Shown one piece after another: positions 1 through 64,000 of a DNA stretch of 64,000 nucleotides. Below the pieces are notes generated by a model. The model was not told the DNA's origin. It saw nothing but the letters and a program-made list of their open reading frames with translations, and ran no database searches. Each line of letters starts with the position of its first letter. Positions within the stretch are counted from its first letter, which is position 1. This stretch comes from Streptacidiphilus sp. P02-A3a (GTDB lineage Bacteria; Actinomycetota; Actinomycetes; Streptomycetales; Streptomycetaceae). The stretch is from positions 4,721,922 through 4,785,921 of the forward strand of contig NZ_CP048289.1 in NCBI RefSeq assembly GCF_014084105.1. Direction: 5' to 3'. The position numbers and the translations under genes are program-made.

Positions 1-1545
1 GGCGCCGTTCGGCCCGCCGGGCAGCCGGCCCTGGTCGAGGGCCAGGTGCTGCAGCGACCGCAGCGCTCCCCGGGCGTCCCCGTACAGCTGCTCCTCGCTG
101 CTGGCCAGCACAGCCTGACGCCACAGGTTCTCTGCCTGCTCGCCGTCACCGCGCACAGCGAAGGCGTACGCGGCCCGGGACGCCACCAGCGCGCGGGCTC
201 CATGAAAGCGCCCGGCCGCCGCATCACGGACCAACTGCTGCCAGGCCCGGTCGAGCTCATCGCGCGTGCCCTCAACAGACACCGCGGCGTCGGCGGCGGC
301 GCAGCGCAGCCGGGCCCGGATCACCGGATCGCGGAGGTCGGCGACAGCGGCGAGCGATCGAAGCCGCGCCAGCAGCCCGTCGGTGTCCGCGTCTGGCGAC
401 GACAGGACGGACCGCGCGGGAACCCGGTCGTACAGGCCGTCGACGATGGCCTGCTCGATCACCAGACAGCACAGCAACGCGGCATGCTCGTCGTCAGCGG
501 CAGCCAGGGTCTCGAGAGCTGGAACCGTCACGGCCAGTTGGCTTCCGTGCCCGGACCAGCCGTCGACTGCGGACAGGACCGTCGCCGTGGCCTGTGCCGA
601 ACCCCCGAGTCGGCCCGCAGTCTCCTCCAGGTCCTTGCGGGCGAAGACGGCCGCCGTGTGGTCGGCGCTGGAGATGGCCGCAAGCGTCAACGCGACCAGG
701 CGCGAGAACGCACCCGGCAGGTCACCGCCGGCCACAAGCACCCGTGCCTGGCGGCGGTACATCGTGGCCGAGTGCACGGGGAACCCGCCGGCCCGCAGCC
801 CCTCGGCGACAAGCCCGAGCAGGTGTGCCGCCTCCAGCGGGTCCCGCTCCTCGTTTGCGGCAGCGTCGGCCTGGAGCGCGTCCAAGCCGAGCACCTCGGC
901 CGGATCATCGACCAGGCCCAAGGCGGTCGGCGCGCTCTGGGCTGCCGGAGAGGGCGTGAACCCGCAAAACGCCGAAGCCCAGTGCGGGCCGAAGACCGCG
1001 AACACCAGATGGGGGGCATCGCGCAGGGCACGGCTGAGCGCTTCGGCGCCCCATGCCTCGATCACGAGGTCGCCTGCGTACTCGTTCTGCAACGTGGCCA
1101 GCGCATCCACGATGGCCGTGTCGCTGTCGGTCTGCGCCGACGTCGCCACCACCAGCCTGTACGGGTCGAACCGTCGAGGGTCTCCCTGAAAGTCCGGGCT
1201 CCTGACCGGGCCTGCGTAGGTCTCGACGGCATCCCGCAGCTGCTTGTCCGTGATCTGCTGGTAGCGCTTGACCTGGTAGAGCGAGCGCTGCTGTGATGGC
1301 TCCCGCTCGACGATGTCCAGGCCGTACTGCTTCTGCCCGCGCCGTCCGTAGAACTGCACACCCAGGTTGTGCCGCCGACTGACCACCTCGGCGACAACCC
1401 GCTCGAACACCTCGGGATCCAGGTCGTTGAACGGCAGCAGGCCAGGGTTCTGGATCGGCAGCGGCAGGGGGCCGGACTGCTTGTGGCGGGTCAACTGCGC
1501 CAGTGTCAGTTCCTGTGGCGGGTCGTCGCTGGTGTTCACGGACAT
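1..1545 (-). CDS. Mrr-like nuclease/helical repeat protein, 5' part (left-arm copy)
   Basis: This is the first 515 codons of the gene found complete at 43336-46674; the rest is cut off by the window edge. Within the shared part no difference was found. The start is the ATG at 1545, and the Mrr-like motif (G..D, then Q-V-K) falls in the first 95 residues. Whether this copy has the same 3' end as the other cannot be seen. Confidence 0.8.
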   Translation of the reverse strand, partial: MSVNTSDDPPQELTLAQLTRHKQSGPLPLPIQNPGLLPFNDLDPEVFERVVAEVVSRRHNLGVQFYGRRGQKQYGLDIVEREPSQQRSLYQVKRYQQITDKQLRDAVETYAGPVRSPDFQGDPRRFDPYRLVVATSAQTDSDTAIVDALATLQNEYAGDLVIEAWGAEALSRALRDAPHLVFAVFGPHWASAFCGFTPSPAAQSAPTALGLVDDPAEVLGLDALQADAAANEERDPLEAAHLLGLVAEGLRAGGFPVHSATMYRRQARVLVAGGDLPGAFSRLVALTLAAISSADHTAAVFARKDLEETAGRLGGSAQATATVLSAVDGWSGHGSQLAVTVPALETLAAADDEHAALLCCLVIEQAIVDGLYDRVPARSVLSSPDADTDGLLARLRSLAAVADLRDPVIRARLRCAAADAAVSVEGTRDELDRAWQQLVRDAAAGRFHGARALVASRAAYAFAVRGDGEQAENLWRQAVLASSEEQLYGDARGALRSLQHLALDQGRLPGGPNGA

Positions 1546-1720
1546 CCGCCCAGTATGGCGGCGTCCGGCGGCGACGCGCGCTGCGGGAGGACGGTCTAAT
1601 TCCCCGGCCGGGGCCGGGCCTGCAGGCGGCGTCCACCGGCCGGACCAGATCGCCCCGCACGTCGAAGGTCCGCCGAGAATTCTCCCGTTGCGGCGGAGCC
1701 CGACGTTCCTGTTGCGCGGG

Positions 1721-2827
1721 TCAGACGTCGTCTCGCCCCACCCTGATGCACTTGAGGCGTTCGAGGGTGATGTCCTCCTCGCCGCCGTCCTTGCGCATCG
1801 CATCGACGGCGGCCTGGCAGACGAGCTGAGACAGTTGCTTGAAGTAGCCGCCGGTCTGCCGGTGCAGGTCGGTCGCGTGGTTGGTCAGGCAATGCGCGCT
1901 GAGGTTGCGCAGGCACAGGTTGTCCTCGAAGCCTTTGAGGACGCTCAGCCAGGTGTTCTGGTCGGCTCCGTGATAGTGGATCGGATCGAGCCAGGTCACG
2001 GGCAGCAGGCTCGGCACGGGCTCCCTCGACGGCGGGAGCTTGGGCAGGCCGGCCTTGGCGCGCTGCTTCGCGACGCGTTCTCGGAGCCCGGCCTCAGCGC
2101 TCGTGAGATGGTCTGCCCTGACCCGGGCGGCCTGGACGATGCCCGCTGCTCCTGTGCCGCAGAAGATGACCGCGATTCCGTAGCGGCTGCGCAGGAAGTC
2201 GAAGTAGTGCAGCACCGGAGCGAGTTGGTCCGGGGTGGTGCGCTGGATGTCGTCGATCAGGATCATGCGGGTCTGGGAGCGGGCCAGGACGTGGGTGACG
2301 GGGTAGGTCAGGTCCGGCAGGCGTCTTTGGTCGAGCAGCGCCTGCTCGTCCTTGGGCGGAGGGTTGAGGCCCAGGAAGCAGGCGATCTCCCAGACCCAGG
2401 TGATTTTGCCGTCGGCATCGATCGGCGCGGTGATGTGGACCACTGGGATCCGGCCCCCCTCCTTCCCCGACACTCGGGCCTGGTATTCGCGTCCGATCGC
2501 CCGCAGGGTGAAGGACTTGCCGGTCCCGGGAGGGCCGTCGATCACCATGTCGAGGAAGCCCTCCGCTCGGAACTCGTTCGCGCGGAAGGCCAGTGACGCC
2601 TTCAGCAGGGCCTTGTCGAACTCGGGGTGGGAGACGAGCCGCAGGTGGCTGTTGTAGATCAGGCGGGCCTCGTAGGTGGTGAACGTGGCGAGCTCCGGCT
2701 TCGGAACCTTTTCGTATACGTACCGGTTCCAATCGTCGCGGGTGAACAGATTCCGCATCCGCAGCGGGGCACTCTGCGCGTGGGCCAGGACCTGTTCCTG
2801 GTCTGGGGTGAGGGTGGCTGCTTTCAC
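1721..2827 (-). CDS. tniB: TniB/TnsC-like transposition ATPase (left-arm copy)
   Basis: Identical mirror copy of 42054-43160; see that entry. The GTG start at 2827 is preferred over the upstream GTG because a GAGGA ribosome-binding site lies about 6 bases before it. Confidence 0.85.
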   Translation of the reverse strand: MKAATLTPDQEQVLAHAQSAPLRMRNLFTRDDWNRYVYEKVPKPELATFTTYEARLIYNSHLRLVSHPEFDKALLKASLAFRANEFRAEGFLDMVIDGPPGTGKSFTLRAIGREYQARVSGKEGGRIPVVHITAPIDADGKITWVWEIACFLGLNPPPKDEQALLDQRRLPDLTYPVTHVLARSQTRMILIDDIQRTTPDQLAPVLHYFDFLRSRYGIAVIFCGTGAAGIVQAARVRADHLTSAEAGLRERVAKQRAKAGLPKLPPSREPVPSLLPVTWLDPIHYHGADQNTWLSVLKGFEDNLCLRNLSAHCLTNHATDLHRQTGGYFKQLSQLVCQAAVDAMRKDGGEEDITLERLKCIRVGRDDV

Positions 2828-2870
2828 GTGTATTCCTCGGGGGTGGGAGCGCGGCAGGGACGGGAGTTGC

Positions 2871-5204
2871 TCAATGAGGTGGCGCACTGGCCCCGCCGTC
2901 GGCCTCCGGGGGATCCTGCGGGTGCGGCGCCATCGGTGCCAGCCCGGCGGAGGGTTCCGGGAACGCGGTGATCGTGTCCAGGTCGATGTCGGCCAGGCCC
3001 GCGTACGGGTCGGGTTCCGTCGCCGGGGCCGGGGCGTGGACCGGGCGGTCGGGAGCGGCAGGCGCGGAGGGCACCTCGCGCCCGCGGACGGGCAGGGACG
3101 GGAAAGCGGTGATCGTGTCCAGGTCGACCTGGGGCAGGTCCGCGTAGGGGTCGTCGGGGGTGGTGTCCTCGACGTTCAAGGGCCAGCCCTGGAACGGGAT
3201 GATCGGGCCACTGCGCCGCCGGGGGCCCTTGCGGCTGCGGGCGCGGCGTTCGCGCATCGCCACCGCCAGCGAGGCCTCGTCGACGGGCCGGCCCGCCTCC
3301 TGCTCCCGCAGTTGGCACTCCTGCCACATGTACTGTGTCCAGGGGTTGGTGAGCAGATACGCGTGGACGAACTGGCAGCGGATCCAGTGCCCGTCGCCGC
3401 GGTGGTCGTACAGCCAGGCCACCTCCGGCCGGTACGGGTTGTAGGTGGCCCGCCACTTGTCGCCGTGCTCGGCGAACCCGGACGGCAGCCCGGCCAGCGC
3501 CCGCAGCCGGCCCTTGGGGTCCTGGTAGGTGCGGTTCTCGATCTGGATGCCCTTGTCGGTGACCTTCACCCAGGCCGGGATGAGCAGATGCCGGCAGTCC
3601 TGGGGCGACAGCGGCCGCGGCCGGTAACCTGTCATCGCCGCCAGGTGCCCGTACATCTCGTTGGGGGACAGCTCCCGTCCTGGTAGGACGGGGCTGCGTA
3701 GCCCGTCGTGGGGAGTCTGCTGGTACTCCAGCGCGATCCACTCCTCGGCGCACTCCTGCAACTCGTTGATGGTGCGCAGCGGCTGCCGCTCTACACCGCG
3801 GCCGCGCACCTGGTGGCTGCGCCCGGTCCAGCCGGGGACGTACTGGCTGAAGCGGTCGGCCAGGGTGGGGAAGAAGCGTTCGCCGAGCGGCTTGTCGGTC
3901 GGTGTGTCCTTGCGGGCGTAGCGCAGGGTGATGCCCAGGAAGTCGCAGACGTCCTCGAAGTACCCGCTCACATACGGACTGCCCTGGTCCACGATGATGG
4001 TGCGCGGGTGGATGACCGGCCTGGCCGCGGTGGCCTCGGTGAACCGCGGATCGGCCGCCTGCAGTTGGGCGAACGGCAGGGCGGACATGGCGGCCGCCGT
4101 CAGCGGCGACCAGCCAGGCCGTGTCGGCATGGGGGAGAAGCACTGTGCCAGAGTCATGACCAGGTCGATGGACTTCGTCGACCGGCCCCCGACCCTGGGG
4201 CCGCCTGGGCCGGCCTCGCCCAGAATCGCGGGCACGATCATAAAACCCGCCATGGATCGGGTGGCGACGTCGATCAGCCCGGTCGCCTCCGCGGAGATCA
4301 CCTCGCCGTTGTCCCCGAGAGCCTTGATGTGCAGGGGAGTGGTGTCCATCTGCATCACCTCGCCCGGCTGCAGGGCGACGGACGGCGTGTACGGGGGCGC
4401 AGGCTTGCTCGCGTGGCTGGCGCGCTGCCGGGTGGTGCCGCGCACCCGGTCGGACAGCCCCAGCTCATGCATGCGCTTGTAGAAGATCGACTCCGGCAGT
4501 GCGAGGCGCTTGCGTTCCTCCGGGTCCTTCAGCTCCTCCTTGAAGCGCAAGGTGATCAGGTCCTGCACGGTCTCGTAGTAGCTGCCGATCGTGCCGCCGG
4601 ACTGCCGTGACCGGATCGCCACGGCCTCGTGCATGAGCGAGATCACCCGTGGATCGGTGCGCCCCCCGGGCCTGGGGGCCTTGCCTTTGCGGCCGTCCAG
4701 CAGCAGCACCAGCGGGTTCTCGTTCGCCCGCTTCCAGGCCAGCCGCTTGCTTTCCAGTGCCCGGGGCTTGATGTGGATGTCAGCCGCCGCGAGTTCCTCG
4801 GACTTCGCCTGGTAGCGCTGGGCCAGGGTGGTCGTGGCCGGGTCGTAGCCGTGTCGTGGGATCAGGCGGCCGGGGCGAATCCCGGTCTCGATCTCCTTCA
4901 TGTGCCCGTGCCACCACAGGGCCTGGTCGCGGTCCACCTTCGACGCCGCCTCCAGCACGATGTGCAGCGGCGGCAAACCGGAGGCCTGCTGCGGCTTACC
5001 TTCGCCGTCCAGGACGCAGAAGTCCTCGGACGCGACCAGGTCCCGGTACAAGCACGACACCGGCACACCTGCATCGCCTGCGGGCATCAAGCCGACCTCG
5101 GGGCCGGCGTACCGGATGACCTCGTAGCGGGTGCCCTGCCAGCGGATCTGGTCACCGAGCCGGACACGGTCGGACTCGAACCAGCCGGTCAGCTCCCGGG
5201 GCAT
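2871..5204 (-). CDS. tniA: TniA/TnsB-like DDE transposase (left-arm copy)
   Basis: Identical mirror copy of 39677-42010, a Mu-type integrase-core transposase; motifs are given there. Its start overlaps the end of the TnsA-like gene at 5189-5914 by 16 bases, as in the other arm. Confidence 0.88.
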   Translation of the reverse strand: MPRELTGWFESDRVRLGDQIRWQGTRYEVIRYAGPEVGLMPAGDAGVPVSCLYRDLVASEDFCVLDGEGKPQQASGLPPLHIVLEAASKVDRDQALWWHGHMKEIETGIRPGRLIPRHGYDPATTTLAQRYQAKSEELAAADIHIKPRALESKRLAWKRANENPLVLLLDGRKGKAPRPGGRTDPRVISLMHEAVAIRSRQSGGTIGSYYETVQDLITLRFKEELKDPEERKRLALPESIFYKRMHELGLSDRVRGTTRQRASHASKPAPPYTPSVALQPGEVMQMDTTPLHIKALGDNGEVISAEATGLIDVATRSMAGFMIVPAILGEAGPGGPRVGGRSTKSIDLVMTLAQCFSPMPTRPGWSPLTAAAMSALPFAQLQAADPRFTEATAARPVIHPRTIIVDQGSPYVSGYFEDVCDFLGITLRYARKDTPTDKPLGERFFPTLADRFSQYVPGWTGRSHQVRGRGVERQPLRTINELQECAEEWIALEYQQTPHDGLRSPVLPGRELSPNEMYGHLAAMTGYRPRPLSPQDCRHLLIPAWVKVTDKGIQIENRTYQDPKGRLRALAGLPSGFAEHGDKWRATYNPYRPEVAWLYDHRGDGHWIRCQFVHAYLLTNPWTQYMWQECQLREQEAGRPVDEASLAVAMRERRARSRKGPRRRSGPIIPFQGWPLNVEDTTPDDPYADLPQVDLDTITAFPSLPVRGREVPSAPAAPDRPVHAPAPATEPDPYAGLADIDLDTITAFPEPSAGLAPMAPHPQDPPEADGGASAPPH

Positions 5205-5914
5205 CGCTTCGCCCCTGCCGTCCACGCCAGTGCGGTCGGCAGCAGCGGCGCATCCCAGTCCATGAACAGACGCCGCTGCCACACCAGCCGCCACGCCAGG
5301 TCCAGCCCGGACAGCTCAGGCAACCCGCTGGCCGCGACACGGTCCAGCACCCGGCTCGGCTGGGCGAACGCCGCCAGCAGGGCGCGCTCCTCCTGCCGGG
5401 TCACCGGGAACGGCTGACGGAAACCGGCCGCCCACTCCAGGTTGGCGAGCCGAATCCCGCGCGGCACGGACCGTTCCTGCACCCTCCAGCCCGCCTGCTG
5501 CGCCACCTCGCCCACTACTGCCAGCCGCTCGCGCCACTGCGGGCCCGGTTTGTCCGGGCGCACCACCACGACCGTACGGCACCCGTCGGCGGTCCGTGCC
5601 ACGAAGTCGGGACGCCACCGCCGCCTGGCCTTTCCGACCTGCCAGTGCAGTTCGAGCGGCTCCCCGCTGAACCGCACCACGTCCGGGTCGAAATCCATCT
5701 CCAGGGCGACCCGGGTGCGCCGCAACGACCCGCAGACCACCGATGAACGGTTGGTCGAGGACCACCAGCGCGTGATGACGCCCTGCCGACCGTGGTAGGC
5801 CACCGGATCGGTGGGCGGACGCCGCTCCTCCAGCGGCACCATCGCCAGGTCGACGGGTGCCGAGCACGTCAGTTCGCCGGCCTGATCCAGGTGCCAGCCC
5901 ATCGCGTCCGTCAT
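5189..5914 (-). CDS. TnsA-like transposase endonuclease (left-arm copy)
   Basis: Identical mirror copy of 38967-39692. It lies between tniQ and tniA in the same operon-like order. Confidence 0.75.
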   Translation of the reverse strand: MTDAMGWHLDQAGELTCSAPVDLAMVPLEERRPPTDPVAYHGRQGVITRWWSSTNRSSVVCGSLRRTRVALEMDFDPDVVRFSGEPLELHWQVGKARRRWRPDFVARTADGCRTVVVVRPDKPGPQWRERLAVVGEVAQQAGWRVQERSVPRGIRLANLEWAAGFRQPFPVTRQEERALLAAFAQPSRVLDRVAASGLPELSGLDLAWRLVWQRRLFMDWDAPLLPTALAWTAGAKRCPGS

Positions 5915-5929
5915 GAGCCTCCTCTCTCT

Positions 5930-5956
5930 CGATGGTCACCACAGTGGAGACCATCG
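5930..5956. promoter_or_regulatory. 27-bp hyphenated palindrome before TnsA-like gene (left copy)
   Basis: Mirror of 38925-38951; see that entry. Confidence 0.4.
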
Positions 5957-6061
5957 GGACGCCTCCGCGGCCCTTCGGCCGCCTGTTCCCTCGAAGGTGT
6001 GAACGATCCCTGTCCATGCGTCCCTTGACCTGCCACGACAGCACCAGGGAGTGCGCACGGC

Positions 6062-7093
6062 TCACAGATCGCCCGGTGCGGTGCCCAACTGCCAAGGCAG
6101 GCAAGAACGCTGCTCCAGGGACCCGGATGAGGCAGCGACCCGGGTGTGGCCCGGCGGCAGCGTGAAACGGCGGTCCCGCAGCGTCGGATGCATCACCGGC
6201 ACGGGCGGCCGGTGATGCCGGGTCAGCCACTCCAGGACCGGTGCCGTCACGAACTGCTCGTCCAGCCCCCAGGCCGTCCCCATCGACTCCACCTCGTACA
6301 GCAGCAGGGAACGCGCCTTGGACCCCCGGGGCACCTTCCGCTCGTAGCGCATCATGGCCTCGGTCAGGTCGACGGCCTCGGGATAGATCACTAGCGGAGC
6401 CACCCGCAGGTCGCGCCGCGCTAGCCCGGCAGCCTCGGCCCGCAGCTCCCAGCGCTCCACCCCCGGCACACGCGTCCACCAGTACACCGCGACGTGGAAC
6501 GCGTCTGCGAACAGCCCCGGACCCGCCTCGGGAAAACGCCGCTGCAACCTCAGCCGCTCCCGGTGTGCGCGCACCACCGCGGGCAGGCCGTCCAGCCGCA
6601 CCCGCGCCGGATCGTCGCTGCGGGAGGAGTCCGTCCAGCGCCCGTGGCGCAGGCACACCCGCCACCGGTCCGGCCACAGCAGCCAGACCGGCTCGTCGAC
6701 CATGTGGCGGGCGGCGCACAGATCGCAGCCGCGGACCACGTACGCCTCCCCGGCAGGAGGCTCCCACGGCCATTCCCAGCGCGCGGTGCCCTCGTCGCCG
6801 CGCAGCAGGTACCGATCCGCCAGCCCCGACAGACAGCGCTGCAACTCGTGTGGCTGGCGGTCCGTCAGCACGGCCAGATATTGCAGGCCCGCCTGGTTCA
6901 CATACATCTCGGTGAAGCGTGGGTCGACCGCTTTGCGGCCGTGGCCCACCCGGTCCAAGAACGCGTCCAGTTCCAGGCCGTTGCAGTGAGCCAGTCGATT
7001 CACGAACGAACCCGTCGACTCGTCCGCCAGAGGCCGGACCTGCAAAGGGAGTCGGTGGGTCGGCCCCCATAGCTCCAGCCAATCCGTGAGCAT
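6062..7093 (-). CDS. tniQ: TniQ family protein (left-arm copy)
   Basis: Identical mirror copy of 37788-38819. It is divergent from the helicase gene at 7281, with 187 bases between the two starts. Confidence 0.85.
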   Translation of the reverse strand: MLTDWLELWGPTHRLPLQVRPLADESTGSFVNRLAHCNGLELDAFLDRVGHGRKAVDPRFTEMYVNQAGLQYLAVLTDRQPHELQRCLSGLADRYLLRGDEGTARWEWPWEPPAGEAYVVRGCDLCAARHMVDEPVWLLWPDRWRVCLRHGRWTDSSRSDDPARVRLDGLPAVVRAHRERLRLQRRFPEAGPGLFADAFHVAVYWWTRVPGVERWELRAEAAGLARRDLRVAPLVIYPEAVDLTEAMMRYERKVPRGSKARSLLLYEVESMGTAWGLDEQFVTAPVLEWLTRHHRPPVPVMHPTLRDRRFTLPPGHTRVAASSGSLEQRSCLPWQLGTAPGDL

Positions 7094-7280
7094 CGTACTC
7101 CGGTTGTTCTCGTTCCGATGGCCTTGGCCATCTATCGTCCTCGTCCGGTGGCCGAACCCGGTCAGGGTCTGCGAGAACTACTACACGATCGAGTGAAACC
7201 CTCGCATTCATACACCGCAGCGACCACTCGTGACCACACGCTCGAAGTAGCCAAGCCCGCACGTCCTTTCGGGAGACGCA

Positions 7281-9626
7281 GTGGCCGCGACGACTATTGA
7301 CCATGATCTGCTTACGGAACTGCGTGCCCACCAGCGCCTCGCAGTGGATATGTGCATCAACGCGTTCGCCACCGGCGCGCCACGGATCAATCTGCATGCC
7401 GCCTGCGGAACCGGCAAGACCCTGATCGGACTCAACGTCGCCCAGCACGTCGCCCCCCGCGGCCGCGTGCTTACCGTCGTGCCCAGGTTGCAACTGCTCG
7501 AGCAGAGCATCGCCGCCTGGCACGGGGACGGACGCCAAGGCGCTTTCCTGGCCGTGTGCTCGCAGGGCCCGCAGGACCCCGCCCTGGTCGGCGTGATGAG
7601 AAGGCTCGAGAACATCGGGAAGCTCGCCGCTCATATCGACGCCGCCGGAGACGGGCCGGTGAACGTGTTCATCACCTACCACTCCCTGTACAAGCTCGCG
7701 CAGGGGCACGCGGACGGCCTCCTGCCCGCCTGGGACCTGATCATCGCCGACGAGGCCCATCGCACCGCCGGCTCCCTCGACAAGGACTGGGCCGTCGTCC
7801 ACGACAACGACGCCATCCCCTCGCGCCGCCGCCTCTACATGACCGCAACTCCGAAGAACGTTCACGACCCCGAGCGCAACGACGACGTCACCTGCGAAGT
7901 GGCCTCCATGGACGACTTGAGCCTCTACGGGCCCGTCGTCTACCGGATCTCGCTTGCCGAATCCATCGACCAGGGTCTGCTCGCCGACTACCGCCTGGTC
8001 GTCATGGAGATCCACGACGACCAACTGCGCAAGATCTTGGGCCGCGACTGCGACATCCACCACGACTCCGAAGGTACACGCGTAGCAGCAGCCCAAGTCG
8101 CCCTGTCCTACGCGATGCGCAAGTTCAACCTCACACGCACTCTGTCCTTCCACTCGCGCATCAAGTCAGCGGAACTCTTCGCCGAGACCCTGCACGAGAC
8201 CGCCGCGCTGATGCCGGACGGCGGCCCCGGGTCCCTGTGGACTGGTACTGTCTCGTCTCTTCAGGACCGCTTCGACCGACTCGAGACCTTCGCTCAGTTC
8301 GCCGGCCACGCTCCGGACAACCCCCGGGCCCAGCGCCGGGTGCTCACCAACTCACGCATGTGCCTGGAGGGCTTCGACCTGCCCGCGATCGACAGCATCA
8401 TGTTCGCGGACCCCAAATCCAGCAGTATCGACATCGCACAAGGCGTCGGACGGGCACTGCGCCAACCGCCCGGCACCGGCAAGATCGCCACGATCATCGT
8501 TCCGATCTACCTCGCCCCCGGAGAAGACCCGGACAAGGGCATGCGGGGCAGTCCCTACTGGCTGCTCTACCAGGTCATGATCGCACTGAAGGTCTACGAC
8601 GAGCACGTCGTTCGCCGGGTCGAGCGCCTCGAACTCGACGAACTGGTCAGACGCTTCCCCCCGCCCGCCGCCCGCCCGGAGCGCGCCGACGAGATCATCC
8701 CCGTACTCGCCCTCAATGCCCTCGACCCGCACAACAGCGTCTGGCACCTCGGGCTGGGCAGTGCCGAGCGCTACCACGCTCGCCACGGGAACCTGGACGT
8801 ACCCAGCCGCTACCTCGGCCCCGATCGTTTCTACCTGGGCTGGTGGCTCGGCCACCAGCGCTCGCTGCGCATGAACGGGCTCCTGCTCAACGAGCGCATC
8901 GACGCCCTTGACGCCTACGGCATGCGCTGGGAACACCCGCGCCGCAGCATCGAGTTCCACCTGCAGACCGCCCGCGAGTACACCACCTGCCATGGACACC
9001 TTGCCCCCCTGGCGGACGAGACCTTCCAAGGCACCCGCATCGGCCGCTGGGTATCGCGGTGGCGAAAGGAAGCCCACGACAGGACCCTGCCCCACCCCTA
9101 CATACGTGCCCTGGACGAGATCAACCCCTGGTGGAACGCGCCCTGGCCCAAGCAATGGCAGCACACCTACGTCCGAGCCCTCGCGGCCACCCGCACCGGT
9201 ACGCTTGGCTTTCCCGGCCTGCGTACCACCAGTGACGACCCGTTGACCGACTGGCTTGACAGCCAGATCGACCTCATGCCGGGGCTGCACCCCGACCAGA
9301 GGAACCTCCTGGGCGCCCTGCCCTTCGACCACCCACTGGCTCTTCTGCTGCGGCGCCCCCGCAGCCCCGCAGAGCGCGTCTTCACCGAAGGCCTCAGAGC
9401 AGCACGTATCTTCCGGCGTGAACACCAGCACCTCGACGTCCCCTACTACTACGTCACCGAACAGGCCGGGCACCGATTCCGCTTGGGCGAGTGGATCTCG
9501 CGGCAGCGCCGCGACGCCGCCCAGCTCACCCGCAGCCAACTCGACGCCCTCGAATCACTGCACATGCGGTGGATCCCGAGGCAAAGCCCGCCGTGGGATC
9601 CCGGCGACGCGTGGACAGCCGGGTGA
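7281..9626 (+). CDS. DEAH helicase with helicase-associated repeats, telomere type
   Basis: A 781-residue superfamily 2 helicase. The N-terminal half has Walker A (CGTGKT, about residues 42-47), the DEAH box (157-160) and motif III (TATPK). The C-terminal part, about 480-750, holds several tandem helicase-associated (HA) repeats of the W.LG...RY...HG-L-VP type. Helicases with this layout (TtrA-like and relatives) are typical of Streptomyces chromosome and linear-plasmid ends, where a role in end transfer or replication has been proposed. The GTG at 7281 is chosen because GGGAGA lies 6 bases upstream. The gene is divergent from tniQ and followed by a strong hairpin at 9673. An identical copy is at 35255-37600. 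The helicase call is firm; the telomere role is inferred. Confidence 0.9.
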   Translation: MAATTIDHDLLTELRAHQRLAVDMCINAFATGAPRINLHAACGTGKTLIGLNVAQHVAPRGRVLTVVPRLQLLEQSIAAWHGDGRQGAFLAVCSQGPQDPALVGVMRRLENIGKLAAHIDAAGDGPVNVFITYHSLYKLAQGHADGLLPAWDLIIADEAHRTAGSLDKDWAVVHDNDAIPSRRRLYMTATPKNVHDPERNDDVTCEVASMDDLSLYGPVVYRISLAESIDQGLLADYRLVVMEIHDDQLRKILGRDCDIHHDSEGTRVAAAQVALSYAMRKFNLTRTLSFHSRIKSAELFAETLHETAALMPDGGPGSLWTGTVSSLQDRFDRLETFAQFAGHAPDNPRAQRRVLTNSRMCLEGFDLPAIDSIMFADPKSSSIDIAQGVGRALRQPPGTGKIATIIVPIYLAPGEDPDKGMRGSPYWLLYQVMIALKVYDEHVVRRVERLELDELVRRFPPPAARPERADEIIPVLALNALDPHNSVWHLGLGSAERYHARHGNLDVPSRYLGPDRFYLGWWLGHQRSLRMNGLLLNERIDALDAYGMRWEHPRRSIEFHLQTAREYTTCHGHLAPLADETFQGTRIGRWVSRWRKEAHDRTLPHPYIRALDEINPWWNAPWPKQWQHTYVRALAATRTGTLGFPGLRTTSDDPLTDWLDSQIDLMPGLHPDQRNLLGALPFDHPLALLLRRPRSPAERVFTEGLRAARIFRREHQHLDVPYYYVTEQAGHRFRLGEWISRQRRDAAQLTRSQLDALESLHMRWIPRQSPPWDPGDAWTAG

Positions 9627-9672
9627 GAGAGCGCATGGGACGCGCCGCACAGCCCGAGCTCAGGAGTTGGCT

Positions 9673-9704
9673 CCCGCCCCATGCGCAGACAAGCATGGGG
9701 CGGG
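9673..9704 (+). terminator. Hairpin terminator after helicase (left copy)
   Basis: A perfect 12-bp stem (CCCGCCCCATGC with GCATGGGGCGGG) and an 8-base loop, 47 bases after the helicase stop. There is no T-run, which is common in actinomycete terminators. Confidence 0.6.
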
Positions 9705-9968
9705 CCGCGTCGGCTGACTCGATGGAGATCCAGGCTGCCGACCCTGACCACCGCATCCGTAAGTTCATGTACTTCTGGGCCCGGTCGCGTAGGTGGTGCA
9801 GCAGCGGGATCACCTCCCCGCGCACTGAGTCCAGGGCACTCTCCCGACCACACCGACGACATCTTGCGCCGGGCAGGGACGCAGTGGATCAACGTCGCGG
9901 AGCCCAGGCATCGAAGGGGGGGTCTGTACGGTTACCGGTGGGAAGTCCCGTACAGGAAGCCTTAGTTG

Positions 9969-10121
9969 ATGACTATCGTGACGAATGAGACGGGGCCGCT
10001 GCGGCGGCCGTGCCTGGACCCGACCGACACCGGCCGCAAGCGCTGGGCCATCCGCTGGAAGGCGGCACTCAACGCCTTCGACATCGCCTTCGACGGACGG
10101 CTCTCCGCCGCCCGCCGCTGA
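9969..10121 (+). pseudogene. IS256-type transposase C-terminal remnant
   Basis: A 50-codon open stretch from ATG 9969. Its second half (LDPT..GRKRWAIRWKAALNAF, then FDGRLSAARR and stop) matches the extreme C-terminus of IS256/mutator transposases, in which a W-K-ALN-F-I-F-GR segment ends the protein. The catalytic domain is absent and the first ~15 residues look unrelated. It is a dead fragment, mirrored at 34760-34912. The family call rests on this short motif. Confidence 0.5.
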
Positions 10122-10710
10122 ACCCCATCAATCAACTTCCCACCGCTCGCTGGACAGACCCGTAGACCGTGCCGGCCGCACCGGTGAGGGACTGGCTGCG
10201 ACATCGACGAGGCGGCGATAGCGCTGAGAGTCCTCGACCGGAAGCTGAAGAGGCCGCGGGCTGACGACTCTTGCGGGCAGCCGTGGGACTTCGAGCTGAA
10301 GCAGCTGGCCTCCTACGTCGCTGGCCGCGGCATTGATCAGCCAGTGATCTTCTGAAGCACCCTCTGTTCCTGCTCGCGGCAGGGGTAGCCATGCCGAAGC
10401 CTTCGTCGTGGGCTGCTGTGAGCCTGACATGCCTGGGAGTCAGATCGGCATGAGGCTGCCCCGCGGCCACGGTGAGCGCAGTGCTGCGGTTCAAGGTGCT
10501 GGATCACGAGGCGGCCGTGCCTGATGCATGTGACGCACGTCCGCCGACGGCTGCCGCAGCGCACAGCAGAGCTGCATCTGCGTCAGCAGCCCCTGTAGCG
10601 GGTGACGTCCGCGTGGCGTGTGGGTGCCCGTCGAAGCCTTCGCCCCGCCGACCACTCAGTCGTGGGCAGCGCGTCGAAACCCCACAAGCTGGGGCCCATC
10701 GCAGCACTCA
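10122..10710. other. Gene-poor stretch with degenerate coding traces
   Basis: No complete gene is visible. A stop-free frame of about 52 codons ends at TGA 10354 (plus strand). It reads DIDEAAIALRVLDRKLK, then an ELKQLASYVAGRG segment, but has no start codon and follows an in-frame stop, so it is probably a remnant. The rest shows no recognisable feature. Confidence 0.4.
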
Positions 10711-10764
10711 GGCAACAAAACAACAATATGTTTTCTCGTTGTATCGTTATGCTAGGGTGGTTCC
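10711..10764 (+). promoter_or_regulatory. AT-rich promoter region before the tap cluster
   Basis: A conspicuously AT-rich stretch in GC-rich surroundings, with several AACAA repeats and a TATGCT hexamer at 10748-10753. That is a good -10 element about 11 bases before the ATG at 10765, which suggests a leaderless or near-leaderless transcript. ACAAC and GTTGT arms about 13 bases apart could be an operator. No clear -35 box was found. It is mirrored, slightly altered, just above 34125. Confidence 0.4.
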
Positions 10765-11159
10765 ATGCCCCGCAATCCCCACCAGCAGGCACGTGACCGC
10801 CTCAAAGACCTGAGCGAACGCCCCGACGTCAACGCCCCCCAGGCCCGCTGGCCCCAGGCCCGGCAGCTGGAACTGGACGCGGCCCTGCTCGGCAAGGTGC
10901 TCCAGGCCACCGCGAACCACCACTCCAACGAGCAGCTCCCGGACGTCAGCACGAAAACTCAGCGCCGCGCTCTCCTTGTTCGAGCAGATCCGCACCCAGG
11001 TGGACCGGCTGGAGACCCAGATCGTCATCGAAGCCCGGCGCCGCGCATGGACTGGAAACAGATCGCCCCCCACCAGGCCTGGGCTCCTCCCAAGCCGCCT
11101 CCCAGCGCTACCAGCGAATGATGACCCGCCTCGAGGAAATCCGCCAAGGCGTCCGCTGA
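10765..11159 (+). CDS. Small tap-cluster protein with sigma-like C-terminus
   Basis: About 130 residues, starting MPRNPHQQARDRLKDL. This copy shifts frame at about 10979 (an extra T, TTGTTC against TTGTC in the other arm) and has lost a G near 11046. Corrected from the other arm, the protein continues through a helical segment (RTQVDRLETQIVIEARRRG) into an M-D-W-K-Q-I-A..., SQAASQRYQRM tail that resembles a sigma-70 region 4 helix-turn-helix. It is 36 bases upstream of tap in the same direction, so it probably belongs to the same transcript. Its role is unknown; DNA binding is an inference from the tail. Confidence 0.55.
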
Positions 11160-11195
11160 CCGCATGCCAGATCCGTCCCACCAAGGAGGTGCACC

Positions 11196-13503
11196 ATGAC
11201 CGACTCCACACCCCCGATCTTCGACGCCGTCGACGCCCTGCTCGAAGCGGTGGCCAACTGGCGCCGTCCTCCCACCACCCCCCGAGCGGATCGGCTGCGC
11301 CGAGCGGCAGGGCTGACCGAAGCCGCCGTCGCCCAGGCCCTCAAGGTCCGCCCCGCCAGCCTCACCTCCTGGGAAGCAGGCCGCAGCGAACCGGCAGGCG
11401 AGAAGTTCGACGCCTACCGCCGGCTCCTGGAAGGACTTGCAGCCAAATTCCCCGCCCCGCCCCGCCTGCTCCGACCGCCGCGCCACCCACGACCGGCCCT
11501 GCCGCGCCGCCGTCCGCGCCCCGCACAGCCCACTGCCCGCCGACTTGACACCCAGCCCCGCCGCTCCCGCCCAGCCCGGCCGCCCCGCACAGCAAGTCCC
11601 GGCCGGACCCGCCGAGAAGAAACCGACACACGCAGCCACCGCCACCGCAGCCGACAGCGATCCGCGCTTCACCAACGGCCCGCTGCTGGTCCTAGACGGT
11701 GACGGCAACGCCCACGGCATCGGCGGCCTGGTCCTGACTTGCTCAGCCACCACGATGGCCGCCCTGGTCGAGTGGACCCTGGAACACGCCCGCGTCGGCG
11801 CCCTGCGGCTGCACCCCTCCGGCAAGGACGACGACCCCCTCGTAGTCCTCACTGCGTCGGCGGCCGCCAAACTGGGCCTGCCCCTGGAGCTGGAGGACCG
11901 GCGCGGCCTGCGCCTGCCCGACAACCACCCAGTGGTCAAGCACCTCACCAAAGCCAAATGGCAGCTCACCAGGCGCGGCTTCGGCCCCTGGGCCCGCATC
12001 TACCGCCCCGTCGACGGCGGCCGACGCGCCTGCGTCCAACTCGCCGTCCTGCCCTGGGGAGCCCTGGACGCCCGCGACTGGGGGAAGGACTTCATCATCC
12101 GAGTAACCGACGGCACCGCCCACCCCGCCGAGATCGCTCATGCCTCACCAGCTACGCCACGCTGCTCCTGACCCCGCGCGGCAGCGGTGCGACCTGCGGG
12201 TCGCCCTGATGGAGGCGCTGCGCCCGCCGACCCGCGCCGTCCAGGACAAGCAGACCGGTACATGGTCCTCCGGTGCGATGCCCGGCTCGCTGCCGATCGC
12301 CACCGATCCGTCGCCGGTCGCTGCCCCCGATGAGCACCCCCTGGTAGCAGCCCTGTACCCGCGCACCCACCACCGCACCGCAGACCAGGTCATCGACGAG
12401 GAAGCCTACGAATGGGTCCGCGACCCCGAACTGCTCACCGACCGCGAGTGCGCGCTGCCGTGGCGGTCGGCATCGACATCAACATGGCGTTCGGCGCCGC
12501 CGCCAACCGCCTCCTGGTCGGGCTGGGCGAAGCGGTCCACCTCACCCGCCCGCAGTTCGACCGCAAGCTGCCGGGGGAGTGGCTGGTTGACTTGTCCGCC
12601 ATCACCCTCGATGCGCGTCTGCCTTCCCCGTTCACCCCCAGCGGCGTCGCCCCGACCGGACCGGCCTGGTACTCCACCCCCACCCTGGCCTACGCCCACG
12701 AACTCGTCGACACTCTGGGCCTGGGCGTGCGGATCACTCCGATGGAGGGTTGGCTGCGCCCGGATGCCAAGCAGTTGGCCCAGCTCGGGGTCCCGGTGCC
12801 GCCGGCCCCGTGGCAGGCCGGGGACGAGGCGCACCTGGAGCGGCTGGGTCTGTCGGAACTGACACCGAGGGCGCGGCAGTTCCTGCAGACCGTGCCGCGC
12901 TTCGCCAACGGCCCCTACCTGGACCCCTGGTACACCCGGATCCGCGAGGCATACATGACCGTCATGGCCCAACTCGGCGTCACCGCAGGCATGGAACCGG
13001 CTGCCTTCCTGACCGCGATGGCAGACCACAAGGAGCAGGACCCAGCTCTGGCCGCCGTCCTGACCGCGATCAAGTCGACCGTCAAGGGCGGCGTGGGCAA
13101 GCTCCGCGAGCGCCCGCAGGGCGCGCGGCACCAATTCGGCGAGCCGTGGCCCGCGCTACGGCGGCCGACCTGGAGCCCGCACATCCGCGCCGCCATCATC
13201 TCCAGTGCCCGGGTCAACATGCACCGCAAGATGCTCGCCTGGGCCTCGAAAGCCGACCTGTGGCCCCTGGCCGTGCTGTCGGACTGTGCGGTCTACCCCT
13301 CACCTGGCCCCACCCCGCTGGACTTCGTGCCCACCACCCCCGATGGCAAGCCCCTACCCGGCGGCTTCCGCCTCGGCATCAGCCCCGGCATGGTCAAACT
13401 CGAAGGAGCCCAACCCCTGCTGTGGGCAGTTCAGCTGATGGACCAGCAGCTCAACCCGGCCCGGCACATCAAGGGCACCGACGCCGCCACCGACGGAGAA
13501 TAG
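11196..13503 (+). CDS. tap: Telomere-associated protein Tap (frameshifted in assembly)
   Basis: Tap binds telomere 3' overhang DNA and recruits the terminal protein Tpg during end patching of linear Streptomyces replicons. The reading frame starts at ATG 11196 after an AAGGAGG site. Residues 1-85 form an XRE-like helix-turn-helix region (LRRAAGLTEAAVAQALKV, then LTSWEAGRSEP), as in known Tap proteins, followed by a Pro/Ala linker. The central and C-terminal parts follow (GIDINMAFGAAAN, a PYLDPWYTRIREAY segment). The frame breaks in the linker, near 12143, near 12197 and near 12460. At the last three the right arm has the missing C or G, which restores one frame of about 770 residues, close to the usual Tap size. 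It ends 9 bases before tpg, which gives the standard tap-tpg operon. Confidence 0.85.
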
Positions 13504-13512
13504 GACACAACC

Positions 13513-14066
13513 GTGGGCACCATCGGCGACAGCCTCCAACGAGCCGCGCAGGCGACGTTCACCCGCAAACCACCCGCCACCACCCAGGCCCGAACCGCCT
13601 ACCTGGTCAAGCAGTTGAAGGGAACACGAGCGGTGGCCGACCTCCTGGGGGTGTCCCAGCGCTCCGTGGAGCGATACCTGCAGGGCACCCGCAAGCACCC
13701 GCCCAAGGACATCGCCGAACGCATGGACCACGCGGTCAAAGCCCGCTGGCAGCCACTGGTCCGCAAACGCGCCGCCCGCAGGGCCACCGACAGCGGCGGC
13801 ATCACTATCGAGACCCGCGCCCAGTTCGGCTACATCGCCGCCCCCGGCACCACCGACGATGGACGGCTGCGCCGGATCACCGAGCGCCTGCCGCCGGCCT
13901 ACGCCGCCCGCCTCTTCGCCGCCCAGGAAACCGGCGCCCGGAGCGCGAGCTCCAGGACATCGTCGCCGAGGGCCTACAGGAGGTCTACTTCAAGGACGGC
14001 GGACGCCGTGCTGAGGGGCTGCTCGTTCGCTTCAACGACATCGACTACTTCGACATCGACTACTGA
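13513..14066 (+). CDS. tpg: Telomere terminal protein Tpg (one frameshift)
   Basis: Tpg is attached covalently to the 5' ends of linear Streptomyces DNA and primes end patching. The GTG at 13513 gives MGTIGDSLQRAAQ. A helix-turn-helix (VADLLGVSQRSVERYLQG) lies at about residues 38-55, then a basic RWQPLVRKRAARRA block and the conserved ERLPPAYAARLF segment. After AQETGA this copy has one C too few near 13937. The right arm reads GCGCCCCGGAGC there and gives PERELQDIVAEGLQEVYF and the family's acidic end (VRFNDIDYFDIDY). Corrected length is 184 residues, the normal size for Tpg. Confidence 0.88.
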
Positions 14067-14269
14067 CCTGCGGCTTGAGCCGCCGAGCCGTGCCACGGTG
14101 CTTGGAACCTGGCCCAACTTGTTGAGCCTGTTCTGCCAGCCTCTCGGTGCTGGGATGGGTGTTTTCCGGGTGTTGGGGGTGGGTGGGGCCTGGTGCGGCT
14201 ACGGTGGGATCGAAGCTGAGCTGGGACGGTGCCTGGTCGCGCTGTCGCGCTGGATTACGGGGGTGTGGC

Positions 14270-16416
14270 GTGGTCGATCCCATGTCGATGTCAGCGGTTT
14301 TGACGTTCCTGGGGTCGTTGAACCTCTCGCTGGGAACCGAGGCGGGCCGGTCGTTGTGGGAGTCGGCCGGGGTTCTGGCTCGGCGGTGCGCCGGGCGCCC
14401 GGTACCCGCTCCGGTCGGTGCGACCGGGCGTGAGGACGTGGCCCGCGTGCTGGCCGAGGGCGCGCGGCGCGATCCCGCTCAGGCGCGGGCGCTGTCGGCG
14501 TTGATGCGCGGCGTTCCGCTCCCGGCCGCAGCGCGTGGCGTGCCACGGCTCCTGCCGGCGTCGAGCCCGTTCTTCAAGGACCGCCAGGACGCGTTGAAGA
14601 TCCTGGATCGGGAATTGTCACGTCCGGGCGAGGGGCGGCCCCGGGTGGTGAACATCCACGGCCCGGCGGGGATCGGCAGTTCGACGCTGGCCGTCCACTG
14701 GGGCTGGCGCGAGGTCGGGCAGTTCCCGGACGGGCAGGTGTACCTGGACCTGAACGGCGCCTCGGCGAGCGCGGCGCTGCCCGTCGGCACCGTGCTGCAC
14801 CGGGTCTTGACCCAGCTCGGTGTGGACAAGGACGCGATCCCGCCCGGCGTCGAGGACCGGATCGGCCTGTACCGCACCTCGGTCGCCGAGCGGCGCCTGC
14901 TGGTGGTGCTGGACCACGTCCACTCCGCCGCGCAGATCCGTCCCCTGATCACCTCCGCCTCCGGCGTCGTCGTGGTCGCCGTCAGCCGCCACGCCCTGGT
15001 GGGCCTGGACGCGATCCGCGTGCCGGTGGGACCACTGCCGGAACAGGACGCGGTCCACCTGCTCGGCGACCTGGTCGGCAAGCAGGCACTCGCCGCGGCC
15101 CGGGCCACGCTGCCGTCGGTCCTGGAGCGCTGCGCGGGCTCCCCATGGGCCCTGCGGGCCTGCGCCCCGGCTCTCCTCCAGCCGACCGGACAGGCCACCG
15201 CGCCGGACGAGTCGGCGACCGACCCGCTCCACGCAATCCTGGACCTGGTCTACGCCAGCCTGCCGCCACACCTGGCGGTCGCAGTGCGGTCGCTGGCTCT
15301 GCGCCCCTGGCCGACCCTGACCGTGACGGTCGCCGCAGCCGCCCTGGACACCGCTGCGGAACAGGCCGCAGGGGTCCTGGCCGAGCTGGCGGAGCGTCAA
15401 CTTCTTCAGGGCGCCGGGACCGACCGGTACGTGATGCGCCCGCTGGTGCGCCAGTTCGCCCAGGATGCTGCCCTGCGCGAGGACACTCCCGCGCGGCGGG
15501 CCGCCGTGGTGGAGCGGACGGTCGCGGAACTCGTGCGGTTCGCCATCGAGGCCGACCTGGCCGCTCTGGACCGGCGCTGGCACCTCGGCCCCCGCTACGA
15601 CGAACCCGACCAGGCAGGCCAGGCACCGCGACCGGCGGCCTACCCCGGTCCGGGCGAGGCGCTGGCCGCGCTGGAAGCCGAGCTGGGCAACCTGCTGGAG
15701 GCTGTACGCACGGCCGAGAGCCGTGACGACGCCGAGACGGTGTTCTACCTCTGCCAGGCGATGTGGCCCATCCAGCTCAAGGCCGGCCACGTGGAGGAGA
15801 TCCTGCCCGCGCTGCGCACCGGTGTGCGCCTGGCGGACAGGGCGTTCCCCGGCACGGACATGGCGGGGCGGGCGCACACGCAGCTCGGACTCGCGCTGAA
15901 GGACCTGCGGCGCGACCAGGAGGCGCTGGCGCAGCTGGAGAGCGCTGCTGACGCCGACCGGCTCGCCGGTCACCTGCGTGGGCAGGCCACGGCGGTGGAG
16001 TCGCTGGGTCTGCTGCGGCTGGGCCAGTGGGACCACGAGGCGGCCCTGCCGTTGTTCCAGGAGGCGGGCAGGATCCTGGAAGCGATCAGGCCGGGGGAGC
16101 GCGGCTTCGAGGACGTGCCCCGGGCGCGGGCCCTGCTGGAGCGTCACCAGGGTCGGGCGCTGCGCGGACTGGAGCGGCTGGACGAGGCGCGTGAGCGGCT
16201 GCTGGTCGCGCTGCGGTTCTTCCGCGGCACCGCCGAGGCATACAACACGGCCCGGACTTTGACCGACCTGGCCGCCGTGCTGCTGGATGCCGGGACGCCG
16301 AGGCGGCCCGGCCCATGGCCCAGGAGGCGTTGGCGCTGCTGGAGGCGGAGCACGCGCTCGCTCACCTGGAGTACGCGCGGGCGCTGCTGGAACGGTGTGT
16401 CAGCGAAGCACGGTGA
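14270..16416 (+). CDS. NB-ARC/TPR (STAND-like) protein with degenerate P-loop
   Basis: About 714 residues, similar to the NTPase-TPR part of AfsR/SARP regulators but with no OmpR-type DNA-binding domain. It has a short helical N-terminus, an NB-ARC core from about residue 100 (VVNIHGPAGIGSSTLAV, then RLLVVLDHVHSA as Walker B), a winged-helix-like section (residues ~310-420), and TPR-like helices to the end. The usual P-loop Lys is Ser (GIGSST), so ATP binding may be weak or lost. GTG 14270 or ATG 14282 are the candidate starts. At about 16290 both arms show GGGAC where GGGGAC would let the TPR helices continue to the stop at 16414-16416. It is convergent with the next gene. Confidence 0.75.
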
Positions 16417-18179
16417 GTGAGACGGCATGGGTGCTCGTACCGGTCCTCACCGTCAGCGCGTCCAGCACGTCCGGTTCGCCGTGGGTGCTGCCTTCGGTGA
16501 GCAGAGCGAGCAGCGCGGAGGCGTAGAGGGTGGGATCGGCCGTCGTTCCCGGGTCGGCGTCCAGGACGAGCAGCCGCCCGGCGCGGGTGCGCATGGTGCA
16601 GCTGCCGGGGCCGGTCACGTAGACCGCCAGCGCGCATTGCGGATGGCGTGCGAGGACCTCGGCCGTCCACTGCGAGGGTGACCCGAGGCGGTGGTCCATG
16701 TCGGCGCCGTGGCGGAAGATGACGTCGGCCAGGTCGAGCAGACCGGGGTCCAGAGTGTCCTCGTGGACGGCGGTGTGGATTCCTCCCTCCCCGGCCGGTT
16801 CGTGCGGCGGGTCGCTGTAGCGGGTGACCGCCACCTGCGCCGGGCCCAGGACCTGGGTCAGGACCCGGAGCGGGAGGTGTGCGCGGCGGGCTGGTAGGCG
16901 GGCAGCGGCAGCGGGTCGAGCAGAGCGGCGCGCGCTGGCTCGGGGATCGCGAGCAGCTCGTAGAACAGGCGGCGCAGTAGGGCCGCGGCCTGGCCTGGAA
17001 CCGAGGTCGTCAGCTCGGCCGGACCGGCCAGGGGGATGTGCTCGGCTAGCAGCCGCTCCAGTTGGGGCCGCAGTGCGGCGGCTGGGTCCAGCGGCGGGCC
17101 TGGCTGGTGAACAGGCCCACCGGGGAGTCGGGGTCCAGGACCTCGCCGGATGCCGCGCCCAGGAGGACGGGCAGGCCCAGTGCCGCGGCGTAGTAGCTGA
17201 CGGATCCGAAGTCCCCGATCACCGCGTCGGCGGCGATCAGGGCCTGCCGCCAGCCGTCCAGCGGATCGATCAGGGTCAGTCCGTTGCGGCAGGCCCGGTC
17301 CAGCCAGGTCCGGATCTGGCCGGTGCCGTGTCCGTGCCAGATGTTGGGGTGCAGCACGGCGGCCACCCGGTACTCGTCCGGGCAGCTCGCGGGCCAGCCG
17401 CTCCAGCAGCCAGGGCAGCACGTCGTACTCGCCGCCATTGCCGAACAGCGACTGCGGGTTCCAGGTGGAGTTGAGCACGATCAGCCGCTGACCGGTGCCC
17501 ACTCCAGGGCCCGGCGGAAGCGATCGCGGTACGGGCGGGCGGCGAGCATCCGGTCGAAACACGGATCCCCGCCTAGGACAGCAGTCGGAGCCGCCTCGGG
17601 GCACGCCGCTTTCAGGCGTTCGAACTGCTCAGGATGGGACAGTACCAAGGAGTCCGCTACAGGCGTGCCGTCTGCGAGCAGCCACTCCCGAGAGAGCCCG
17701 AAAACCGGCGTCCGGCGTCCGGCGTCCGGCGTCCGGCGTCCGGCGTCCGGCGTCCGGCGTCCGGCGTCCGGCGTCCGGCGTCCGGCGTCCGGCGTCCGGC
17801 GTCCGGCGTCCGGCGTCCCCAGCCTCTTATTGTACCCGACACCGTGCGACAATATGGCCAATTTACCTGAAATCAGGTCGAGTTGGCCGCCGAAGCTCGC
17901 GGAGACTGCCAGATCGACAGGGGTTTCCAGAGCCTGCTCCCACGGCAGGACAGGCAGCCCGATCCGCGTGATCAGTTCCGCCACCCCGTCGTCGAACGCT
18001 GACGACCCGGTCCAAGTGACCAGCAACTGGACTCGCAGATCGTCACGGAAGAGCGGGACCACATCCAGGAGCCGCGTCGCCGAGGTCACGTTGTGCACGA
18101 CGATCAGCACCTTCCGCAGCTGCCCCCGAGTAGCCCAGCGCACAGACTCAACGCCGACAGGCACCCGCTTCCAACCCAC
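16400..18179 (-). CDS. CDP-glycerol glycerophosphotransferase-like protein (frameshifted)
   Basis: Pieces of one gene of about 590 codons. The N-terminal part is RKVLIVVHNVTSATRLLDV, then LAILSHGVGYNKRL. An in-frame repeat tract follows, and then VFGLSREWLL, LVLSHPEQFERL and AVLGGDPCFDRML. The core is QRLIVLNSTWNPQSLFG, EYRVAAVLHPNIW and ADAVIGDFGSVSYYAAALG. The H-P-N and G-D-x-G-S/Y-Y signatures resemble the glycosyltransferase-B fold of TagF-like enzymes; the exact substrate is unknown. The frame breaks near 17505 (in both arms), near 17385, near 17095 and near 16840; right-arm bases repair some of these. The likely start is GTG 18179, behind GGGGGCAGG. It overlaps the end of the NB-ARC gene on the other strand. 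Confidence 0.6.
17706..17817. repeat. 7-bp tandem repeat, about 16 copies
   Basis: The unit CCGGCGT (GACGCCG on the coding strand) is repeated about 16 times without interruption. Three units are 21 bp and encode the heptapeptide RRTPDAG, so the tract is translated as repeats inside the glycerophosphotransferase-like gene. Because 7 is not a multiple of 3, gain or loss of one or two units shifts the frame. The matching right-arm tract (27143-27254) is similar but has one imperfect unit. Confidence 0.95.
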
Positions 18180-18348
18180 CGTGCCTGCCCCCACCCGGCT
18201 GCTCCTCCGCGGCCGCTGCCGCTGTGTCCGTGCCCCCTGTCCGATCAAGACACGATAGCCAACGAGGCCGCGGACTGATACCGGCTCACGGGACCTGCGG
18301 AGCCATTCAGCGCTCGCTCGCCAGCGCCGCGGCGCTGGGTATGAGGGG

Positions 18349-18520
18349 TCACGGTAGTGTCGGATGGGTCGCGCTCCCGAACCTGTCGGCCAGTTCGTTG
18401 ACTTCTCCGTTGTCCTGCTTACCGCCGTGCCATTTGGCTGAGACCTCCTCGAGGTGGGCGAGTTCCTCGGTGCTGACCAGGACGGCGGCCTGTGTGCCAC
18501 TGCGCGATGGAGCACCGGGG
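18349..18520 (-). pseudogene. Phd/YefM-like antitoxin fragment
   Basis: A stop-free frame reading AAVLVSTEELAHLEEVSAKW, then an ELADRFGSATHPTLP end. The AVLVS.EEL..LEE segment resembles the region of Phd/YefM-type antitoxins that follows the DNA-binding part. No start codon or N-terminal half is present and no toxin lies next to it. It is probably a remnant left downstream of the UvrD-like gene; the family call is tentative. Confidence 0.3.
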
Positions 18521-18558
18521 TGGGGGCGGCACGGACGAGGCTTGGCTCCTGGTGCAGC

Positions 18559-20950
18559 TCACTTGGCTGCTGCTTGAGCCTCCTTGAGGTGGGTGCGGAA
18601 CTGCTCGCGCAGGCGGGGGAGCGTGGTGGTGGCGCCGAGGCGGTGCAGGAACTCGTCGGTGCTCCAGTCGATGAGGGTTCCTTGGCGGGCGAGGTAGAGA
18701 CCGAGGCGGTCGATGGCGTACTGGTCGTGGTAGTCGAGCAGGAGGTAGCCGGCGAGCTGGTAGACCTCTGCGCGGCCCAGGGTGCGGGGGCGGGTGGTGG
18801 CTTTGCAGTCGATGAGGGTGCCGGCGAGGATGAAGTCGGCGTCGGCGCCACCGAGGTCGGCGCTGCCGGCGAACAGCGGGCCGCACACCCGCTGCTGCTC
18901 CGGTAGCGCCCGCAGCGCGGCGAAGACGGGGTCGGTCAGGCGCATCTGCTCGGCGAGGTCCTGGACCACGTAGGCGGGGGTGGCGGCGACCAGGTCCTCC
19001 AGCCCGGTGCGGGGCCCGGCGGTGGTGAGCAGGCCGTGGCGTGGGTACTGGCCGCGGCGGTAGATCGCCTCGTAGTGCGCGGCCACGAAGCACAGTCGGC
19101 TGATCCGCTCCTGGTGGCCTGTGTCCGGTGCGGCCAGGTACTGCTCGATCTCGGTGAGGAGGTCCCCGCCCGCCGCGCGCAGTGCCGCGCACACCCCTTC
19201 GGCCGGTGCGTCGCGCACCATGGCCGACTCGCCTGCCAGTGCGACGCCGGCGGCGACCGCCTCTCCCAGCGGACGCCCCAGCGACAGGCGCAGCCGGTAG
19301 TCGACGGCATGGCCCAGTGCCGGCCAGTCGGGGCGCTGGACGTCGAACGGCTGCACCGGCGGCGGCAGTTTGGCCGCGCGTACGGCCAGGTCGTCGACGA
19401 GGGCGCGGTGGTCGGGCAGATGGGCGGCCATGAAGCGGGAGACGGGGGAGGCGCCGAACTGCAGTTGGCCGGTGAGGGAGAGGCGGATCATCGGGACGCC
19501 GCCGATCACGCCGTCAGCCGCGGCCTTCTGGCCGCTCTCGTAGGCGTCGATCCAGGTGATGCCGCCGGGGTCGAGCAGGTACTTGGCGCGGGTGACGGCC
19601 ACGTACACCAGGCGCGCCTCGGCGGGGTCCAGGGGGAGCTGGATGCCGTCCTCGTCGAAGCCCGGCGGGTTGAAGCCGGCGCCGATGCGCACGCTGTCCC
19701 ACTCGCGCCCCTTGGCCTTGTGCACCGTGGACACCACCACCCGCGCGCCCTCCTCCGGTGCCAGTCGCTCCACGGCGCGCAGGATGGTCTCGGCGCCGTA
19801 GGTGTCGACCAGGTCCACGATCGCCTTGAGGTCCATCCCCGCCTTGTCGTGGTCGACGTACTCGCGCACCTCCGGCCAGGAGGTGAACAAGAACAGCTCC
19901 GGGTGGCTGGTGCGCCGCCCGGACTGCAGCTCCAGGGCGGCGGTCGCGATCCGCGCCAGCGCCTTGCCGCCGCCGGCCAGCGCCACCGGCACGCCCTGCT
20001 CCAGGTAGGCCAGGATCTCGCTCATCGCGTCCGCGTTGCTGCGGCACAGCACCGCCTGCGCATCGGGCGCGTCTCCGATCCGCGAGTGCGGCCCGTGGCC
20101 GCTGATCTGCAGGTCCGACTCGGCGTGCTGCAGCCACCGGTTCGCCGCGGCCGCGATCCGCGCCCCGAACCGGAAGGACTGCGTCAGGTTCAGGTGCTGG
20201 GCGGGGAAGCCGCTCATCACGTCCTGCGCGAACCGCCAGGCGTAGATCTGCTGCGCCGGGTCCCCGACGCACACCCGCTGGGCGTGCTGCGCCAAGAACA
20301 CCTCCTCCAGGACGGGGTTGGTGTCCTGCGCCTCGTCCAGGAGCACGAAGTCCGCCTCCAGGACCGGCTCGGTCAGCGCCCACATCTTCAGGTAGTGGTC
20401 GTGCTCGAACCGCAGCCGGCCGCGCAGCGAGCGCAGGTCCAGCCACGCCTGGTGGGCGAACGGCAGCAGGTACTTGGCCAGTTCCTCCTGGTACTGCGGG
20501 TCGACGCCGTTGACCCGTTCCATGTGGCGGGCCATGATCTCGCGGTCCGCGGTGTAGCAGAACTTCTGGATCATGCCGAGGACCAGCCGTGCCTGATGCC
20601 CCGGAGTGATCTTCCTGGTGTCCGCCACCAGGTCGTGGTCCAGCCCGAGCAGCCGCGCGGCCTGCTTGGACGGCATCCGCGGTGCGTCCAGGCGGGCCTG
20701 GTAGTGGTGGCCGCCGGCGCGGAACGCCAGGCCGTGCGCCGTGCCGCAGCGCACGTTCACTCCGAAGCGGCGCTGCGCGTCCTTGGCGATGCCGCGGTTG
20801 AACGCGATGTACAGGCCCTTCTTGCGGGTCGCCTGGCCCATCAGGACCAGGGTGGAGGTCTTGCCCGTGCCGCGCCGGCCACCAGGGCCAGGTCGCGCCC
20901 GGCCGCGAACACCTCGCGGGCCTGCTGCTGCTCAGCGGTGGGTTCCAAAA
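18559..20950 (-). CDS. UvrD-like helicase with RecB-like nuclease (left copy, broken P-loop)
   Basis: Mirror of 24015-26403. Here residues after the P-loop read through to the end (760 residues from GGLCC-side frame at 20841), including the whole nuclease domain that is frameshifted in the other arm. A missing C at about 20875 breaks the Walker A (GAGTGKT in the right arm). Taking the N-terminus from the right arm and the C-terminus from this one gives one intact protein of about 797 residues. Confidence 0.85.
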
Positions 20951-21180
20951 CTGTTCGTCCCCTTCGTGTCGTCTCGTTCAGAGCGCGCTGCGGCCTGCCC
21001 GTGCCGGGGCCCGGGTACGCGATCAGGCAGGTCGGCCGTGGACCGGCTACCTGCTGACCGGGGGCCTGGCACGTGCTTCAGCGGTGGCGGGGCCCAGCGA
21101 TCCCCGCTGCGGGTATGCGCCGACAGGGGACAGGGCGGAACACCGCGGGGTTGGCCGTGGACGCAGACATGGCGCGCACT

Positions 21181-21447
21181 TTAGGCGACGCCACTGACAA
21201 GTCGGCGCCCCCCGGGGCGCGTTGGCAGTGGATGCGTCCTGCGCCCCAGGGCACCTGGGGCGGCGGGTGCTGCGGCCAGGCCCTGGGCGGCGCCGTCGAG
21301 TGCGGTGACCTCTGCCGGGCTGACCTGGACCGCTGCGCTGCGGCCGCGGCTGTTCCGCGCCACCCGCGTGCGGGTGGAACCGACCCGGCGCGCCAGCGGC
21401 CCCAGGGTCCGGGAGACGGTCTGCGTCGTGGTGTGTCCCTCTGTCAT
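21181..21447 (-). CDS. Small Ala/Arg-rich protein (left copy)
   Basis: Mirror of the ORF at 23515. It starts MTEGHTTTQTVSRTLGPLARR and here ends after about 88 residues at a TAA. In the other arm one extra C (CTGCCCAACG) makes a longer version. The shorter end looks more natural, but this cannot be settled from the sequence. In this arm the upstream gene runs into it in frame, so the two may even be one protein. Confidence 0.4.
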   Translation of the reverse strand: MTEGHTTTQTVSRTLGPLARRVGSTRTRVARNSRGRSAAVQVSPAEVTALDGAAQGLAAAPAAPGALGRRTHPLPTRPGGRRLVSGVA

Positions 21448-22318
21448 GACGCCTCGTGCTGTGTCGGGTCGCGCCGGTGTGCCGGGCGCAGGCCCCCGTG
21501 GGGGGACGCTTTCGCGCAGGGCGGCCAGCCGGTCCTCGGGCACGCGGTCCTGCAGGCGGTTCGCGTGGTCTAGGAACTGGAGCCTCACACGGCGCGGGTG
21601 GTGCGCAGGACGGCCACTCCCGTGCCGTCGGCCACGCACAGGCCGCTCACCGCCAGGGACCGCCCGTCGGCGGGCTGGGCGTGCAGCCAGCGCTGGCGGA
21701 CCAGGTCGGCCACCAGGCTGTCCGCGCCATCGGCCAACCGCCAGGCGCGCAAAAGCCTTGGGGCAGGCGGACCGTTCCGTTCCGGTCGGCGCGCAGCAGG
21801 CACAGCAGCGCGACCAGTCGCACCCGCGCGGGAGTGCCGGGCAGCAGCGCCGCGTCGAGGTAGGTCAGCAGCGGCTGCAGGCTGGCGGCGCCCCGCGGTA
21901 CCGGGTGTCGCGGCGGCGGGGGACGCGGTTGCGCGGCGACTCGGGCTCGGGGCGCTGGGGGCAGTTGGGCGGCGTGGGGGATGGCGCGGGCACAGGCGCT
22001 GCAGGCGTCGGCGAGTTGCCAGGTCGCGCCGCCGCGGGAGCGGAAGACCGTCAGTGCGACGAGCCCCTGGCAGCCGCGGTGACGCGGGTGCCATGCGCAG
22101 CCGTGCGCGTGGCAGCGGCAGGTGCGCAGGTAGGCCGGCAGCGGCTCGGCGGCCGCGTGCTGGCCCAGGTGTCCGAGTGCGACCTGGGCGGTCTGGCGGC
22201 GTCCGCGTTCCGCGCCGGGACAACCGGCGGCCGAGCAGGTCCAGCGCGGGCGGTCGGGGGCCAGGTCGACGCGCCAGGCCCGCACCGGCAGCGCCAGCGC
22301 GAAGGCGGGGTGCGCCAT
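21448..22318 (-). CDS. Cys/His-rich telomere-proximal protein (left copy, frameshifted)
   Basis: Mirror of 22640-23518, from the same ATG (22318). At about 21595 this copy has ACCCG where the right arm has ACCCCG, and other small indels lie at 21490 and 21920-21960. The frame therefore breaks before the conserved end. The right-arm copy is the better reference. Confidence 0.5.
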
Positions 22319-22401
22319 GGCGCGGTCCTCCTCTCCAAGGGGAGTTCGTACGGTGCCGGTCGCCGGTGTACGGCGGTCGGCGGGGGAGCGGCGCACACCC
22401 T

Positions 22402-22556
22402 AGTGCAGACCTCTGCCCTGCCGCCTGCCGCCAGAGCCGAACAAATAGGGCAGACCTCTGCACTGGACAGGGCAGGGGACCCCTGCCCTGTCAGTGCAGA
22501 GGTCTGCCCTATTTGTTCGGCTCTGGCGGCAGGCGGGCAGGGCAGAGGTCTGCACT
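22402..22556. other. Telomere-like tip at palindrome centre
   Basis: The exact centre is a 27-bp perfect palindrome (22466-22492) around a single A at 22479, with arms GACAGGGCAGGGG and CCCCTGCCCTGTC. On each side lie two 18-bp elements with the core GCAGAGGTCTGC, at 22493-22510 and 22539-22556. They are inverted copies of each other except for the two central bases and could fold as hairpins. Linear Streptomyces ends usually start with 5'-CCC and carry several short palindromes. Read outward from 22480 this sequence starts CCCC and does the same, although it does not match the common archetypal telomere sequence. Calling it the true chromosome or plasmid end is inference. Confidence 0.55.
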
Positions 22557-22639
22557 AGGGTGTGCGCCGCTCCCCCGCCGACCGCCGTACACCGGCGACC
22601 GGCACCGTACGAACTCCCCTTGGAGAGGAGGACCGCGCC

Positions 22640-23518
22640 ATGGCGCACCCCGCCTTCGCGCTGGCGCTGCCGGTGCGGGCCTGGCGCGTCGACCTGGCCC
22701 CCGACCGCCCGCGCTGGACCTGCTCGGCCGCCGGTTGTCCCGGCGCGGAACGCGGACGCCGCCAGACCGCCCAGGTCGCACTCGGACACCTGGGCCAGCA
22801 CGCGGCCGCCGAGCCGCTGCCGGCCTACCTGCGCACCTGCCGCTGCCACGCGCACGGCTGCGCATGGCACCCGCGTCACCGCGGCTGCCAGGGGCTCGTC
22901 GCACTGACGGTCTTCCGCTCCCGCGGCGGCGCGACCTGGCAACTCGCCGACGCCTGCAGCGCCTGTGCCCGCGCCATCCCCCACGCCGCCCAACTGCCCC
23001 AGCGCCCCGAGCCCGAGTCGCCGCGCAACCGCGTCCCCGCCCGCCGCGACACCCCGGTACCGCGGGGCGCCGCCAGCCTGCAGCCGCTGCTGACCTACCT
23101 CGACGCGGCGCTGCTGCCCGGCACTCCCGCGCGGGTGCGACTGGTCGCGCTGCTGTGCCTGCTGCGCGCCGACCGGAACGGAACGGTCCGCCTGCCCCAA
23201 GGGCTTTTGCGCGCCTGGCGGTTGGCCGATGGCGCGGACAGCCTGGTGGCCGACCTGGTCCGCCAGCGCTGGCTGCACGCCCAGCCCGCCGACGGGCGGT
23301 CCCTGGCGGTGAGCGGCCTGTGCGTGGCCGACGGCACGGGAGTGGCCGTCCTGCGCACCACCCCGCGCCGTGTGAGGCTCCAGTTCCTAGACCACGCGAA
23401 CCGCCTGCAGGACCGCGTGCCCGAGGACCGGCTGGCCGCCCTGCGCGAAAGCGTCCCCCCACCGGGGGCCTGCGCCCCGGCACACCGGCGCGACCCGACA
23501 CAGCACGAGGCGTCATGA
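22640..23518 (+). CDS. Cys/His-rich telomere-proximal protein
   Basis: A 292-residue protein of unknown function and the first gene inside the presumed telomere. The N-terminal half has candidate zinc ligands (WTCSAAGCPG at about 30, a CRCHAHGCAWHPRHRGC cluster at about 77, DACSACAR at about 110). The C-terminal half (about 140-230) is helical with a winged-helix feel (ARVRLVALLCLLRADRNG, then LVADLVRQRWL). The ATG at 22640 follows GGAGAGGAGGA. Its stop overlaps the next start (ATGA at 23515), which implies translational coupling. A zinc-dependent nucleic-acid-binding role at the end is possible but is only an inference from composition and place. Confidence 0.6.
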   Translation: MAHPAFALALPVRAWRVDLAPDRPRWTCSAAGCPGAERGRRQTAQVALGHLGQHAAAEPLPAYLRTCRCHAHGCAWHPRHRGCQGLVALTVFRSRGGATWQLADACSACARAIPHAAQLPQRPEPESPRNRVPARRDTPVPRGAASLQPLLTYLDAALLPGTPARVRLVALLCLLRADRNGTVRLPQGLLRAWRLADGADSLVADLVRQRWLHAQPADGRSLAVSGLCVADGTGVAVLRTTPRRVRLQFLDHANRLQDRVPEDRLAALRESVPPPGACAPAHRRDPTQHEAS

Positions 23519-23916
23519 CAGAGGGACACACCACGACGCAGACCGTCTCCCGGACCCTGGGGCCGCTGGCGCGCCGGGTCGGTTCCACCCGCACGCGGGT
23601 GGCGCGGAACAGCCGCGGCCGCAGCGCAGCGGTCCAGGTCAGCCCGGCAGAGGTCACCGCACTCGACGGCGCCGCCCAGGGCCTGGCCGCAGCACCCGCC
23701 GCCCCAGGTGCCCTGGGGCGCAGGACGCATCCACTGCCCAACGCGCCCCGGGGGGCGCCGACTTGTCAGTGGCGTCGCCTAAAGTGCGCGCCATGTCTGC
23801 GTCCACGGCCAACCCCGCGGTGTTCCGCCCTGTCCCCTGTCGGCGCATACCCGCAGCGGGGATCGCTGGGCCCCGCCACCGCTGAAGCACGTGCCAGGCC
23901 CCCGGTCAGCAGGTAG
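23515..23916 (+). CDS. Small Ala/Arg-rich protein (right copy)
   Basis: Starts at an ATGA overlap with the Cys/His-rich gene. 133 residues as read here, but only about 88 if the left-arm base call near 23740 is right. The first 60 residues (TLGPLARRVGSTRTRVARN, then VSPAEVTALDGAAQGLA) are the same in both. It is basic and low-complexity, with no recognisable domain. The variable tail should not be trusted. Confidence 0.4.
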   Translation: MTEGHTTTQTVSRTLGPLARRVGSTRTRVARNSRGRSAAVQVSPAEVTALDGAAQGLAAAPAAPGALGRRTHPLPNAPRGAPTCQWRRLKCAPCLRPRPTPRCSALSPVGAYPQRGSLGPATAEARARPPVSR

Positions 23917-24014
23917 CCGGTCCACGGCCGACCTGCCTGATCGCGTACCCGGGCCCCGGCACGGGCAGGCCGCAGCGCGCTCTGAACGAGACGACACGAA
24001 GGGGACGAACAGTT

Positions 24015-26403
24015 TTGGAACCCACCGCTGAGCAGCAGCAGGCCCGCGAGGTGTTCGCGGCCGGGCGCGACCTGGCCCTGGTGGCCGGCGCCGGCACGGG
24101 CAAGACCTCCACCCTGGTCCTGATGGGCCAGGCGACCCGCAAGAAGGGCCTGTACATCGCGTTCAACCGCGGCATCGCCAAGGACGCGCAGCGCCGCTTC
24201 GGAGTGAACGTGCGCTGCGGCACGGCGCACGGCCTGGCGTTCCGCGCCGGCGGCCACCACTACCAGGCCCGCCTGGACGCACCGCGGATGCCGTCCAAGC
24301 AGGCCGCGCGGCTGCTCGGGCTGGACCACGACCTGGTGGCGGACACCAGGAAGATCACTCCGGGGCATCAGGCACGGCTGGTCCTCGGCATGATCCAGAA
24401 GTTCTGCTACACCGCGGACCGCGAGATCATGGCCCGCCACATGGAACGGGTCAACGGCGTCGACCCGCAGTACCAGGAGGAACTGGCCAAGTACCTGCTG
24501 CCGTTCGCCCACCAGGCGTGGCTGGACCTGCGCTCGCTGCGCGGCCGGCTGCGGTTCGAGCACGACCACTACCTGAAGATGTGGGCGCTGACCGAGCCGG
24601 TCCTGGAGGCGGACTTCGTGCTCCTGGACGAGGCGCAGGACACCAACCCCGTCCTGGAGGAGGTGTTCTTGGCGCAGCACGCCCAGCGGGTGTGCGTCGG
24701 GGACCCGGCGCAGCAGATCTACGCCTGGCGGTTCGCGCAGGACGTGATGAGCGGCTTCCCCGCCCAGCACCTGAACCTGACGCAGTCCTTCCGGTTCGGG
24801 GCGCGGATCGCGGCCGCGGCGAACCGGTGGCTGCAGCACGCCGAGTCGGACCTGCAGATCAGCGGCCACGGGCCGCACTCGCGGATCGGAGACGCGCCCG
24901 ATGCGCAGGCGGTGCTGTGCCGCAGCAACGCGGACGCGATGAGCGAGATCCTGGCCTACCTGGAGCAGGGCGTGCCGGTGGCGCTGGCCGGCGGCGGCAA
25001 GGCGCTGGCGCGGATCGCGACCGCCGCCCTGGAGCTGCAGTCCGGGCGGCGCACCAGCCACCCGGAGCTGTTCTTGTTCACCTCCTGGCCGGAGGTGCGC
25101 GAGTACGTCGACCACGACAAGGCGGGGATGGACCTCAAGGCGATCGTGGACCTGGTCGACACCTACGGCGCCGAGACCATCCTGCGCGCCGTGGAGCGAC
25201 TGGCACCGGAGGAGGGCGCGCGGGTGGTGGTGTCCACGGTGCACAAGGCCAAGGGGCGCGAGTGGGACAGCGTGCGCATCGGCGCCGGCTTCAACCCGCC
25301 GGGCTTCGACGAGGACGGCATCCAGCTCCCCCTGGACCCCGCCGAGGCGCGCCTGGTGTACGTGGCCGTCACCCGCGCCAAGTACCTGCTCGACCCCGGC
25401 GGCATCACCTGGATCGACGCCTACGAGAGCGGCCAGAAGGCCGCGGCTGACGGCGTGATCGGCGGCGTCCCGATGATCCGCCTCTCCCTCACCGGCCAAC
25501 TGCAGTTCGGCGCCTCCCCCGTCTCCCGCTTCATGGCCGCCCATCTGCCCGACCACCGCGCCCTCGTCGACGACCTGGCCGTACGCGCGGCCAAACTGCC
25601 GCCGCCGGTGCAGCCGTTCGACGTCCAGCGCCCCGACTGGCCGGCACTGGGCCATGCCGTCGACTACCGGCTGCGCCTGTCGCTGGGGCGTCCGCTGGGA
25701 GAGGCGGTCGCCGCCGGCGTCGCACTGGCAGGCGAGTCGGCCATGGTGCGCGACGCACCGGCCGAAGGGGTGTGCGCGGCACTGCGCGCGGCGGGCGGGG
25801 ACCTCCTCACCGAGATCGAGCAGTACCTGGCCGCACCGGACACAGGCCACCAGGAGCGGATCAGCCGACTGTGCTTCGTGGCCGCGCACTACGAGGCGAT
25901 CTACCGCCGCGCCAGTACCCACGCCACGGCCTGCTCACCACCGCCGGGCCCCGCACCGGGCTGGAGACCTGGTCGCCGCCACCCCCGCCTACGTGGTCCA
26001 GGACCTCGCCGAGCAGATGCCCTGACCGACCCCGTCTTCGCCGCGCTGCGGGCGCTACCGGAGCAGCAGCGGGTGTGCGGCCCGCTGTTCGCCGGCAGCG
26101 CCGACCTCGGTGGCGCCGACGCCGACTTCATCCTCGCCGGCACCCTCATCGACTGCAAAGCCACCACCCGCCCCCGCACCCTGGGCCGCGCAGAGGTCTA
26201 CCAGCTCGCCGGCTACCTCCTGCTCGACTACCACGACCAGTACGCCCATCGACCGCCTCGGTCTCTACCTCGCCCGCCAAGGAACCCTCATCGACTGGAG
26301 CACCGACGAGTTCCTGCACCGCCTCGGCGCCACCACCACGCTCCCCCGCCTGCGCGAGCAGTTCCGCACCCACCTCAAGGAGGCTCAAGCAGCAGCCAAG
26401 TGA
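24015..26403 (+). CDS. UvrD-like helicase with RecB-like nuclease (right copy, 3' frameshifts)
   Basis: A superfamily 1 helicase fused to a PD-(D/E)XK nuclease. It has Walker A GAGTGKT (about residues 25-31), Walker B LLDEAQDTN (about 203-211), QSFRFG, and motif VI VAVTRAK near 455. The C-terminal nuclease has an ADFILAGTLIDCKA core (acidic residue, then D-x-K) followed by EVYQLAGYLLL, as in RecB/Cas4-type domains. The TTG start at 24015 follows GAAGGGGA. Near 25910, 25967 and 26018 this arm has lost a G, and near 26246 it has gained a C, so the nuclease is out of frame here; the left arm is intact there. Such enzymes process DNA ends, which fits a gene lying 1.5 kb from the presumed telomere. 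Confidence 0.88.
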
Positions 26404-26441
26404 GCTGCACCAGGAGCCAAGCCTCGTCCGTGCCGCCCCCA

Positions 26442-26613
26442 CCCCGGTGCTCCATCGCGCAGTGGCACACAGGCCGCCGTCCTGGTCAGCACCGAGGAAC
26501 TCGCCCACCTCGAGGAGGTCTCAGCCAAATGGCACGGCGGTAAGCAGGACAACGGAGAAGTCAACGAACTGGCCGACAGGTTCGGGAGCGCGACCCATCC
26601 GACACTACCGTGA
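26442..26613 (+). pseudogene. Antitoxin-like fragment (right copy)
   Basis: Mirror of 18349-18520 with the same sequence in the readable part, ending at TGA 26611-26613. Confidence 0.28.
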
Positions 26614-26781
26614 CCCCTCATACCCACGCCGCGGCGCTGGCGAGCGAGCGCTGAATGGCTCCGCAGGTCCCGTGAGCCGGTATCAGTCCGCGGCCTCGTT
26701 GGCTATCGTGTCTTGATCGGAACAGGGGGCACGGACACAGCGGCAGCGGCCGCGGAGGAGCAGCCGGGTGGGGCAGGCACG

Positions 26782-28550
26782 GTGGGTTGGAAGCGGGTGC
26801 CTGTCGGCGTTGAGTCTGTCGCTGGGGCTACTCGGGGGCAGCTGCGGAAGGTGCTGATCGTCGTGCACAACGTGACCTCGGCGACGCGGCTCCTGGATGT
26901 GGTCCCGCTCTTCCGTGACGATCTGCGAGTCCAGTTGCTGGTCATTGGACCGGGTCGTCAGCGTTCGACGACGGGGTGGCGGAACTGATCACGCGGATCG
27001 GGCTGCCTGTCCTGCCGTGGGAGCAGGCTCTGGAAACCCCTGTCGATCTGGCAGTCTCCGCGAGCTTCGGCGGCCAACTCGACCTGATTTCAGGTAAATT
27101 GGCCATATTGTCGCACGGTGTCGGGTACAATAAGAGGCTGGGGACGCCGGACGCCGGACGCCGGACGCCGGACGCCGGACGCCGGACGCCGGACGCCGGA
27201 CGCCGGACGCGGACGCCGGACGCCGGACGCCGGACGCCGGACGCCGGACGCCGGTTTTCGGCTCTCCGGGAGTGGCTGCTCGCAGACGGCACGCCTGTAG
27301 CGGACTCCTTGGTACTGTCCATCCTGAGCAGTTCGACGCCTGAAAGCGGCGTGCCCCGAGGCGGCTCCGACTGCTGTCCTAGGCGGGGACCGTGTTTCGA
27401 CCGGATGCTCGCCGCCCGCCCGTACGCGATCGCTTCCGCCGGGCCCTGGAGTGGGCACCGGTCAGCGGCTGATCGTGCTCAACTCCACCTGGAACCCGCA
27501 GTCGCTGTTCGCAATGGCGGCGAGTACGACGTGCTGCCCTGGCTGCTGGAGCGGCTGGCCCGCGAGCTGCCCGCGGACGAGTACCGGGTGGCCGCCGTGC
27601 TGCACCCCAACATCTGGCAACGGACACGGCACCGGCCAGATCCGGACCTGGCTGGACCGGGCCTGCCCGAACGGACTGACCCTGATCGATCCGCTGGACG
27701 GCTGGCGGCAGGCCCTGATCGCCGCCGACGCGGTGATCGGGACTTCGGATCCGTCAGCTACTACGCCGCGGCACTGGGCCTGCCCGTCCTCCTGGGCGCG
27801 GCATCCGGCGAGGTCCTGGACCCGACTCCCCGGTGGGCCTGTTCACCAGCCAGGCCCCGCCGCTGGACCCAGCCGCCGCACTGCGGCCCCAACTGGAGCG
27901 GCTGCTAGCCGAGCACATCCCCCTGGCCGGTCCGGCCGAGCTGACGACCTCGGTTCCAGGCCAGGCCGCGCCCTACTGCGCCGCCTGTTCTACGAGCTGC
28001 TCGCGATCCCCGAGCCAGCGCGCGCCGCTCTGCTCGACCCGCTGCCGCTGCCCGCCTACCAGCCCGCCGCGCACACTCCCCGCTCCGGGTCCTGACCCAG
28101 GTCCTGGGCCCGGCGCAGGTGGCGGTCACCCGCTACAGCGACCGCCGCACGAACCGGCCGGGGAGGGAGGAATCCACACCGCCGTCCACGAGGACACTCT
28201 GGACCCCGGTCTGCTCGACCTGGCCGACGTCATCTTCCGCCACGGCGCCGACATGGACCACCGCCTCGGGTCACCCTCGCAGTGGACGGCCGAGGTCCTC
28301 GCACGCCATCCGCAATGCGCGCTGCGGTCTACGTGACCGGCCCCGGGCAGCTGCACCATGCGCACCCGCGCGGGCGGCTGCTCGTCCTGGACGCCGACCC
28401 GGGAACGACGGCCGATCCCACCTCTACGCCTCCGCGCTGCTCGCTCTGCTCACCGAAGGCAGCACCCACGGCGAACCGGACGTGCTGGACGCCGCTGACG
28501 GTGAGGACCGGTACGAGACCCATGCCGTCTCACTCACCGTGCTTCGCTGA
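26782..28550 (+). pseudogene. CDP-glycerol glycerophosphotransferase-like gene (right copy, many frameshifts)
   Basis: Mirror of 16400-18179. It has more one-base losses than the left copy, so its reading frame is split into at least six pieces. The same motifs can be followed (LAILSHGVGYNKRL, LIVLNSTWNPQSLF, VIFRHGADMDHRLG). It is useful mainly to correct the left copy near its frame breaks. Confidence 0.6.
27143..27254. repeat. 7-bp tandem repeat (right copy)
   Basis: GACGCCG repeated about 16 times, mirroring 17706-17817. One unit near 27208 has lost two bases (GGACGCGGACG), which shifts the encoded RRTPDAG repeat out of frame. Confidence 0.93.
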
Positions 28551-30668
28551 CACACCGTTCCAGCAGCGCCCGCGCGTACTCCAGGTGAGCGAGCGCGTGC
28601 TCCGCCTCCAGCAGCGCCAACGCCTCCTGGGCCATTGGGCCGGGCCGCCTCGGCGTCCCGGCATCCAGCAGCACGGCGGCCAGGTCCGGTCAAAGTCCGG
28701 GCCGTGTTGTATGCCTCGGCGGTGCCGCGGAAGAACCGCAGCGCGACCAGCAGCCCGCTCACGCGCCTCGTCCAGCCGCTCCAGTCCGCGCAGCGCCCGA
28801 CCCTGGTGACGCTCCAGCAGGGCCCGCGCCCGGGGCACGTCCTCGAAGCCGCGCTCCCCCGGCCTGATCGCTTCCAGGATCCTGCCCGCCTCCTGGAACA
28901 ACGGCAGGGCCGCCTCGTGGTCCCACTGGCCAGCCGCAGCAGACCCAGCGACTCCACGCCGTGGCCTGCCCACGCAGGTGACCGGCGAGCCGGTCGGCGT
29001 CAGCAGCGCTCTCCAGCTGCGCCAGCGCCTCCTGGTCGCGCCGCAGGTCCTTCAGCGCGAGTCCGAGCTGCGTGTGCGCCCGCCCCGCCATGTCCGTGCC
29101 GGGGAACGCCTGTCCGCCAGGCGCACACCGGTGCGCAGCGCGGGCAGGATCTCCTCCACGTGGCCGGCCTTGAGCTGGATGGGCCACATCGCCTGGCAGA
29201 GGTAGACACCGTCTCGGCGTCGTCACGCTCTCGGCCGTGCGTACAGCCTCCAGCAGGTTGCCCAGCTCGGCTTCCAGCGCGGCCAGCGGCCTCGCCCGGA
29301 CCGGGTAGGCCGCCGGTCGCGGGTGCCTGGCCTGCCTGGTCGGGTTCGTCGTAGCGGGGCCGAGTGCCAGCGCCGGTCCAGAGCGGCCAGGTCGGCCTCG
29401 ATGGCGAACCGCACGAGTTCCGCGACCGTCCGCTCCACCACGGCGCCCGCCGCGCGGGAGTGTCCCTCGCGCAGGGCAGCATCCTGGGCGAACTGGCGCA
29501 CCAGCGGGCGCATCACGTACCGGTCGGTCCCGGCGCCCTGAAGAAGTTGACGCTCCGCCACTCGGCCAGGACCCCTGCGGCCTGTTCCGCAGCGGTGTCC
29601 AGGGCGGCTGCGGCGACCGTCACGGTCAGGGTCGGCCAGGGCGCCAGAGCCAGCGACCGCACTGCGACCGCCAGGTGTGGCGGCAGGCTGGCGTAGACCA
29701 GGTCCAGGATTGCGTGGAGCGGGTCGGTCGCCGACTCGTCCGCGCGGTGGCCTGTCCGGTCGGCTGGAGGAGAGCCGGGGCGCAGGCCCGCAGGGCCCAT
29801 GGGGACCCGCGCAGCGCTCCAGGACCGACGGCAGCGTGGCCCGGGCCGCGGCGAGTGCCTGCTTGCCGACCAGGTCGCCGAGCAGGGTGACCGCGTCCTG
29901 TTCCGGCAGTGGTCCACCGGCACGCGGATCGCGTCCAGGCCACCAGGGCGTGGCGGCTGACGGCGACCACGACGACGCCGGAGGCGGAGGTGATCAGGGG
30001 ACGGATCTGCGCGGCGGAGTGGACGTGGTCCAGCACCACCAGCAGCGCCGCTCGGCGACCGAGGGCGGTACAGGCCGATCCGGTCCTCGACGCCGGGCGG
30101 GATTCGCGTCCTTGTCCACACCGAGCTGGGTCAAGACCCGGTGCCAGCACGGTGGCCGACGGGCAGCGCCGCGCTCGCCGAGGCGCCGTTCAGGTCCAGG
30201 TACACCTGCCCGTCCGGGAACTGCCCGACCTCGCGCCAGCCCCAGTGGACGGCCAGCGTCGAACTGCGATCCCCGCGGGCCGTGGATGTTCACCACCCGG
30301 GGCCGCCCCTCGCCCGGACGTGACAATTCCCGATCCAGGATCTTCAACGCGTCCTGGCGGTCCTTGAAGAACGGCTCGACGCCGGCAGGAGCCGTGGCAC
30401 GCCACGCGCTGCGGCCGGGAGCGGAACGCCGCGCATCAACGCCGACAGCGCCCGCGCCTGAGCGGGATCGCGCCGCGCGCCCTCGGCCAGCACGCGGGCC
30501 ACGTCCTCACGCCCGGTCGCACCGACCGGAGCGGGTACCGGGCGCCCGGCGCACCGCCGAGCCAGAACCCCGGCCGACTCCCACAACGACCGGCCCGCCT
30601 CGTTCCCAGCGAGAGGTTCAACGACCCAGGAACGTCAAAACCGCTGACATCGACATGGGATCGACCAC
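28534..30668 (-). pseudogene. NB-ARC/TPR protein (right copy, many frameshifts)
   Basis: Mirror of 14270-16416. The core motif reads NIHGP, then shifts, because a G is missing on each side of the P-loop. About ten further frame changes follow. The GGGAC run near 28660 that ends the TPR frame early is shared with the left copy. Where readable, the P-loop Ser for Lys change is also present here. Confidence 0.6.
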
Positions 30669-30874
30669 GCCACACCCCCGTAATCCAGCGCGACAGCGCG
30701 ACCAGGCACCGTCCCAGCTCAGCTTCGATCCCACCGTAGCCGCACCAGGGCCCCACCCACCCCCCAACACCCGGAAAACACCCATCCCCAGCACCGAGAG
30801 GCTGGCAGAACAGGCTCAACAAGTTGGGCCAGGTTCCAAGCACCGTGGCACGGCTCGGCGGCTCAAGCCGCAGG

Positions 30875-31428
30875 TCAGTAGTCGATGTCGAAGTAGTCGA
30901 TGTCGTTGAAGCGAACGAGCAGCCCCTCAGCACGGCGTCCGCCGTCCTTGAAGTAGACCTCCTGTAGGCCCTCGGCGACGATGTCCTGGAGCTCGCGCTC
31001 CGGGGCGCCGGTTTCCTGGGCGGCGAAGAGGCGGGCGGCGTAGGCCGGCGGCAGGCGCTCGGTGATCCGGCGCAGCCGTCATCGTCGGTGGTGCCGGGGG
31101 CGGCGATGTAGCCGAACTGGGCGCGGGTCTCGATAGTGATGCCGCCGCTGTCCGGTGGCCCTGCGGGCGGCGCGTTTGCGGACCAGTGGCTGCCAGCGGG
31201 CTTTGACCGCGTGGTCCATGCGTTCGGCGATGTCCTTGGGCGGGTGCTTGCGGGTGCCCTGCAGGTATCGCTCCACGGAGCGCTGGGACACCCCCAGGAG
31301 GTCGGCCACCGCTCGTGTTCCCTTCAACTGCTTGACCAGGTAGGCGGTTCGGGCCTGGGTGGTGGCGGGTGGTTTGCGGGTGAACGTCGCCTGCGCGGCT
31401 CGTTGGAGGCTGTCGCGATGGTGCCCAC
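30875..31428 (-). CDS. tpg: Telomere terminal protein Tpg (right copy, other frameshifts)
   Basis: Mirror of 13513-14066. It has the correct four-C run near 31009 and so the proper C-terminus (PERELQDIVAEGLQEVYF to the acidic tail), but it lacks a G right after the start (near 31417) and further bases near 31075 and 31150. Combined with the left copy it supports one intact 184-residue gene. Confidence 0.75.
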
Positions 31429-31437
31429 GGTTGTGTC

Positions 31438-33700
31438 CTATTCTCCGTCGGTGGCGGCGTTCGGTGCCCTTGATGTGCCGGGCCGGGTTGAGCTGCTGGT
31501 CCATCAGCTGAACTGCCCACAGCAGGGGTTGGGCTCCTTCGAGTTTGACCATCCGGGGCTGATGCCGAGCGGAAGCCGGGTAGGGGCTTGCCATCGGGGG
31601 TGGTGGGACGAAGTCCAGCGGGGTGGGCCAGGTGAGGGGTAGACCGCACGTCCGACAGCACGGCCAGGGGCCACAGGTCGGCTTTCGAGCCCAGGCGAGC
31701 ATTTGCGGTGCATGTGACCCGGGCACTGGAGATATGGCGGCGCGGATGTGCGGGCTCCAGGTCGGCCGCCGTAGCGCGGGCCACGGCTCGCCGAATTGGT
31801 GCCGCGCGCCCTGCGGGCGCTCGCGGAGCTTGCCCACGCCGCCTTGACGGTCGACTTGATCGCGGTCAGGACGGCGGCCAGAGCTGGGTCCTGCTCCTTG
31901 TGTCTGCCATCGCGGTCAGAAGGCAGCCGTTCCATGCCTGCGGTGGACGCCGAGTTGGGCCATGACGGTCATGTATGCCTCGCGGATCCGGGTGTACAGG
32001 TCCAGGTAGGGCCGTTGGCGAAGCGCGGCACGGTCTGCAGAATGCCGCGCCCTCGGTGTCAGTTCCGACAGACCCAGCCGCTCCAGGTTGCGCCTCGTCC
32101 CCGGCTGCCACGGGCCGGCGGCACCGGGACCCGAGCTGGGCCAACTGCTTGGCATCCGGGCGCAGCCAACCCTCCATCGGAGTGATCCGCACGCCCAGGC
32201 CCAGAGTGTCGACGAGTTCGTGGGCGTAGGCCAGGGTGGGGGTGGGAGTACCAGGCCGGTCCGTCGGGGCGACGCCGCTGGGGGTGAACGGGAAGCAGAC
32301 GCGCATCGAGGGTGATGGCGGACAAGTCAACCAGCCACTCCCCCGGCAGTTTGCGGTCGAACTGCGGGGGTGAGGTGGACCGCTTCGCCCAGCCCGACCA
32401 GGGGCGGTTGGCGCGGCGCCGAACGCCATGTTGATGTCGATGCCGACCGCCCACGGCAGCGCGCACTCGCGGTCGGTGAGCAGTTCGGGGGTCGCGGACC
32501 CATTCGTAGGCTTCCTCGTCGATTGACCTGGTCTGCGGTGCGGTGGTGGGTGCGCGGGTACGGGCTGCTACCATGGGGTGCTCATCGGGGCAGCGACCGG
32601 CGACGGATCGGTGGCGATCGGCAGCGAGCCGGGCATCGCACCGGAGGACCATGTACCGGTCTGCTGTCCTGGACGGCGCGGGTCGGCGGGCGCAGCGCCT
32701 CATCAGGGCGACCCCGCAGGTCGCACCGCGCCGCGCGGTCAGAGCAGCGTGGCGTAGCTGGTGAGGGCATGAGCGATCTCGGCGGGGTGGGCGGTGCCGT
32801 CGGTTACTCGGAGATGAAGTCCTTCCCCCGTCGCGGGCGTCCAGGGCTCCCCAGGGCAGGACGGCGAGTTGGACGCAGGCGCGTCGGCCGCCGTCGACGG
32901 GGGCGTAGATGCGGCCCAGGGGCCGAAGCCGCCCTGGTGAGCTGCATTTGGCTTTGGTGAGGTGCTTGACCACTGGGTGGTTGTCGGGCAGGCGCAGGCC
33001 GCGCCGGTCCCCAGCTCCAGGGGCAGGCCAGTTTGGCGGCCGCCGACGCAGTGAGGACTACGAGGGGGTCGTCGTCCTTGCCGGAGGGTGCAGCCGCAGG
33101 CGGCCGACCGGGCCGTGTTCCAGGGTCCACTCGACCAGGCGGCCATCGTGGTGGCTGAGCAAGTCAGGACCAGGCCGCCGATGCCGTGGGCGTTGCCGTC
33201 ACCGTCTAGGACCAGCAGCGGGCCGTTGGTGAAGCGCGGATCGCTGTCGGCTGCGGTGGCGGTGGTGCGTGTGTCGGTTTCTTCTCGGCGGGTCCGGCCG
33301 GGACTTGCTGTGCGGGCGGCCGGGCTGGCGGGAGCGGCGGGGCTGGGTGTCAGTCGGCGGGCAGTGGGCTGTGCGGGCCGCGGACGGCGGCGCGGCAGGG
33401 CCGGTCGTGGGTGGCGCGGCGGTCGGAGCAGGCGGGGCGGGGGCGGGGAATTTGGCTGCAAGTCCTTCCAGGAGCCGGCGGTAGGCGTCGAACTTCTCGC
33501 CTGCCGGTTCGCTGCGGCCTGCTTCCCAGGAGGTGAGGCTGGCGGGGCGGACCTTGAGGGCCTGGGCGACGGCGGCTTCGGTCAGCCCTGCCGCTCGGCG
33601 CAGCCGGATCCGCTCGGGGGGTGGTGGGAGGACGGCGCCAGTGGCCACCGCTTCGAGCGGGCGTCGACGGGTCGAAAGTCGGGGGTGTGGAGTCCGGTAT
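31438..33700 (-). pseudogene. tap: Tap (right copy, many frameshifts)
   Basis: Mirror of 11196-13503. The start codon itself is altered (CATACCGG where the left arm has ATGACCG) and frame changes occur throughout. It still supplies the bases missing in the left copy near 12143, 12197 and 12460. The HTH block LRRAAGLTEAAVAQALKV is unchanged. Confidence 0.7.
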
Positions 33701-33734
33701 GGTGCACCTCCTTGGTGGACGGATTGGCATGCGG

Positions 33735-34125
33735 TCAGCGGACGCCTTGGCGGATTTCTCGAGGCGGGTCATCATTCGCTGGTAGCGCTGGGAGGCGGCT
33801 TGGGAGGAGCCCAGGCCTGGTGGGGGGCGATCTGTTTTCCAGTCCATGCCGCGGCGCCGGGCTTCGATGACGATCTGGGTCTCCAGCCGGTCACCTGGGT
33901 GCGGATCTGCTCGACAAGGAGAGCGCGGCGCTGATTCTTCGGTGCTGACGTCCGGGAGCTGCTCGTTGGAGTGGTGGTTCGCGGTGGCCTGGAGCACCTT
34001 GCCGAGCAGGGCCGCGTCCGTTCCAGCTGCGGGCCTGGGGCCAGCGGGCCTGGGGGCGTTGACGTCGGGGGTTCGCTCAGGTCTTTGAGGCGGTCACGTG
34101 CCTGCTGGTGGGGATTGCGGGGCAT
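33735..34125 (-). pseudogene. Small tap-cluster protein (right copy)
   Basis: Mirror of 10765-11159. It is frameshifted after DRLKDLSE but correct across the RALLVEQIRTQV junction that is broken in the left arm. Confidence 0.5.
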
Positions 34126-34759
34126 GAACCCTAGCATAACGATACAACGAGAAAACATATTGTTGTTTTGTTGCCTGAGTGCTGCGATGGGCCCAGCTTG
34201 TGGGGTTTCGACGCGCTGCCCACGACTAGTGGGTCGGCGGGGCGAAGGCTTCGACGGGCACCCACACGCCACGCGGACGTCACCGCTACGGGGCTGCTGA
34301 CGCAGATGCAGCTCTGTGTGCGCTGCGGCAGCCGTCGGCGGACGTGCGTCACATGCATCAGGCACGGCCGCTCGTGATCCAGCACCTTGAACCGCAGCAC
34401 TGCGCTCACCGTGGCCGCGGGGCAGCCTCATGCCGATCTGACTCCCAGGCATGTCAGGCTCACAGCAGCCCACGACGAAGGCTTCGGCATGGCTACCCCT
34501 GCCGCGAGCAGGAACAGAGGGTGCTTCAGAAGATCACTGGCTGATCAATGCCGCGGCCAGCGACGTAGGAGGCCAGCTGCTTCAGCTCGAAGTCCCACGG
34601 CTGCCCGCAAGAGTCGTCAGCCCGCGGCCTCTTCAGCTTCCGGTCGAGGACTCTCAGCGCTATCGCCGCCTCGTCGATGTCGCAGCCAGTCCCTCACCGG
34701 TGCGGCCGGCACGGTCTACGGGTCTGTCCAGCGAGCGGTGGGAAGTTGATTGATGGGGT

Positions 34760-34912
34760 TCAGCGGCGGGCGGCGGAGAGCCGTCCGTCGAAGGCGATGT
34801 CGAAGGCGTTGAGTGCCGCCTTCCAGCGGATGGCCCAGCGCTTGCGGCCGGTGTCGGTCGGGTCCAGGCACGGCCGCCGCAGCGGCCCCGTCTCATTCGT
34901 CACGATAGTCAT
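34760..34912 (-). pseudogene. IS256-type transposase C-terminal remnant (right copy)
   Basis: Identical mirror of 9969-10121. Confidence 0.48.
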
Positions 34913-35176
34913 CAACTAAGGCTTCCTGTACGGGACTTCCCACCGGTAACCGTACAGACCCCCCCTTCGATGCCTGGGCTCCGCGACGTTGATCCACTGC
35001 GTCCCTGCCCGGCGCAAGATGTCGTCGGTGTGGTCGGGAGAGTGCCCTGGACTCAGTGCGCGGGGAGGTGATCCCGCTGCTGCACCACCTACGCGACCGG
35101 GCCCAGAAGTACATGAACTTACGGATGCGGTGGTCAGGGTCGGCAGCCTGGATCTCCATCGAGTCAGCCGACGCGG

Positions 35177-35208
35177 CCCGCCCCATGCTTGTCTGCGCAT
35201 GGGGCGGG
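35177..35208 (-). terminator. Hairpin terminator after helicase (right copy)
   Basis: Identical mirror of 9673-9704: a 12-bp GC-rich stem and an 8-base loop behind the helicase stop at 35255. Confidence 0.6.
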
Positions 35209-35254
35209 AGCCAACTCCTGAGCTCGGGCTGTGCGGCGCGTCCCATGCGCTCTC

Positions 35255-37600
35255 TCACCCGGCTGTCCACGCGTCGCCGGGATCCCACGGCGGGCTTTGC
35301 CTCGGGATCCACCGCATGTGCAGTGATTCGAGGGCGTCGAGTTGGCTGCGGGTGAGCTGGGCGGCGTCGCGGCGCTGCCGCGAGATCCACTCGCCCAAGC
35401 GGAATCGGTGCCCGGCCTGTTCGGTGACGTAGTAGTAGGGGACGTCGAGGTGCTGGTGTTCACGCCGGAAGATACGTGCTGCTCTGAGGCCTTCGGTGAA
35501 GACGCGCTCTGCGGGGCTGCGGGGGCGCCGCAGCAGAAGAGCCAGTGGGTGGTCGAAGGGCAGGGCGCCCAGGAGGTTCCTCTGGTCGGGGTGCAGCCCC
35601 GGCATGAGGTCGATCTGGCTGTCAAGCCAGTCGGTCAACGGGTCGTCACTGGTGGTACGCAGGCCGGGAAAGCCAAGCGTACCGGTGCGGGTGGCCGCGA
35701 GGGCTCGGACGTAGGTGTGCTGCCATTGCTTGGGCCAGGGCGCGTTCCACCAGGGGTTGATCTCGTCCAGGGCACGTATGTAGGGGTGGGGCAGGGTCCT
35801 GTCGTGGGCTTCCTTTCGCCACCGCGATACCCAGCGGCCGATGCGGGTGCCTTGGAAGGTCTCGTCCGCCAGGGGGGCAAGGTGTCCATGGCAGGTGGTG
35901 TACTCGCGGGCGGTCTGCAGGTGGAACTCGATGCTGCGGCGCGGGTGTTCCCAGCGCATGCCGTAGGCGTCAAGGGCGTCGATGCGCTCGTTGAGCAGGA
36001 GCCCGTTCATGCGCAGCGAGCGCTGGTGGCCGAGCCACCAGCCCAGGTAGAAACGATCGGGGCCGAGGTAGCGGCTGGGTACGTCCAGGTTCCCGTGGCG
36101 AGCGTGGTAGCGCTCGGCACTGCCCAGCCCGAGGTGCCAGACGCTGTTGTGCGGGTCGAGGGCATTGAGGGCGAGTACGGGGATGATCTCGTCGGCGCGC
36201 TCCGGGCGGGCGGCGGGCGGGGGGAAGCGTCTGACCAGTTCGTCGAGTTCGAGGCGCTCGACCCGGCGAACGACGTGCTCGTCGTAGACCTTCAGTGCGA
36301 TCATGACCTGGTAGAGCAGCCAGTAGGGACTGCCCCGCATGCCCTTGTCCGGGTCTTCTCCGGGGGCGAGGTAGATCGGAACGATGATCGTGGCGATCTT
36401 GCCGGTGCCGGGCGGTTGGCGCAGTGCCCGTCCGACGCCTTGTGCGATGTCGATACTGCTGGATTTGGGGTCCGCGAACATGATGCTGTCGATCGCGGGC
36501 AGGTCGAAGCCCTCCAGGCACATGCGTGAGTTGGTGAGCACCCGGCGCTGGGCCCGGGGGTTGTCCGGAGCGTGGCCGGCGAACTGAGCGAAGGTCTCGA
36601 GTCGGTCGAAGCGGTCCTGAAGAGACGAGACAGTACCAGTCCACAGGGACCCGGGGCCGCCGTCCGGCATCAGCGCGGCGGTCTCGTGCAGGGTCTCGGC
36701 GAAGAGTTCCGCTGACTTGATGCGCGAGTGGAAGGACAGAGTGCGTGTGAGGTTGAACTTGCGCATCGCGTAGGACAGGGCGACTTGGGCTGCTGCTACG
36801 CGTGTACCTTCGGAGTCGTGGTGGATGTCGCAGTCGCGGCCCAAGATCTTGCGCAGTTGGTCGTCGTGGATCTCCATGACGACCAGGCGGTAGTCGGCGA
36901 GCAGACCCTGGTCGATGGATTCGGCAAGCGAGATCCGGTAGACGACGGGCCCGTAGAGGCTCAAGTCGTCCATGGAGGCCACTTCGCAGGTGACGTCGTC
37001 GTTGCGCTCGGGGTCGTGAACGTTCTTCGGAGTTGCGGTCATGTAGAGGCGGCGGCGCGAGGGGATGGCGTCGTTGTCGTGGACGACGGCCCAGTCCTTG
37101 TCGAGGGAGCCGGCGGTGCGATGGGCCTCGTCGGCGATGATCAGGTCCCAGGCGGGCAGGAGGCCGTCCGCGTGCCCCTGCGCGAGCTTGTACAGGGAGT
37201 GGTAGGTGATGAACACGTTCACCGGCCCGTCTCCGGCGGCGTCGATATGAGCGGCGAGCTTCCCGATGTTCTCGAGCCTTCTCATCACGCCGACCAGGGC
37301 GGGGTCCTGCGGGCCCTGCGAGCACACGGCCAGGAAAGCGCCTTGGCGTCCGTCCCCGTGCCAGGCGGCGATGCTCTGCTCGAGCAGTTGCAACCTGGGC
37401 ACGACGGTAAGCACGCGGCCGCGGGGGGCGACGTGCTGGGCGACGTTGAGTCCGATCAGGGTCTTGCCGGTTCCGCAGGCGGCATGCAGATTGATCCGTG
37501 GCGCGCCGGTGGCGAACGCGTTGATGCACATATCCACTGCGAGGCGCTGGTGGGCACGCAGTTCCGTAAGCAGATCATGGTCAATAGTCGTCGCGGCCAC
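35255..37600 (-). CDS. DEAH helicase with helicase-associated repeats (right copy)
   Basis: Identical 781-residue copy of 7281-9626; see that entry for motifs. It is divergent from tniQ (37788). Confidence 0.9.
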   Translation of the reverse strand: MAATTIDHDLLTELRAHQRLAVDMCINAFATGAPRINLHAACGTGKTLIGLNVAQHVAPRGRVLTVVPRLQLLEQSIAAWHGDGRQGAFLAVCSQGPQDPALVGVMRRLENIGKLAAHIDAAGDGPVNVFITYHSLYKLAQGHADGLLPAWDLIIADEAHRTAGSLDKDWAVVHDNDAIPSRRRLYMTATPKNVHDPERNDDVTCEVASMDDLSLYGPVVYRISLAESIDQGLLADYRLVVMEIHDDQLRKILGRDCDIHHDSEGTRVAAAQVALSYAMRKFNLTRTLSFHSRIKSAELFAETLHETAALMPDGGPGSLWTGTVSSLQDRFDRLETFAQFAGHAPDNPRAQRRVLTNSRMCLEGFDLPAIDSIMFADPKSSSIDIAQGVGRALRQPPGTGKIATIIVPIYLAPGEDPDKGMRGSPYWLLYQVMIALKVYDEHVVRRVERLELDELVRRFPPPAARPERADEIIPVLALNALDPHNSVWHLGLGSAERYHARHGNLDVPSRYLGPDRFYLGWWLGHQRSLRMNGLLLNERIDALDAYGMRWEHPRRSIEFHLQTAREYTTCHGHLAPLADETFQGTRIGRWVSRWRKEAHDRTLPHPYIRALDEINPWWNAPWPKQWQHTYVRALAATRTGTLGFPGLRTTSDDPLTDWLDSQIDLMPGLHPDQRNLLGALPFDHPLALLLRRPRSPAERVFTEGLRAARIFRREHQHLDVPYYYVTEQAGHRFRLGEWISRQRRDAAQLTRSQLDALESLHMRWIPRQSPPWDPGDAWTAG

Positions 37601-37787
37601 TGCGTCTCCCGAAAGGACGTGCGGGCTTGGCTACTTCGAGCGTGTGGTCACGAGTGGTCGCTGCGGTGTATGAATGCGAGGGTTTCACTCGATCGTGTAG
37701 TAGTTCTCGCAGACCCTGACCGGGTTCGGCCACCGGACGAGGACGATAGATGGCCAAGGCCATCGGAACGAGAACAACCGGAGTACG

Positions 37788-38819
37788 ATGCTCACGGATT
37801 GGCTGGAGCTATGGGGGCCGACCCACCGACTCCCTTTGCAGGTCCGGCCTCTGGCGGACGAGTCGACGGGTTCGTTCGTGAATCGACTGGCTCACTGCAA
37901 CGGCCTGGAACTGGACGCGTTCTTGGACCGGGTGGGCCACGGCCGCAAAGCGGTCGACCCACGCTTCACCGAGATGTATGTGAACCAGGCGGGCCTGCAA
38001 TATCTGGCCGTGCTGACGGACCGCCAGCCACACGAGTTGCAGCGCTGTCTGTCGGGGCTGGCGGATCGGTACCTGCTGCGCGGCGACGAGGGCACCGCGC
38101 GCTGGGAATGGCCGTGGGAGCCTCCTGCCGGGGAGGCGTACGTGGTCCGCGGCTGCGATCTGTGCGCCGCCCGCCACATGGTCGACGAGCCGGTCTGGCT
38201 GCTGTGGCCGGACCGGTGGCGGGTGTGCCTGCGCCACGGGCGCTGGACGGACTCCTCCCGCAGCGACGATCCGGCGCGGGTGCGGCTGGACGGCCTGCCC
38301 GCGGTGGTGCGCGCACACCGGGAGCGGCTGAGGTTGCAGCGGCGTTTTCCCGAGGCGGGTCCGGGGCTGTTCGCAGACGCGTTCCACGTCGCGGTGTACT
38401 GGTGGACGCGTGTGCCGGGGGTGGAGCGCTGGGAGCTGCGGGCCGAGGCTGCCGGGCTAGCGCGGCGCGACCTGCGGGTGGCTCCGCTAGTGATCTATCC
38501 CGAGGCCGTCGACCTGACCGAGGCCATGATGCGCTACGAGCGGAAGGTGCCCCGGGGGTCCAAGGCGCGTTCCCTGCTGCTGTACGAGGTGGAGTCGATG
38601 GGGACGGCCTGGGGGCTGGACGAGCAGTTCGTGACGGCACCGGTCCTGGAGTGGCTGACCCGGCATCACCGGCCGCCCGTGCCGGTGATGCATCCGACGC
38701 TGCGGGACCGCCGTTTCACGCTGCCGCCGGGCCACACCCGGGTCGCTGCCTCATCCGGGTCCCTGGAGCAGCGTTCTTGCCTGCCTTGGCAGTTGGGCAC
38801 CGCACCGGGCGATCTGTGA
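37788..38819 (+). CDS. tniQ: TniQ family target-selection protein
   Basis: TniQ/TnsD proteins couple target recognition to the TnsC ATPase in Tn7-like and Tn5053-like elements. The 343-residue product opens with the family's N-terminal signature (LPLQVRPLADESTGSFVNRL, residues 15-34). A zinc finger follows, with Cys123, Cys126, Cys147 and His150 (GCDLC, then VCLRHGRW). The C-terminal half is less conserved and probably carries the element-specific target or partner contacts. It is the first gene of a run ending with tniB, with 147 bases before the TnsA-like gene. An identical copy is at 6062-7093. Confidence 0.87.
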   Translation: MLTDWLELWGPTHRLPLQVRPLADESTGSFVNRLAHCNGLELDAFLDRVGHGRKAVDPRFTEMYVNQAGLQYLAVLTDRQPHELQRCLSGLADRYLLRGDEGTARWEWPWEPPAGEAYVVRGCDLCAARHMVDEPVWLLWPDRWRVCLRHGRWTDSSRSDDPARVRLDGLPAVVRAHRERLRLQRRFPEAGPGLFADAFHVAVYWWTRVPGVERWELRAEAAGLARRDLRVAPLVIYPEAVDLTEAMMRYERKVPRGSKARSLLLYEVESMGTAWGLDEQFVTAPVLEWLTRHHRPPVPVMHPTLRDRRFTLPPGHTRVAASSGSLEQRSCLPWQLGTAPGDL

Positions 38820-38924
38820 GCCGTGCGCACTCCCTGGTGCTGTCGTGGCAGGTCAAGGGACGCATGGACAGGGATCGTTCACACCTTCGAGGGAACAGGC
38901 GGCCGAAGGGCCGCGGAGGCGTCC

Positions 38925-38951
38925 CGATGGTCTCCACTGTGGTGACCATCG
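38925..38951. promoter_or_regulatory. 27-bp hyphenated palindrome before TnsA-like gene
   Basis: CGATGGTCTCCAC and GTGGTGACCATCG flank a central T; the arms match in 12 of 13 positions. It sits directly upstream of the GAGAGAGGAGG ribosome-binding site and 15 bases before the ATG at 38967. It could be an operator for autoregulation or an RNA hairpin limiting TnsA-like translation. Confidence 0.45.
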
Positions 38952-38966
38952 AGAGAGAGGAGGCTC

Positions 38967-39692
38967 ATGACGGACGCGATGGGCTGGCACCTGGATCAGG
39001 CCGGCGAACTGACGTGCTCGGCACCCGTCGACCTGGCGATGGTGCCGCTGGAGGAGCGGCGTCCGCCCACCGATCCGGTGGCCTACCACGGTCGGCAGGG
39101 CGTCATCACGCGCTGGTGGTCCTCGACCAACCGTTCATCGGTGGTCTGCGGGTCGTTGCGGCGCACCCGGGTCGCCCTGGAGATGGATTTCGACCCGGAC
39201 GTGGTGCGGTTCAGCGGGGAGCCGCTCGAACTGCACTGGCAGGTCGGAAAGGCCAGGCGGCGGTGGCGTCCCGACTTCGTGGCACGGACCGCCGACGGGT
39301 GCCGTACGGTCGTGGTGGTGCGCCCGGACAAACCGGGCCCGCAGTGGCGCGAGCGGCTGGCAGTAGTGGGCGAGGTGGCGCAGCAGGCGGGCTGGAGGGT
39401 GCAGGAACGGTCCGTGCCGCGCGGGATTCGGCTCGCCAACCTGGAGTGGGCGGCCGGTTTCCGTCAGCCGTTCCCGGTGACCCGGCAGGAGGAGCGCGCC
39501 CTGCTGGCGGCGTTCGCCCAGCCGAGCCGGGTGCTGGACCGTGTCGCGGCCAGCGGGTTGCCTGAGCTGTCCGGGCTGGACCTGGCGTGGCGGCTGGTGT
39601 GGCAGCGGCGTCTGTTCATGGACTGGGATGCGCCGCTGCTGCCGACCGCACTGGCGTGGACGGCAGGGGCGAAGCGATGCCCCGGGAGCTGA
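38967..39692 (+). CDS. TnsA-like transposase endonuclease
   Basis: In Tn7-like elements TnsA cuts the 5' ends of the transposon while TnsB cuts and joins the 3' ends, giving cut-and-paste movement. The 241-residue product has a PD-(D/E)XK pattern in the right spacing: Glu72 (VALEMDFD), Asp103 (RWRPDFVAR) and a strand TVVVVRPDK ending in Lys122. The last motif lacks the usual Glu or Gln two residues before Lys, so activity should be tested rather than assumed. The C-terminal third (VTRQEERALLAAF, then LAWRLVWQRRLF) is helical and likely contacts TniB or TniA. It overlaps tniA by 16 bases. An identical copy is at 5189-5914. Confidence 0.75.
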   Translation: MTDAMGWHLDQAGELTCSAPVDLAMVPLEERRPPTDPVAYHGRQGVITRWWSSTNRSSVVCGSLRRTRVALEMDFDPDVVRFSGEPLELHWQVGKARRRWRPDFVARTADGCRTVVVVRPDKPGPQWRERLAVVGEVAQQAGWRVQERSVPRGIRLANLEWAAGFRQPFPVTRQEERALLAAFAQPSRVLDRVAASGLPELSGLDLAWRLVWQRRLFMDWDAPLLPTALAWTAGAKRCPGS

Positions 39693-42010
39693 CCGGCTGG
39701 TTCGAGTCCGACCGTGTCCGGCTCGGTGACCAGATCCGCTGGCAGGGCACCCGCTACGAGGTCATCCGGTACGCCGGCCCCGAGGTCGGCTTGATGCCCG
39801 CAGGCGATGCAGGTGTGCCGGTGTCGTGCTTGTACCGGGACCTGGTCGCGTCCGAGGACTTCTGCGTCCTGGACGGCGAAGGTAAGCCGCAGCAGGCCTC
39901 CGGTTTGCCGCCGCTGCACATCGTGCTGGAGGCGGCGTCGAAGGTGGACCGCGACCAGGCCCTGTGGTGGCACGGGCACATGAAGGAGATCGAGACCGGG
40001 ATTCGCCCCGGCCGCCTGATCCCACGACACGGCTACGACCCGGCCACGACCACCCTGGCCCAGCGCTACCAGGCGAAGTCCGAGGAACTCGCGGCGGCTG
40101 ACATCCACATCAAGCCCCGGGCACTGGAAAGCAAGCGGCTGGCCTGGAAGCGGGCGAACGAGAACCCGCTGGTGCTGCTGCTGGACGGCCGCAAAGGCAA
40201 GGCCCCCAGGCCCGGGGGGCGCACCGATCCACGGGTGATCTCGCTCATGCACGAGGCCGTGGCGATCCGGTCACGGCAGTCCGGCGGCACGATCGGCAGC
40301 TACTACGAGACCGTGCAGGACCTGATCACCTTGCGCTTCAAGGAGGAGCTGAAGGACCCGGAGGAACGCAAGCGCCTCGCACTGCCGGAGTCGATCTTCT
40401 ACAAGCGCATGCATGAGCTGGGGCTGTCCGACCGGGTGCGCGGCACCACCCGGCAGCGCGCCAGCCACGCGAGCAAGCCTGCGCCCCCGTACACGCCGTC
40501 CGTCGCCCTGCAGCCGGGCGAGGTGATGCAGATGGACACCACTCCCCTGCACATCAAGGCTCTCGGGGACAACGGCGAGGTGATCTCCGCGGAGGCGACC
40601 GGGCTGATCGACGTCGCCACCCGATCCATGGCGGGTTTTATGATCGTGCCCGCGATTCTGGGCGAGGCCGGCCCAGGCGGCCCCAGGGTCGGGGGCCGGT
40701 CGACGAAGTCCATCGACCTGGTCATGACTCTGGCACAGTGCTTCTCCCCCATGCCGACACGGCCTGGCTGGTCGCCGCTGACGGCGGCCGCCATGTCCGC
40801 CCTGCCGTTCGCCCAACTGCAGGCGGCCGATCCGCGGTTCACCGAGGCCACCGCGGCCAGGCCGGTCATCCACCCGCGCACCATCATCGTGGACCAGGGC
40901 AGTCCGTATGTGAGCGGGTACTTCGAGGACGTCTGCGACTTCCTGGGCATCACCCTGCGCTACGCCCGCAAGGACACACCGACCGACAAGCCGCTCGGCG
41001 AACGCTTCTTCCCCACCCTGGCCGACCGCTTCAGCCAGTACGTCCCCGGCTGGACCGGGCGCAGCCACCAGGTGCGCGGCCGCGGTGTAGAGCGGCAGCC
41101 GCTGCGCACCATCAACGAGTTGCAGGAGTGCGCCGAGGAGTGGATCGCGCTGGAGTACCAGCAGACTCCCCACGACGGGCTACGCAGCCCCGTCCTACCA
41201 GGACGGGAGCTGTCCCCCAACGAGATGTACGGGCACCTGGCGGCGATGACAGGTTACCGGCCGCGGCCGCTGTCGCCCCAGGACTGCCGGCATCTGCTCA
41301 TCCCGGCCTGGGTGAAGGTCACCGACAAGGGCATCCAGATCGAGAACCGCACCTACCAGGACCCCAAGGGCCGGCTGCGGGCGCTGGCCGGGCTGCCGTC
41401 CGGGTTCGCCGAGCACGGCGACAAGTGGCGGGCCACCTACAACCCGTACCGGCCGGAGGTGGCCTGGCTGTACGACCACCGCGGCGACGGGCACTGGATC
41501 CGCTGCCAGTTCGTCCACGCGTATCTGCTCACCAACCCCTGGACACAGTACATGTGGCAGGAGTGCCAACTGCGGGAGCAGGAGGCGGGCCGGCCCGTCG
41601 ACGAGGCCTCGCTGGCGGTGGCGATGCGCGAACGCCGCGCCCGCAGCCGCAAGGGCCCCCGGCGGCGCAGTGGCCCGATCATCCCGTTCCAGGGCTGGCC
41701 CTTGAACGTCGAGGACACCACCCCCGACGACCCCTACGCGGACCTGCCCCAGGTCGACCTGGACACGATCACCGCTTTCCCGTCCCTGCCCGTCCGCGGG
41801 CGCGAGGTGCCCTCCGCGCCTGCCGCTCCCGACCGCCCGGTCCACGCCCCGGCCCCGGCGACGGAACCCGACCCGTACGCGGGCCTGGCCGACATCGACC
41901 TGGACACGATCACCGCGTTCCCGGAACCCTCCGCCGGGCTGGCACCGATGGCGCCGCACCCGCAGGATCCCCCGGAGGCCGACGGCGGGGCCAGTGCGCC
42001 ACCTCATTGA
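39677..42010 (+). CDS. tniA: TniA/TnsB-like DDE transposase
   Basis: A 777-residue Mu/TnsB-type transposase with an rve-type catalytic core. The DDE triad is Asp287 (MQMDTTPLHI), Asp406 (IIVDQGSPYVSGYF) and Glu442 (PLGERFFPT), a D(35)E spacing. N-terminal helical DNA-binding segments precede the core, and a Mu C-terminal beta-barrel-like part (residues ~570-640) follows. The tail is Pro/Ala-rich and contains a duplicated DPYA-L-DLDTITAFP motif (near residues 685 and 733), which may be the docking peptide for TniB. The start is the ATG at 39677 inside the upstream gene. An identical copy is at 2871-5204. Confidence 0.9.
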   Translation: MPRELTGWFESDRVRLGDQIRWQGTRYEVIRYAGPEVGLMPAGDAGVPVSCLYRDLVASEDFCVLDGEGKPQQASGLPPLHIVLEAASKVDRDQALWWHGHMKEIETGIRPGRLIPRHGYDPATTTLAQRYQAKSEELAAADIHIKPRALESKRLAWKRANENPLVLLLDGRKGKAPRPGGRTDPRVISLMHEAVAIRSRQSGGTIGSYYETVQDLITLRFKEELKDPEERKRLALPESIFYKRMHELGLSDRVRGTTRQRASHASKPAPPYTPSVALQPGEVMQMDTTPLHIKALGDNGEVISAEATGLIDVATRSMAGFMIVPAILGEAGPGGPRVGGRSTKSIDLVMTLAQCFSPMPTRPGWSPLTAAAMSALPFAQLQAADPRFTEATAARPVIHPRTIIVDQGSPYVSGYFEDVCDFLGITLRYARKDTPTDKPLGERFFPTLADRFSQYVPGWTGRSHQVRGRGVERQPLRTINELQECAEEWIALEYQQTPHDGLRSPVLPGRELSPNEMYGHLAAMTGYRPRPLSPQDCRHLLIPAWVKVTDKGIQIENRTYQDPKGRLRALAGLPSGFAEHGDKWRATYNPYRPEVAWLYDHRGDGHWIRCQFVHAYLLTNPWTQYMWQECQLREQEAGRPVDEASLAVAMRERRARSRKGPRRRSGPIIPFQGWPLNVEDTTPDDPYADLPQVDLDTITAFPSLPVRGREVPSAPAAPDRPVHAPAPATEPDPYAGLADIDLDTITAFPEPSAGLAPMAPHPQDPPEADGGASAPPH

Positions 42011-42053
42011 GCAACTCCCGTCCCTGCCGCGCTCCCACCCCCGAGGAATACAC

Positions 42054-43160
42054 GTGAAAGCAGCCACCCTCACCCCAGACCAGGAACAGGTCCTGGCCCA
42101 CGCGCAGAGTGCCCCGCTGCGGATGCGGAATCTGTTCACCCGCGACGATTGGAACCGGTACGTATACGAAAAGGTTCCGAAGCCGGAGCTCGCCACGTTC
42201 ACCACCTACGAGGCCCGCCTGATCTACAACAGCCACCTGCGGCTCGTCTCCCACCCCGAGTTCGACAAGGCCCTGCTGAAGGCGTCACTGGCCTTCCGCG
42301 CGAACGAGTTCCGAGCGGAGGGCTTCCTCGACATGGTGATCGACGGCCCTCCCGGGACCGGCAAGTCCTTCACCCTGCGGGCGATCGGACGCGAATACCA
42401 GGCCCGAGTGTCGGGGAAGGAGGGGGGCCGGATCCCAGTGGTCCACATCACCGCGCCGATCGATGCCGACGGCAAAATCACCTGGGTCTGGGAGATCGCC
42501 TGCTTCCTGGGCCTCAACCCTCCGCCCAAGGACGAGCAGGCGCTGCTCGACCAAAGACGCCTGCCGGACCTGACCTACCCCGTCACCCACGTCCTGGCCC
42601 GCTCCCAGACCCGCATGATCCTGATCGACGACATCCAGCGCACCACCCCGGACCAACTCGCTCCGGTGCTGCACTACTTCGACTTCCTGCGCAGCCGCTA
42701 CGGAATCGCGGTCATCTTCTGCGGCACAGGAGCAGCGGGCATCGTCCAGGCCGCCCGGGTCAGGGCAGACCATCTCACGAGCGCTGAGGCCGGGCTCCGA
42801 GAACGCGTCGCGAAGCAGCGCGCCAAGGCCGGCCTGCCCAAGCTCCCGCCGTCGAGGGAGCCCGTGCCGAGCCTGCTGCCCGTGACCTGGCTCGATCCGA
42901 TCCACTATCACGGAGCCGACCAGAACACCTGGCTGAGCGTCCTCAAAGGCTTCGAGGACAACCTGTGCCTGCGCAACCTCAGCGCGCATTGCCTGACCAA
43001 CCACGCGACCGACCTGCACCGGCAGACCGGCGGCTACTTCAAGCAACTGTCTCAGCTCGTCTGCCAGGCCGCCGTCGATGCGATGCGCAAGGACGGCGGC
43101 GAGGAGGACATCACCCTCGAACGCCTCAAGTGCATCAGGGTGGGGCGAGACGACGTCTGA
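42054..43160 (+). CDS. tniB: TniB/TnsC-like AAA+ transposition ATPase
   Basis: A 368-residue AAA+ ATPase that, in related elements, forms filaments on target DNA and delivers it to the transposase. Walker A is GPPGTGKS (residues 98-105) and Walker B is MILIDDIQ (188-195); a sensor-like FCGTGAAG strand follows, and the C-terminal lid is helical. GTG 42054 is preferred because GAGGA lies 6 bases upstream; a GTG at 41994 would overlap tniA. It closes the tniQ-tnsA-tniA-tniB set. An identical copy is at 1721-2827. Confidence 0.88.
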   Translation: MKAATLTPDQEQVLAHAQSAPLRMRNLFTRDDWNRYVYEKVPKPELATFTTYEARLIYNSHLRLVSHPEFDKALLKASLAFRANEFRAEGFLDMVIDGPPGTGKSFTLRAIGREYQARVSGKEGGRIPVVHITAPIDADGKITWVWEIACFLGLNPPPKDEQALLDQRRLPDLTYPVTHVLARSQTRMILIDDIQRTTPDQLAPVLHYFDFLRSRYGIAVIFCGTGAAGIVQAARVRADHLTSAEAGLRERVAKQRAKAGLPKLPPSREPVPSLLPVTWLDPIHYHGADQNTWLSVLKGFEDNLCLRNLSAHCLTNHATDLHRQTGGYFKQLSQLVCQAAVDAMRKDGGEEDITLERLKCIRVGRDDV

Positions 43161-43335
43161 CCCGCGCAACAGGAACGTCGGGCTCCGCCGCAACGGGAGA
43201 ATTCTCGGCGGACCTTCGACGTGCGGGGCGATCTGGTCCGGCCGGTGGACGCCGCCTGCAGGCCCGGCCCCGGCCGGGGAATTAGACCGTCCTCCCGCAG
43301 CGCGCGTCGCCGCCGGACGCCGCCATACTGGGCGG

Positions 43336-46300
43336 ATGTCCGTGAACACCAGCGACGACCCGCCACAGGAACTGACACTGGCGCAGTTGACCCGCCACAA
43401 GCAGTCCGGCCCCCTGCCGCTGCCGATCCAGAACCCTGGCCTGCTGCCGTTCAACGACCTGGATCCCGAGGTGTTCGAGCGGGTTGTCGCCGAGGTGGTC
43501 AGTCGGCGGCACAACCTGGGTGTGCAGTTCTACGGACGGCGCGGGCAGAAGCAGTACGGCCTGGACATCGTCGAGCGGGAGCCATCACAGCAGCGCTCGC
43601 TCTACCAGGTCAAGCGCTACCAGCAGATCACGGACAAGCAGCTGCGGGATGCCGTCGAGACCTACGCAGGCCCGGTCAGGAGCCCGGACTTTCAGGGAGA
43701 CCCTCGACGGTTCGACCCGTACAGGCTGGTGGTGGCGACGTCGGCGCAGACCGACAGCGACACGGCCATCGTGGATGCGCTGGCCACGTTGCAGAACGAG
43801 TACGCAGGCGACCTCGTGATCGAGGCATGGGGCGCCGAAGCGCTCAGCCGTGCCCTGCGCGATGCCCCCCATCTGGTGTTCGCGGTCTTCGGCCCGCACT
43901 GGGCTTCGGCGTTTTGCGGGTTCACGCCCTCTCCGGCAGCCCAGAGCGCGCCGACCGCCTTGGGCCTGGTCGATGATCCGGCCGAGGTGCTCGGCTTGGA
44001 CGCGCTCCAGGCCGACGCTGCCGCAAACGAGGAGCGGGACCCGCTGGAGGCGGCACACCTGCTCGGGCTTGTCGCCGAGGGGCTGCGGGCCGGCGGGTTC
44101 CCCGTGCACTCGGCCACGATGTACCGCCGCCAGGCACGGGTGCTTGTGGCCGGCGGTGACCTGCCGGGTGCGTTCTCGCGCCTGGTCGCGTTGACGCTTG
44201 CGGCCATCTCCAGCGCCGACCACACGGCGGCCGTCTTCGCCCGCAAGGACCTGGAGGAGACTGCGGGCCGACTCGGGGGTTCGGCACAGGCCACGGCGAC
44301 GGTCCTGTCCGCAGTCGACGGCTGGTCCGGGCACGGAAGCCAACTGGCCGTGACGGTTCCAGCTCTCGAGACCCTGGCTGCCGCTGACGACGAGCATGCC
44401 GCGTTGCTGTGCTGTCTGGTGATCGAGCAGGCCATCGTCGACGGCCTGTACGACCGGGTTCCCGCGCGGTCCGTCCTGTCGTCGCCAGACGCGGACACCG
44501 ACGGGCTGCTGGCGCGGCTTCGATCGCTCGCCGCTGTCGCCGACCTCCGCGATCCGGTGATCCGGGCCCGGCTGCGCTGCGCCGCCGCCGACGCCGCGGT
44601 GTCTGTTGAGGGCACGCGCGATGAGCTCGACCGGGCCTGGCAGCAGTTGGTCCGTGATGCGGCGGCCGGGCGCTTTCATGGAGCCCGCGCGCTGGTGGCG
44701 TCCCGGGCCGCGTACGCCTTCGCTGTGCGCGGTGACGGCGAGCAGGCAGAGAACCTGTGGCGTCAGGCTGTGCTGGCCAGCAGCGAGGAGCAGCTGTACG
44801 GGGACGCCCGGGGAGCGCTGCGGTCGCTGCAGCACCTGGCCCTCGACCAGGGCCGGCTGCCCGGCGGGCCGAACGGCGCCACCGGCGGGCTGCCCGATCG
44901 CAAGCGGCTGCTGGCGTCGGCTGTTGACCCGGCCCTGTCCGCGCTGGAGGCCGCCCACCACGGTCGCCTGCCCGACGCGCTCGGGGATGTCCGCCGGTAC
45001 CTGTGGGAGGCACGACTGTCCGGCGACCGATGCGAAGAAGCCGGTGTGCAAGCCCTGCTCGGCGATGTGCTCAGCGCCGGAGGGCACCACTTCGCGGCCG
45101 CGCACTACTACCTGGAGGCAGGAGTCGCGGAGCGTGCCGCCGCGGCGGCACGCGCGATGACGCTTCCGCTCGATGTCACCGACTGGCTCAACTCCCCCGT
45201 CCGGTACCGCCAGGCCGCAGCCATCGAGGTCTTGAAGGCGCAGGCAGCCTCCCTGCCCGACACCATGGTCCCCGAGGCGGTACAGCGGCTCCTAGCGCTT
45301 GCAACCACTGTGTGGGCGGCGCCCCGTGCAGATCCCGCCCCCGAGCGCCAGGCCCTCAACGCGGTAGCTGCGTTCGGGCGACGCATCCCCGACAGTGCCG
45401 TGGACACCATCCTCGATCTGGCTCAGCCGGCCACCGTAACCGCCCCGCACGCCCCCTGGCCAGTGGTCACCTCCGTCATCGCGAAGCTGCTCGTCCAGAC
45501 CTATTGGGCGGTGGAACCTCGACGCCACGAAATCGCCGAGGTCCTGGGCACCCTGTTGGGCCTGCCCCAGCCGCCCCACGGCCTGTGGCCCCTGATCCTC
45601 GCGATGCCTGGGCAGGCACGTGAGCCCCTGCTGGCCATGGTGTGCTCCCGCGCCGAGGCCGGCGACCGAAATGCCCTGCAGGTCCTCGCGCGCTGGCGCG
45701 AGGCGACGCCCGCCGTCCAGACAGCCGCCCGACAGGCATGCGCCGCACTGCTGCGCCGCCCGGTGGACGTCCCGCGCCACGTGATGACCGTGGACACCCA
45801 GGCCACCGACACCGTCGACCACTTGAACGCGCTGCTCGAGGCCACCGTCCTCGTCGACGTCTGCCCCGACGACCTGAGCGCGGACCGGACTCAGCCCGCC
45901 GGCGGTGTGGTGCTGCAGATGCAGCTGAATCCCGCGCCCGGTTCCACCGGCATTCAGGACACCGAACAGTCAGCCCCTCATGACAACCCCGACCAGGCAT
46001 CCGGGCCCGACCGTGCGGCACTGCTCGCAGCGGGGCCACTGGTCGGCCTCACCGAGGCCGTCGCACGGCACCTGCTGGCCATGGCTGAGGACACTCACGA
46101 CACGGCGCCGTCCCGCATCCAGGCCATCGACGCACTGCGCGCTCTGCTCTTCCGCCTGCCCGAGCCGGTCCTGCGCGCCATCACCGACCGAATGCTGATC
46201 GTCAGCCGCGACCCGGGGCGCGCAGAGATCGACCAGTTGATGATGGAGGCCACCGGCGCGTTCAGCCGCGCCACCATGAATCTGGGCATCACCCACCTGC

Positions 46301-46674
46301 CGGGGATGGCCCTGGTACTTGCGACGGACGCGTTTATCCACCAGCGCGATCAGAAGTCTCCTCTGGCCGCGCAGGAGACCGCGTTCGCCGACGAAGTGGT
46401 CGCCTCGAGTGCGGCGCTCATGCGCCATCCGGACGCGGAACTGCGGAAGTTGGGCGCGGTCGCCCTGCACGATCTCGCCTACGGCGCACCCGACGCCGCT
46501 GTCCACGTCACCGGAATGCTCTTCCACACCGACCCGCAGGTCCGCGTCCTGGGCGCCGACGTCGTCCCTCTGACACCGGGGCTGAAGGCGCTTCTCGCAA
46601 GCGATCCAGCGCCGGAAGTACGCCAGGCCCTGTCCGACCGGCTCGCCACACAATCGCCAACCACAGGCAATTGA
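43336..46674 (+). CDS. Mrr-like nuclease with long helical-repeat C-terminus
   Basis: A 1112-residue protein. Residues 38-150 look like a restriction-endonuclease (Mrr/PD-(D/E)XK) domain, with VFERVVAEVV helix, G75-x-Asp77 and Gln91-V-Lys93 in SLYQVKRY. Residues 200-1110 are almost all helical, with TPR/HEAT-like periodicity (for example MYRRQARVLVAGGDLPGAF, later HEAT-like RHPDAELRKLGAVALHDL), and no P-loop was found. The ATG 43336 lies 8 bases after a CATACT hexamer, which suggests a leaderless transcript. It sits 175 bases after tniB, the usual cargo position of a Tn7-like element, and just before two more nuclease-type genes. A function in DNA defence is inferred. Only the first 515 codons are repeated in the left arm, because the window ends there. 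Confidence 0.7.
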   Translation: MSVNTSDDPPQELTLAQLTRHKQSGPLPLPIQNPGLLPFNDLDPEVFERVVAEVVSRRHNLGVQFYGRRGQKQYGLDIVEREPSQQRSLYQVKRYQQITDKQLRDAVETYAGPVRSPDFQGDPRRFDPYRLVVATSAQTDSDTAIVDALATLQNEYAGDLVIEAWGAEALSRALRDAPHLVFAVFGPHWASAFCGFTPSPAAQSAPTALGLVDDPAEVLGLDALQADAAANEERDPLEAAHLLGLVAEGLRAGGFPVHSATMYRRQARVLVAGGDLPGAFSRLVALTLAAISSADHTAAVFARKDLEETAGRLGGSAQATATVLSAVDGWSGHGSQLAVTVPALETLAAADDEHAALLCCLVIEQAIVDGLYDRVPARSVLSSPDADTDGLLARLRSLAAVADLRDPVIRARLRCAAADAAVSVEGTRDELDRAWQQLVRDAAAGRFHGARALVASRAAYAFAVRGDGEQAENLWRQAVLASSEEQLYGDARGALRSLQHLALDQGRLPGGPNGATGGLPDRKRLLASAVDPALSALEAAHHGRLPDALGDVRRYLWEARLSGDRCEEAGVQALLGDVLSAGGHHFAAAHYYLEAGVAERAAAAARAMTLPLDVTDWLNSPVRYRQAAAIEVLKAQAASLPDTMVPEAVQRLLALATTVWAAPRADPAPERQALNAVAAFGRRIPDSAVDTILDLAQPATVTAPHAPWPVVTSVIAKLLVQTYWAVEPRRHEIAEVLGTLLGLPQPPHGLWPLILAMPGQAREPLLAMVCSRAEAGDRNALQVLARWREATPAVQTAARQACAALLRRPVDVPRHVMTVDTQATDTVDHLNALLEATVLVDVCPDDLSADRTQPAGGVVLQMQLNPAPGSTGIQDTEQSAPHDNPDQASGPDRAALLAAGPLVGLTEAVARHLLAMAEDTHDTAPSRIQAIDALRALLFRLPEPVLRAITDRMLIVSRDPGRAEIDQLMMEATGAFSRATMNLGITHLPGMALVLATDAFIHQRDQKSPLAAQETAFADEVVASSAALMRHPDAELRKLGAVALHDLAYGAPDAAVHVTGMLFHTDPQVRVLGADVVPLTPGLKALLASDPAPEVRQALSDRLATQSPTTGN

Positions 46675-46868
46675 TCAGCCGGCGGTTGCCCGGCATCAGC
46701 GCAGTGTCGCAAGCGCTGCGGGGATCAGCGCTCCCCGAGTGGCGGCCAGGACGTGACCGCGGCCGCGACTCGGATAGGGTCGCGGATGGCTGGCTGGCCG
46801 TCAGGTATACGCGAGTGTCCCTTGTAGGCTGGCCTGGCCCGGTGAATCGCCCGGAGGAGGCTGGCCCA

Positions 46869-47462
46869 GTGCCGTCAGCGGCATACGCAGAGTGGACAAC
46901 GTCCAGGACGCAGCACATCGACGAACTGTTGGTTGCACATTCCATGGTTGGTGGTGGCGGAAGGGGACGGCGCTGGCGGACTCAACAGTTGAACTTGGCG
47001 ATCACGATGCGCATGGCAGCAGAGTTCCAAGGATTCGCCCGAGCGCTCCATGACGAGAGCTGCGACTTTCTCTCTGATCATGCAATTGTCAATAACCCTG
47101 CGCTAAAAAACATCTTTCGCTCGAATCTGGCCCACAGTAGACAGTTGGATCGCGGAAATGCCAACCCCGGCGGCATAGGCGGAGACTTCGCCAGGCTCGG
47201 GCTCCAGATCTGGCCTACCCTCAAATTGGCAAGCAAGAAGGGAGCCCAGTGGAACGCCGCACTCGACGAGCTGAATATAGCACGCAATGCTATAGCGCAT
47301 GACGATCAGGCTGGTTTTCTAAAGCTTCCGCCATCAAGATATCCAATCACCTTGGCTGTAGTGAAGAGCTGGCGGAGCTCCCTTGATGGCTTGGCGCGAT
47401 CAATGGACACTATTGTTGGTGACTATCTAACGGCGATCAGCGGCGGTCAGCAGCCGTGGTGA
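46869..47462 (+). CDS. HEPN-domain protein
   Basis: 197 residues from GTG 46869, which follows a strong GGAGGAGG site. The helical C-terminal part carries the HEPN signature R-x4-H: Arg139-Asn140 to His144 in LNIARNAIAHDD. HEPN proteins are commonly RNases in toxin-antitoxin and phage-defence systems. Helices before it (QQLNLAITMRMAAEFQGF) fit the MAE_28990/RiboL-PSP type of HEPN domain. The gene is visibly AT-richer than its surroundings. Its stop overlaps the region of the next start, so the two are probably co-expressed. Confidence 0.7.
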   Translation: MPSAAYAEWTTSRTQHIDELLVAHSMVGGGGRGRRWRTQQLNLAITMRMAAEFQGFARALHDESCDFLSDHAIVNNPALKNIFRSNLAHSRQLDRGNANPGGIGGDFARLGLQIWPTLKLASKKGAQWNAALDELNIARNAIAHDDQAGFLKLPPSRYPITLAVVKSWRSSLDGLARSMDTIVGDYLTAISGGQQPW

Positions 47463-47470
47463 GGGAAACG

Positions 47471-48097
47471 ATGAAGACACCAGAGGTTGGGCAGGAGGTC
47501 TTGGTCCCCTGGGGGCTCGACTACCTTCTGGGAACTGTCTTGCGTGTGTATAGCACTGGCCGCGGCCCCAAGGTCGTCGTGCAAGTCGATGTTCCTGGAG
47601 TGAGCGGGGATGAAGTAGAAGACGTCACTGTCACCCTGCCGGCAGACGCTGTGCAGAGCAAGGACCAGGAAGCGGCTCACGCTGCCCCCGGAGAGTGGGT
47701 CCACGCTCGATCATATGAACGGGAATTGATGGCTCAGCTCCTTCGGATGGCGGACAGGCTTGAGCGCGGCCTTGGAACCCCGGTCTCCGTTCATGAGGCG
47801 GCGGGTTATGGTGGGCTGGACCTCGTCATTCGATCAGGCCAAGATCGAATGATTGGATGCGAGGCCAAGTATGAATCCGGCCGTCGGCAGATCTCACTTG
47901 AGGTGATTAATAAACTCATCGAACAAGCTGATCGACGGATTGTTCCGATCGTTCTGATCACCAACGTACGACTTAGCGCGAGGGCGGCCGAAGTGCTTCA
48001 GCAAGTCGATACAAATCGAATGTTCCATTGGATTCTTTGGCGAGGCGAGCGCGACAATGAGGCTCTGGAGCAGATGGTTCTTTCTCTCCTTGCATGA
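47471..48097 (+). CDS. PD-(D/E)XK restriction-endonuclease-like protein
   Basis: 208 residues from ATG 47471 (GAGGGAAA just upstream; a GTG at 47456 is an alternative). Residues 1-60 form a small beta-rich, KOW/Tudor-like part (QEVLVPWGLDYLLGTVL). The C-terminal domain has the nuclease motif: Asp117 in GGLDLVIR, Glu131 and Lys133 in IGCEAKYESGRRQ. It follows the HEPN gene by 8 bases and is also AT-richer than its neighbours, which points to joint acquisition. The ISAs1 element starts 11 bases after its stop. Confidence 0.72.
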   Translation: MKTPEVGQEVLVPWGLDYLLGTVLRVYSTGRGPKVVVQVDVPGVSGDEVEDVTVTLPADAVQSKDQEAAHAAPGEWVHARSYERELMAQLLRMADRLERGLGTPVSVHEAAGYGGLDLVIRSGQDRMIGCEAKYESGRRQISLEVINKLIEQADRRIVPIVLITNVRLSARAAEVLQQVDTNRMFHWILWRGERDNEALEQMVLSLLA

Positions 48098-48108
48098 CGG
48101 CCGAGGCC

Positions 48109-49467
48109 AGGGCCTCGGCAAAGTCTTGGGGCGTCCGCTTCGTGATCATGTGATCCCGAGGATGGTGAGGGGTCGGTGGGCGTTGCGGGCGTTGTGTCGT
48201 AGGCCGGCGGCGATGTTGGTGGTGCCGGCGAGTCGGAGGGCGCCGATGGCGAGGTTGCGCCAGGTGGCCATGGCGCGGGGTGCGTTGCGGGTCCGGAGTT
48301 GCGAGGCGTCCTCGGCGAAGGTGGTGTCCCTCACGTGGTGCAGGGATTCGACTGACCAGTGGCCGCGGATCAGGGCCGCCAGTTGGGCGGGGTTTGCCTG
48401 TTCCGCGGTCAGGTCGGTGACCGCGTAGACGGTGTGGAGGGTGACTTTCCCGGATTTGCGGTGCACGCGGCGGCGCTTGAGCTGGATGGCCTGGCGGGCG
48501 CCGGGGAAGAGCAGGTTGTTCACGGTGCAGACCTTGATGCGGCGGATCTCGCTGCGGCCGTGGCCGGTTGCGCGAGTGCGGTCCTGCAGCGGGATCTCCT
48601 TCCAGGGAAGGGCTTTGAGCTGCTTGCGGAGCTTCTTCTGGTTCCCTTTCGCGATCACGATGTAGTGCGCCCCGCGTGCGGTCAGGTAGGTGGCGTGCTC
48701 GCGCTGGGTGTGGAGTGCGTCGCTGGTGACCACCGCGTCGGCGAGGTCGGCGACGGTCTCCAGGAGCGGTTTGAAGCAGGTGATTTCATTGGTCTTCTCG
48801 CCGACGTCGAGCTGGGCCAGGACCAGGCCGCTGGTGTGGTCGAGGGCGGCGAGGAGGTGGATCCTGCGGCCTGCGGCGCGGGCGGCTCCGCGCAGGCTCT
48901 TGCCGTCGACCGCGATCCCGCGCAGGCCGCTGGTCTGCGGCGTTGTGGGGTGGCGGTCGGCGAGCCAGCGGCAGACGGCCTGGTCGAGGGCGTCGCCGTC
49001 GACACGGGCCAGGACCCGTCGCAGGGTTGCCTCGTCCGGTACCGGGTGACGTGCGGTCAGTACGTCGAAGTTTCCGCCGAGGGCGGCCAGGACGGCCTGC
49101 GGGGCGTCGTTGGCCCACTCGCTGATCGCCAGGAGCGAGGTCGCGCCGGTCAGCACGGCCGACGCGGCGAGCGCGAGGACGAAGACAAGAGCGTGTCGTA
49201 TCCCGCGCGCAGCTCGCGGATCGGGGACCTCGCCCAGACGTTCCAGCAGGCCAGGATACTCGTCCGGCTCCACGGGCAGCTGATCGCGGAGCTGGTCAAG
49301 AACAGTAGGAATCAGGGAGGATGCAGGTGCAGGCACGGTCTTCCAGCAAGGTCACGGGGCGTAGAGACCTCCATGATCTTGGAAGCCGTGCCTGTTCTGC
49401 ATCGCGGACCGGCACATCCGGCGTAGATCACTACGAATCGGACGAAGCCTCACTTTGCCGAGGCCTT
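48109..49467. mobile_element. ISAs1-family insertion sequence, complete
   Basis: 1359 bp bounded by imperfect inverted ends, AGGGCCTCGGCAAAGT on the left and AAGGCCTCGGCAAAGT on the right (read inward), with further matches inside (CGTCCG, TTCGT, TGATC). Both ends are flanked by the 10-bp direct repeat GGCCGAGGCC (48099-48108 and 49468-49477), the size of target duplication known for this family. It carries one transposase gene. Confidence 0.85.
48146..49336 (-). CDS. ISAs1-family DDE transposase
   Basis: A 396-residue intact transposase. It has the N-terminal DDE_Tnp_1-associated region ([19 protein letters not shown]), first Asp in [11 protein letters not shown], second Asp in [10 protein letters not shown], and Glu in TTFAEDASQ near the end after the [14 protein letters not shown] signature. 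The length is normal for the family. With both ends and target duplication present, the element may still be mobile. Confidence 0.92.
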
Positions 49468-49477
49468 GGCCGAGGCC

Positions 49478-50074
49478 GGTGCAGCTCCCGGTCTGTGCCC
49501 TGGTCGGCGGCTGGCCGACCAGCACCGAGAACCGACCCGATGCACCCGCCGACCCCCAGATCACCGTCGCCCAGGGGCGGCGGTGATCGCGACGACGTTG
49601 CCACCGGCGTTCTGGGCCCGCAGCCGCTCGATCTCCTGCTGCTGGGCGGCGAGCCGTGACACCGCCAAGCGCGGAACATCACTGAAGCCCACGGGCCTGA
49701 TGCCGGTTGCCAGACTGATTGCAGAGCGCGACCGTTCTGGGGGTCGTCAGGAGTGGGAGTCGGTGCGCCAAGCGTTGATCAATGCCGCACGCGAGGTGGT
49801 CCTGGCGCATGAAGGACTCGTTCGGATCGGACGCAAGAAGGGTCTCTGAAGGACGCGGGTGCACCGGTACCGGTGGCACGCCCACTCGCCCCGACAGCAT
49901 GAGGCGGCTCAGCCGTCCTCAATCATGTGCGCCGTCCAGATCGGCTCCGGAGGGGCAGTCGCTGCCGAGGACCGGATCCGGCCGTGAAACCCGGGCGCGC
50001 GCACGGCGTTCTCCAGGAAGGTCATCTCAAGAACTGTCCCGTGGTAGCGCACGTTCTCCCACTGCGCCGCCGGT
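49478..50074. other. Stretch with fragments only
   Basis: No convincing complete gene. On the minus strand a frame ends at 49561 with LAAQQQEIERLRAQNAGGN and VVAITAAPGRR, which looks like the C-terminal coiled-coil end of a lost gene. On the plus strand 49702-49848 is an ORF of 48 residues (starting MPVARLIAERDRSGG, ending RIGRKKGL) without a clear ribosome-binding site. Both are probably remnants. Confidence 0.4.
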
Positions 50075-50947
50075 TCAGTGGGGTGCGAGCCAGTTCGCGA
50101 GAGTGCCGGCGTGGACGGTTTGCGCGACAGCTTCCTGGCTCAGGTAGTTGACCGCGGCGTGCGGGGTCTTGCCGTTGTCGACGCTGATGTCTCGCACGCC
50201 GGCGGCCTTGTCGGACAGGCCCTGGCCGCCGGTGACGAAGTCGTTGGGGTCGAAGACGTTCACCCAGGCCACTGCGGCTGGCAGGGCCAGCTCTGCGGCG
50301 ACGCCCAGGTGGCGTTGGATCGGAAGCCAGCTCAAGGGACTTCCGAGCGTCATGAGTTGCCGGACGCCCCCGTTCTGTCCGGCAGCGGGGACCTGTCCGC
50401 GCTGGAACATGTCGTAGGCGATGACGCTGCCCAGGGAGTGCGCGATCAGCAGCGTGGCGCCGGACGCGGCCAGTGCATCGAAGATCATCTTGCGGACCTG
50501 CTCAGCGGCGGTCGCATCGTTCAGGTAGCCGTAGACCTCACGCAGTCGGCCGATGACGGCCTCGCCGACATGTCGGCCCGCGGCACCGTCGAGGCCGGCC
50601 ATCCATTTCGACAAGCGGGGGCTGATCTTGGGCAGGTCTCCCAGGGTAGCCGGGGCGGCGTCGGGCACAACGGCATCCGGGGCGTATGCCTGCAGGGCCT
50701 CCACAAGGAACTCTTCTTCCTCGTCGTCGATGCCGGCGAGGCCTGGGCCGGTGTCGGGGCCGCTGAGCTGCCACCGCTTGGTCTTGCGGAAGAGGTTGCC
50801 GTAGTAGGGCATGGTCAGGGCGGGGACCGGTGCGGCCGGGCCAGCGTGGCGGGTGAAACTGGCTGCGAGCGCTCCCCGCCAGTCGGCGCTGAGCTGGATG
50901 GCATTGGTGTCCGCTTGGAAGATGCCGTGTACGCCGACGATGTGCAC
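50075..50947 (-). CDS. Alpha/beta hydrolase
   Basis: A 290-residue serine hydrolase of lipase type. The first strand and oxyanion region is IVGVHGIF, and the nucleophile elbow is IAHSLGSV with Ser171. It continues with MTLGSPLSWLPIQRHLG, then FDPNDFVTGG as the acid region and TPHAAVNYLS supplying the catalytic His, the order seen in lipase-like effectors. There is no signal peptide, so it acts in the cytoplasm. It is divergent from the caspase-STAND gene across 156 bases, so the two may share control. In several bacterial immune systems such hydrolases degrade membranes or nucleotide cofactors; that role here is inference. Confidence 0.72.
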   Translation of the reverse strand: MHIVGVHGIFQADTNAIQLSADWRGALAASFTRHAGPAAPVPALTMPYYGNLFRKTKRWQLSGPDTGPGLAGIDDEEEEFLVEALQAYAPDAVVPDAAPATLGDLPKISPRLSKWMAGLDGAAGRHVGEAVIGRLREVYGYLNDATAAEQVRKMIFDALAASGATLLIAHSLGSVIAYDMFQRGQVPAAGQNGGVRQLMTLGSPLSWLPIQRHLGVAAELALPAAVAWVNVFDPNDFVTGGQGLSDKAAGVRDISVDNGKTPHAAVNYLSQEAVAQTVHAGTLANWLAPH

Positions 50948-51103
50948 TTGGTCCCCCTACCGCGCCCTGGCCGCCGCCCCGTCTGCCCCTCGGGCGGCAC
51001 TCGATGGTATCCGCCCGCGGCCGCAGGGCCGTACCGGTCCATGAGTGCCCGTGCCGCCGGTTAGGGTACGGGGATTGATCAGTCCTGGCGGAGGCGGAAC
51101 ACC

Positions 51104-54100
51104 ATGGTCGAACCGTTGTCCTTGTCCCGGCGGCTGATCGTGATCGCCGTGGACGACTACGCGGACGGCGTGGACGGCTTCACACAGGGCATCGCCGACC
51201 AGGTCAAGGTCGTCGAGGGCTGGCTGACCGACCCGGGCCTGGGGCCGGACCGCCAGTACACCTGCGTCCGCACCGAGATGTTGGAGACCGTGCAGGAGCT
51301 GCGGGCATTCCTGCACGAGGTCGACCTCGCCTCCACGCCACACCATGAGGCCGTGGTGGTCTACGTGACCGGGCACGGCCTGCGCGGGCAGGCGTCCGGG
51401 CGCCACTACCTGACGCTGCCGGGCACCAAGGCGGAGCGGCTGCCGGGGACCGCGTTGCAGACGATGGAGATCATCGGCGCGGCGCTGGGCAGTGCCTCGG
51501 AGCATGTGCTGGTGATGGTCGACTCCTGCTTCGCGGGTTCCCTGGACCTGGAGCGCGGTGTCGCGATGGATCTGGGTTCGGAGCGGCGCGAGCTGGAGGG
51601 GCTGGGGGTGGTGACGGCCGGGGACTTCGGCGAGCAGCCGCGTGTGGGTGAGTTCACCTCGCTGATCCAGCATGCGTTGGACGAGCTGCAGTCGCAGGAG
51701 CAGGGGTTCGCCGGACCGCATCTGTCGTTCGCGCAGTGGGAGAGGCTGCTCCACGCCACGGCGAAGGCCCGGAAGTTGATGTGCCCGCAGTGGATCTGGC
51801 CGGGCGCGCGCACGGATGAGCCCAGTGCCTGCCTGCCCAACCCCCGCTACCTGGAGCCGTTGTATCTTCCGGCTCCCGCGGTGCGGGGCTTGACGGTGCC
51901 GGCGTTCGCGGCCGCGGAGCACTGGCTGGAGCGGGCGTCCGGGCGGGTGGGGGGTGAGGACGCGGGCTGGTACTTCCGCGGGCGCGGCGCCTCGATGCGC
52001 CGGCTTGTGGAGTTCGTCGAAGAGGGCAGCGGCGTCATGGTCGTGACCGGGTCAGCGGGATCGGGCAAGTCCGCGCTGCTGGCCCGCCTGGTGACGTTGT
52101 CCGACTCGGGCTTCTTGACCGACCCGCGGTTCGAGGAGATCACCACCTCGCTCCCCGACGCCGAGCGGCCCGCCCCTGGGTCGGTGACCGCCGCAGTGCT
52201 GGGCCGCAACAAGACCTCCGCCGACCTGCTGGACGACCTGCTTGCCGCGTGCGAGGCGCCACCGGTCCCGCCGGAGGGAGCGCCGCTTCAAGTCCTCGTC
52301 AACCGCCTGGCACACCTCTCTTCCACCGGTCGGCCGGTAACGATCGTCATCGACGGCCTGGACGAGGCCCAGCAGCCGCTGGCGTGCCTGAACGACGTGG
52401 TCCTGCCGCTGGCGCGCCAGTGGAAGCGCGGGCGCGGGCCGCTGCTGCGGCTGCTCCTGGGGGTGCGCAGCTCCCCCGTCGGCGCGCAGGCAGGAGTCCG
52501 GGGCGAGGACACCCTTGCCGACCAGGTCCTTGGGGCTTTGATGCGGGCATTGTGCGAGGACCGCGCGTCCGTGCCGACCCAGCAGCTGCGCACAGACGGC
52601 CCCGAGTGCGGGCAGGACATCGCCTCCTACGCCGGCGCGCTGCTGACGGGTCCCGGCGACAGCCCGTACGCGGGTGACGAGCGCGCCGCCGGTGAGGCCG
52701 CGCGCGCGATCGCGGCCGCGGTCGCGCCGTCGTTCCTGGACGCCCGCCTGGCCGCAGACCAGCTGCGCCGGGCTGACGGACGACAGGACCTGGCCGACGG
52801 TGCGTGGTTGACCCGGCTGGTGTCGGGGACGACCGCATTGCTGCGTCAGGATCTGCGGGAGGTGGCGGCGCACAGCCGTATCCCGGTGCCGGTTCTGGTG
52901 GCGGTGCTGCGCGCGACCGCGCTGGCGTTCGGGACCGGGCTTCCATGGGCGGAGGTGTGGCCCGCGGTGGCCGGTGCGCTCGAATTCACCGCATCTGACG
53001 GCGCTCGCGACAACACCGAGGTCGACTTCCCGGCGGCGATCCGGGCCGTTCACGCCAGCCGGTTGATCGGCTACCTGGCCACCGACGAGGAAGACTCCCG
53101 GATCACCTACCGGCCGGTGCACCAACGGGTGACCGAGACCCTCGCCCTGACCCCGCACGAGCTCCTCACCGAGGACGAGACCGGCCTTGACGACCTGTCC
53201 TCGAAGGCCGCCCATGCACGGATCACCGATGCGCTTGCCGTTCTCGCGCAAGACGCCGATCCGCTCGCCGCCCACCCGTACGTGCGCAGGCACTACGTGG
53301 ACCACGCCGCTGTCGGCGAGGTCCTGAACGACCTCCACATCCCGGCGGTCCTGCTGGCGCAGGACACCTCAGGCGGCCTGCGGGCCAGGCTCGGCCTCCC
53401 ACTGCCCGCCGACGATCCACAGCGCCGGCTGGTCACGGCCGCTGCTGTGATCGAGCCCTTCCTTGCCAAGGACACCGCCCGGGACTCCCGGCTGGCCAGC
53501 ATCGCCTTCCACACCCGCAGCCTGGGCGCGGACCCGCTGCCCCACCCGCCCCTGGTGCGGTGGCGGTGGGGTGACTGGTCAGCCGCCACGAATGTCATTG
53601 CCTCCCCCGCCGGCCACGTCCATGCCCTGGCCGCGCTGGCTGCCCCCGACGGCCGGCCGCTCGTGGCCGTCGGCACGAAATGGGACGGAGTGCAGGTCTG
53701 GGACACCTTCAGCGGGCAGCACCTGGCCACCATCAACACCGGACGCGTCAGCAGCATCACCGTCGTGCGGGCCAACGGCGGCCGTGAGCTGCTGGCCACC
53801 GCCAGCCCGCGCGGCGTCGGAGTGTGGGATCCGCTGTCCGGCCTGCGGCTGGCCTGGACCGCGCAGCAGCGCGCCCGCAGCGTCCGGGTACTGGCGGACG
53901 GCCACCGGCGGTGGAAGTTCCTCATCAACTCTGGCCGCCCGGGGGCCACCGCCGAGGCCAAGGTCTGGAGTCCGGACGCACGCCGTGTCCGTCCTCTACC
54001 GTTGCCCTTCGACCAAGCCCCCCAGCTCGTGGTCACGCTGGACGGCGCCGACGGCAACACCCTCGTCGTCACCAGCCCCGACCACCAACGGCTCTACCTG

Positions 54101-55432
54101 CAAGACGCCGACGGCGCGGTCATGGCCGAGACGCTCCTCCCCCACCGGGTCCGAGCAATCCTCGGTGTCCGCCGCGGACTCGACTCCACCCTCCTCGTCG
54201 CAATCTCCACAGATCACATGACGACCTGGGATCCGTTCACCGGCGAGCTGCGTACCCAGCTCTGCGACTTCGGACCGAGCCACCTCCTGTTGCAGCTTCC
54301 CGGCGACGGCCCGGCCCAAATCGCCATCAGCACCGGCGATTCGAGCATCGAGGTATGGGCCCTGGACGACGACGGACGCTGGCACTCGACCGCCCACGAC
54401 AACTACGCCAGCCCGGTCCGCGCCCTGACCGCCTTCGGCACCATGATCGGCACCAGCGAACTGGTGACCGCGAGCGACTCCGGGGTCCAGCTGTGGAGCA
54501 GCACCGACGGCGATGCCTGGACCCCGCCGCCCGTCCACACCCTGCCCCGCGCCCTGTGCGGCTTCCCCATCAGCCTCCCCGGCCACCGCGGGCCGACCCT
54601 GGCCGTGGCCAGCTCCACCGGAATCGCCTTCCACACACCCGAGAACGGGCGGGTCGCGCACTCCCTCAGCTCCAACTTCGCCCTCTCCCTCCAGGTGCTC
54701 CAAGGGCACACCAGCAACCCGATCCTCGTCATCCAAGGCGAAGAAGAGATCGTCTTGTACAGTCCCGGCGATGATGATGATCTGGACTGGATCCCTGTCC
54801 GCGCCAACCCCCAGGCCCTGGTCACCACCCGAGAGGACCGGCCCGGGCTCATCATCGCCACCTCTGGGCAACTGGCCTTCTACGACCTCCACACCCGCCA
54901 GACCGCTCCCCTGCGCCTGACCGGACGCGCCAAAGCGTCCGCCCCCTATACCTCGATCCTGGTCCGCCAGACACCCGACGGCACCCCGCAACTGATCACC
55001 TGCACGCGGGGCCGACTCGAAGTCTCGAACCTCAACGACCAGACACTGATCACAACGATCACCGCCGACCACGCTGTGGCCTTCACCGCCTTGCAGACGA
55101 TCCCTTCAGCAGACAGCGAACTCCTCGCCGGCGTAACCCACGACAGCGTTCACCTGTGGGACTGTGAAACCTGGGAACTGCGCCAGGAGTTGCCGGTCCC
55201 GAACGTGAAGGCCATGGCGGTCGCACCGACAAGATCCGGCGCGCACCTGCTCGTGTGCGGCAACGGACACTCCATCACCTTCTGGGATCCGAATACCGGG
55301 ACATTGCGCAGCACCCTGGTCACCGCCGCCCCCGTCAACCAACTCGCCACAATCCAGGACCCAGACCGGCAGACCACCTATCTCGCCGCATCAGGACAAC
55401 GCGGCCTGGCCATGCTCGCACTCGACCTGTGA
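51104..55432 (+). CDS. Caspase-like protease/STAND NTPase/WD40 protein
   Basis: A 1442-residue three-part protein. Residues 1-240 form a caspase (C14) domain with the His91-Cys142 dyad (YVTGHGLRG and VMVDSCFAGS). Residues 285-700 are a STAND NTPase with Walker A TGSAGSGKSALL (Lys322) and Walker B TIVIDGLDEA (Asp417), followed by helical and winged-helix parts. Residues 810-1442 are WD40-like repeats (for example VGTKWDGVQVWDTFSGQHL, GNGHSITFWDPNTGTL). This layout suggests a sensor-triggered protease, with WD40 sensing, STAND oligomerisation and caspase cutting, as in bacterial cell-death or phage-defence proteins. The ATG 51104 follows GGAGGCGG. No obvious cut substrate such as a gasdermin is next to it; the divergent hydrolase is the only candidate partner. 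Confidence 0.85.
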   Translation: MVEPLSLSRRLIVIAVDDYADGVDGFTQGIADQVKVVEGWLTDPGLGPDRQYTCVRTEMLETVQELRAFLHEVDLASTPHHEAVVVYVTGHGLRGQASGRHYLTLPGTKAERLPGTALQTMEIIGAALGSASEHVLVMVDSCFAGSLDLERGVAMDLGSERRELEGLGVVTAGDFGEQPRVGEFTSLIQHALDELQSQEQGFAGPHLSFAQWERLLHATAKARKLMCPQWIWPGARTDEPSACLPNPRYLEPLYLPAPAVRGLTVPAFAAAEHWLERASGRVGGEDAGWYFRGRGASMRRLVEFVEEGSGVMVVTGSAGSGKSALLARLVTLSDSGFLTDPRFEEITTSLPDAERPAPGSVTAAVLGRNKTSADLLDDLLAACEAPPVPPEGAPLQVLVNRLAHLSSTGRPVTIVIDGLDEAQQPLACLNDVVLPLARQWKRGRGPLLRLLLGVRSSPVGAQAGVRGEDTLADQVLGALMRALCEDRASVPTQQLRTDGPECGQDIASYAGALLTGPGDSPYAGDERAAGEAARAIAAAVAPSFLDARLAADQLRRADGRQDLADGAWLTRLVSGTTALLRQDLREVAAHSRIPVPVLVAVLRATALAFGTGLPWAEVWPAVAGALEFTASDGARDNTEVDFPAAIRAVHASRLIGYLATDEEDSRITYRPVHQRVTETLALTPHELLTEDETGLDDLSSKAAHARITDALAVLAQDADPLAAHPYVRRHYVDHAAVGEVLNDLHIPAVLLAQDTSGGLRARLGLPLPADDPQRRLVTAAAVIEPFLAKDTARDSRLASIAFHTRSLGADPLPHPPLVRWRWGDWSAATNVIASPAGHVHALAALAAPDGRPLVAVGTKWDGVQVWDTFSGQHLATINTGRVSSITVVRANGGRELLATASPRGVGVWDPLSGLRLAWTAQQRARSVRVLADGHRRWKFLINSGRPGATAEAKVWSPDARRVRPLPLPFDQAPQLVVTLDGADGNTLVVTSPDHQRLYLQDADGAVMAETLLPHRVRAILGVRRGLDSTLLVAISTDHMTTWDPFTGELRTQLCDFGPSHLLLQLPGDGPAQIAISTGDSSIEVWALDDDGRWHSTAHDNYASPVRALTAFGTMIGTSELVTASDSGVQLWSSTDGDAWTPPPVHTLPRALCGFPISLPGHRGPTLAVASSTGIAFHTPENGRVAHSLSSNFALSLQVLQGHTSNPILVIQGEEEIVLYSPGDDDDLDWIPVRANPQALVTTREDRPGLIIATSGQLAFYDLHTRQTAPLRLTGRAKASAPYTSILVRQTPDGTPQLITCTRGRLEVSNLNDQTLITTITADHAVAFTALQTIPSADSELLAGVTHDSVHLWDCETWELRQELPVPNVKAMAVAPTRSGAHLLVCGNGHSITFWDPNTGTLRSTLVTAAPVNQLATIQDPDRQTTYLAASGQRGLAMLALDL

Positions 55433-55889
55433 CCAGCACCAACCCACCGCACAGACCGCGCCCCCATCCGCAGCAACACAGCCCCAACCTGCCGAAGCAA
55501 TCAAGAAACCGCAGGGCTTCCCGCGATACGTCCACGATCTGCACCCTCTGGCACGTTCCGGGAGAGCGCCGGGATCATCGCGACGACATCTTGGGAGTGG
55601 ACGACGACCACCGGAAGCACGACGGATAGAACCCGATGGACACTCCAGCGCAAAGCAGCCCCTGCCCATCAGCGAGGCCGACGCAACCTGCTAAGCGATC
55701 TGGCCACCTTGAATGGGCTCCCCCGGAAGGCCTGGCGCTGGAGCACTCCATGACCAAACCGGTGCTGCCGCCAGCGAACCGTGCGGCGGCAGACTGGGGC
55801 TCTTCGGCACGCCGCCGAGGGCAGACGAGGCGCACCCACGTGCCAGGAGCCCACCACGCACGCCACACCAACATGTTCTATAAAACAGC
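55433..55889. other. Intergenic stretch without recognisable gene
   Basis: No gene is supported. Near 55504 the sequence AAACCGCAGGGCTTCCCGCG resembles the AAACCCACAGGGATTCTCAC block of the repeat at 55911, so it may be an older copy of the same repeat. Confidence 0.4.
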
Positions 55890-56072
55890 CCTGACCTGCA
55901 GAAACGTGTAAAAACCCACAGGGATTCTCACGATACTTCGGGGATTCTCACTCTATCTATGGGACTGCAGGTCAGAGAGTCGGAGAAAACGCCCCGCCAG
56001 CATCACCGCAGGTAGACGGCGTCCAACCTGGAGACTGAGATTCTCACTTGAAAACTGGGGCTGCAGGTCAGG
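55890..56072. repeat. 183-bp element with 12-bp inverted ends and internal repeats
   Basis: It is bounded by CCTGACCTGCAG (55890-55901) and its exact reverse complement CTGCAGGTCAGG (56061-56072). Inside, GATTCTCAC occurs three times. Two 33-bp direct copies start GATTCTCACT, continue through a TGGG run and end CTGCAGGTCAG; the second one ends at the right border. It is AT-richer than its flanks and has no coding capacity of note. It could be a miniature inverted-repeat element or a set of recombinase or transposase binding sites. No target duplication was found. Confidence 0.5.
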
Positions 56073-56204
56073 TCACTGACCGAGTACATTCCTAGATCGA
56101 GAACTCACACTGCGGCGTGAACGACCGCCTCGGCCGAGGCTTCTTCTTCCCCATGCCTTCCATGATGGACATCCCTCCGGGGCCGTGACCCCTGATCTCG
56201 GATG

Positions 56205-57068
56205 TCCGTCAAAACGGACCAACCTCACCGCAGCCCCGGTGCCCTGGGCGTTGACGGCCGTCATCTGATCGTGGTCGGCGTTGTAGCTGCTGGCGCGGGC
56301 GTCGCCGAGGGCGTCGAGGGTCTTGGTGACCTCGCCGCCGGAGTCGGTGGTGTAGAGGGTCTTGTGACCGTTGGGGTCGGTCACCGTCGTGGTGCCCGAT
56401 CCCCCGCGGGTGGTCGCGGAGTAGGCGTAGTCCCAGGTGTCGCCGGCGCCCGTGGCGGTGTTGGTGACGCGGGTCAGCGAGGTGATCCGGTCCTGGCCGT
56501 CGTAGCCGAACGTGGTCTGCTCACCGGTCGGGGTGGTGACCTTGTCCACCCGCCCGGAGGTGTCGTACGCGTACACCGTCGCCGCGCCGGTGGTGTCGGT
56601 GACCGTCAGCGTGGCCGTACCCGCGGAGAGCGAGCCGGCCAGCGCGCAGCCCACGGTCCGACCCGAGTTGTCGGTGGCGGTCAGCGTGCCGGAACCGGTC
56701 GCGGCCAGCGAGATCCAGCGACCCGAGCGGGCGTCGGTGGCCTTGAACCCCGTCACCTGCCCCGAGGTCACGGTCTGGGTGACGTTGATGGCGTCGCCGT
56801 TGTGGTCGGTGACCGCGGTCAGGTTCCCGGCGGAGTTGTAGGTGTCCTTGGATCCGGTGTCGGTGTGGTCCAGGGTGTAGGTGCCGTTGCTGTTCTTGGC
56901 CAGGCCGGCGTGGTAGCCGACGGCGTTGGTGTAGGTGCTGCCGCTCTGGGTGAAGGTGAGCAGTTCACCACCGGGACCGTAGCTGGTGATGTGGCCGGAG
57001 ACGGCGGTGTCCAGGGTGCGATCGTAGTCGGCGAACCAGTCGTCGCCGATGGAGCCCGCGGCGGCCAC
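56205..57068 (-). pseudogene. Rhs/YD-repeat protein fragment
   Basis: About 285 codons of a Rhs-type polymorphic toxin core. YD-repeat units are visible (NSNGTYTLDHTDTGSKDTYN, YAYDTSGRVDKVTTPTGEQT, FGYDGQDRITSLTRV). Full Rhs proteins are several times longer and end in a toxin domain. Here the N-terminal part is missing and the frame runs into unrelated sequence after NAQGTGAAV (about 56235). The 183-bp repeat lies immediately beyond. It is a fragment left by rearrangement, with no toxin or immunity gene remaining. Confidence 0.8.
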
Positions 57069-57320
57069 CCGGCTCCTGGCCGTGTACGCCGCCGCCCGTA
57101 GCAGCCCCGACGGCTACCTCGGCCGGACCGGCGAAGGGCCGGCCCCGTCGCAGATCGCACCCTTCGCCACCTTGCCCAGCGAACAGGCAGCCGAGCACAC
57201 CCAACCGCTGGTCGCCGCCGAGTGGCTCAACGCGGCCGACACCGCGAACGGCGTTCTGCGCGCTCGGCTCGCCGAACGTGTCCAGCCGCTGGGCGGACTG
57301 CTGCAACAGTTACGGCCCGC

Positions 57321-57572
57321 TCAGATGGTCCCCTGGACGAACGCGTCGAACATCGCCGGTGCGCCAATGGCCTCGTCGCCAGCATGTTTTCCGTGCCCGG
57401 GCTCGATCTGCCCGACGTCGTGGAGCGCCTCGGGCTGCACCCCGACGTCGAGTGCAACGGCGATGGCGGCATCGAGCTCGTGTCGGGTGCGGGCGTGCGC
57501 TTCGGTGGCTTCCTCGACACGGCGCAGGGCGTCGGTCTGATCGGCCTGGCGGGTCTTGGGGAAGAGGCTCAT
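57321..57572 (-). CDS. Small hypothetical protein
   Basis: 83 residues from ATG 57572 (MSLFPKTRQADQTDALRRVE), with a charged helical N-terminal half that could form a coiled coil. The rest is a short AIAVALDVGVQPEALHDV stretch that resembles a helix-turn-helix without being conclusive. Base composition fits coding. The region on the other strand just left (57060-57310) also has a plausible but start-less frame (LLAVYAAARSSPDGYLGR), perhaps another remnant. No function is assigned. Confidence 0.4.
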   Translation of the reverse strand: MSLFPKTRQADQTDALRRVEEATEAHARTRHELDAAIAVALDVGVQPEALHDVGQIEPGHGKHAGDEAIGAPAMFDAFVQGTI

Positions 57573-57901
57573 ACAGACCGCCTGCCCGCGAAGACCAAGG
57601 AGCATTCGTTACTCTTTCGGGGCACGCGGAAGCGCCGCCGGGCGCGCGGGCCGGACGGCGACTGATCACCCACCTGGCCAGGTCACCTCACCGCAACACG
57701 GAACACGGAACACATCCTGCACTGGTCCCACTGGCGACGCCGACGACAACACCAAGCCCGCACCAGCCGCTACGAGCGACGAGGCAACAGCCTGAGAAAT
57801 GAAGCATCGTCACCCCAGGACCTGTTGCGGTATTAGGCCGTGTCCGGTGAACCGTCATTCGATCCTGGAACCGAAGTGCCTTCCTTGATCGTTTGGGTGG
57901 C
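57573..57901. other. Intergenic stretch, nothing recognised
   Basis: No gene, structured RNA or clear repeat is visible on either strand. Confidence 0.4.
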
Positions 57902-57991
57902 GTGGGACGTGGCGATCCGACGAACGAGGAGTGGGTTCGGCCCTTGCCGCCCCTGCCTGCCAACAGTGGGCGGGGCGGGCAGCCGCGCTGA
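57902..57991 (+). pseudogene. IS5-type transposase N-terminal remnant
   Basis: 29 codons reading GRGDPTNEEWVRPLPPLPAN and SGRGGQPR, followed by a stop. This matches the N-terminus of IS5-family (DUF4096) transposases, usually RGDLT..EW..L.PLLP..GRGGR. It breaks off at 57991 and joins the next fragment. Confidence 0.5.
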
Positions 57992-58134
57992 TCGACGTCC
58001 TCCTCAAGCCCACGACCGTTGGACAGCTCGTCCAGCCCGGGAAGATCACCCCCGACGGGGACGGGACCGCGCTGCGGACCCACGGCGGACTGCTGGACGG
58101 GGTCGACCCCGAGTCCGACATGGTCACCCCGTAG
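57982..58134 (+). pseudogene. Alkyl sulfatase C-terminal remnant
   Basis: About 50 codons (AALIDVLLKPTTVGQLVQPG, then KITPDGDGTALRTHGGLLDG and VDPESDMVTP, stop). The pattern of G-L...GD..AL..L..LLD..DP.F.IVTP is the end of the SCP2-like C-terminal domain of alkyl/aryl sulfatases. The metallo-beta-lactamase part is gone. Confidence 0.5.
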
Positions 58135-58198
58135 CCGCCGCCGGTCCCCCGGGCCAGGCCGGCAGTGGGTCGATCCGGAACCCGGTACGCCCCCCGGG

Positions 58199-58312
58199 AC
58201 GGCTCGGGCCCTGCGCGCGCGGAGCGCCCAGATCGACGCGGTCTCCGGGGCCGGTTGCACCGGCCGGGGCTGCATCGGCTCGCTGCGGAGCGCGCTGGAC
58301 GCCGCGAAGTGA
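58199..58312 (+). pseudogene. FMN-binding domain C-terminal remnant
   Basis: The end of an FMN_bind domain: RSAQIDAVSGAGCTGRGCIG, then SLRSALDAAK and stop. In intact proteins the SGAT motif carries the covalently bound flavin; here that Thr is replaced (SGAG). The remainder of the gene is absent. Confidence 0.5.
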
Positions 58313-58440
58313 CCGCGGCCGGGGCCGGACGCCGACCGCGCGCGACGCCGCGCAGCCGGACCTCCCGGCCGTGGAACCGCACCGTGTCAACCGACGTCTC
58401 CCCTAAGTAATTTGATCGAAAATCTATGGGGGGATCGAAC

Positions 58441-58980
58441 ATGAAGGCACATCTCAGGAAGTCCGCCGCGCTGACCACGGTGGTGACCGCGCTGCTGGTC
58501 GCGGGCGGCGTCGGCACCGCCGTCGCGGCTCCGCGGGCCGCCGCCGCGCCGCAGCGCTGCCACACCACCGCCCTGGGCGCCTCGCTCCGCGTGCCGCCCA
58601 ACCACGTGGGCATGGGCAACGCGTACGGGGAACTGGTGCTCACCAACACCTCGCACCAGACCTGCACCGTCTACGGCTACCCCGGGCTGGGGCTGCAGAA
58701 CGCCAACCACCGGGTGCTGCCGATCCGGGTCAAGTGGGGCTCCACCTGGTTCGCCGCCGACCCGCGTCCGCACACGGTCACACTCAAGCCGGGCCAGTCC
58801 GCCTACGCCAACCTCGCCTGGAACGAGCCCTACGGCACCAAGTCGGTGACCCCGTCCTACCTGGAGGTCACCCCGCCGGACGAGACCACCTTCCGGCTCG
58901 TCCGCTTCGCACAGGGAGCGATCAACGACGGCACGCTCAGCGTCACGGCGCTCTCGGCCCGTCCGGTCCCGTTGTACTGA
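58441..58980 (+). CDS. Secreted DUF4232 protein
   Basis: 179 residues from ATG 58441 (MKAHLRK; another ATG at 58426). It has a typical Sec signal peptide: basic N-terminus, hydrophobic TTVVTALLVAGGVGTAVAA, and a cleavage site near AAA-AP. The mature part starts with a DUF4232 domain (RCHTTALGASL, GELVLTNTSHQTCTVYGYPG, LKPGQSAYANLAWNE, a C-terminal FRLVRFAQGAI). Such proteins are exported beta-sandwich proteins of unknown role in Streptomyces. It stands alone among remnants, with AT-rich sequence (TAATTTGATCGAAAATC) upstream that may hold its promoter. Confidence 0.8.
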   Translation: MKAHLRKSAALTTVVTALLVAGGVGTAVAAPRAAAAPQRCHTTALGASLRVPPNHVGMGNAYGELVLTNTSHQTCTVYGYPGLGLQNANHRVLPIRVKWGSTWFAADPRPHTVTLKPGQSAYANLAWNEPYGTKSVTPSYLEVTPPDETTFRLVRFAQGAINDGTLSVTALSARPVPLY

Positions 58981-59065
58981 ACGCCGGACCGAAACCCAGT
59001 GGGGCGGACGTCCGCCGCCCCGCTGGCACGGGGGCACGAACGCCCGTCGCGACAGCGGCACCGCG

Positions 59066-59357
59066 GTGGCCGTACCGATCGCCGTCCGCGACCTGACACC
59101 CGCCGACCCGCCGCCCTGCGGTTCTGCGGTCCGGGTCCGCCTCTCATCTCCGAAAGGTGGCAGAGGAGTTGGAGCGGGCGGCGATCGGCGGCGTCGACTA
59201 CCGGGCCGCCCCCGGCGCGGGCACGCCGCGGCAGCCGGCGGTGATGCCGGTACCGCAGGCGCACGGCACCTTCCGTTGGTGCGCCGCCAGGGACGCGCCC
59301 GCGGCGCCGATCCTGCTGGCCCGCGTTTCCCCCGGCCAGCACCGTTCGTCAACTGAC
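59066..59357 (+). pseudogene. GNAT acetyltransferase remnant
   Basis: A GNAT-like N-terminus (VPIAVRDLTPADPPPCG) is followed, after a frame change near 59140, by VAEELERAAIGGVDYRA, which is the next segment in such acetyltransferases. The acetyl-CoA-binding part is not present. The match is by pattern only. Confidence 0.4.
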
Positions 59358-59840
59358 GGCCTGAGGGCCCGCCGGGCCCGGCGGCTGCCGGGACGCGGGA
59401 AACGGGCTCTGTCGCTGATCGCACCGACCCCGTTGGGCAGTCCTGCGGAGCGGGCACGGGCGGCGGCGCCGCGCACGGTGGTGGATCTGGCTGCGGCGGC
59501 GGGTGGGGCGCTGCGCGTCGCAGGATGCCTGGGCCCGGCGGCCCCGGCGGGTGGCTGGCACCGGCAGCGGGAGTCATGGCCGGGCCCCGCCCGATGGTGC
59601 GCACGACCAGCCACAGGCGCTCGGCCCGGGCGGCGCCGGTGTTGATCCCCGGGTCGGCCAGGGCGGCATCACGGGCCGCGTACAGAGCGCTCGGGGCGGA
59701 GCTGGTCATGTACAACAGCGTACGGAGGGCCGCCGCGCCCGAGCGCTACGGGCTGGTAATTCACTGGTGATCCGTCAGGTCGATTGTGGTCCGCCGAACT
59801 GACTCCCGGCGGGCCCCATCGCGTCAGCAGGGGCAGGGCC
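59358..59840. other. Stretch without recognisable gene
   Basis: Open frames are present on both strands but none has a credible start and a recognisable product. A minus-strand frame beginning MTSSAPSALYAARDAALADP (59706) could be a short N-terminal remnant. Confidence 0.35.
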
Positions 59841-60464
59841 TTACCGCAAGGGTGTCGCGCACCGAAATCCGGTGTCCTCGTCGCTCATGTCCATGGACGC
59901 GTCGTTGACCGAAGTCGGCTCGCAGCGGTAGAAGGGGCTGGTGAAGGCCGAGCCTTTGAGTTGGTACCGCCCCGAGGCGGAGCCCGGCGTGGACAGCCAT
60001 TCCCAGGTGTTGCCACAGAGGTCGTAGACGCCATAGGGGCTGACCCCGGAGTGGTAGCGACTCACCGCCGTGGTGCCGGCGATGCCGGATTCGCGGACGT
60101 TGCACTTCGCGGCGGTCGGGCTGGTTCCCCAGGGGTACCGTTCACCGGTGGTGCCGCGTGCTGCCTTCTCCCATTGGCGGCTGCTGGGCAGCACCTTGCC
60201 TGCCCATGCCGCGTATGCGCTGGCGTCCAGCCAGCTCACCCACACCACGGGATGGTCGGCGAGGCTGGCGGGGACTCGTCCCTCCGGCCAGTGGCTCGGG
60301 GCCGGGTGGCCGGTGGCCGTGGTGAAGCGCTCGTAGTCGCGGTTCGTGGTGGGGTAGACGTCGATCCAGTACTCCTCTATCCACTCCCGGCTGTTGGCTG
60401 CTCCGCAGAGGTGGATGCCTTCCGCGATCCGGGCCATGAGCTTGCCGTCGACGGGGTGGCGCAT
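59841..60464 (-). CDS. Formylglycine-generating-enzyme-like protein
   Basis: 207 residues with the FGE-sulfatase fold: EEYWIDVYPTTNRDYERF near the start, VVWVSWLDASAYAAWAGK, then YDLCGNTWEW and TGFRCATPLR at the end. The start ATG 60464 is chosen because sequence further upstream is coding on the other strand. The Cys pair that generates formylglycine in true FGE (C...SYC before RYR) is not conserved; this region reads GSAFTSPFYRCEP. It is therefore more likely one of the many FGE-fold proteins with another role than a sulfatase activator. Confidence 0.75.
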   Translation of the reverse strand: MRHPVDGKLMARIAEGIHLCGAANSREWIEEYWIDVYPTTNRDYERFTTATGHPAPSHWPEGRVPASLADHPVVWVSWLDASAYAAWAGKVLPSSRQWEKAARGTTGERYPWGTSPTAAKCNVRESGIAGTTAVSRYHSGVSPYGVYDLCGNTWEWLSTPGSASGRYQLKGSAFTSPFYRCEPTSVNDASMDMSDEDTGFRCATPLR

Positions 60465-61121
60465 GCGGTCGACGGCAGCAACCAGACTCCGGCCGGTTCG
60501 TGCTTTCAGTGCGGCGGTCCCACTGTCCTCGGCGACTTCACCGACGCTTTCGCCGTCAGCCCCGTTCACAAGGTCGAGTGGCAGGTCTGCCGTCGCTGCT
60601 TCATCGCCGGGAGCGGCCCCTTCAAGGACGCGGCGATCCTGGCCGACGTGGTGATTTCCCGTACTCAGGACCCCGAGCTGGCCGCCACCGCGTTTCGGCT
60701 GGCCGCGACCCCGCCACACCCTGGCTGTGACTCCTTCGTGGTCGGCCGGCTATGGGCCCAGCAGACAGCACAGGGCCTTCGCCCGTACTCCGACGGGGAC
60801 CGGGGCAACCTCGCCCGGATGCCCCGGGCGCGGTGGTCCCATCTGCCCGAAGAAGCGGTGAACAGCCTCCTTGAGGCCCTGCGGGAGGCCGACCGGCTCC
60901 ACACTCCGGTGTCGTCCCCCAGCGGCAGGCCGTGCTCCACGTGCGAGAAGACGGAGGGCTTCCCCGACCAGTGGGTGGAGCGGGAGCCCTACTCCCTCTG
61001 TGGAGCCTGCGTCAGCGAGTTGAAGGGCTTGAAGCCCCAGCCAGGACCGGTGCCGATCGCTGGCTGCACTCACACGGTGCCACCGCCCAGGGCTCCCTGC
61101 GGGCACTGCGGCCGTTGGTGA
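60456..61121 (+). CDS. Cys-rich protein of unknown function
   Basis: About 221 residues from GTG 60456, overlapping the divergent FGE-like start by 9 bases, so the first residues are uncertain. It has three CxxC-type pairs: CFQCG near residue 15, VCRRC near 46, and a C-terminal CSTC, CGAC, CGHC series, suggesting zinc ribbons. The middle (ELAATAFRLAAT, WSHLPEEAVNSLLEALREAD) is helical. No family was recognised. The N-terminus may be truncated. Confidence 0.5.
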   Translation: MAHAVDGSNQTPAGSCFQCGGPTVLGDFTDAFAVSPVHKVEWQVCRRCFIAGSGPFKDAAILADVVISRTQDPELAATAFRLAATPPHPGCDSFVVGRLWAQQTAQGLRPYSDGDRGNLARMPRARWSHLPEEAVNSLLEALREADRLHTPVSSPSGRPCSTCEKTEGFPDQWVEREPYSLCGACVSELKGLKPQPGPVPIAGCTHTVPPPRAPCGHCGRW

Positions 61122-61170
61122 CCTGCCCCGGCCGGTCGGGACGGCCGGGCGGGGCGGCGGGGCGGGGCGG

Positions 61171-61485
61171 CTAGGCCAGGGAGCGTTCCGCGACGCGGTC
61201 CAGGTGGCTCTGGAAGACCTTGGCGGCGTCCGGGGTGAGGGTGCTCAGGGCGACCATGGCGGTGAGGATCACGTCGGACAGCTCGGCGTGGACGTCCTCC
61301 CAGGTGTGGGTGAAGCCCTTCCTGGGGTTCTGGCCGAGGACGCCGATGACGGCCTGGTTGGTCTCGCCGACCTCTTCGCCGATCTTCATGATCCGCAGGA
61401 GCCGGTCGGCGTCGGGGGTCAGCGGGCTGTTCTCGTCAAGCCAGGCGACGAGGCTGCCCACGGTGTCCCAGGCGTTCTGATCCAT
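61171..61485 (-). CDS. MazG-like nucleotide pyrophosphohydrolase
   Basis: 104 residues with the all-alpha MazG fold. Its metal-binding acidic residues are in KIGEEVGETNQAVIG (EEVxE) and later ELSDVILTAM (E..D). Such enzymes hydrolyse non-canonical NTPs to NMP and pyrophosphate. It is the last gene of a minus-strand run with the EEP and kinase genes, 38 bases after the EEP stop. The short length is typical of stand-alone MazG-like proteins. Confidence 0.82.
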   Translation of the reverse strand: MDQNAWDTVGSLVAWLDENSPLTPDADRLLRIMKIGEEVGETNQAVIGVLGQNPRKGFTHTWEDVHAELSDVILTAMVALSTLTPDAAKVFQSHLDRVAERSLA

Positions 61486-61523
61486 GTGCGTGCTACTCCG
61501 GTGGGGTCGGGAGGTCGGGGTGC

Positions 61524-62348
61524 CTAGAACAGGGTCTCAGGCTCTGGCAGGACGGTGGGATCGAACACCACCAGCGGCTCGTCCCCGGCCACGGCCAGGC
61601 GCAGGGACAGACCGGAGTGGTCACTCAGGCGGGTGACCGTGCGTGGCTCGTGGACGTACGTGCAGTCGTCCACCAGGCCGCTGAGCGGGTCGGACACGAA
61701 GGCGTGGTCGTAGCGGTAGCCGTCGTTGGTCCGGCCCACCCACGAGTACTCCCGGTCGCCGGGGTGCAGGCGGCGGAAGGCGTCGTGGTACCCATTGTCG
61801 CCGAGCCAGCTGTAGAACCCGTACTCGAAGGGTCGGAAGGTCGCGTAGCGGGGGTCGTGGTCGGGCTCCAGGATGTTGAAGTCCCCGAGCACCACCCGGC
61901 CGGACGCGGAGCCGTGGGCGATGGTGGCCTGGAGGCCGTCGAGGAAGCGCTGCTTGCGCTCGATCTTGGCCGGGCTGGCGTCCCTGGAGGGCACGTACAG
62001 GCCCAGGACGTCCACCGGCCCGGCCTGGGTCTTCACGGTCGCGGACACGGCCCGGTAGGGCAGGTAGGCGGTGCTGAGGGGTGAGGCTTCGGCCATCGGG
62101 AGGCGGCTGACGATCATCACCCCGCGTTCGCCCTTGTCGGGCACCGGGTAGGCCACCGCGTACCCGGCGCTGGTGAACCGGTCGGCGAGGAACGCGCACC
62201 CGTCGCCCGGGGTCGTCTCGGTCAGGACCAGGACCTGCTCGGGGCGCTGGGCGAGCCAGGCGAGCTGCCGCCCGGCCCGCTCCGGGGAGGGGCCGCCGAT
62301 GTTGAAGGTCAACAGCGACAGGCTTCGGTCGGGTTGCTCAGTTGGCAC
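61524..62348 (-). CDS. Endonuclease/exonuclease/phosphatase family hydrolase
   Basis: A 274-residue EEP-superfamily enzyme with all core motifs: LSLLTFNIGG, VLTETTPG (metal-binding Glu), VLGDFNILEPD, and a final LSDHSGLSL (catalytic Asp-His). There is no signal peptide. The start overlaps the kinase stop by 11 bases. The superfamily includes nucleases and sugar or lipid phosphatases; the substrate cannot be told from sequence. Confidence 0.83.
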   Translation of the reverse strand: MPTEQPDRSLSLLTFNIGGPSPERAGRQLAWLAQRPEQVLVLTETTPGDGCAFLADRFTSAGYAVAYPVPDKGERGVMIVSRLPMAEASPLSTAYLPYRAVSATVKTQAGPVDVLGLYVPSRDASPAKIERKQRFLDGLQATIAHGSASGRVVLGDFNILEPDHDPRYATFRPFEYGFYSWLGDNGYHDAFRRLHPGDREYSWVGRTNDGYRYDHAFVSDPLSGLVDDCTYVHEPRTVTRLSDHSGLSLRLAVAGDEPLVVFDPTVLPEPETLF

Positions 62349-62958
62349 GGTTTCCCCTGGTCAGCAGCATGGCGATCTCAGCTGAGATGAGACCGGCGAT
62401 CTGCTCGGGGCTACGACTGGTGCAGTCGAGGACCAAGGTACGGAAGCCGACCTCGCTCAAGAAGGTAGCGGCTTCCGCGAACAGGCCGGGCTCTTTCTCG
62501 ACACTCTCCGGGGTCTTCTCGAAGCGGCTGTGGGTGCCGCGCGCCGCCAGGCGCTCCCGGATCACGTCCGGGTCGGCGTTGAGGATCACGGACAGGTCCG
62601 GGCGGAGGGCGTCCCGGTTCATCGCCCGCACCGTGTCCAGGCTCACGCCGTCCAGCCGTTGCAGGACCAGGGAGGAACCGATGTAGCGGTCGCACAGGAC
62701 CACCGCCCCGCGCTCCACGGCCGGGGTGATCTCGGTCTCCAGGTGGTGGTAGCGGTCGGCCGCCACCAGGCAGGCCAGGGCCATGCCCCGGAACGTCTCG
62801 GTGCCGTGCCGGGCCAGGTCGCCGAGCCGGGTGTGGGAGGGCTCGGTGGTGGCGTGGACCGGGATGCCGTCGCGGACGAAGCCCTGGCGGACGTGCTCCA
62901 GCACGGTGGACTTGCCGACCCCGCCGGGGCCGTCGATGGTCACGAACAGGCCGCTCAC
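62338..62958 (-). CDS. Thymidylate kinase-like protein
   Basis: A 206-residue P-loop kinase of the dTMP kinase family: GPGGVGKS (residues 10-17), TEPSHTRLG, VVLCDRYIGSSLVLQ (DRY motif), and a basic lid RERLAARGTHSRFE. GTG 62958 is chosen because it overlaps the stop of the preceding fragment (GTGA). The chromosomal tmk is normally elsewhere, so this is probably an accessory copy serving the local operon. Confidence 0.83.
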   Translation of the reverse strand: MSGLFVTIDGPGGVGKSTVLEHVRQGFVRDGIPVHATTEPSHTRLGDLARHGTETFRGMALACLVAADRYHHLETEITPAVERGAVVLCDRYIGSSLVLQRLDGVSLDTVRAMNRDALRPDLSVILNADPDVIRERLAARGTHSRFEKTPESVEKEPGLFAEAATFLSEVGFRTLVLDCTSRSPEQIAGLISAEIAMLLTRGNRAN

Positions 62959-63130
62959 GAGGTGGCCACCACCGGCAGCAGCGCGCGGCGGTTCGGGGCG
63001 ACCGGGCAGACCTCGGCGTCCAAGTCCCCGATCCGGCCCCCGTTGGCGATCACGGCCGCCGGGCAGCCCTTCCCGCAGCCGTCCGCCATGGAGCACGACC
63101 CGCACGTGGGGTTACGGGCTGACCCGCGAT
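62955..63130 (-). pseudogene. Radical SAM/SPASM C-terminal remnant
   Basis: About 57 codons with the Cys-rich end of a radical-SAM SPASM or twitch domain: NPTCGSCSMADGCGKGCPAA, then DLDAEVCPVAP and stop. The N-terminal CxxxCxxC SAM domain is missing; the frame upstream has no start and runs into sequence before the next gene. The stop overlaps the kinase start, so the intact ancestor was probably translationally coupled to it. Confidence 0.6.
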
Positions 63131-63192
63131 TGATCTTGGGGCGTGTTGGCCTGCGGCTTCGGCTGGCTGGTGTTCACTCGCAGATCGGGCCG

Positions 63193-63852
63193 TCACTCGT
63201 ATCGGTACTTCAACGTGTCTGCCTCCGCTTGCTCGATGTCGGCGATCGTTAGCTCCGGCATCCGCAGTTGGGCCAGCGTCACCTCGGCCGAGGTCGGCTG
63301 GGCGTCCGCCGGCAGCCACTGCTCCGGCTTCCAGGCCCCGCTGCGCAGCAGCGACTTGGGGCAGTGCGGGTAGACCTCCTCGATCCCTAGCACCAGCGCA
63401 CTGGCTGGCGGCTTTCCCACGGCGGTCAGCTGCGACAGCAGCTCCGGGCGGGTGGAGACGACAGCCCTGCCGTTCACCCTGAGCGTCGTGGTGCGCCCAG
63501 GGATGAGGAACAACAGCCCGGCCCGTCCGGTGGCGACGATGTTCTGCAGGGTGTCCAGACGCTTGTTGCCGGTCGCGTCCGGTATCGCCACCGTGCGTGC
63601 GTCCAGGACGGCGACGAACCCGGCGGGGCCGCCGCGCGGGGAGACGTCACAGTTGCCCTCGGCATCCGTGCTGGCAACCAGGACCAGCGATGAGCAGCCG
63701 ATCAACCAGCTGGTCTGCTCGGTGAGTTCGGCCATCTGCTTGCGCACGGCCGCGTCGCTGGGGAGTGCGTAGGCCCGGCGCAGCGCCTCCTGGTCGGGCA
63801 CGGCGTCGAGGCGGAGCGAGTCGAAGGCACTGCCGGCAAGGGTTGTCGTCAT
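63193..63852 (-). CDS. Pyridoxamine 5'-phosphate oxidase-family flavoprotein
   Basis: 219 residues from ATG 63852 with the split-barrel FMN/F420-binding fold: SSLVLVASTDAEGNCDVSPR, FVAVLDARTVAIPDATGNKR, LQNIVATGRAGLLFLIPGR, TTLRVNGRAVV, then VEEVYPHCPKSLLRS-type end (here IEEVYPHCPKSLLR). It matches the MSMEG_1061-type FMN-dependent family. Length is normal. It is separate from the kinase operon by the SPASM remnant. Confidence 0.85.
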   Translation of the reverse strand: MTTTLAGSAFDSLRLDAVPDQEALRRAYALPSDAAVRKQMAELTEQTSWLIGCSSLVLVASTDAEGNCDVSPRGGPAGFVAVLDARTVAIPDATGNKRLDTLQNIVATGRAGLLFLIPGRTTTLRVNGRAVVSTRPELLSQLTAVGKPPASALVLGIEEVYPHCPKSLLRSGAWKPEQWLPADAQPTSAEVTLAQLRMPELTIADIEQAEADTLKYRYE

Positions 63853-63925
63853 GCCTCCGACCCTACGTGCGACCGATCTTGGTCGGTGAGTGCGGGGAGG
63901 GACGGCCTCGCGAGTTGTCTGGTGT

Positions 63926-64000
63926 GTGAAGATCAAACAGGTCCGCGCGGCCATGTCCCATCGCGCCTTCTGCGGGCTGTCGCGCCCACATCTGGGCGAG
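63926..64000 (+). CDS. Possible start of next gene (cut by window)
   Basis: A frame from GTG 63926 (VKIKQVRAAMSHRAF) stays open to the window end (25 codons) and is divergent from the oxidase gene. Too short to identify. Confidence 0.2.
   Translation, partial: MKIKQVRAAMSHRAFCGLSRPHLGE

Follow-up and report, generated by a model that had tools for sequence, protein, structure and literature searches.

A 560-kb head-to-head inverted repeat in the genome record of Streptacidiphilus sp. P02-A3a, probably formed by joining the terminal repeats of a linear chromosome during assembly

The closest described counterparts of the locus analysed here are the near-identical inverted ends (TIRs) of linear Streptomyces chromosomes. 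A survey of 742 Streptomyces chromosomes gives, in its account of TIRs, their presence in 587, lengths from <100 bp to almost 3 Mb, a median of 50.6 kb, and a third quartile of 147 kb, and it also places large TIR-related assembly artefacts on record (PMC11260486). The relevant passages on S. ambofaciens describe arms that kept tap and tpg as having stayed linear and arm replacements that lost both as having circularised (PMC5869714), and linearity in S. clavuligerus is described as needing pSCL4 with its tap-tpg (PMC8743545). Many sequences are listed as complete without recognisable telomeres (PMC8743542). The Streptacidiphilus locus resembles linear Streptomyces TIRs in its near-identical inverted ends, in having tap and tpg near the tip, and in a length within the reported range, but here the ends are joined head to head in the contig and the tips carry no recognisable telomere. 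Circularised Streptomyces chromosomes offer a second comparison, as they too present one closed chromosome with ends joined opposite oriC; however, the circularised strains treated in those reports had end deletions and were joined at different places of the two arms (PMC5869714, PMC8743545), whereas in the present contig the arms meet with one-base symmetry and both retain tap and tpg. A third resemblance, an inverted duplication with almost no spacer, is to fold-back artefacts of long-read sequencing, which the relevant part of one survey puts at ~0.55 to 0.6% of Oxford Nanopore (ONT) genomic reads and virtually none in PacBio HiFi (PMC12870357). One such read could supply the join only, as it cannot make two 280-kb arms with different outer flanks.

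The window, by which we mean the whole stretch of 64,000 nucleotides that was analysed, lies in the middle of a single contig of 9,330,052 bases (contig positions 4721922 to 4785921) and not, as the first-pass annotation had allowed, at a contig end. Self-BLAST of the window returned one minus-strand alignment pairing 1-44880 with 44880-1 over 45,055 columns at 99.14% identity, a value in which every difference is counted twice, the palindrome being aligned with itself; compared arm against arm inside the window, there are 194 differing columns. The left arm occupies 1-22478 (plus strand) and would be the 22.5 kb nearest the tip in the left-hand copy of a 280-kb TIR. The centre is a single unpaired A at 22479, set between GGGG and CCCC (...CAGGGG-A-CCCCTG...; coordinate sum 44958), which marks a junction, artificial or real. 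The part of the right arm that pairs with the window's left edge runs from 22480 to 44880 (minus strand), and from there the repeat continues outside the window to 280 kb from the centre. A palindrome of this length is too long to have arisen by chance. The presence, span, and centre of the 44.9-kb palindrome first reported were thus confirmed, as was its description as arms that are reverse complements over at least 22.4 kb. Its size was not, since the window cuts the palindrome short and 44.9 kb is only a minimum, and the idea that the palindrome ends near that point was rejected. With neighbouring stretches added the inverted repeat reached 403 kb, again up to the edge of the sequence compared, and when 604 kb were compared the left arm extended 280,259 bases and the right arm 280,112 bases from the centre, at 99.76% identity. 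The outer limits lie at contig positions 4,464,141 and 5,024,512, giving a whole palindrome of ~560 kb. Of ten 1-kb probes, only that at 250 kb found a mirror match; the other nine, all placed at least 300 kb from the centre, found none. The outer flanks of the two arms are different DNA.

Over their full length the arms differ from one another at 677 columns, made up of 34 substitutions and 643 gap columns. The differences are confined to eight patches (0-12, 37-44, 91-106, 110-125, 139-148, 209-212, 215-221, and 264-280 kb from the centre), separated by difference-free blocks as long as 60 kb. Most of the indels (489 of 643; expected 292, sd 11) lie no more than 3 bases from a same-base run of two or more, and 247 of 643 touch a run of three or more (expected 72, sd 8), the expectations being taken from 200 random shifts within 1.5 kb. 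Several arm genes are open in one arm only, and under the open reading frame filter the broken genes differ by arm: the NB-ARC gene is open only on the left, and the 318-amino-acid (aa) open reading frame and the 842-aa UvrD frame are open only on the right. Because the differences are mostly indels, are patchy, lie near homopolymer runs, and break different genes in each arm, they have the signature of uneven long-read consensus error in a repeat rather than of divergence. Diverged copies were considered and rejected, as diverging copies would show substitutions and only 34 of the 677 columns are of that kind. The 12 kb flanking the centre on each side are of poor sequence quality, but the patch at 215-221 kb is equally dense in differences, so the poor quality near the centre is only weak evidence of a coverage drop at a physical end.

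The gene content of the arms resembles that of a linear replicon end. From the centre outward, each arm holds the 318-aa open reading frame, a UvrD-type helicase, an NB-ARC/TPR protein, tpg and tap, a ResIII-type helicase, and a Tn7-like cluster. The 318-aa frame (22562-23518, plus strand; mirror 21444-22396) begins 83 bases from the centre and resembles the gene adjoining the junction element in Streptomyces plasmids. The UvrD-type helicase of 842 aa (24015-26543, plus strand; mirror 18419-20948, with an open part at 18559-20841) lies at 1.5 kb, and the ResIII-type helicase of 781 aa with three HA domains (7281-9626, plus strand; mirror 35255-37600, minus strand) lies at 12.8 kb. Between the two helicases, ~8.5 to 11 kb from the centre and frame-broken in both arms, are tpg, encoding the telomere-protecting terminal protein (main open piece 13504-13938, plus strand; mirror 31004-31437), and tap, encoding the telomere-associated protein (11437-13503, plus strand, split over separate frames on the left; mirror 31438-33461, interrupted by stops). 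The left copy of tap with its neighbours scored 697 bits against the Tap family NF047542 (cut-off 600), and the open pieces of tpg scored 207 bits on the left and 112 bits on the right against the Tpg family NF047541 (cut-off 90); the earlier assignment of tap, tpg, and helicases to both arms therefore stands. A second Tap-like gene occurs 67 to 69 kb from the centre. The Tn7-like cluster (1721-7093, minus strand; mirror 37788-43160) comprises AAA/TniB, an rve-type transposase, a TnsA-like protein, and TniQ. In the 25 plasmid records listed for Tap, out of 375 with a match, Tap lies 2.9 to 5.9 kb from the record end in 14 and at least 31 kb from it in 11.

The junction itself falls in an element found at internal sites of other replicons. 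Over its first 36 to 101 bases, each tip matched seven Streptomyces plasmids at internal positions, one of these plasmids being circular, with E values from 2e-12 to 0.6 (five at 6e-7 or better and two weak). These seven were chosen from 22 plasmid records with a tip match at E of 1 or lower, and 15 were left aside; among the latter is one further Streptomyces plasmid (S. cathayae, E 0.6), in which the helicase and a gene of the 318-aa type are found nearby. In five annotated plasmid records a gene for a helix-turn-helix (HTH) protein starts 22 to 24 bases past the end of the tip-equivalent match, and tblastn found this gene in all seven, two of which are unannotated. A profile built from the seven plasmids was run on 160 loci and the window, and excluding the seeds and the window's own locus it found the element at E <1e-9 in 39 other loci. 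All 39 belong to the 80 loci that ranked best, out of 177, in helicase similarity, so that the helicase in 39 of 39 reflects selection; the other 41 of the 80 are without the element at this threshold. Every one of the 39 matches begins at profile position 1 or 2, and those of the two window tips begin at positions 10 and 11. The HTH gene was recovered by tblastn in all 39, starting 19 to 24 bases past the tip-equivalent base in 38 and at 6.9 kb in one, and DUF6083 was recovered in 27. Neither was found by tblastn (E 0.001) in the 604 kb around the centre of the palindrome, and DUF6083 had no match in the whole of its own assembly, although the same protein does find the 27 loci. As the element continues past the fold-back point in 39 of 39 loci, the palindrome turns inside what is by homology a divergent promoter or operator-like element, truncated in both copies (22480-22572, plus strand, on the right; 22386-22478 on the left), and not at a recognised replicon end. 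The initial description of joined telomeric ends is thus supported in so far as the arms look like end regions of a linear replicon, and is not supported for the tips, which break within a promoter that other replicons carry internally.

The dnaA start codon forms the very beginning of the contig, with dnaN, recF, gyrB, and gyrA next (by open reading frames and families), so the sequence had apparently been circularised and then rotated. The centre of the palindrome lies opposite dnaA, at 4.74 Mb and 4.59 Mb from it, and from this position and the gene content we infer that the arms are chromosome ends. We hypothesize, with a probability of roughly 0.8 on the sequence evidence, that they are the real ~280-kb TIRs of a linear Streptomyces-type chromosome, falsely joined head to head, with the telomeres missing. 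The TIRs would most likely be real and ordinary, and the 560-kb palindrome would not exist as one continuous molecule. Taken as a TIR, a 280-kb arm would be long and still inside the known range. The chromosome would be kept linear by Tap and Tpg; both of its ends would have been assembled to the same base, either through one repeat unitig serving both tips or through fold-back reads turning there; and the contig would then have been called circular and rotated to dnaA, producing the head-to-head join. The true telomeres, together with any DNA beyond the promoter element, seem to be missing from the assembly. The first-pass annotation had also considered the join to be an assembly product of a linear replicon end, and this is supported as the simplest reading. 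Its suggestion of a fold-back origin names a possible cause that is not needed, since circularising a linear contig with rotation to dnaA requires no chimeric read. A single real arm folded back on itself was rejected: the arms enter different flanks, so a single fold-back is insufficient and a true pair of TIRs is needed.

Several observations sit uneasily with an assembly join. The endpoints of the two arms agree to one nucleotide, which would not result from carelessly joining two ends that had been assembled independently; such agreement needs a unitig common to both ends, a read that folded back, or a real event. Reads should normally extend the contig if DNA continued past the tip. The absence of the HTH gene and DUF6083 near the centre fits real loss as well as missing sequence. 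It is thus conceivable, though unlikely, that the chromosome is really circular: one end would have broken in the promoter element and lost its telomere, the break would have been repaired through fold-back and copying or through sister fusion, and recombination with the second TIR would have given a true 560-kb palindrome. A junction at a non-telomeric site, symmetric to one base, and the failure to find the expected neighbour genes past the tip in 604 kb, or DUF6083 in the assembly, are what such an event would leave. End fusion and circularising deletion in Streptomyces were reportedly described by Wenner in 2003. Both are also known from the relevant passages on S. ambofaciens (PMC5869714). 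Against a real fusion, tap and tpg are retained in both arms; the circularised strains described in those reports joined their arms at different places, unlike the common end base seen here; two steps are required to make a perfect palindrome; and the sequence within 12 kb of the centre is of poor quality, as it also is in one other patch. A perfect palindrome of this kind should also be unstable. The first-pass annotation had used instability as an argument for an artefact, but it has no bearing on two TIRs that are not joined. If the fusion were true, the strain would tolerate a giant palindrome though Tap and Tpg are still encoded, a rare test of bacterial tolerance.

A further reading, which we consider improbable, is that the tips are true physical ends, an undescribed telomere type derived from a captured promoter element, and that only the join is artificial. 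Both arms do end at the same base, the first ~80 tip bases can form one long imperfect hairpin (folding energy z -1.89; 8 of 200 shuffles as good), and further classes may exist beyond the six streptomycete telomere classes (PMC8743542). Set against these points is the finding that all 39 other loci with the element have it at an internal position. In addition, hairpins with a stem of at least 6 bp and a loop of 3 to 4 bases were absent from the first 400 bases of either tip, whereas control linear-plasmid ends held 3 to 5 of them in the first 200 bases in four cases out of five. The fifth control end had none and is hairpin-free like the tips. No such hairpin was present in 2,320 of the 3,023 200-base windows taken along the left arm and its flank; most arm DNA being hairpin-free, the tip resembles ordinary arm DNA. 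Folding energy was less discriminating: with z of -1.89, the tip folds no worse than two control ends (-1.42 and -1.78) and better than a third (+1.06), and only two are far stronger (-5.10 and -6.69). As folding energy does not separate the tips from the controls, the telomere argument rests on the hairpin count and the internal homologues. A 20-base sequence taken as the archetypal telomere core was used as a query and occurred at five places in the genome at 2 to 3 mismatches, compared with two for the control; none was at the centre and one was 216 kb away. Least probable are covalently closed hairpin ends through which the sequencer read straight, which would be expected to give an exact palindrome with a minimal centre but which sit badly with the Tap/Tpg protein-capping machinery present here.

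The genome record probably shows the wrong topology for what should be a linear chromosome bearing 280-kb TIRs. Any conclusion on gene order, the replication terminus, or copy number that crosses the junction, at contig position ~4,744,400, would then be false. The sensible remedy would be to open the contig at the centre and handle it as a linear sequence; removal of bases 1-22478, as advised earlier, would be a mistake, since the repeat spans ~560 kb and its arms enter different flanks. The finding is useful for correcting the record and is otherwise ordinary biology. A routine self-palindrome check appears worthwhile for linear actinomycete chromosomes presented as contigs starting at dnaA.

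The window DNA had no match in 17 contig-end stretches of five other assemblies (G001 and G010 to G013), and in the six contigs of this set compared by both ends the two ends had no match to each other. A 7.67-Mb contig of the same genus (G012) has a dnaA-like start, read by eye, and Tap in mid-contig, with no palindrome in the 160 kb around Tap; it neither repeats nor contradicts the present case. A 321-base tip sequence searched against 14 genomes of the genus, its own included, matched at E <=0.001 in 7 of the 13 others, in every case from query base 85 or later.

Profile and sequence comparisons delineated a conserved element, about 100 bases long and containing paired inverted repeats, of which a truncated copy lies on either side of the centre of the inverted arms (window base 22479; both copies together, window positions 22386 to 22572). 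The element was also found in 39 other loci (among fetched loci L104 to L169), which come from the best 80 of 177 helicase-similar loci, and in the seven Streptomyces plasmids that match the arm tip at internal positions (L083 to L089). One of its neighbours is an HTH gene; on the other side, in the plasmids, is a gene of the type encoding the 318-aa protein, and a UvrD helicase is close by. The ~100-base element has the look of a regulatory module, plasmid-borne or mobile, that is widespread.

Each arm also carries a second Tap-like gene with an 895-aa open frame outside the window, at G000:C1:4675000-4677360 on the plus strand and at G000:C1:4811381-4813741 on the minus strand in the other arm, so that there are two tap genes per arm. 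In both arms the second gene is 67 to 69 kb away from the centre. It may be left over from a former chromosome end or from a linear plasmid that integrated.

A Tn7-like transposition cluster encoding a TnsA-like protein, an rve-type transposase, a TniB-like ATPase, and TniQ occupies window positions 1721 to 7093 (mirrored at 37788 to 43160). The right TIR flank, 280.4 to 284.5 kb from the centre, has a DDE-type transposase open reading frame (PF13358) that begins ~0.3 kb beyond the TIR and, at 283.0 kb, a 1,443-base stretch with inverted ends, an identical copy of which lies inside the arm at 90.9 kb. Mobile elements may have been the site at which this edge of the TIR arose.

In the same-genus genome G012, a single contig (G012:C1) whose start resembles dnaA as judged by eye, a Tap gene is located mid-contig at 4.06 Mb, and the 160 kb surrounding it showed no palindrome. 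The topology of this contig may also be worth checking.

Two other features of the window were recorded. A 1,442-aa protein (51104 to 55432) has a caspase-like N terminus of the EACC1-associated type that scored below that model's cutoff, an AAA/NACHT-like centre, and WD40-like repeats. A tandem repeat of ~114 bases with a 7-base unit is present at 17705 to 17818 and at 27142 to 27254, the right-arm copy being shorter by one base.
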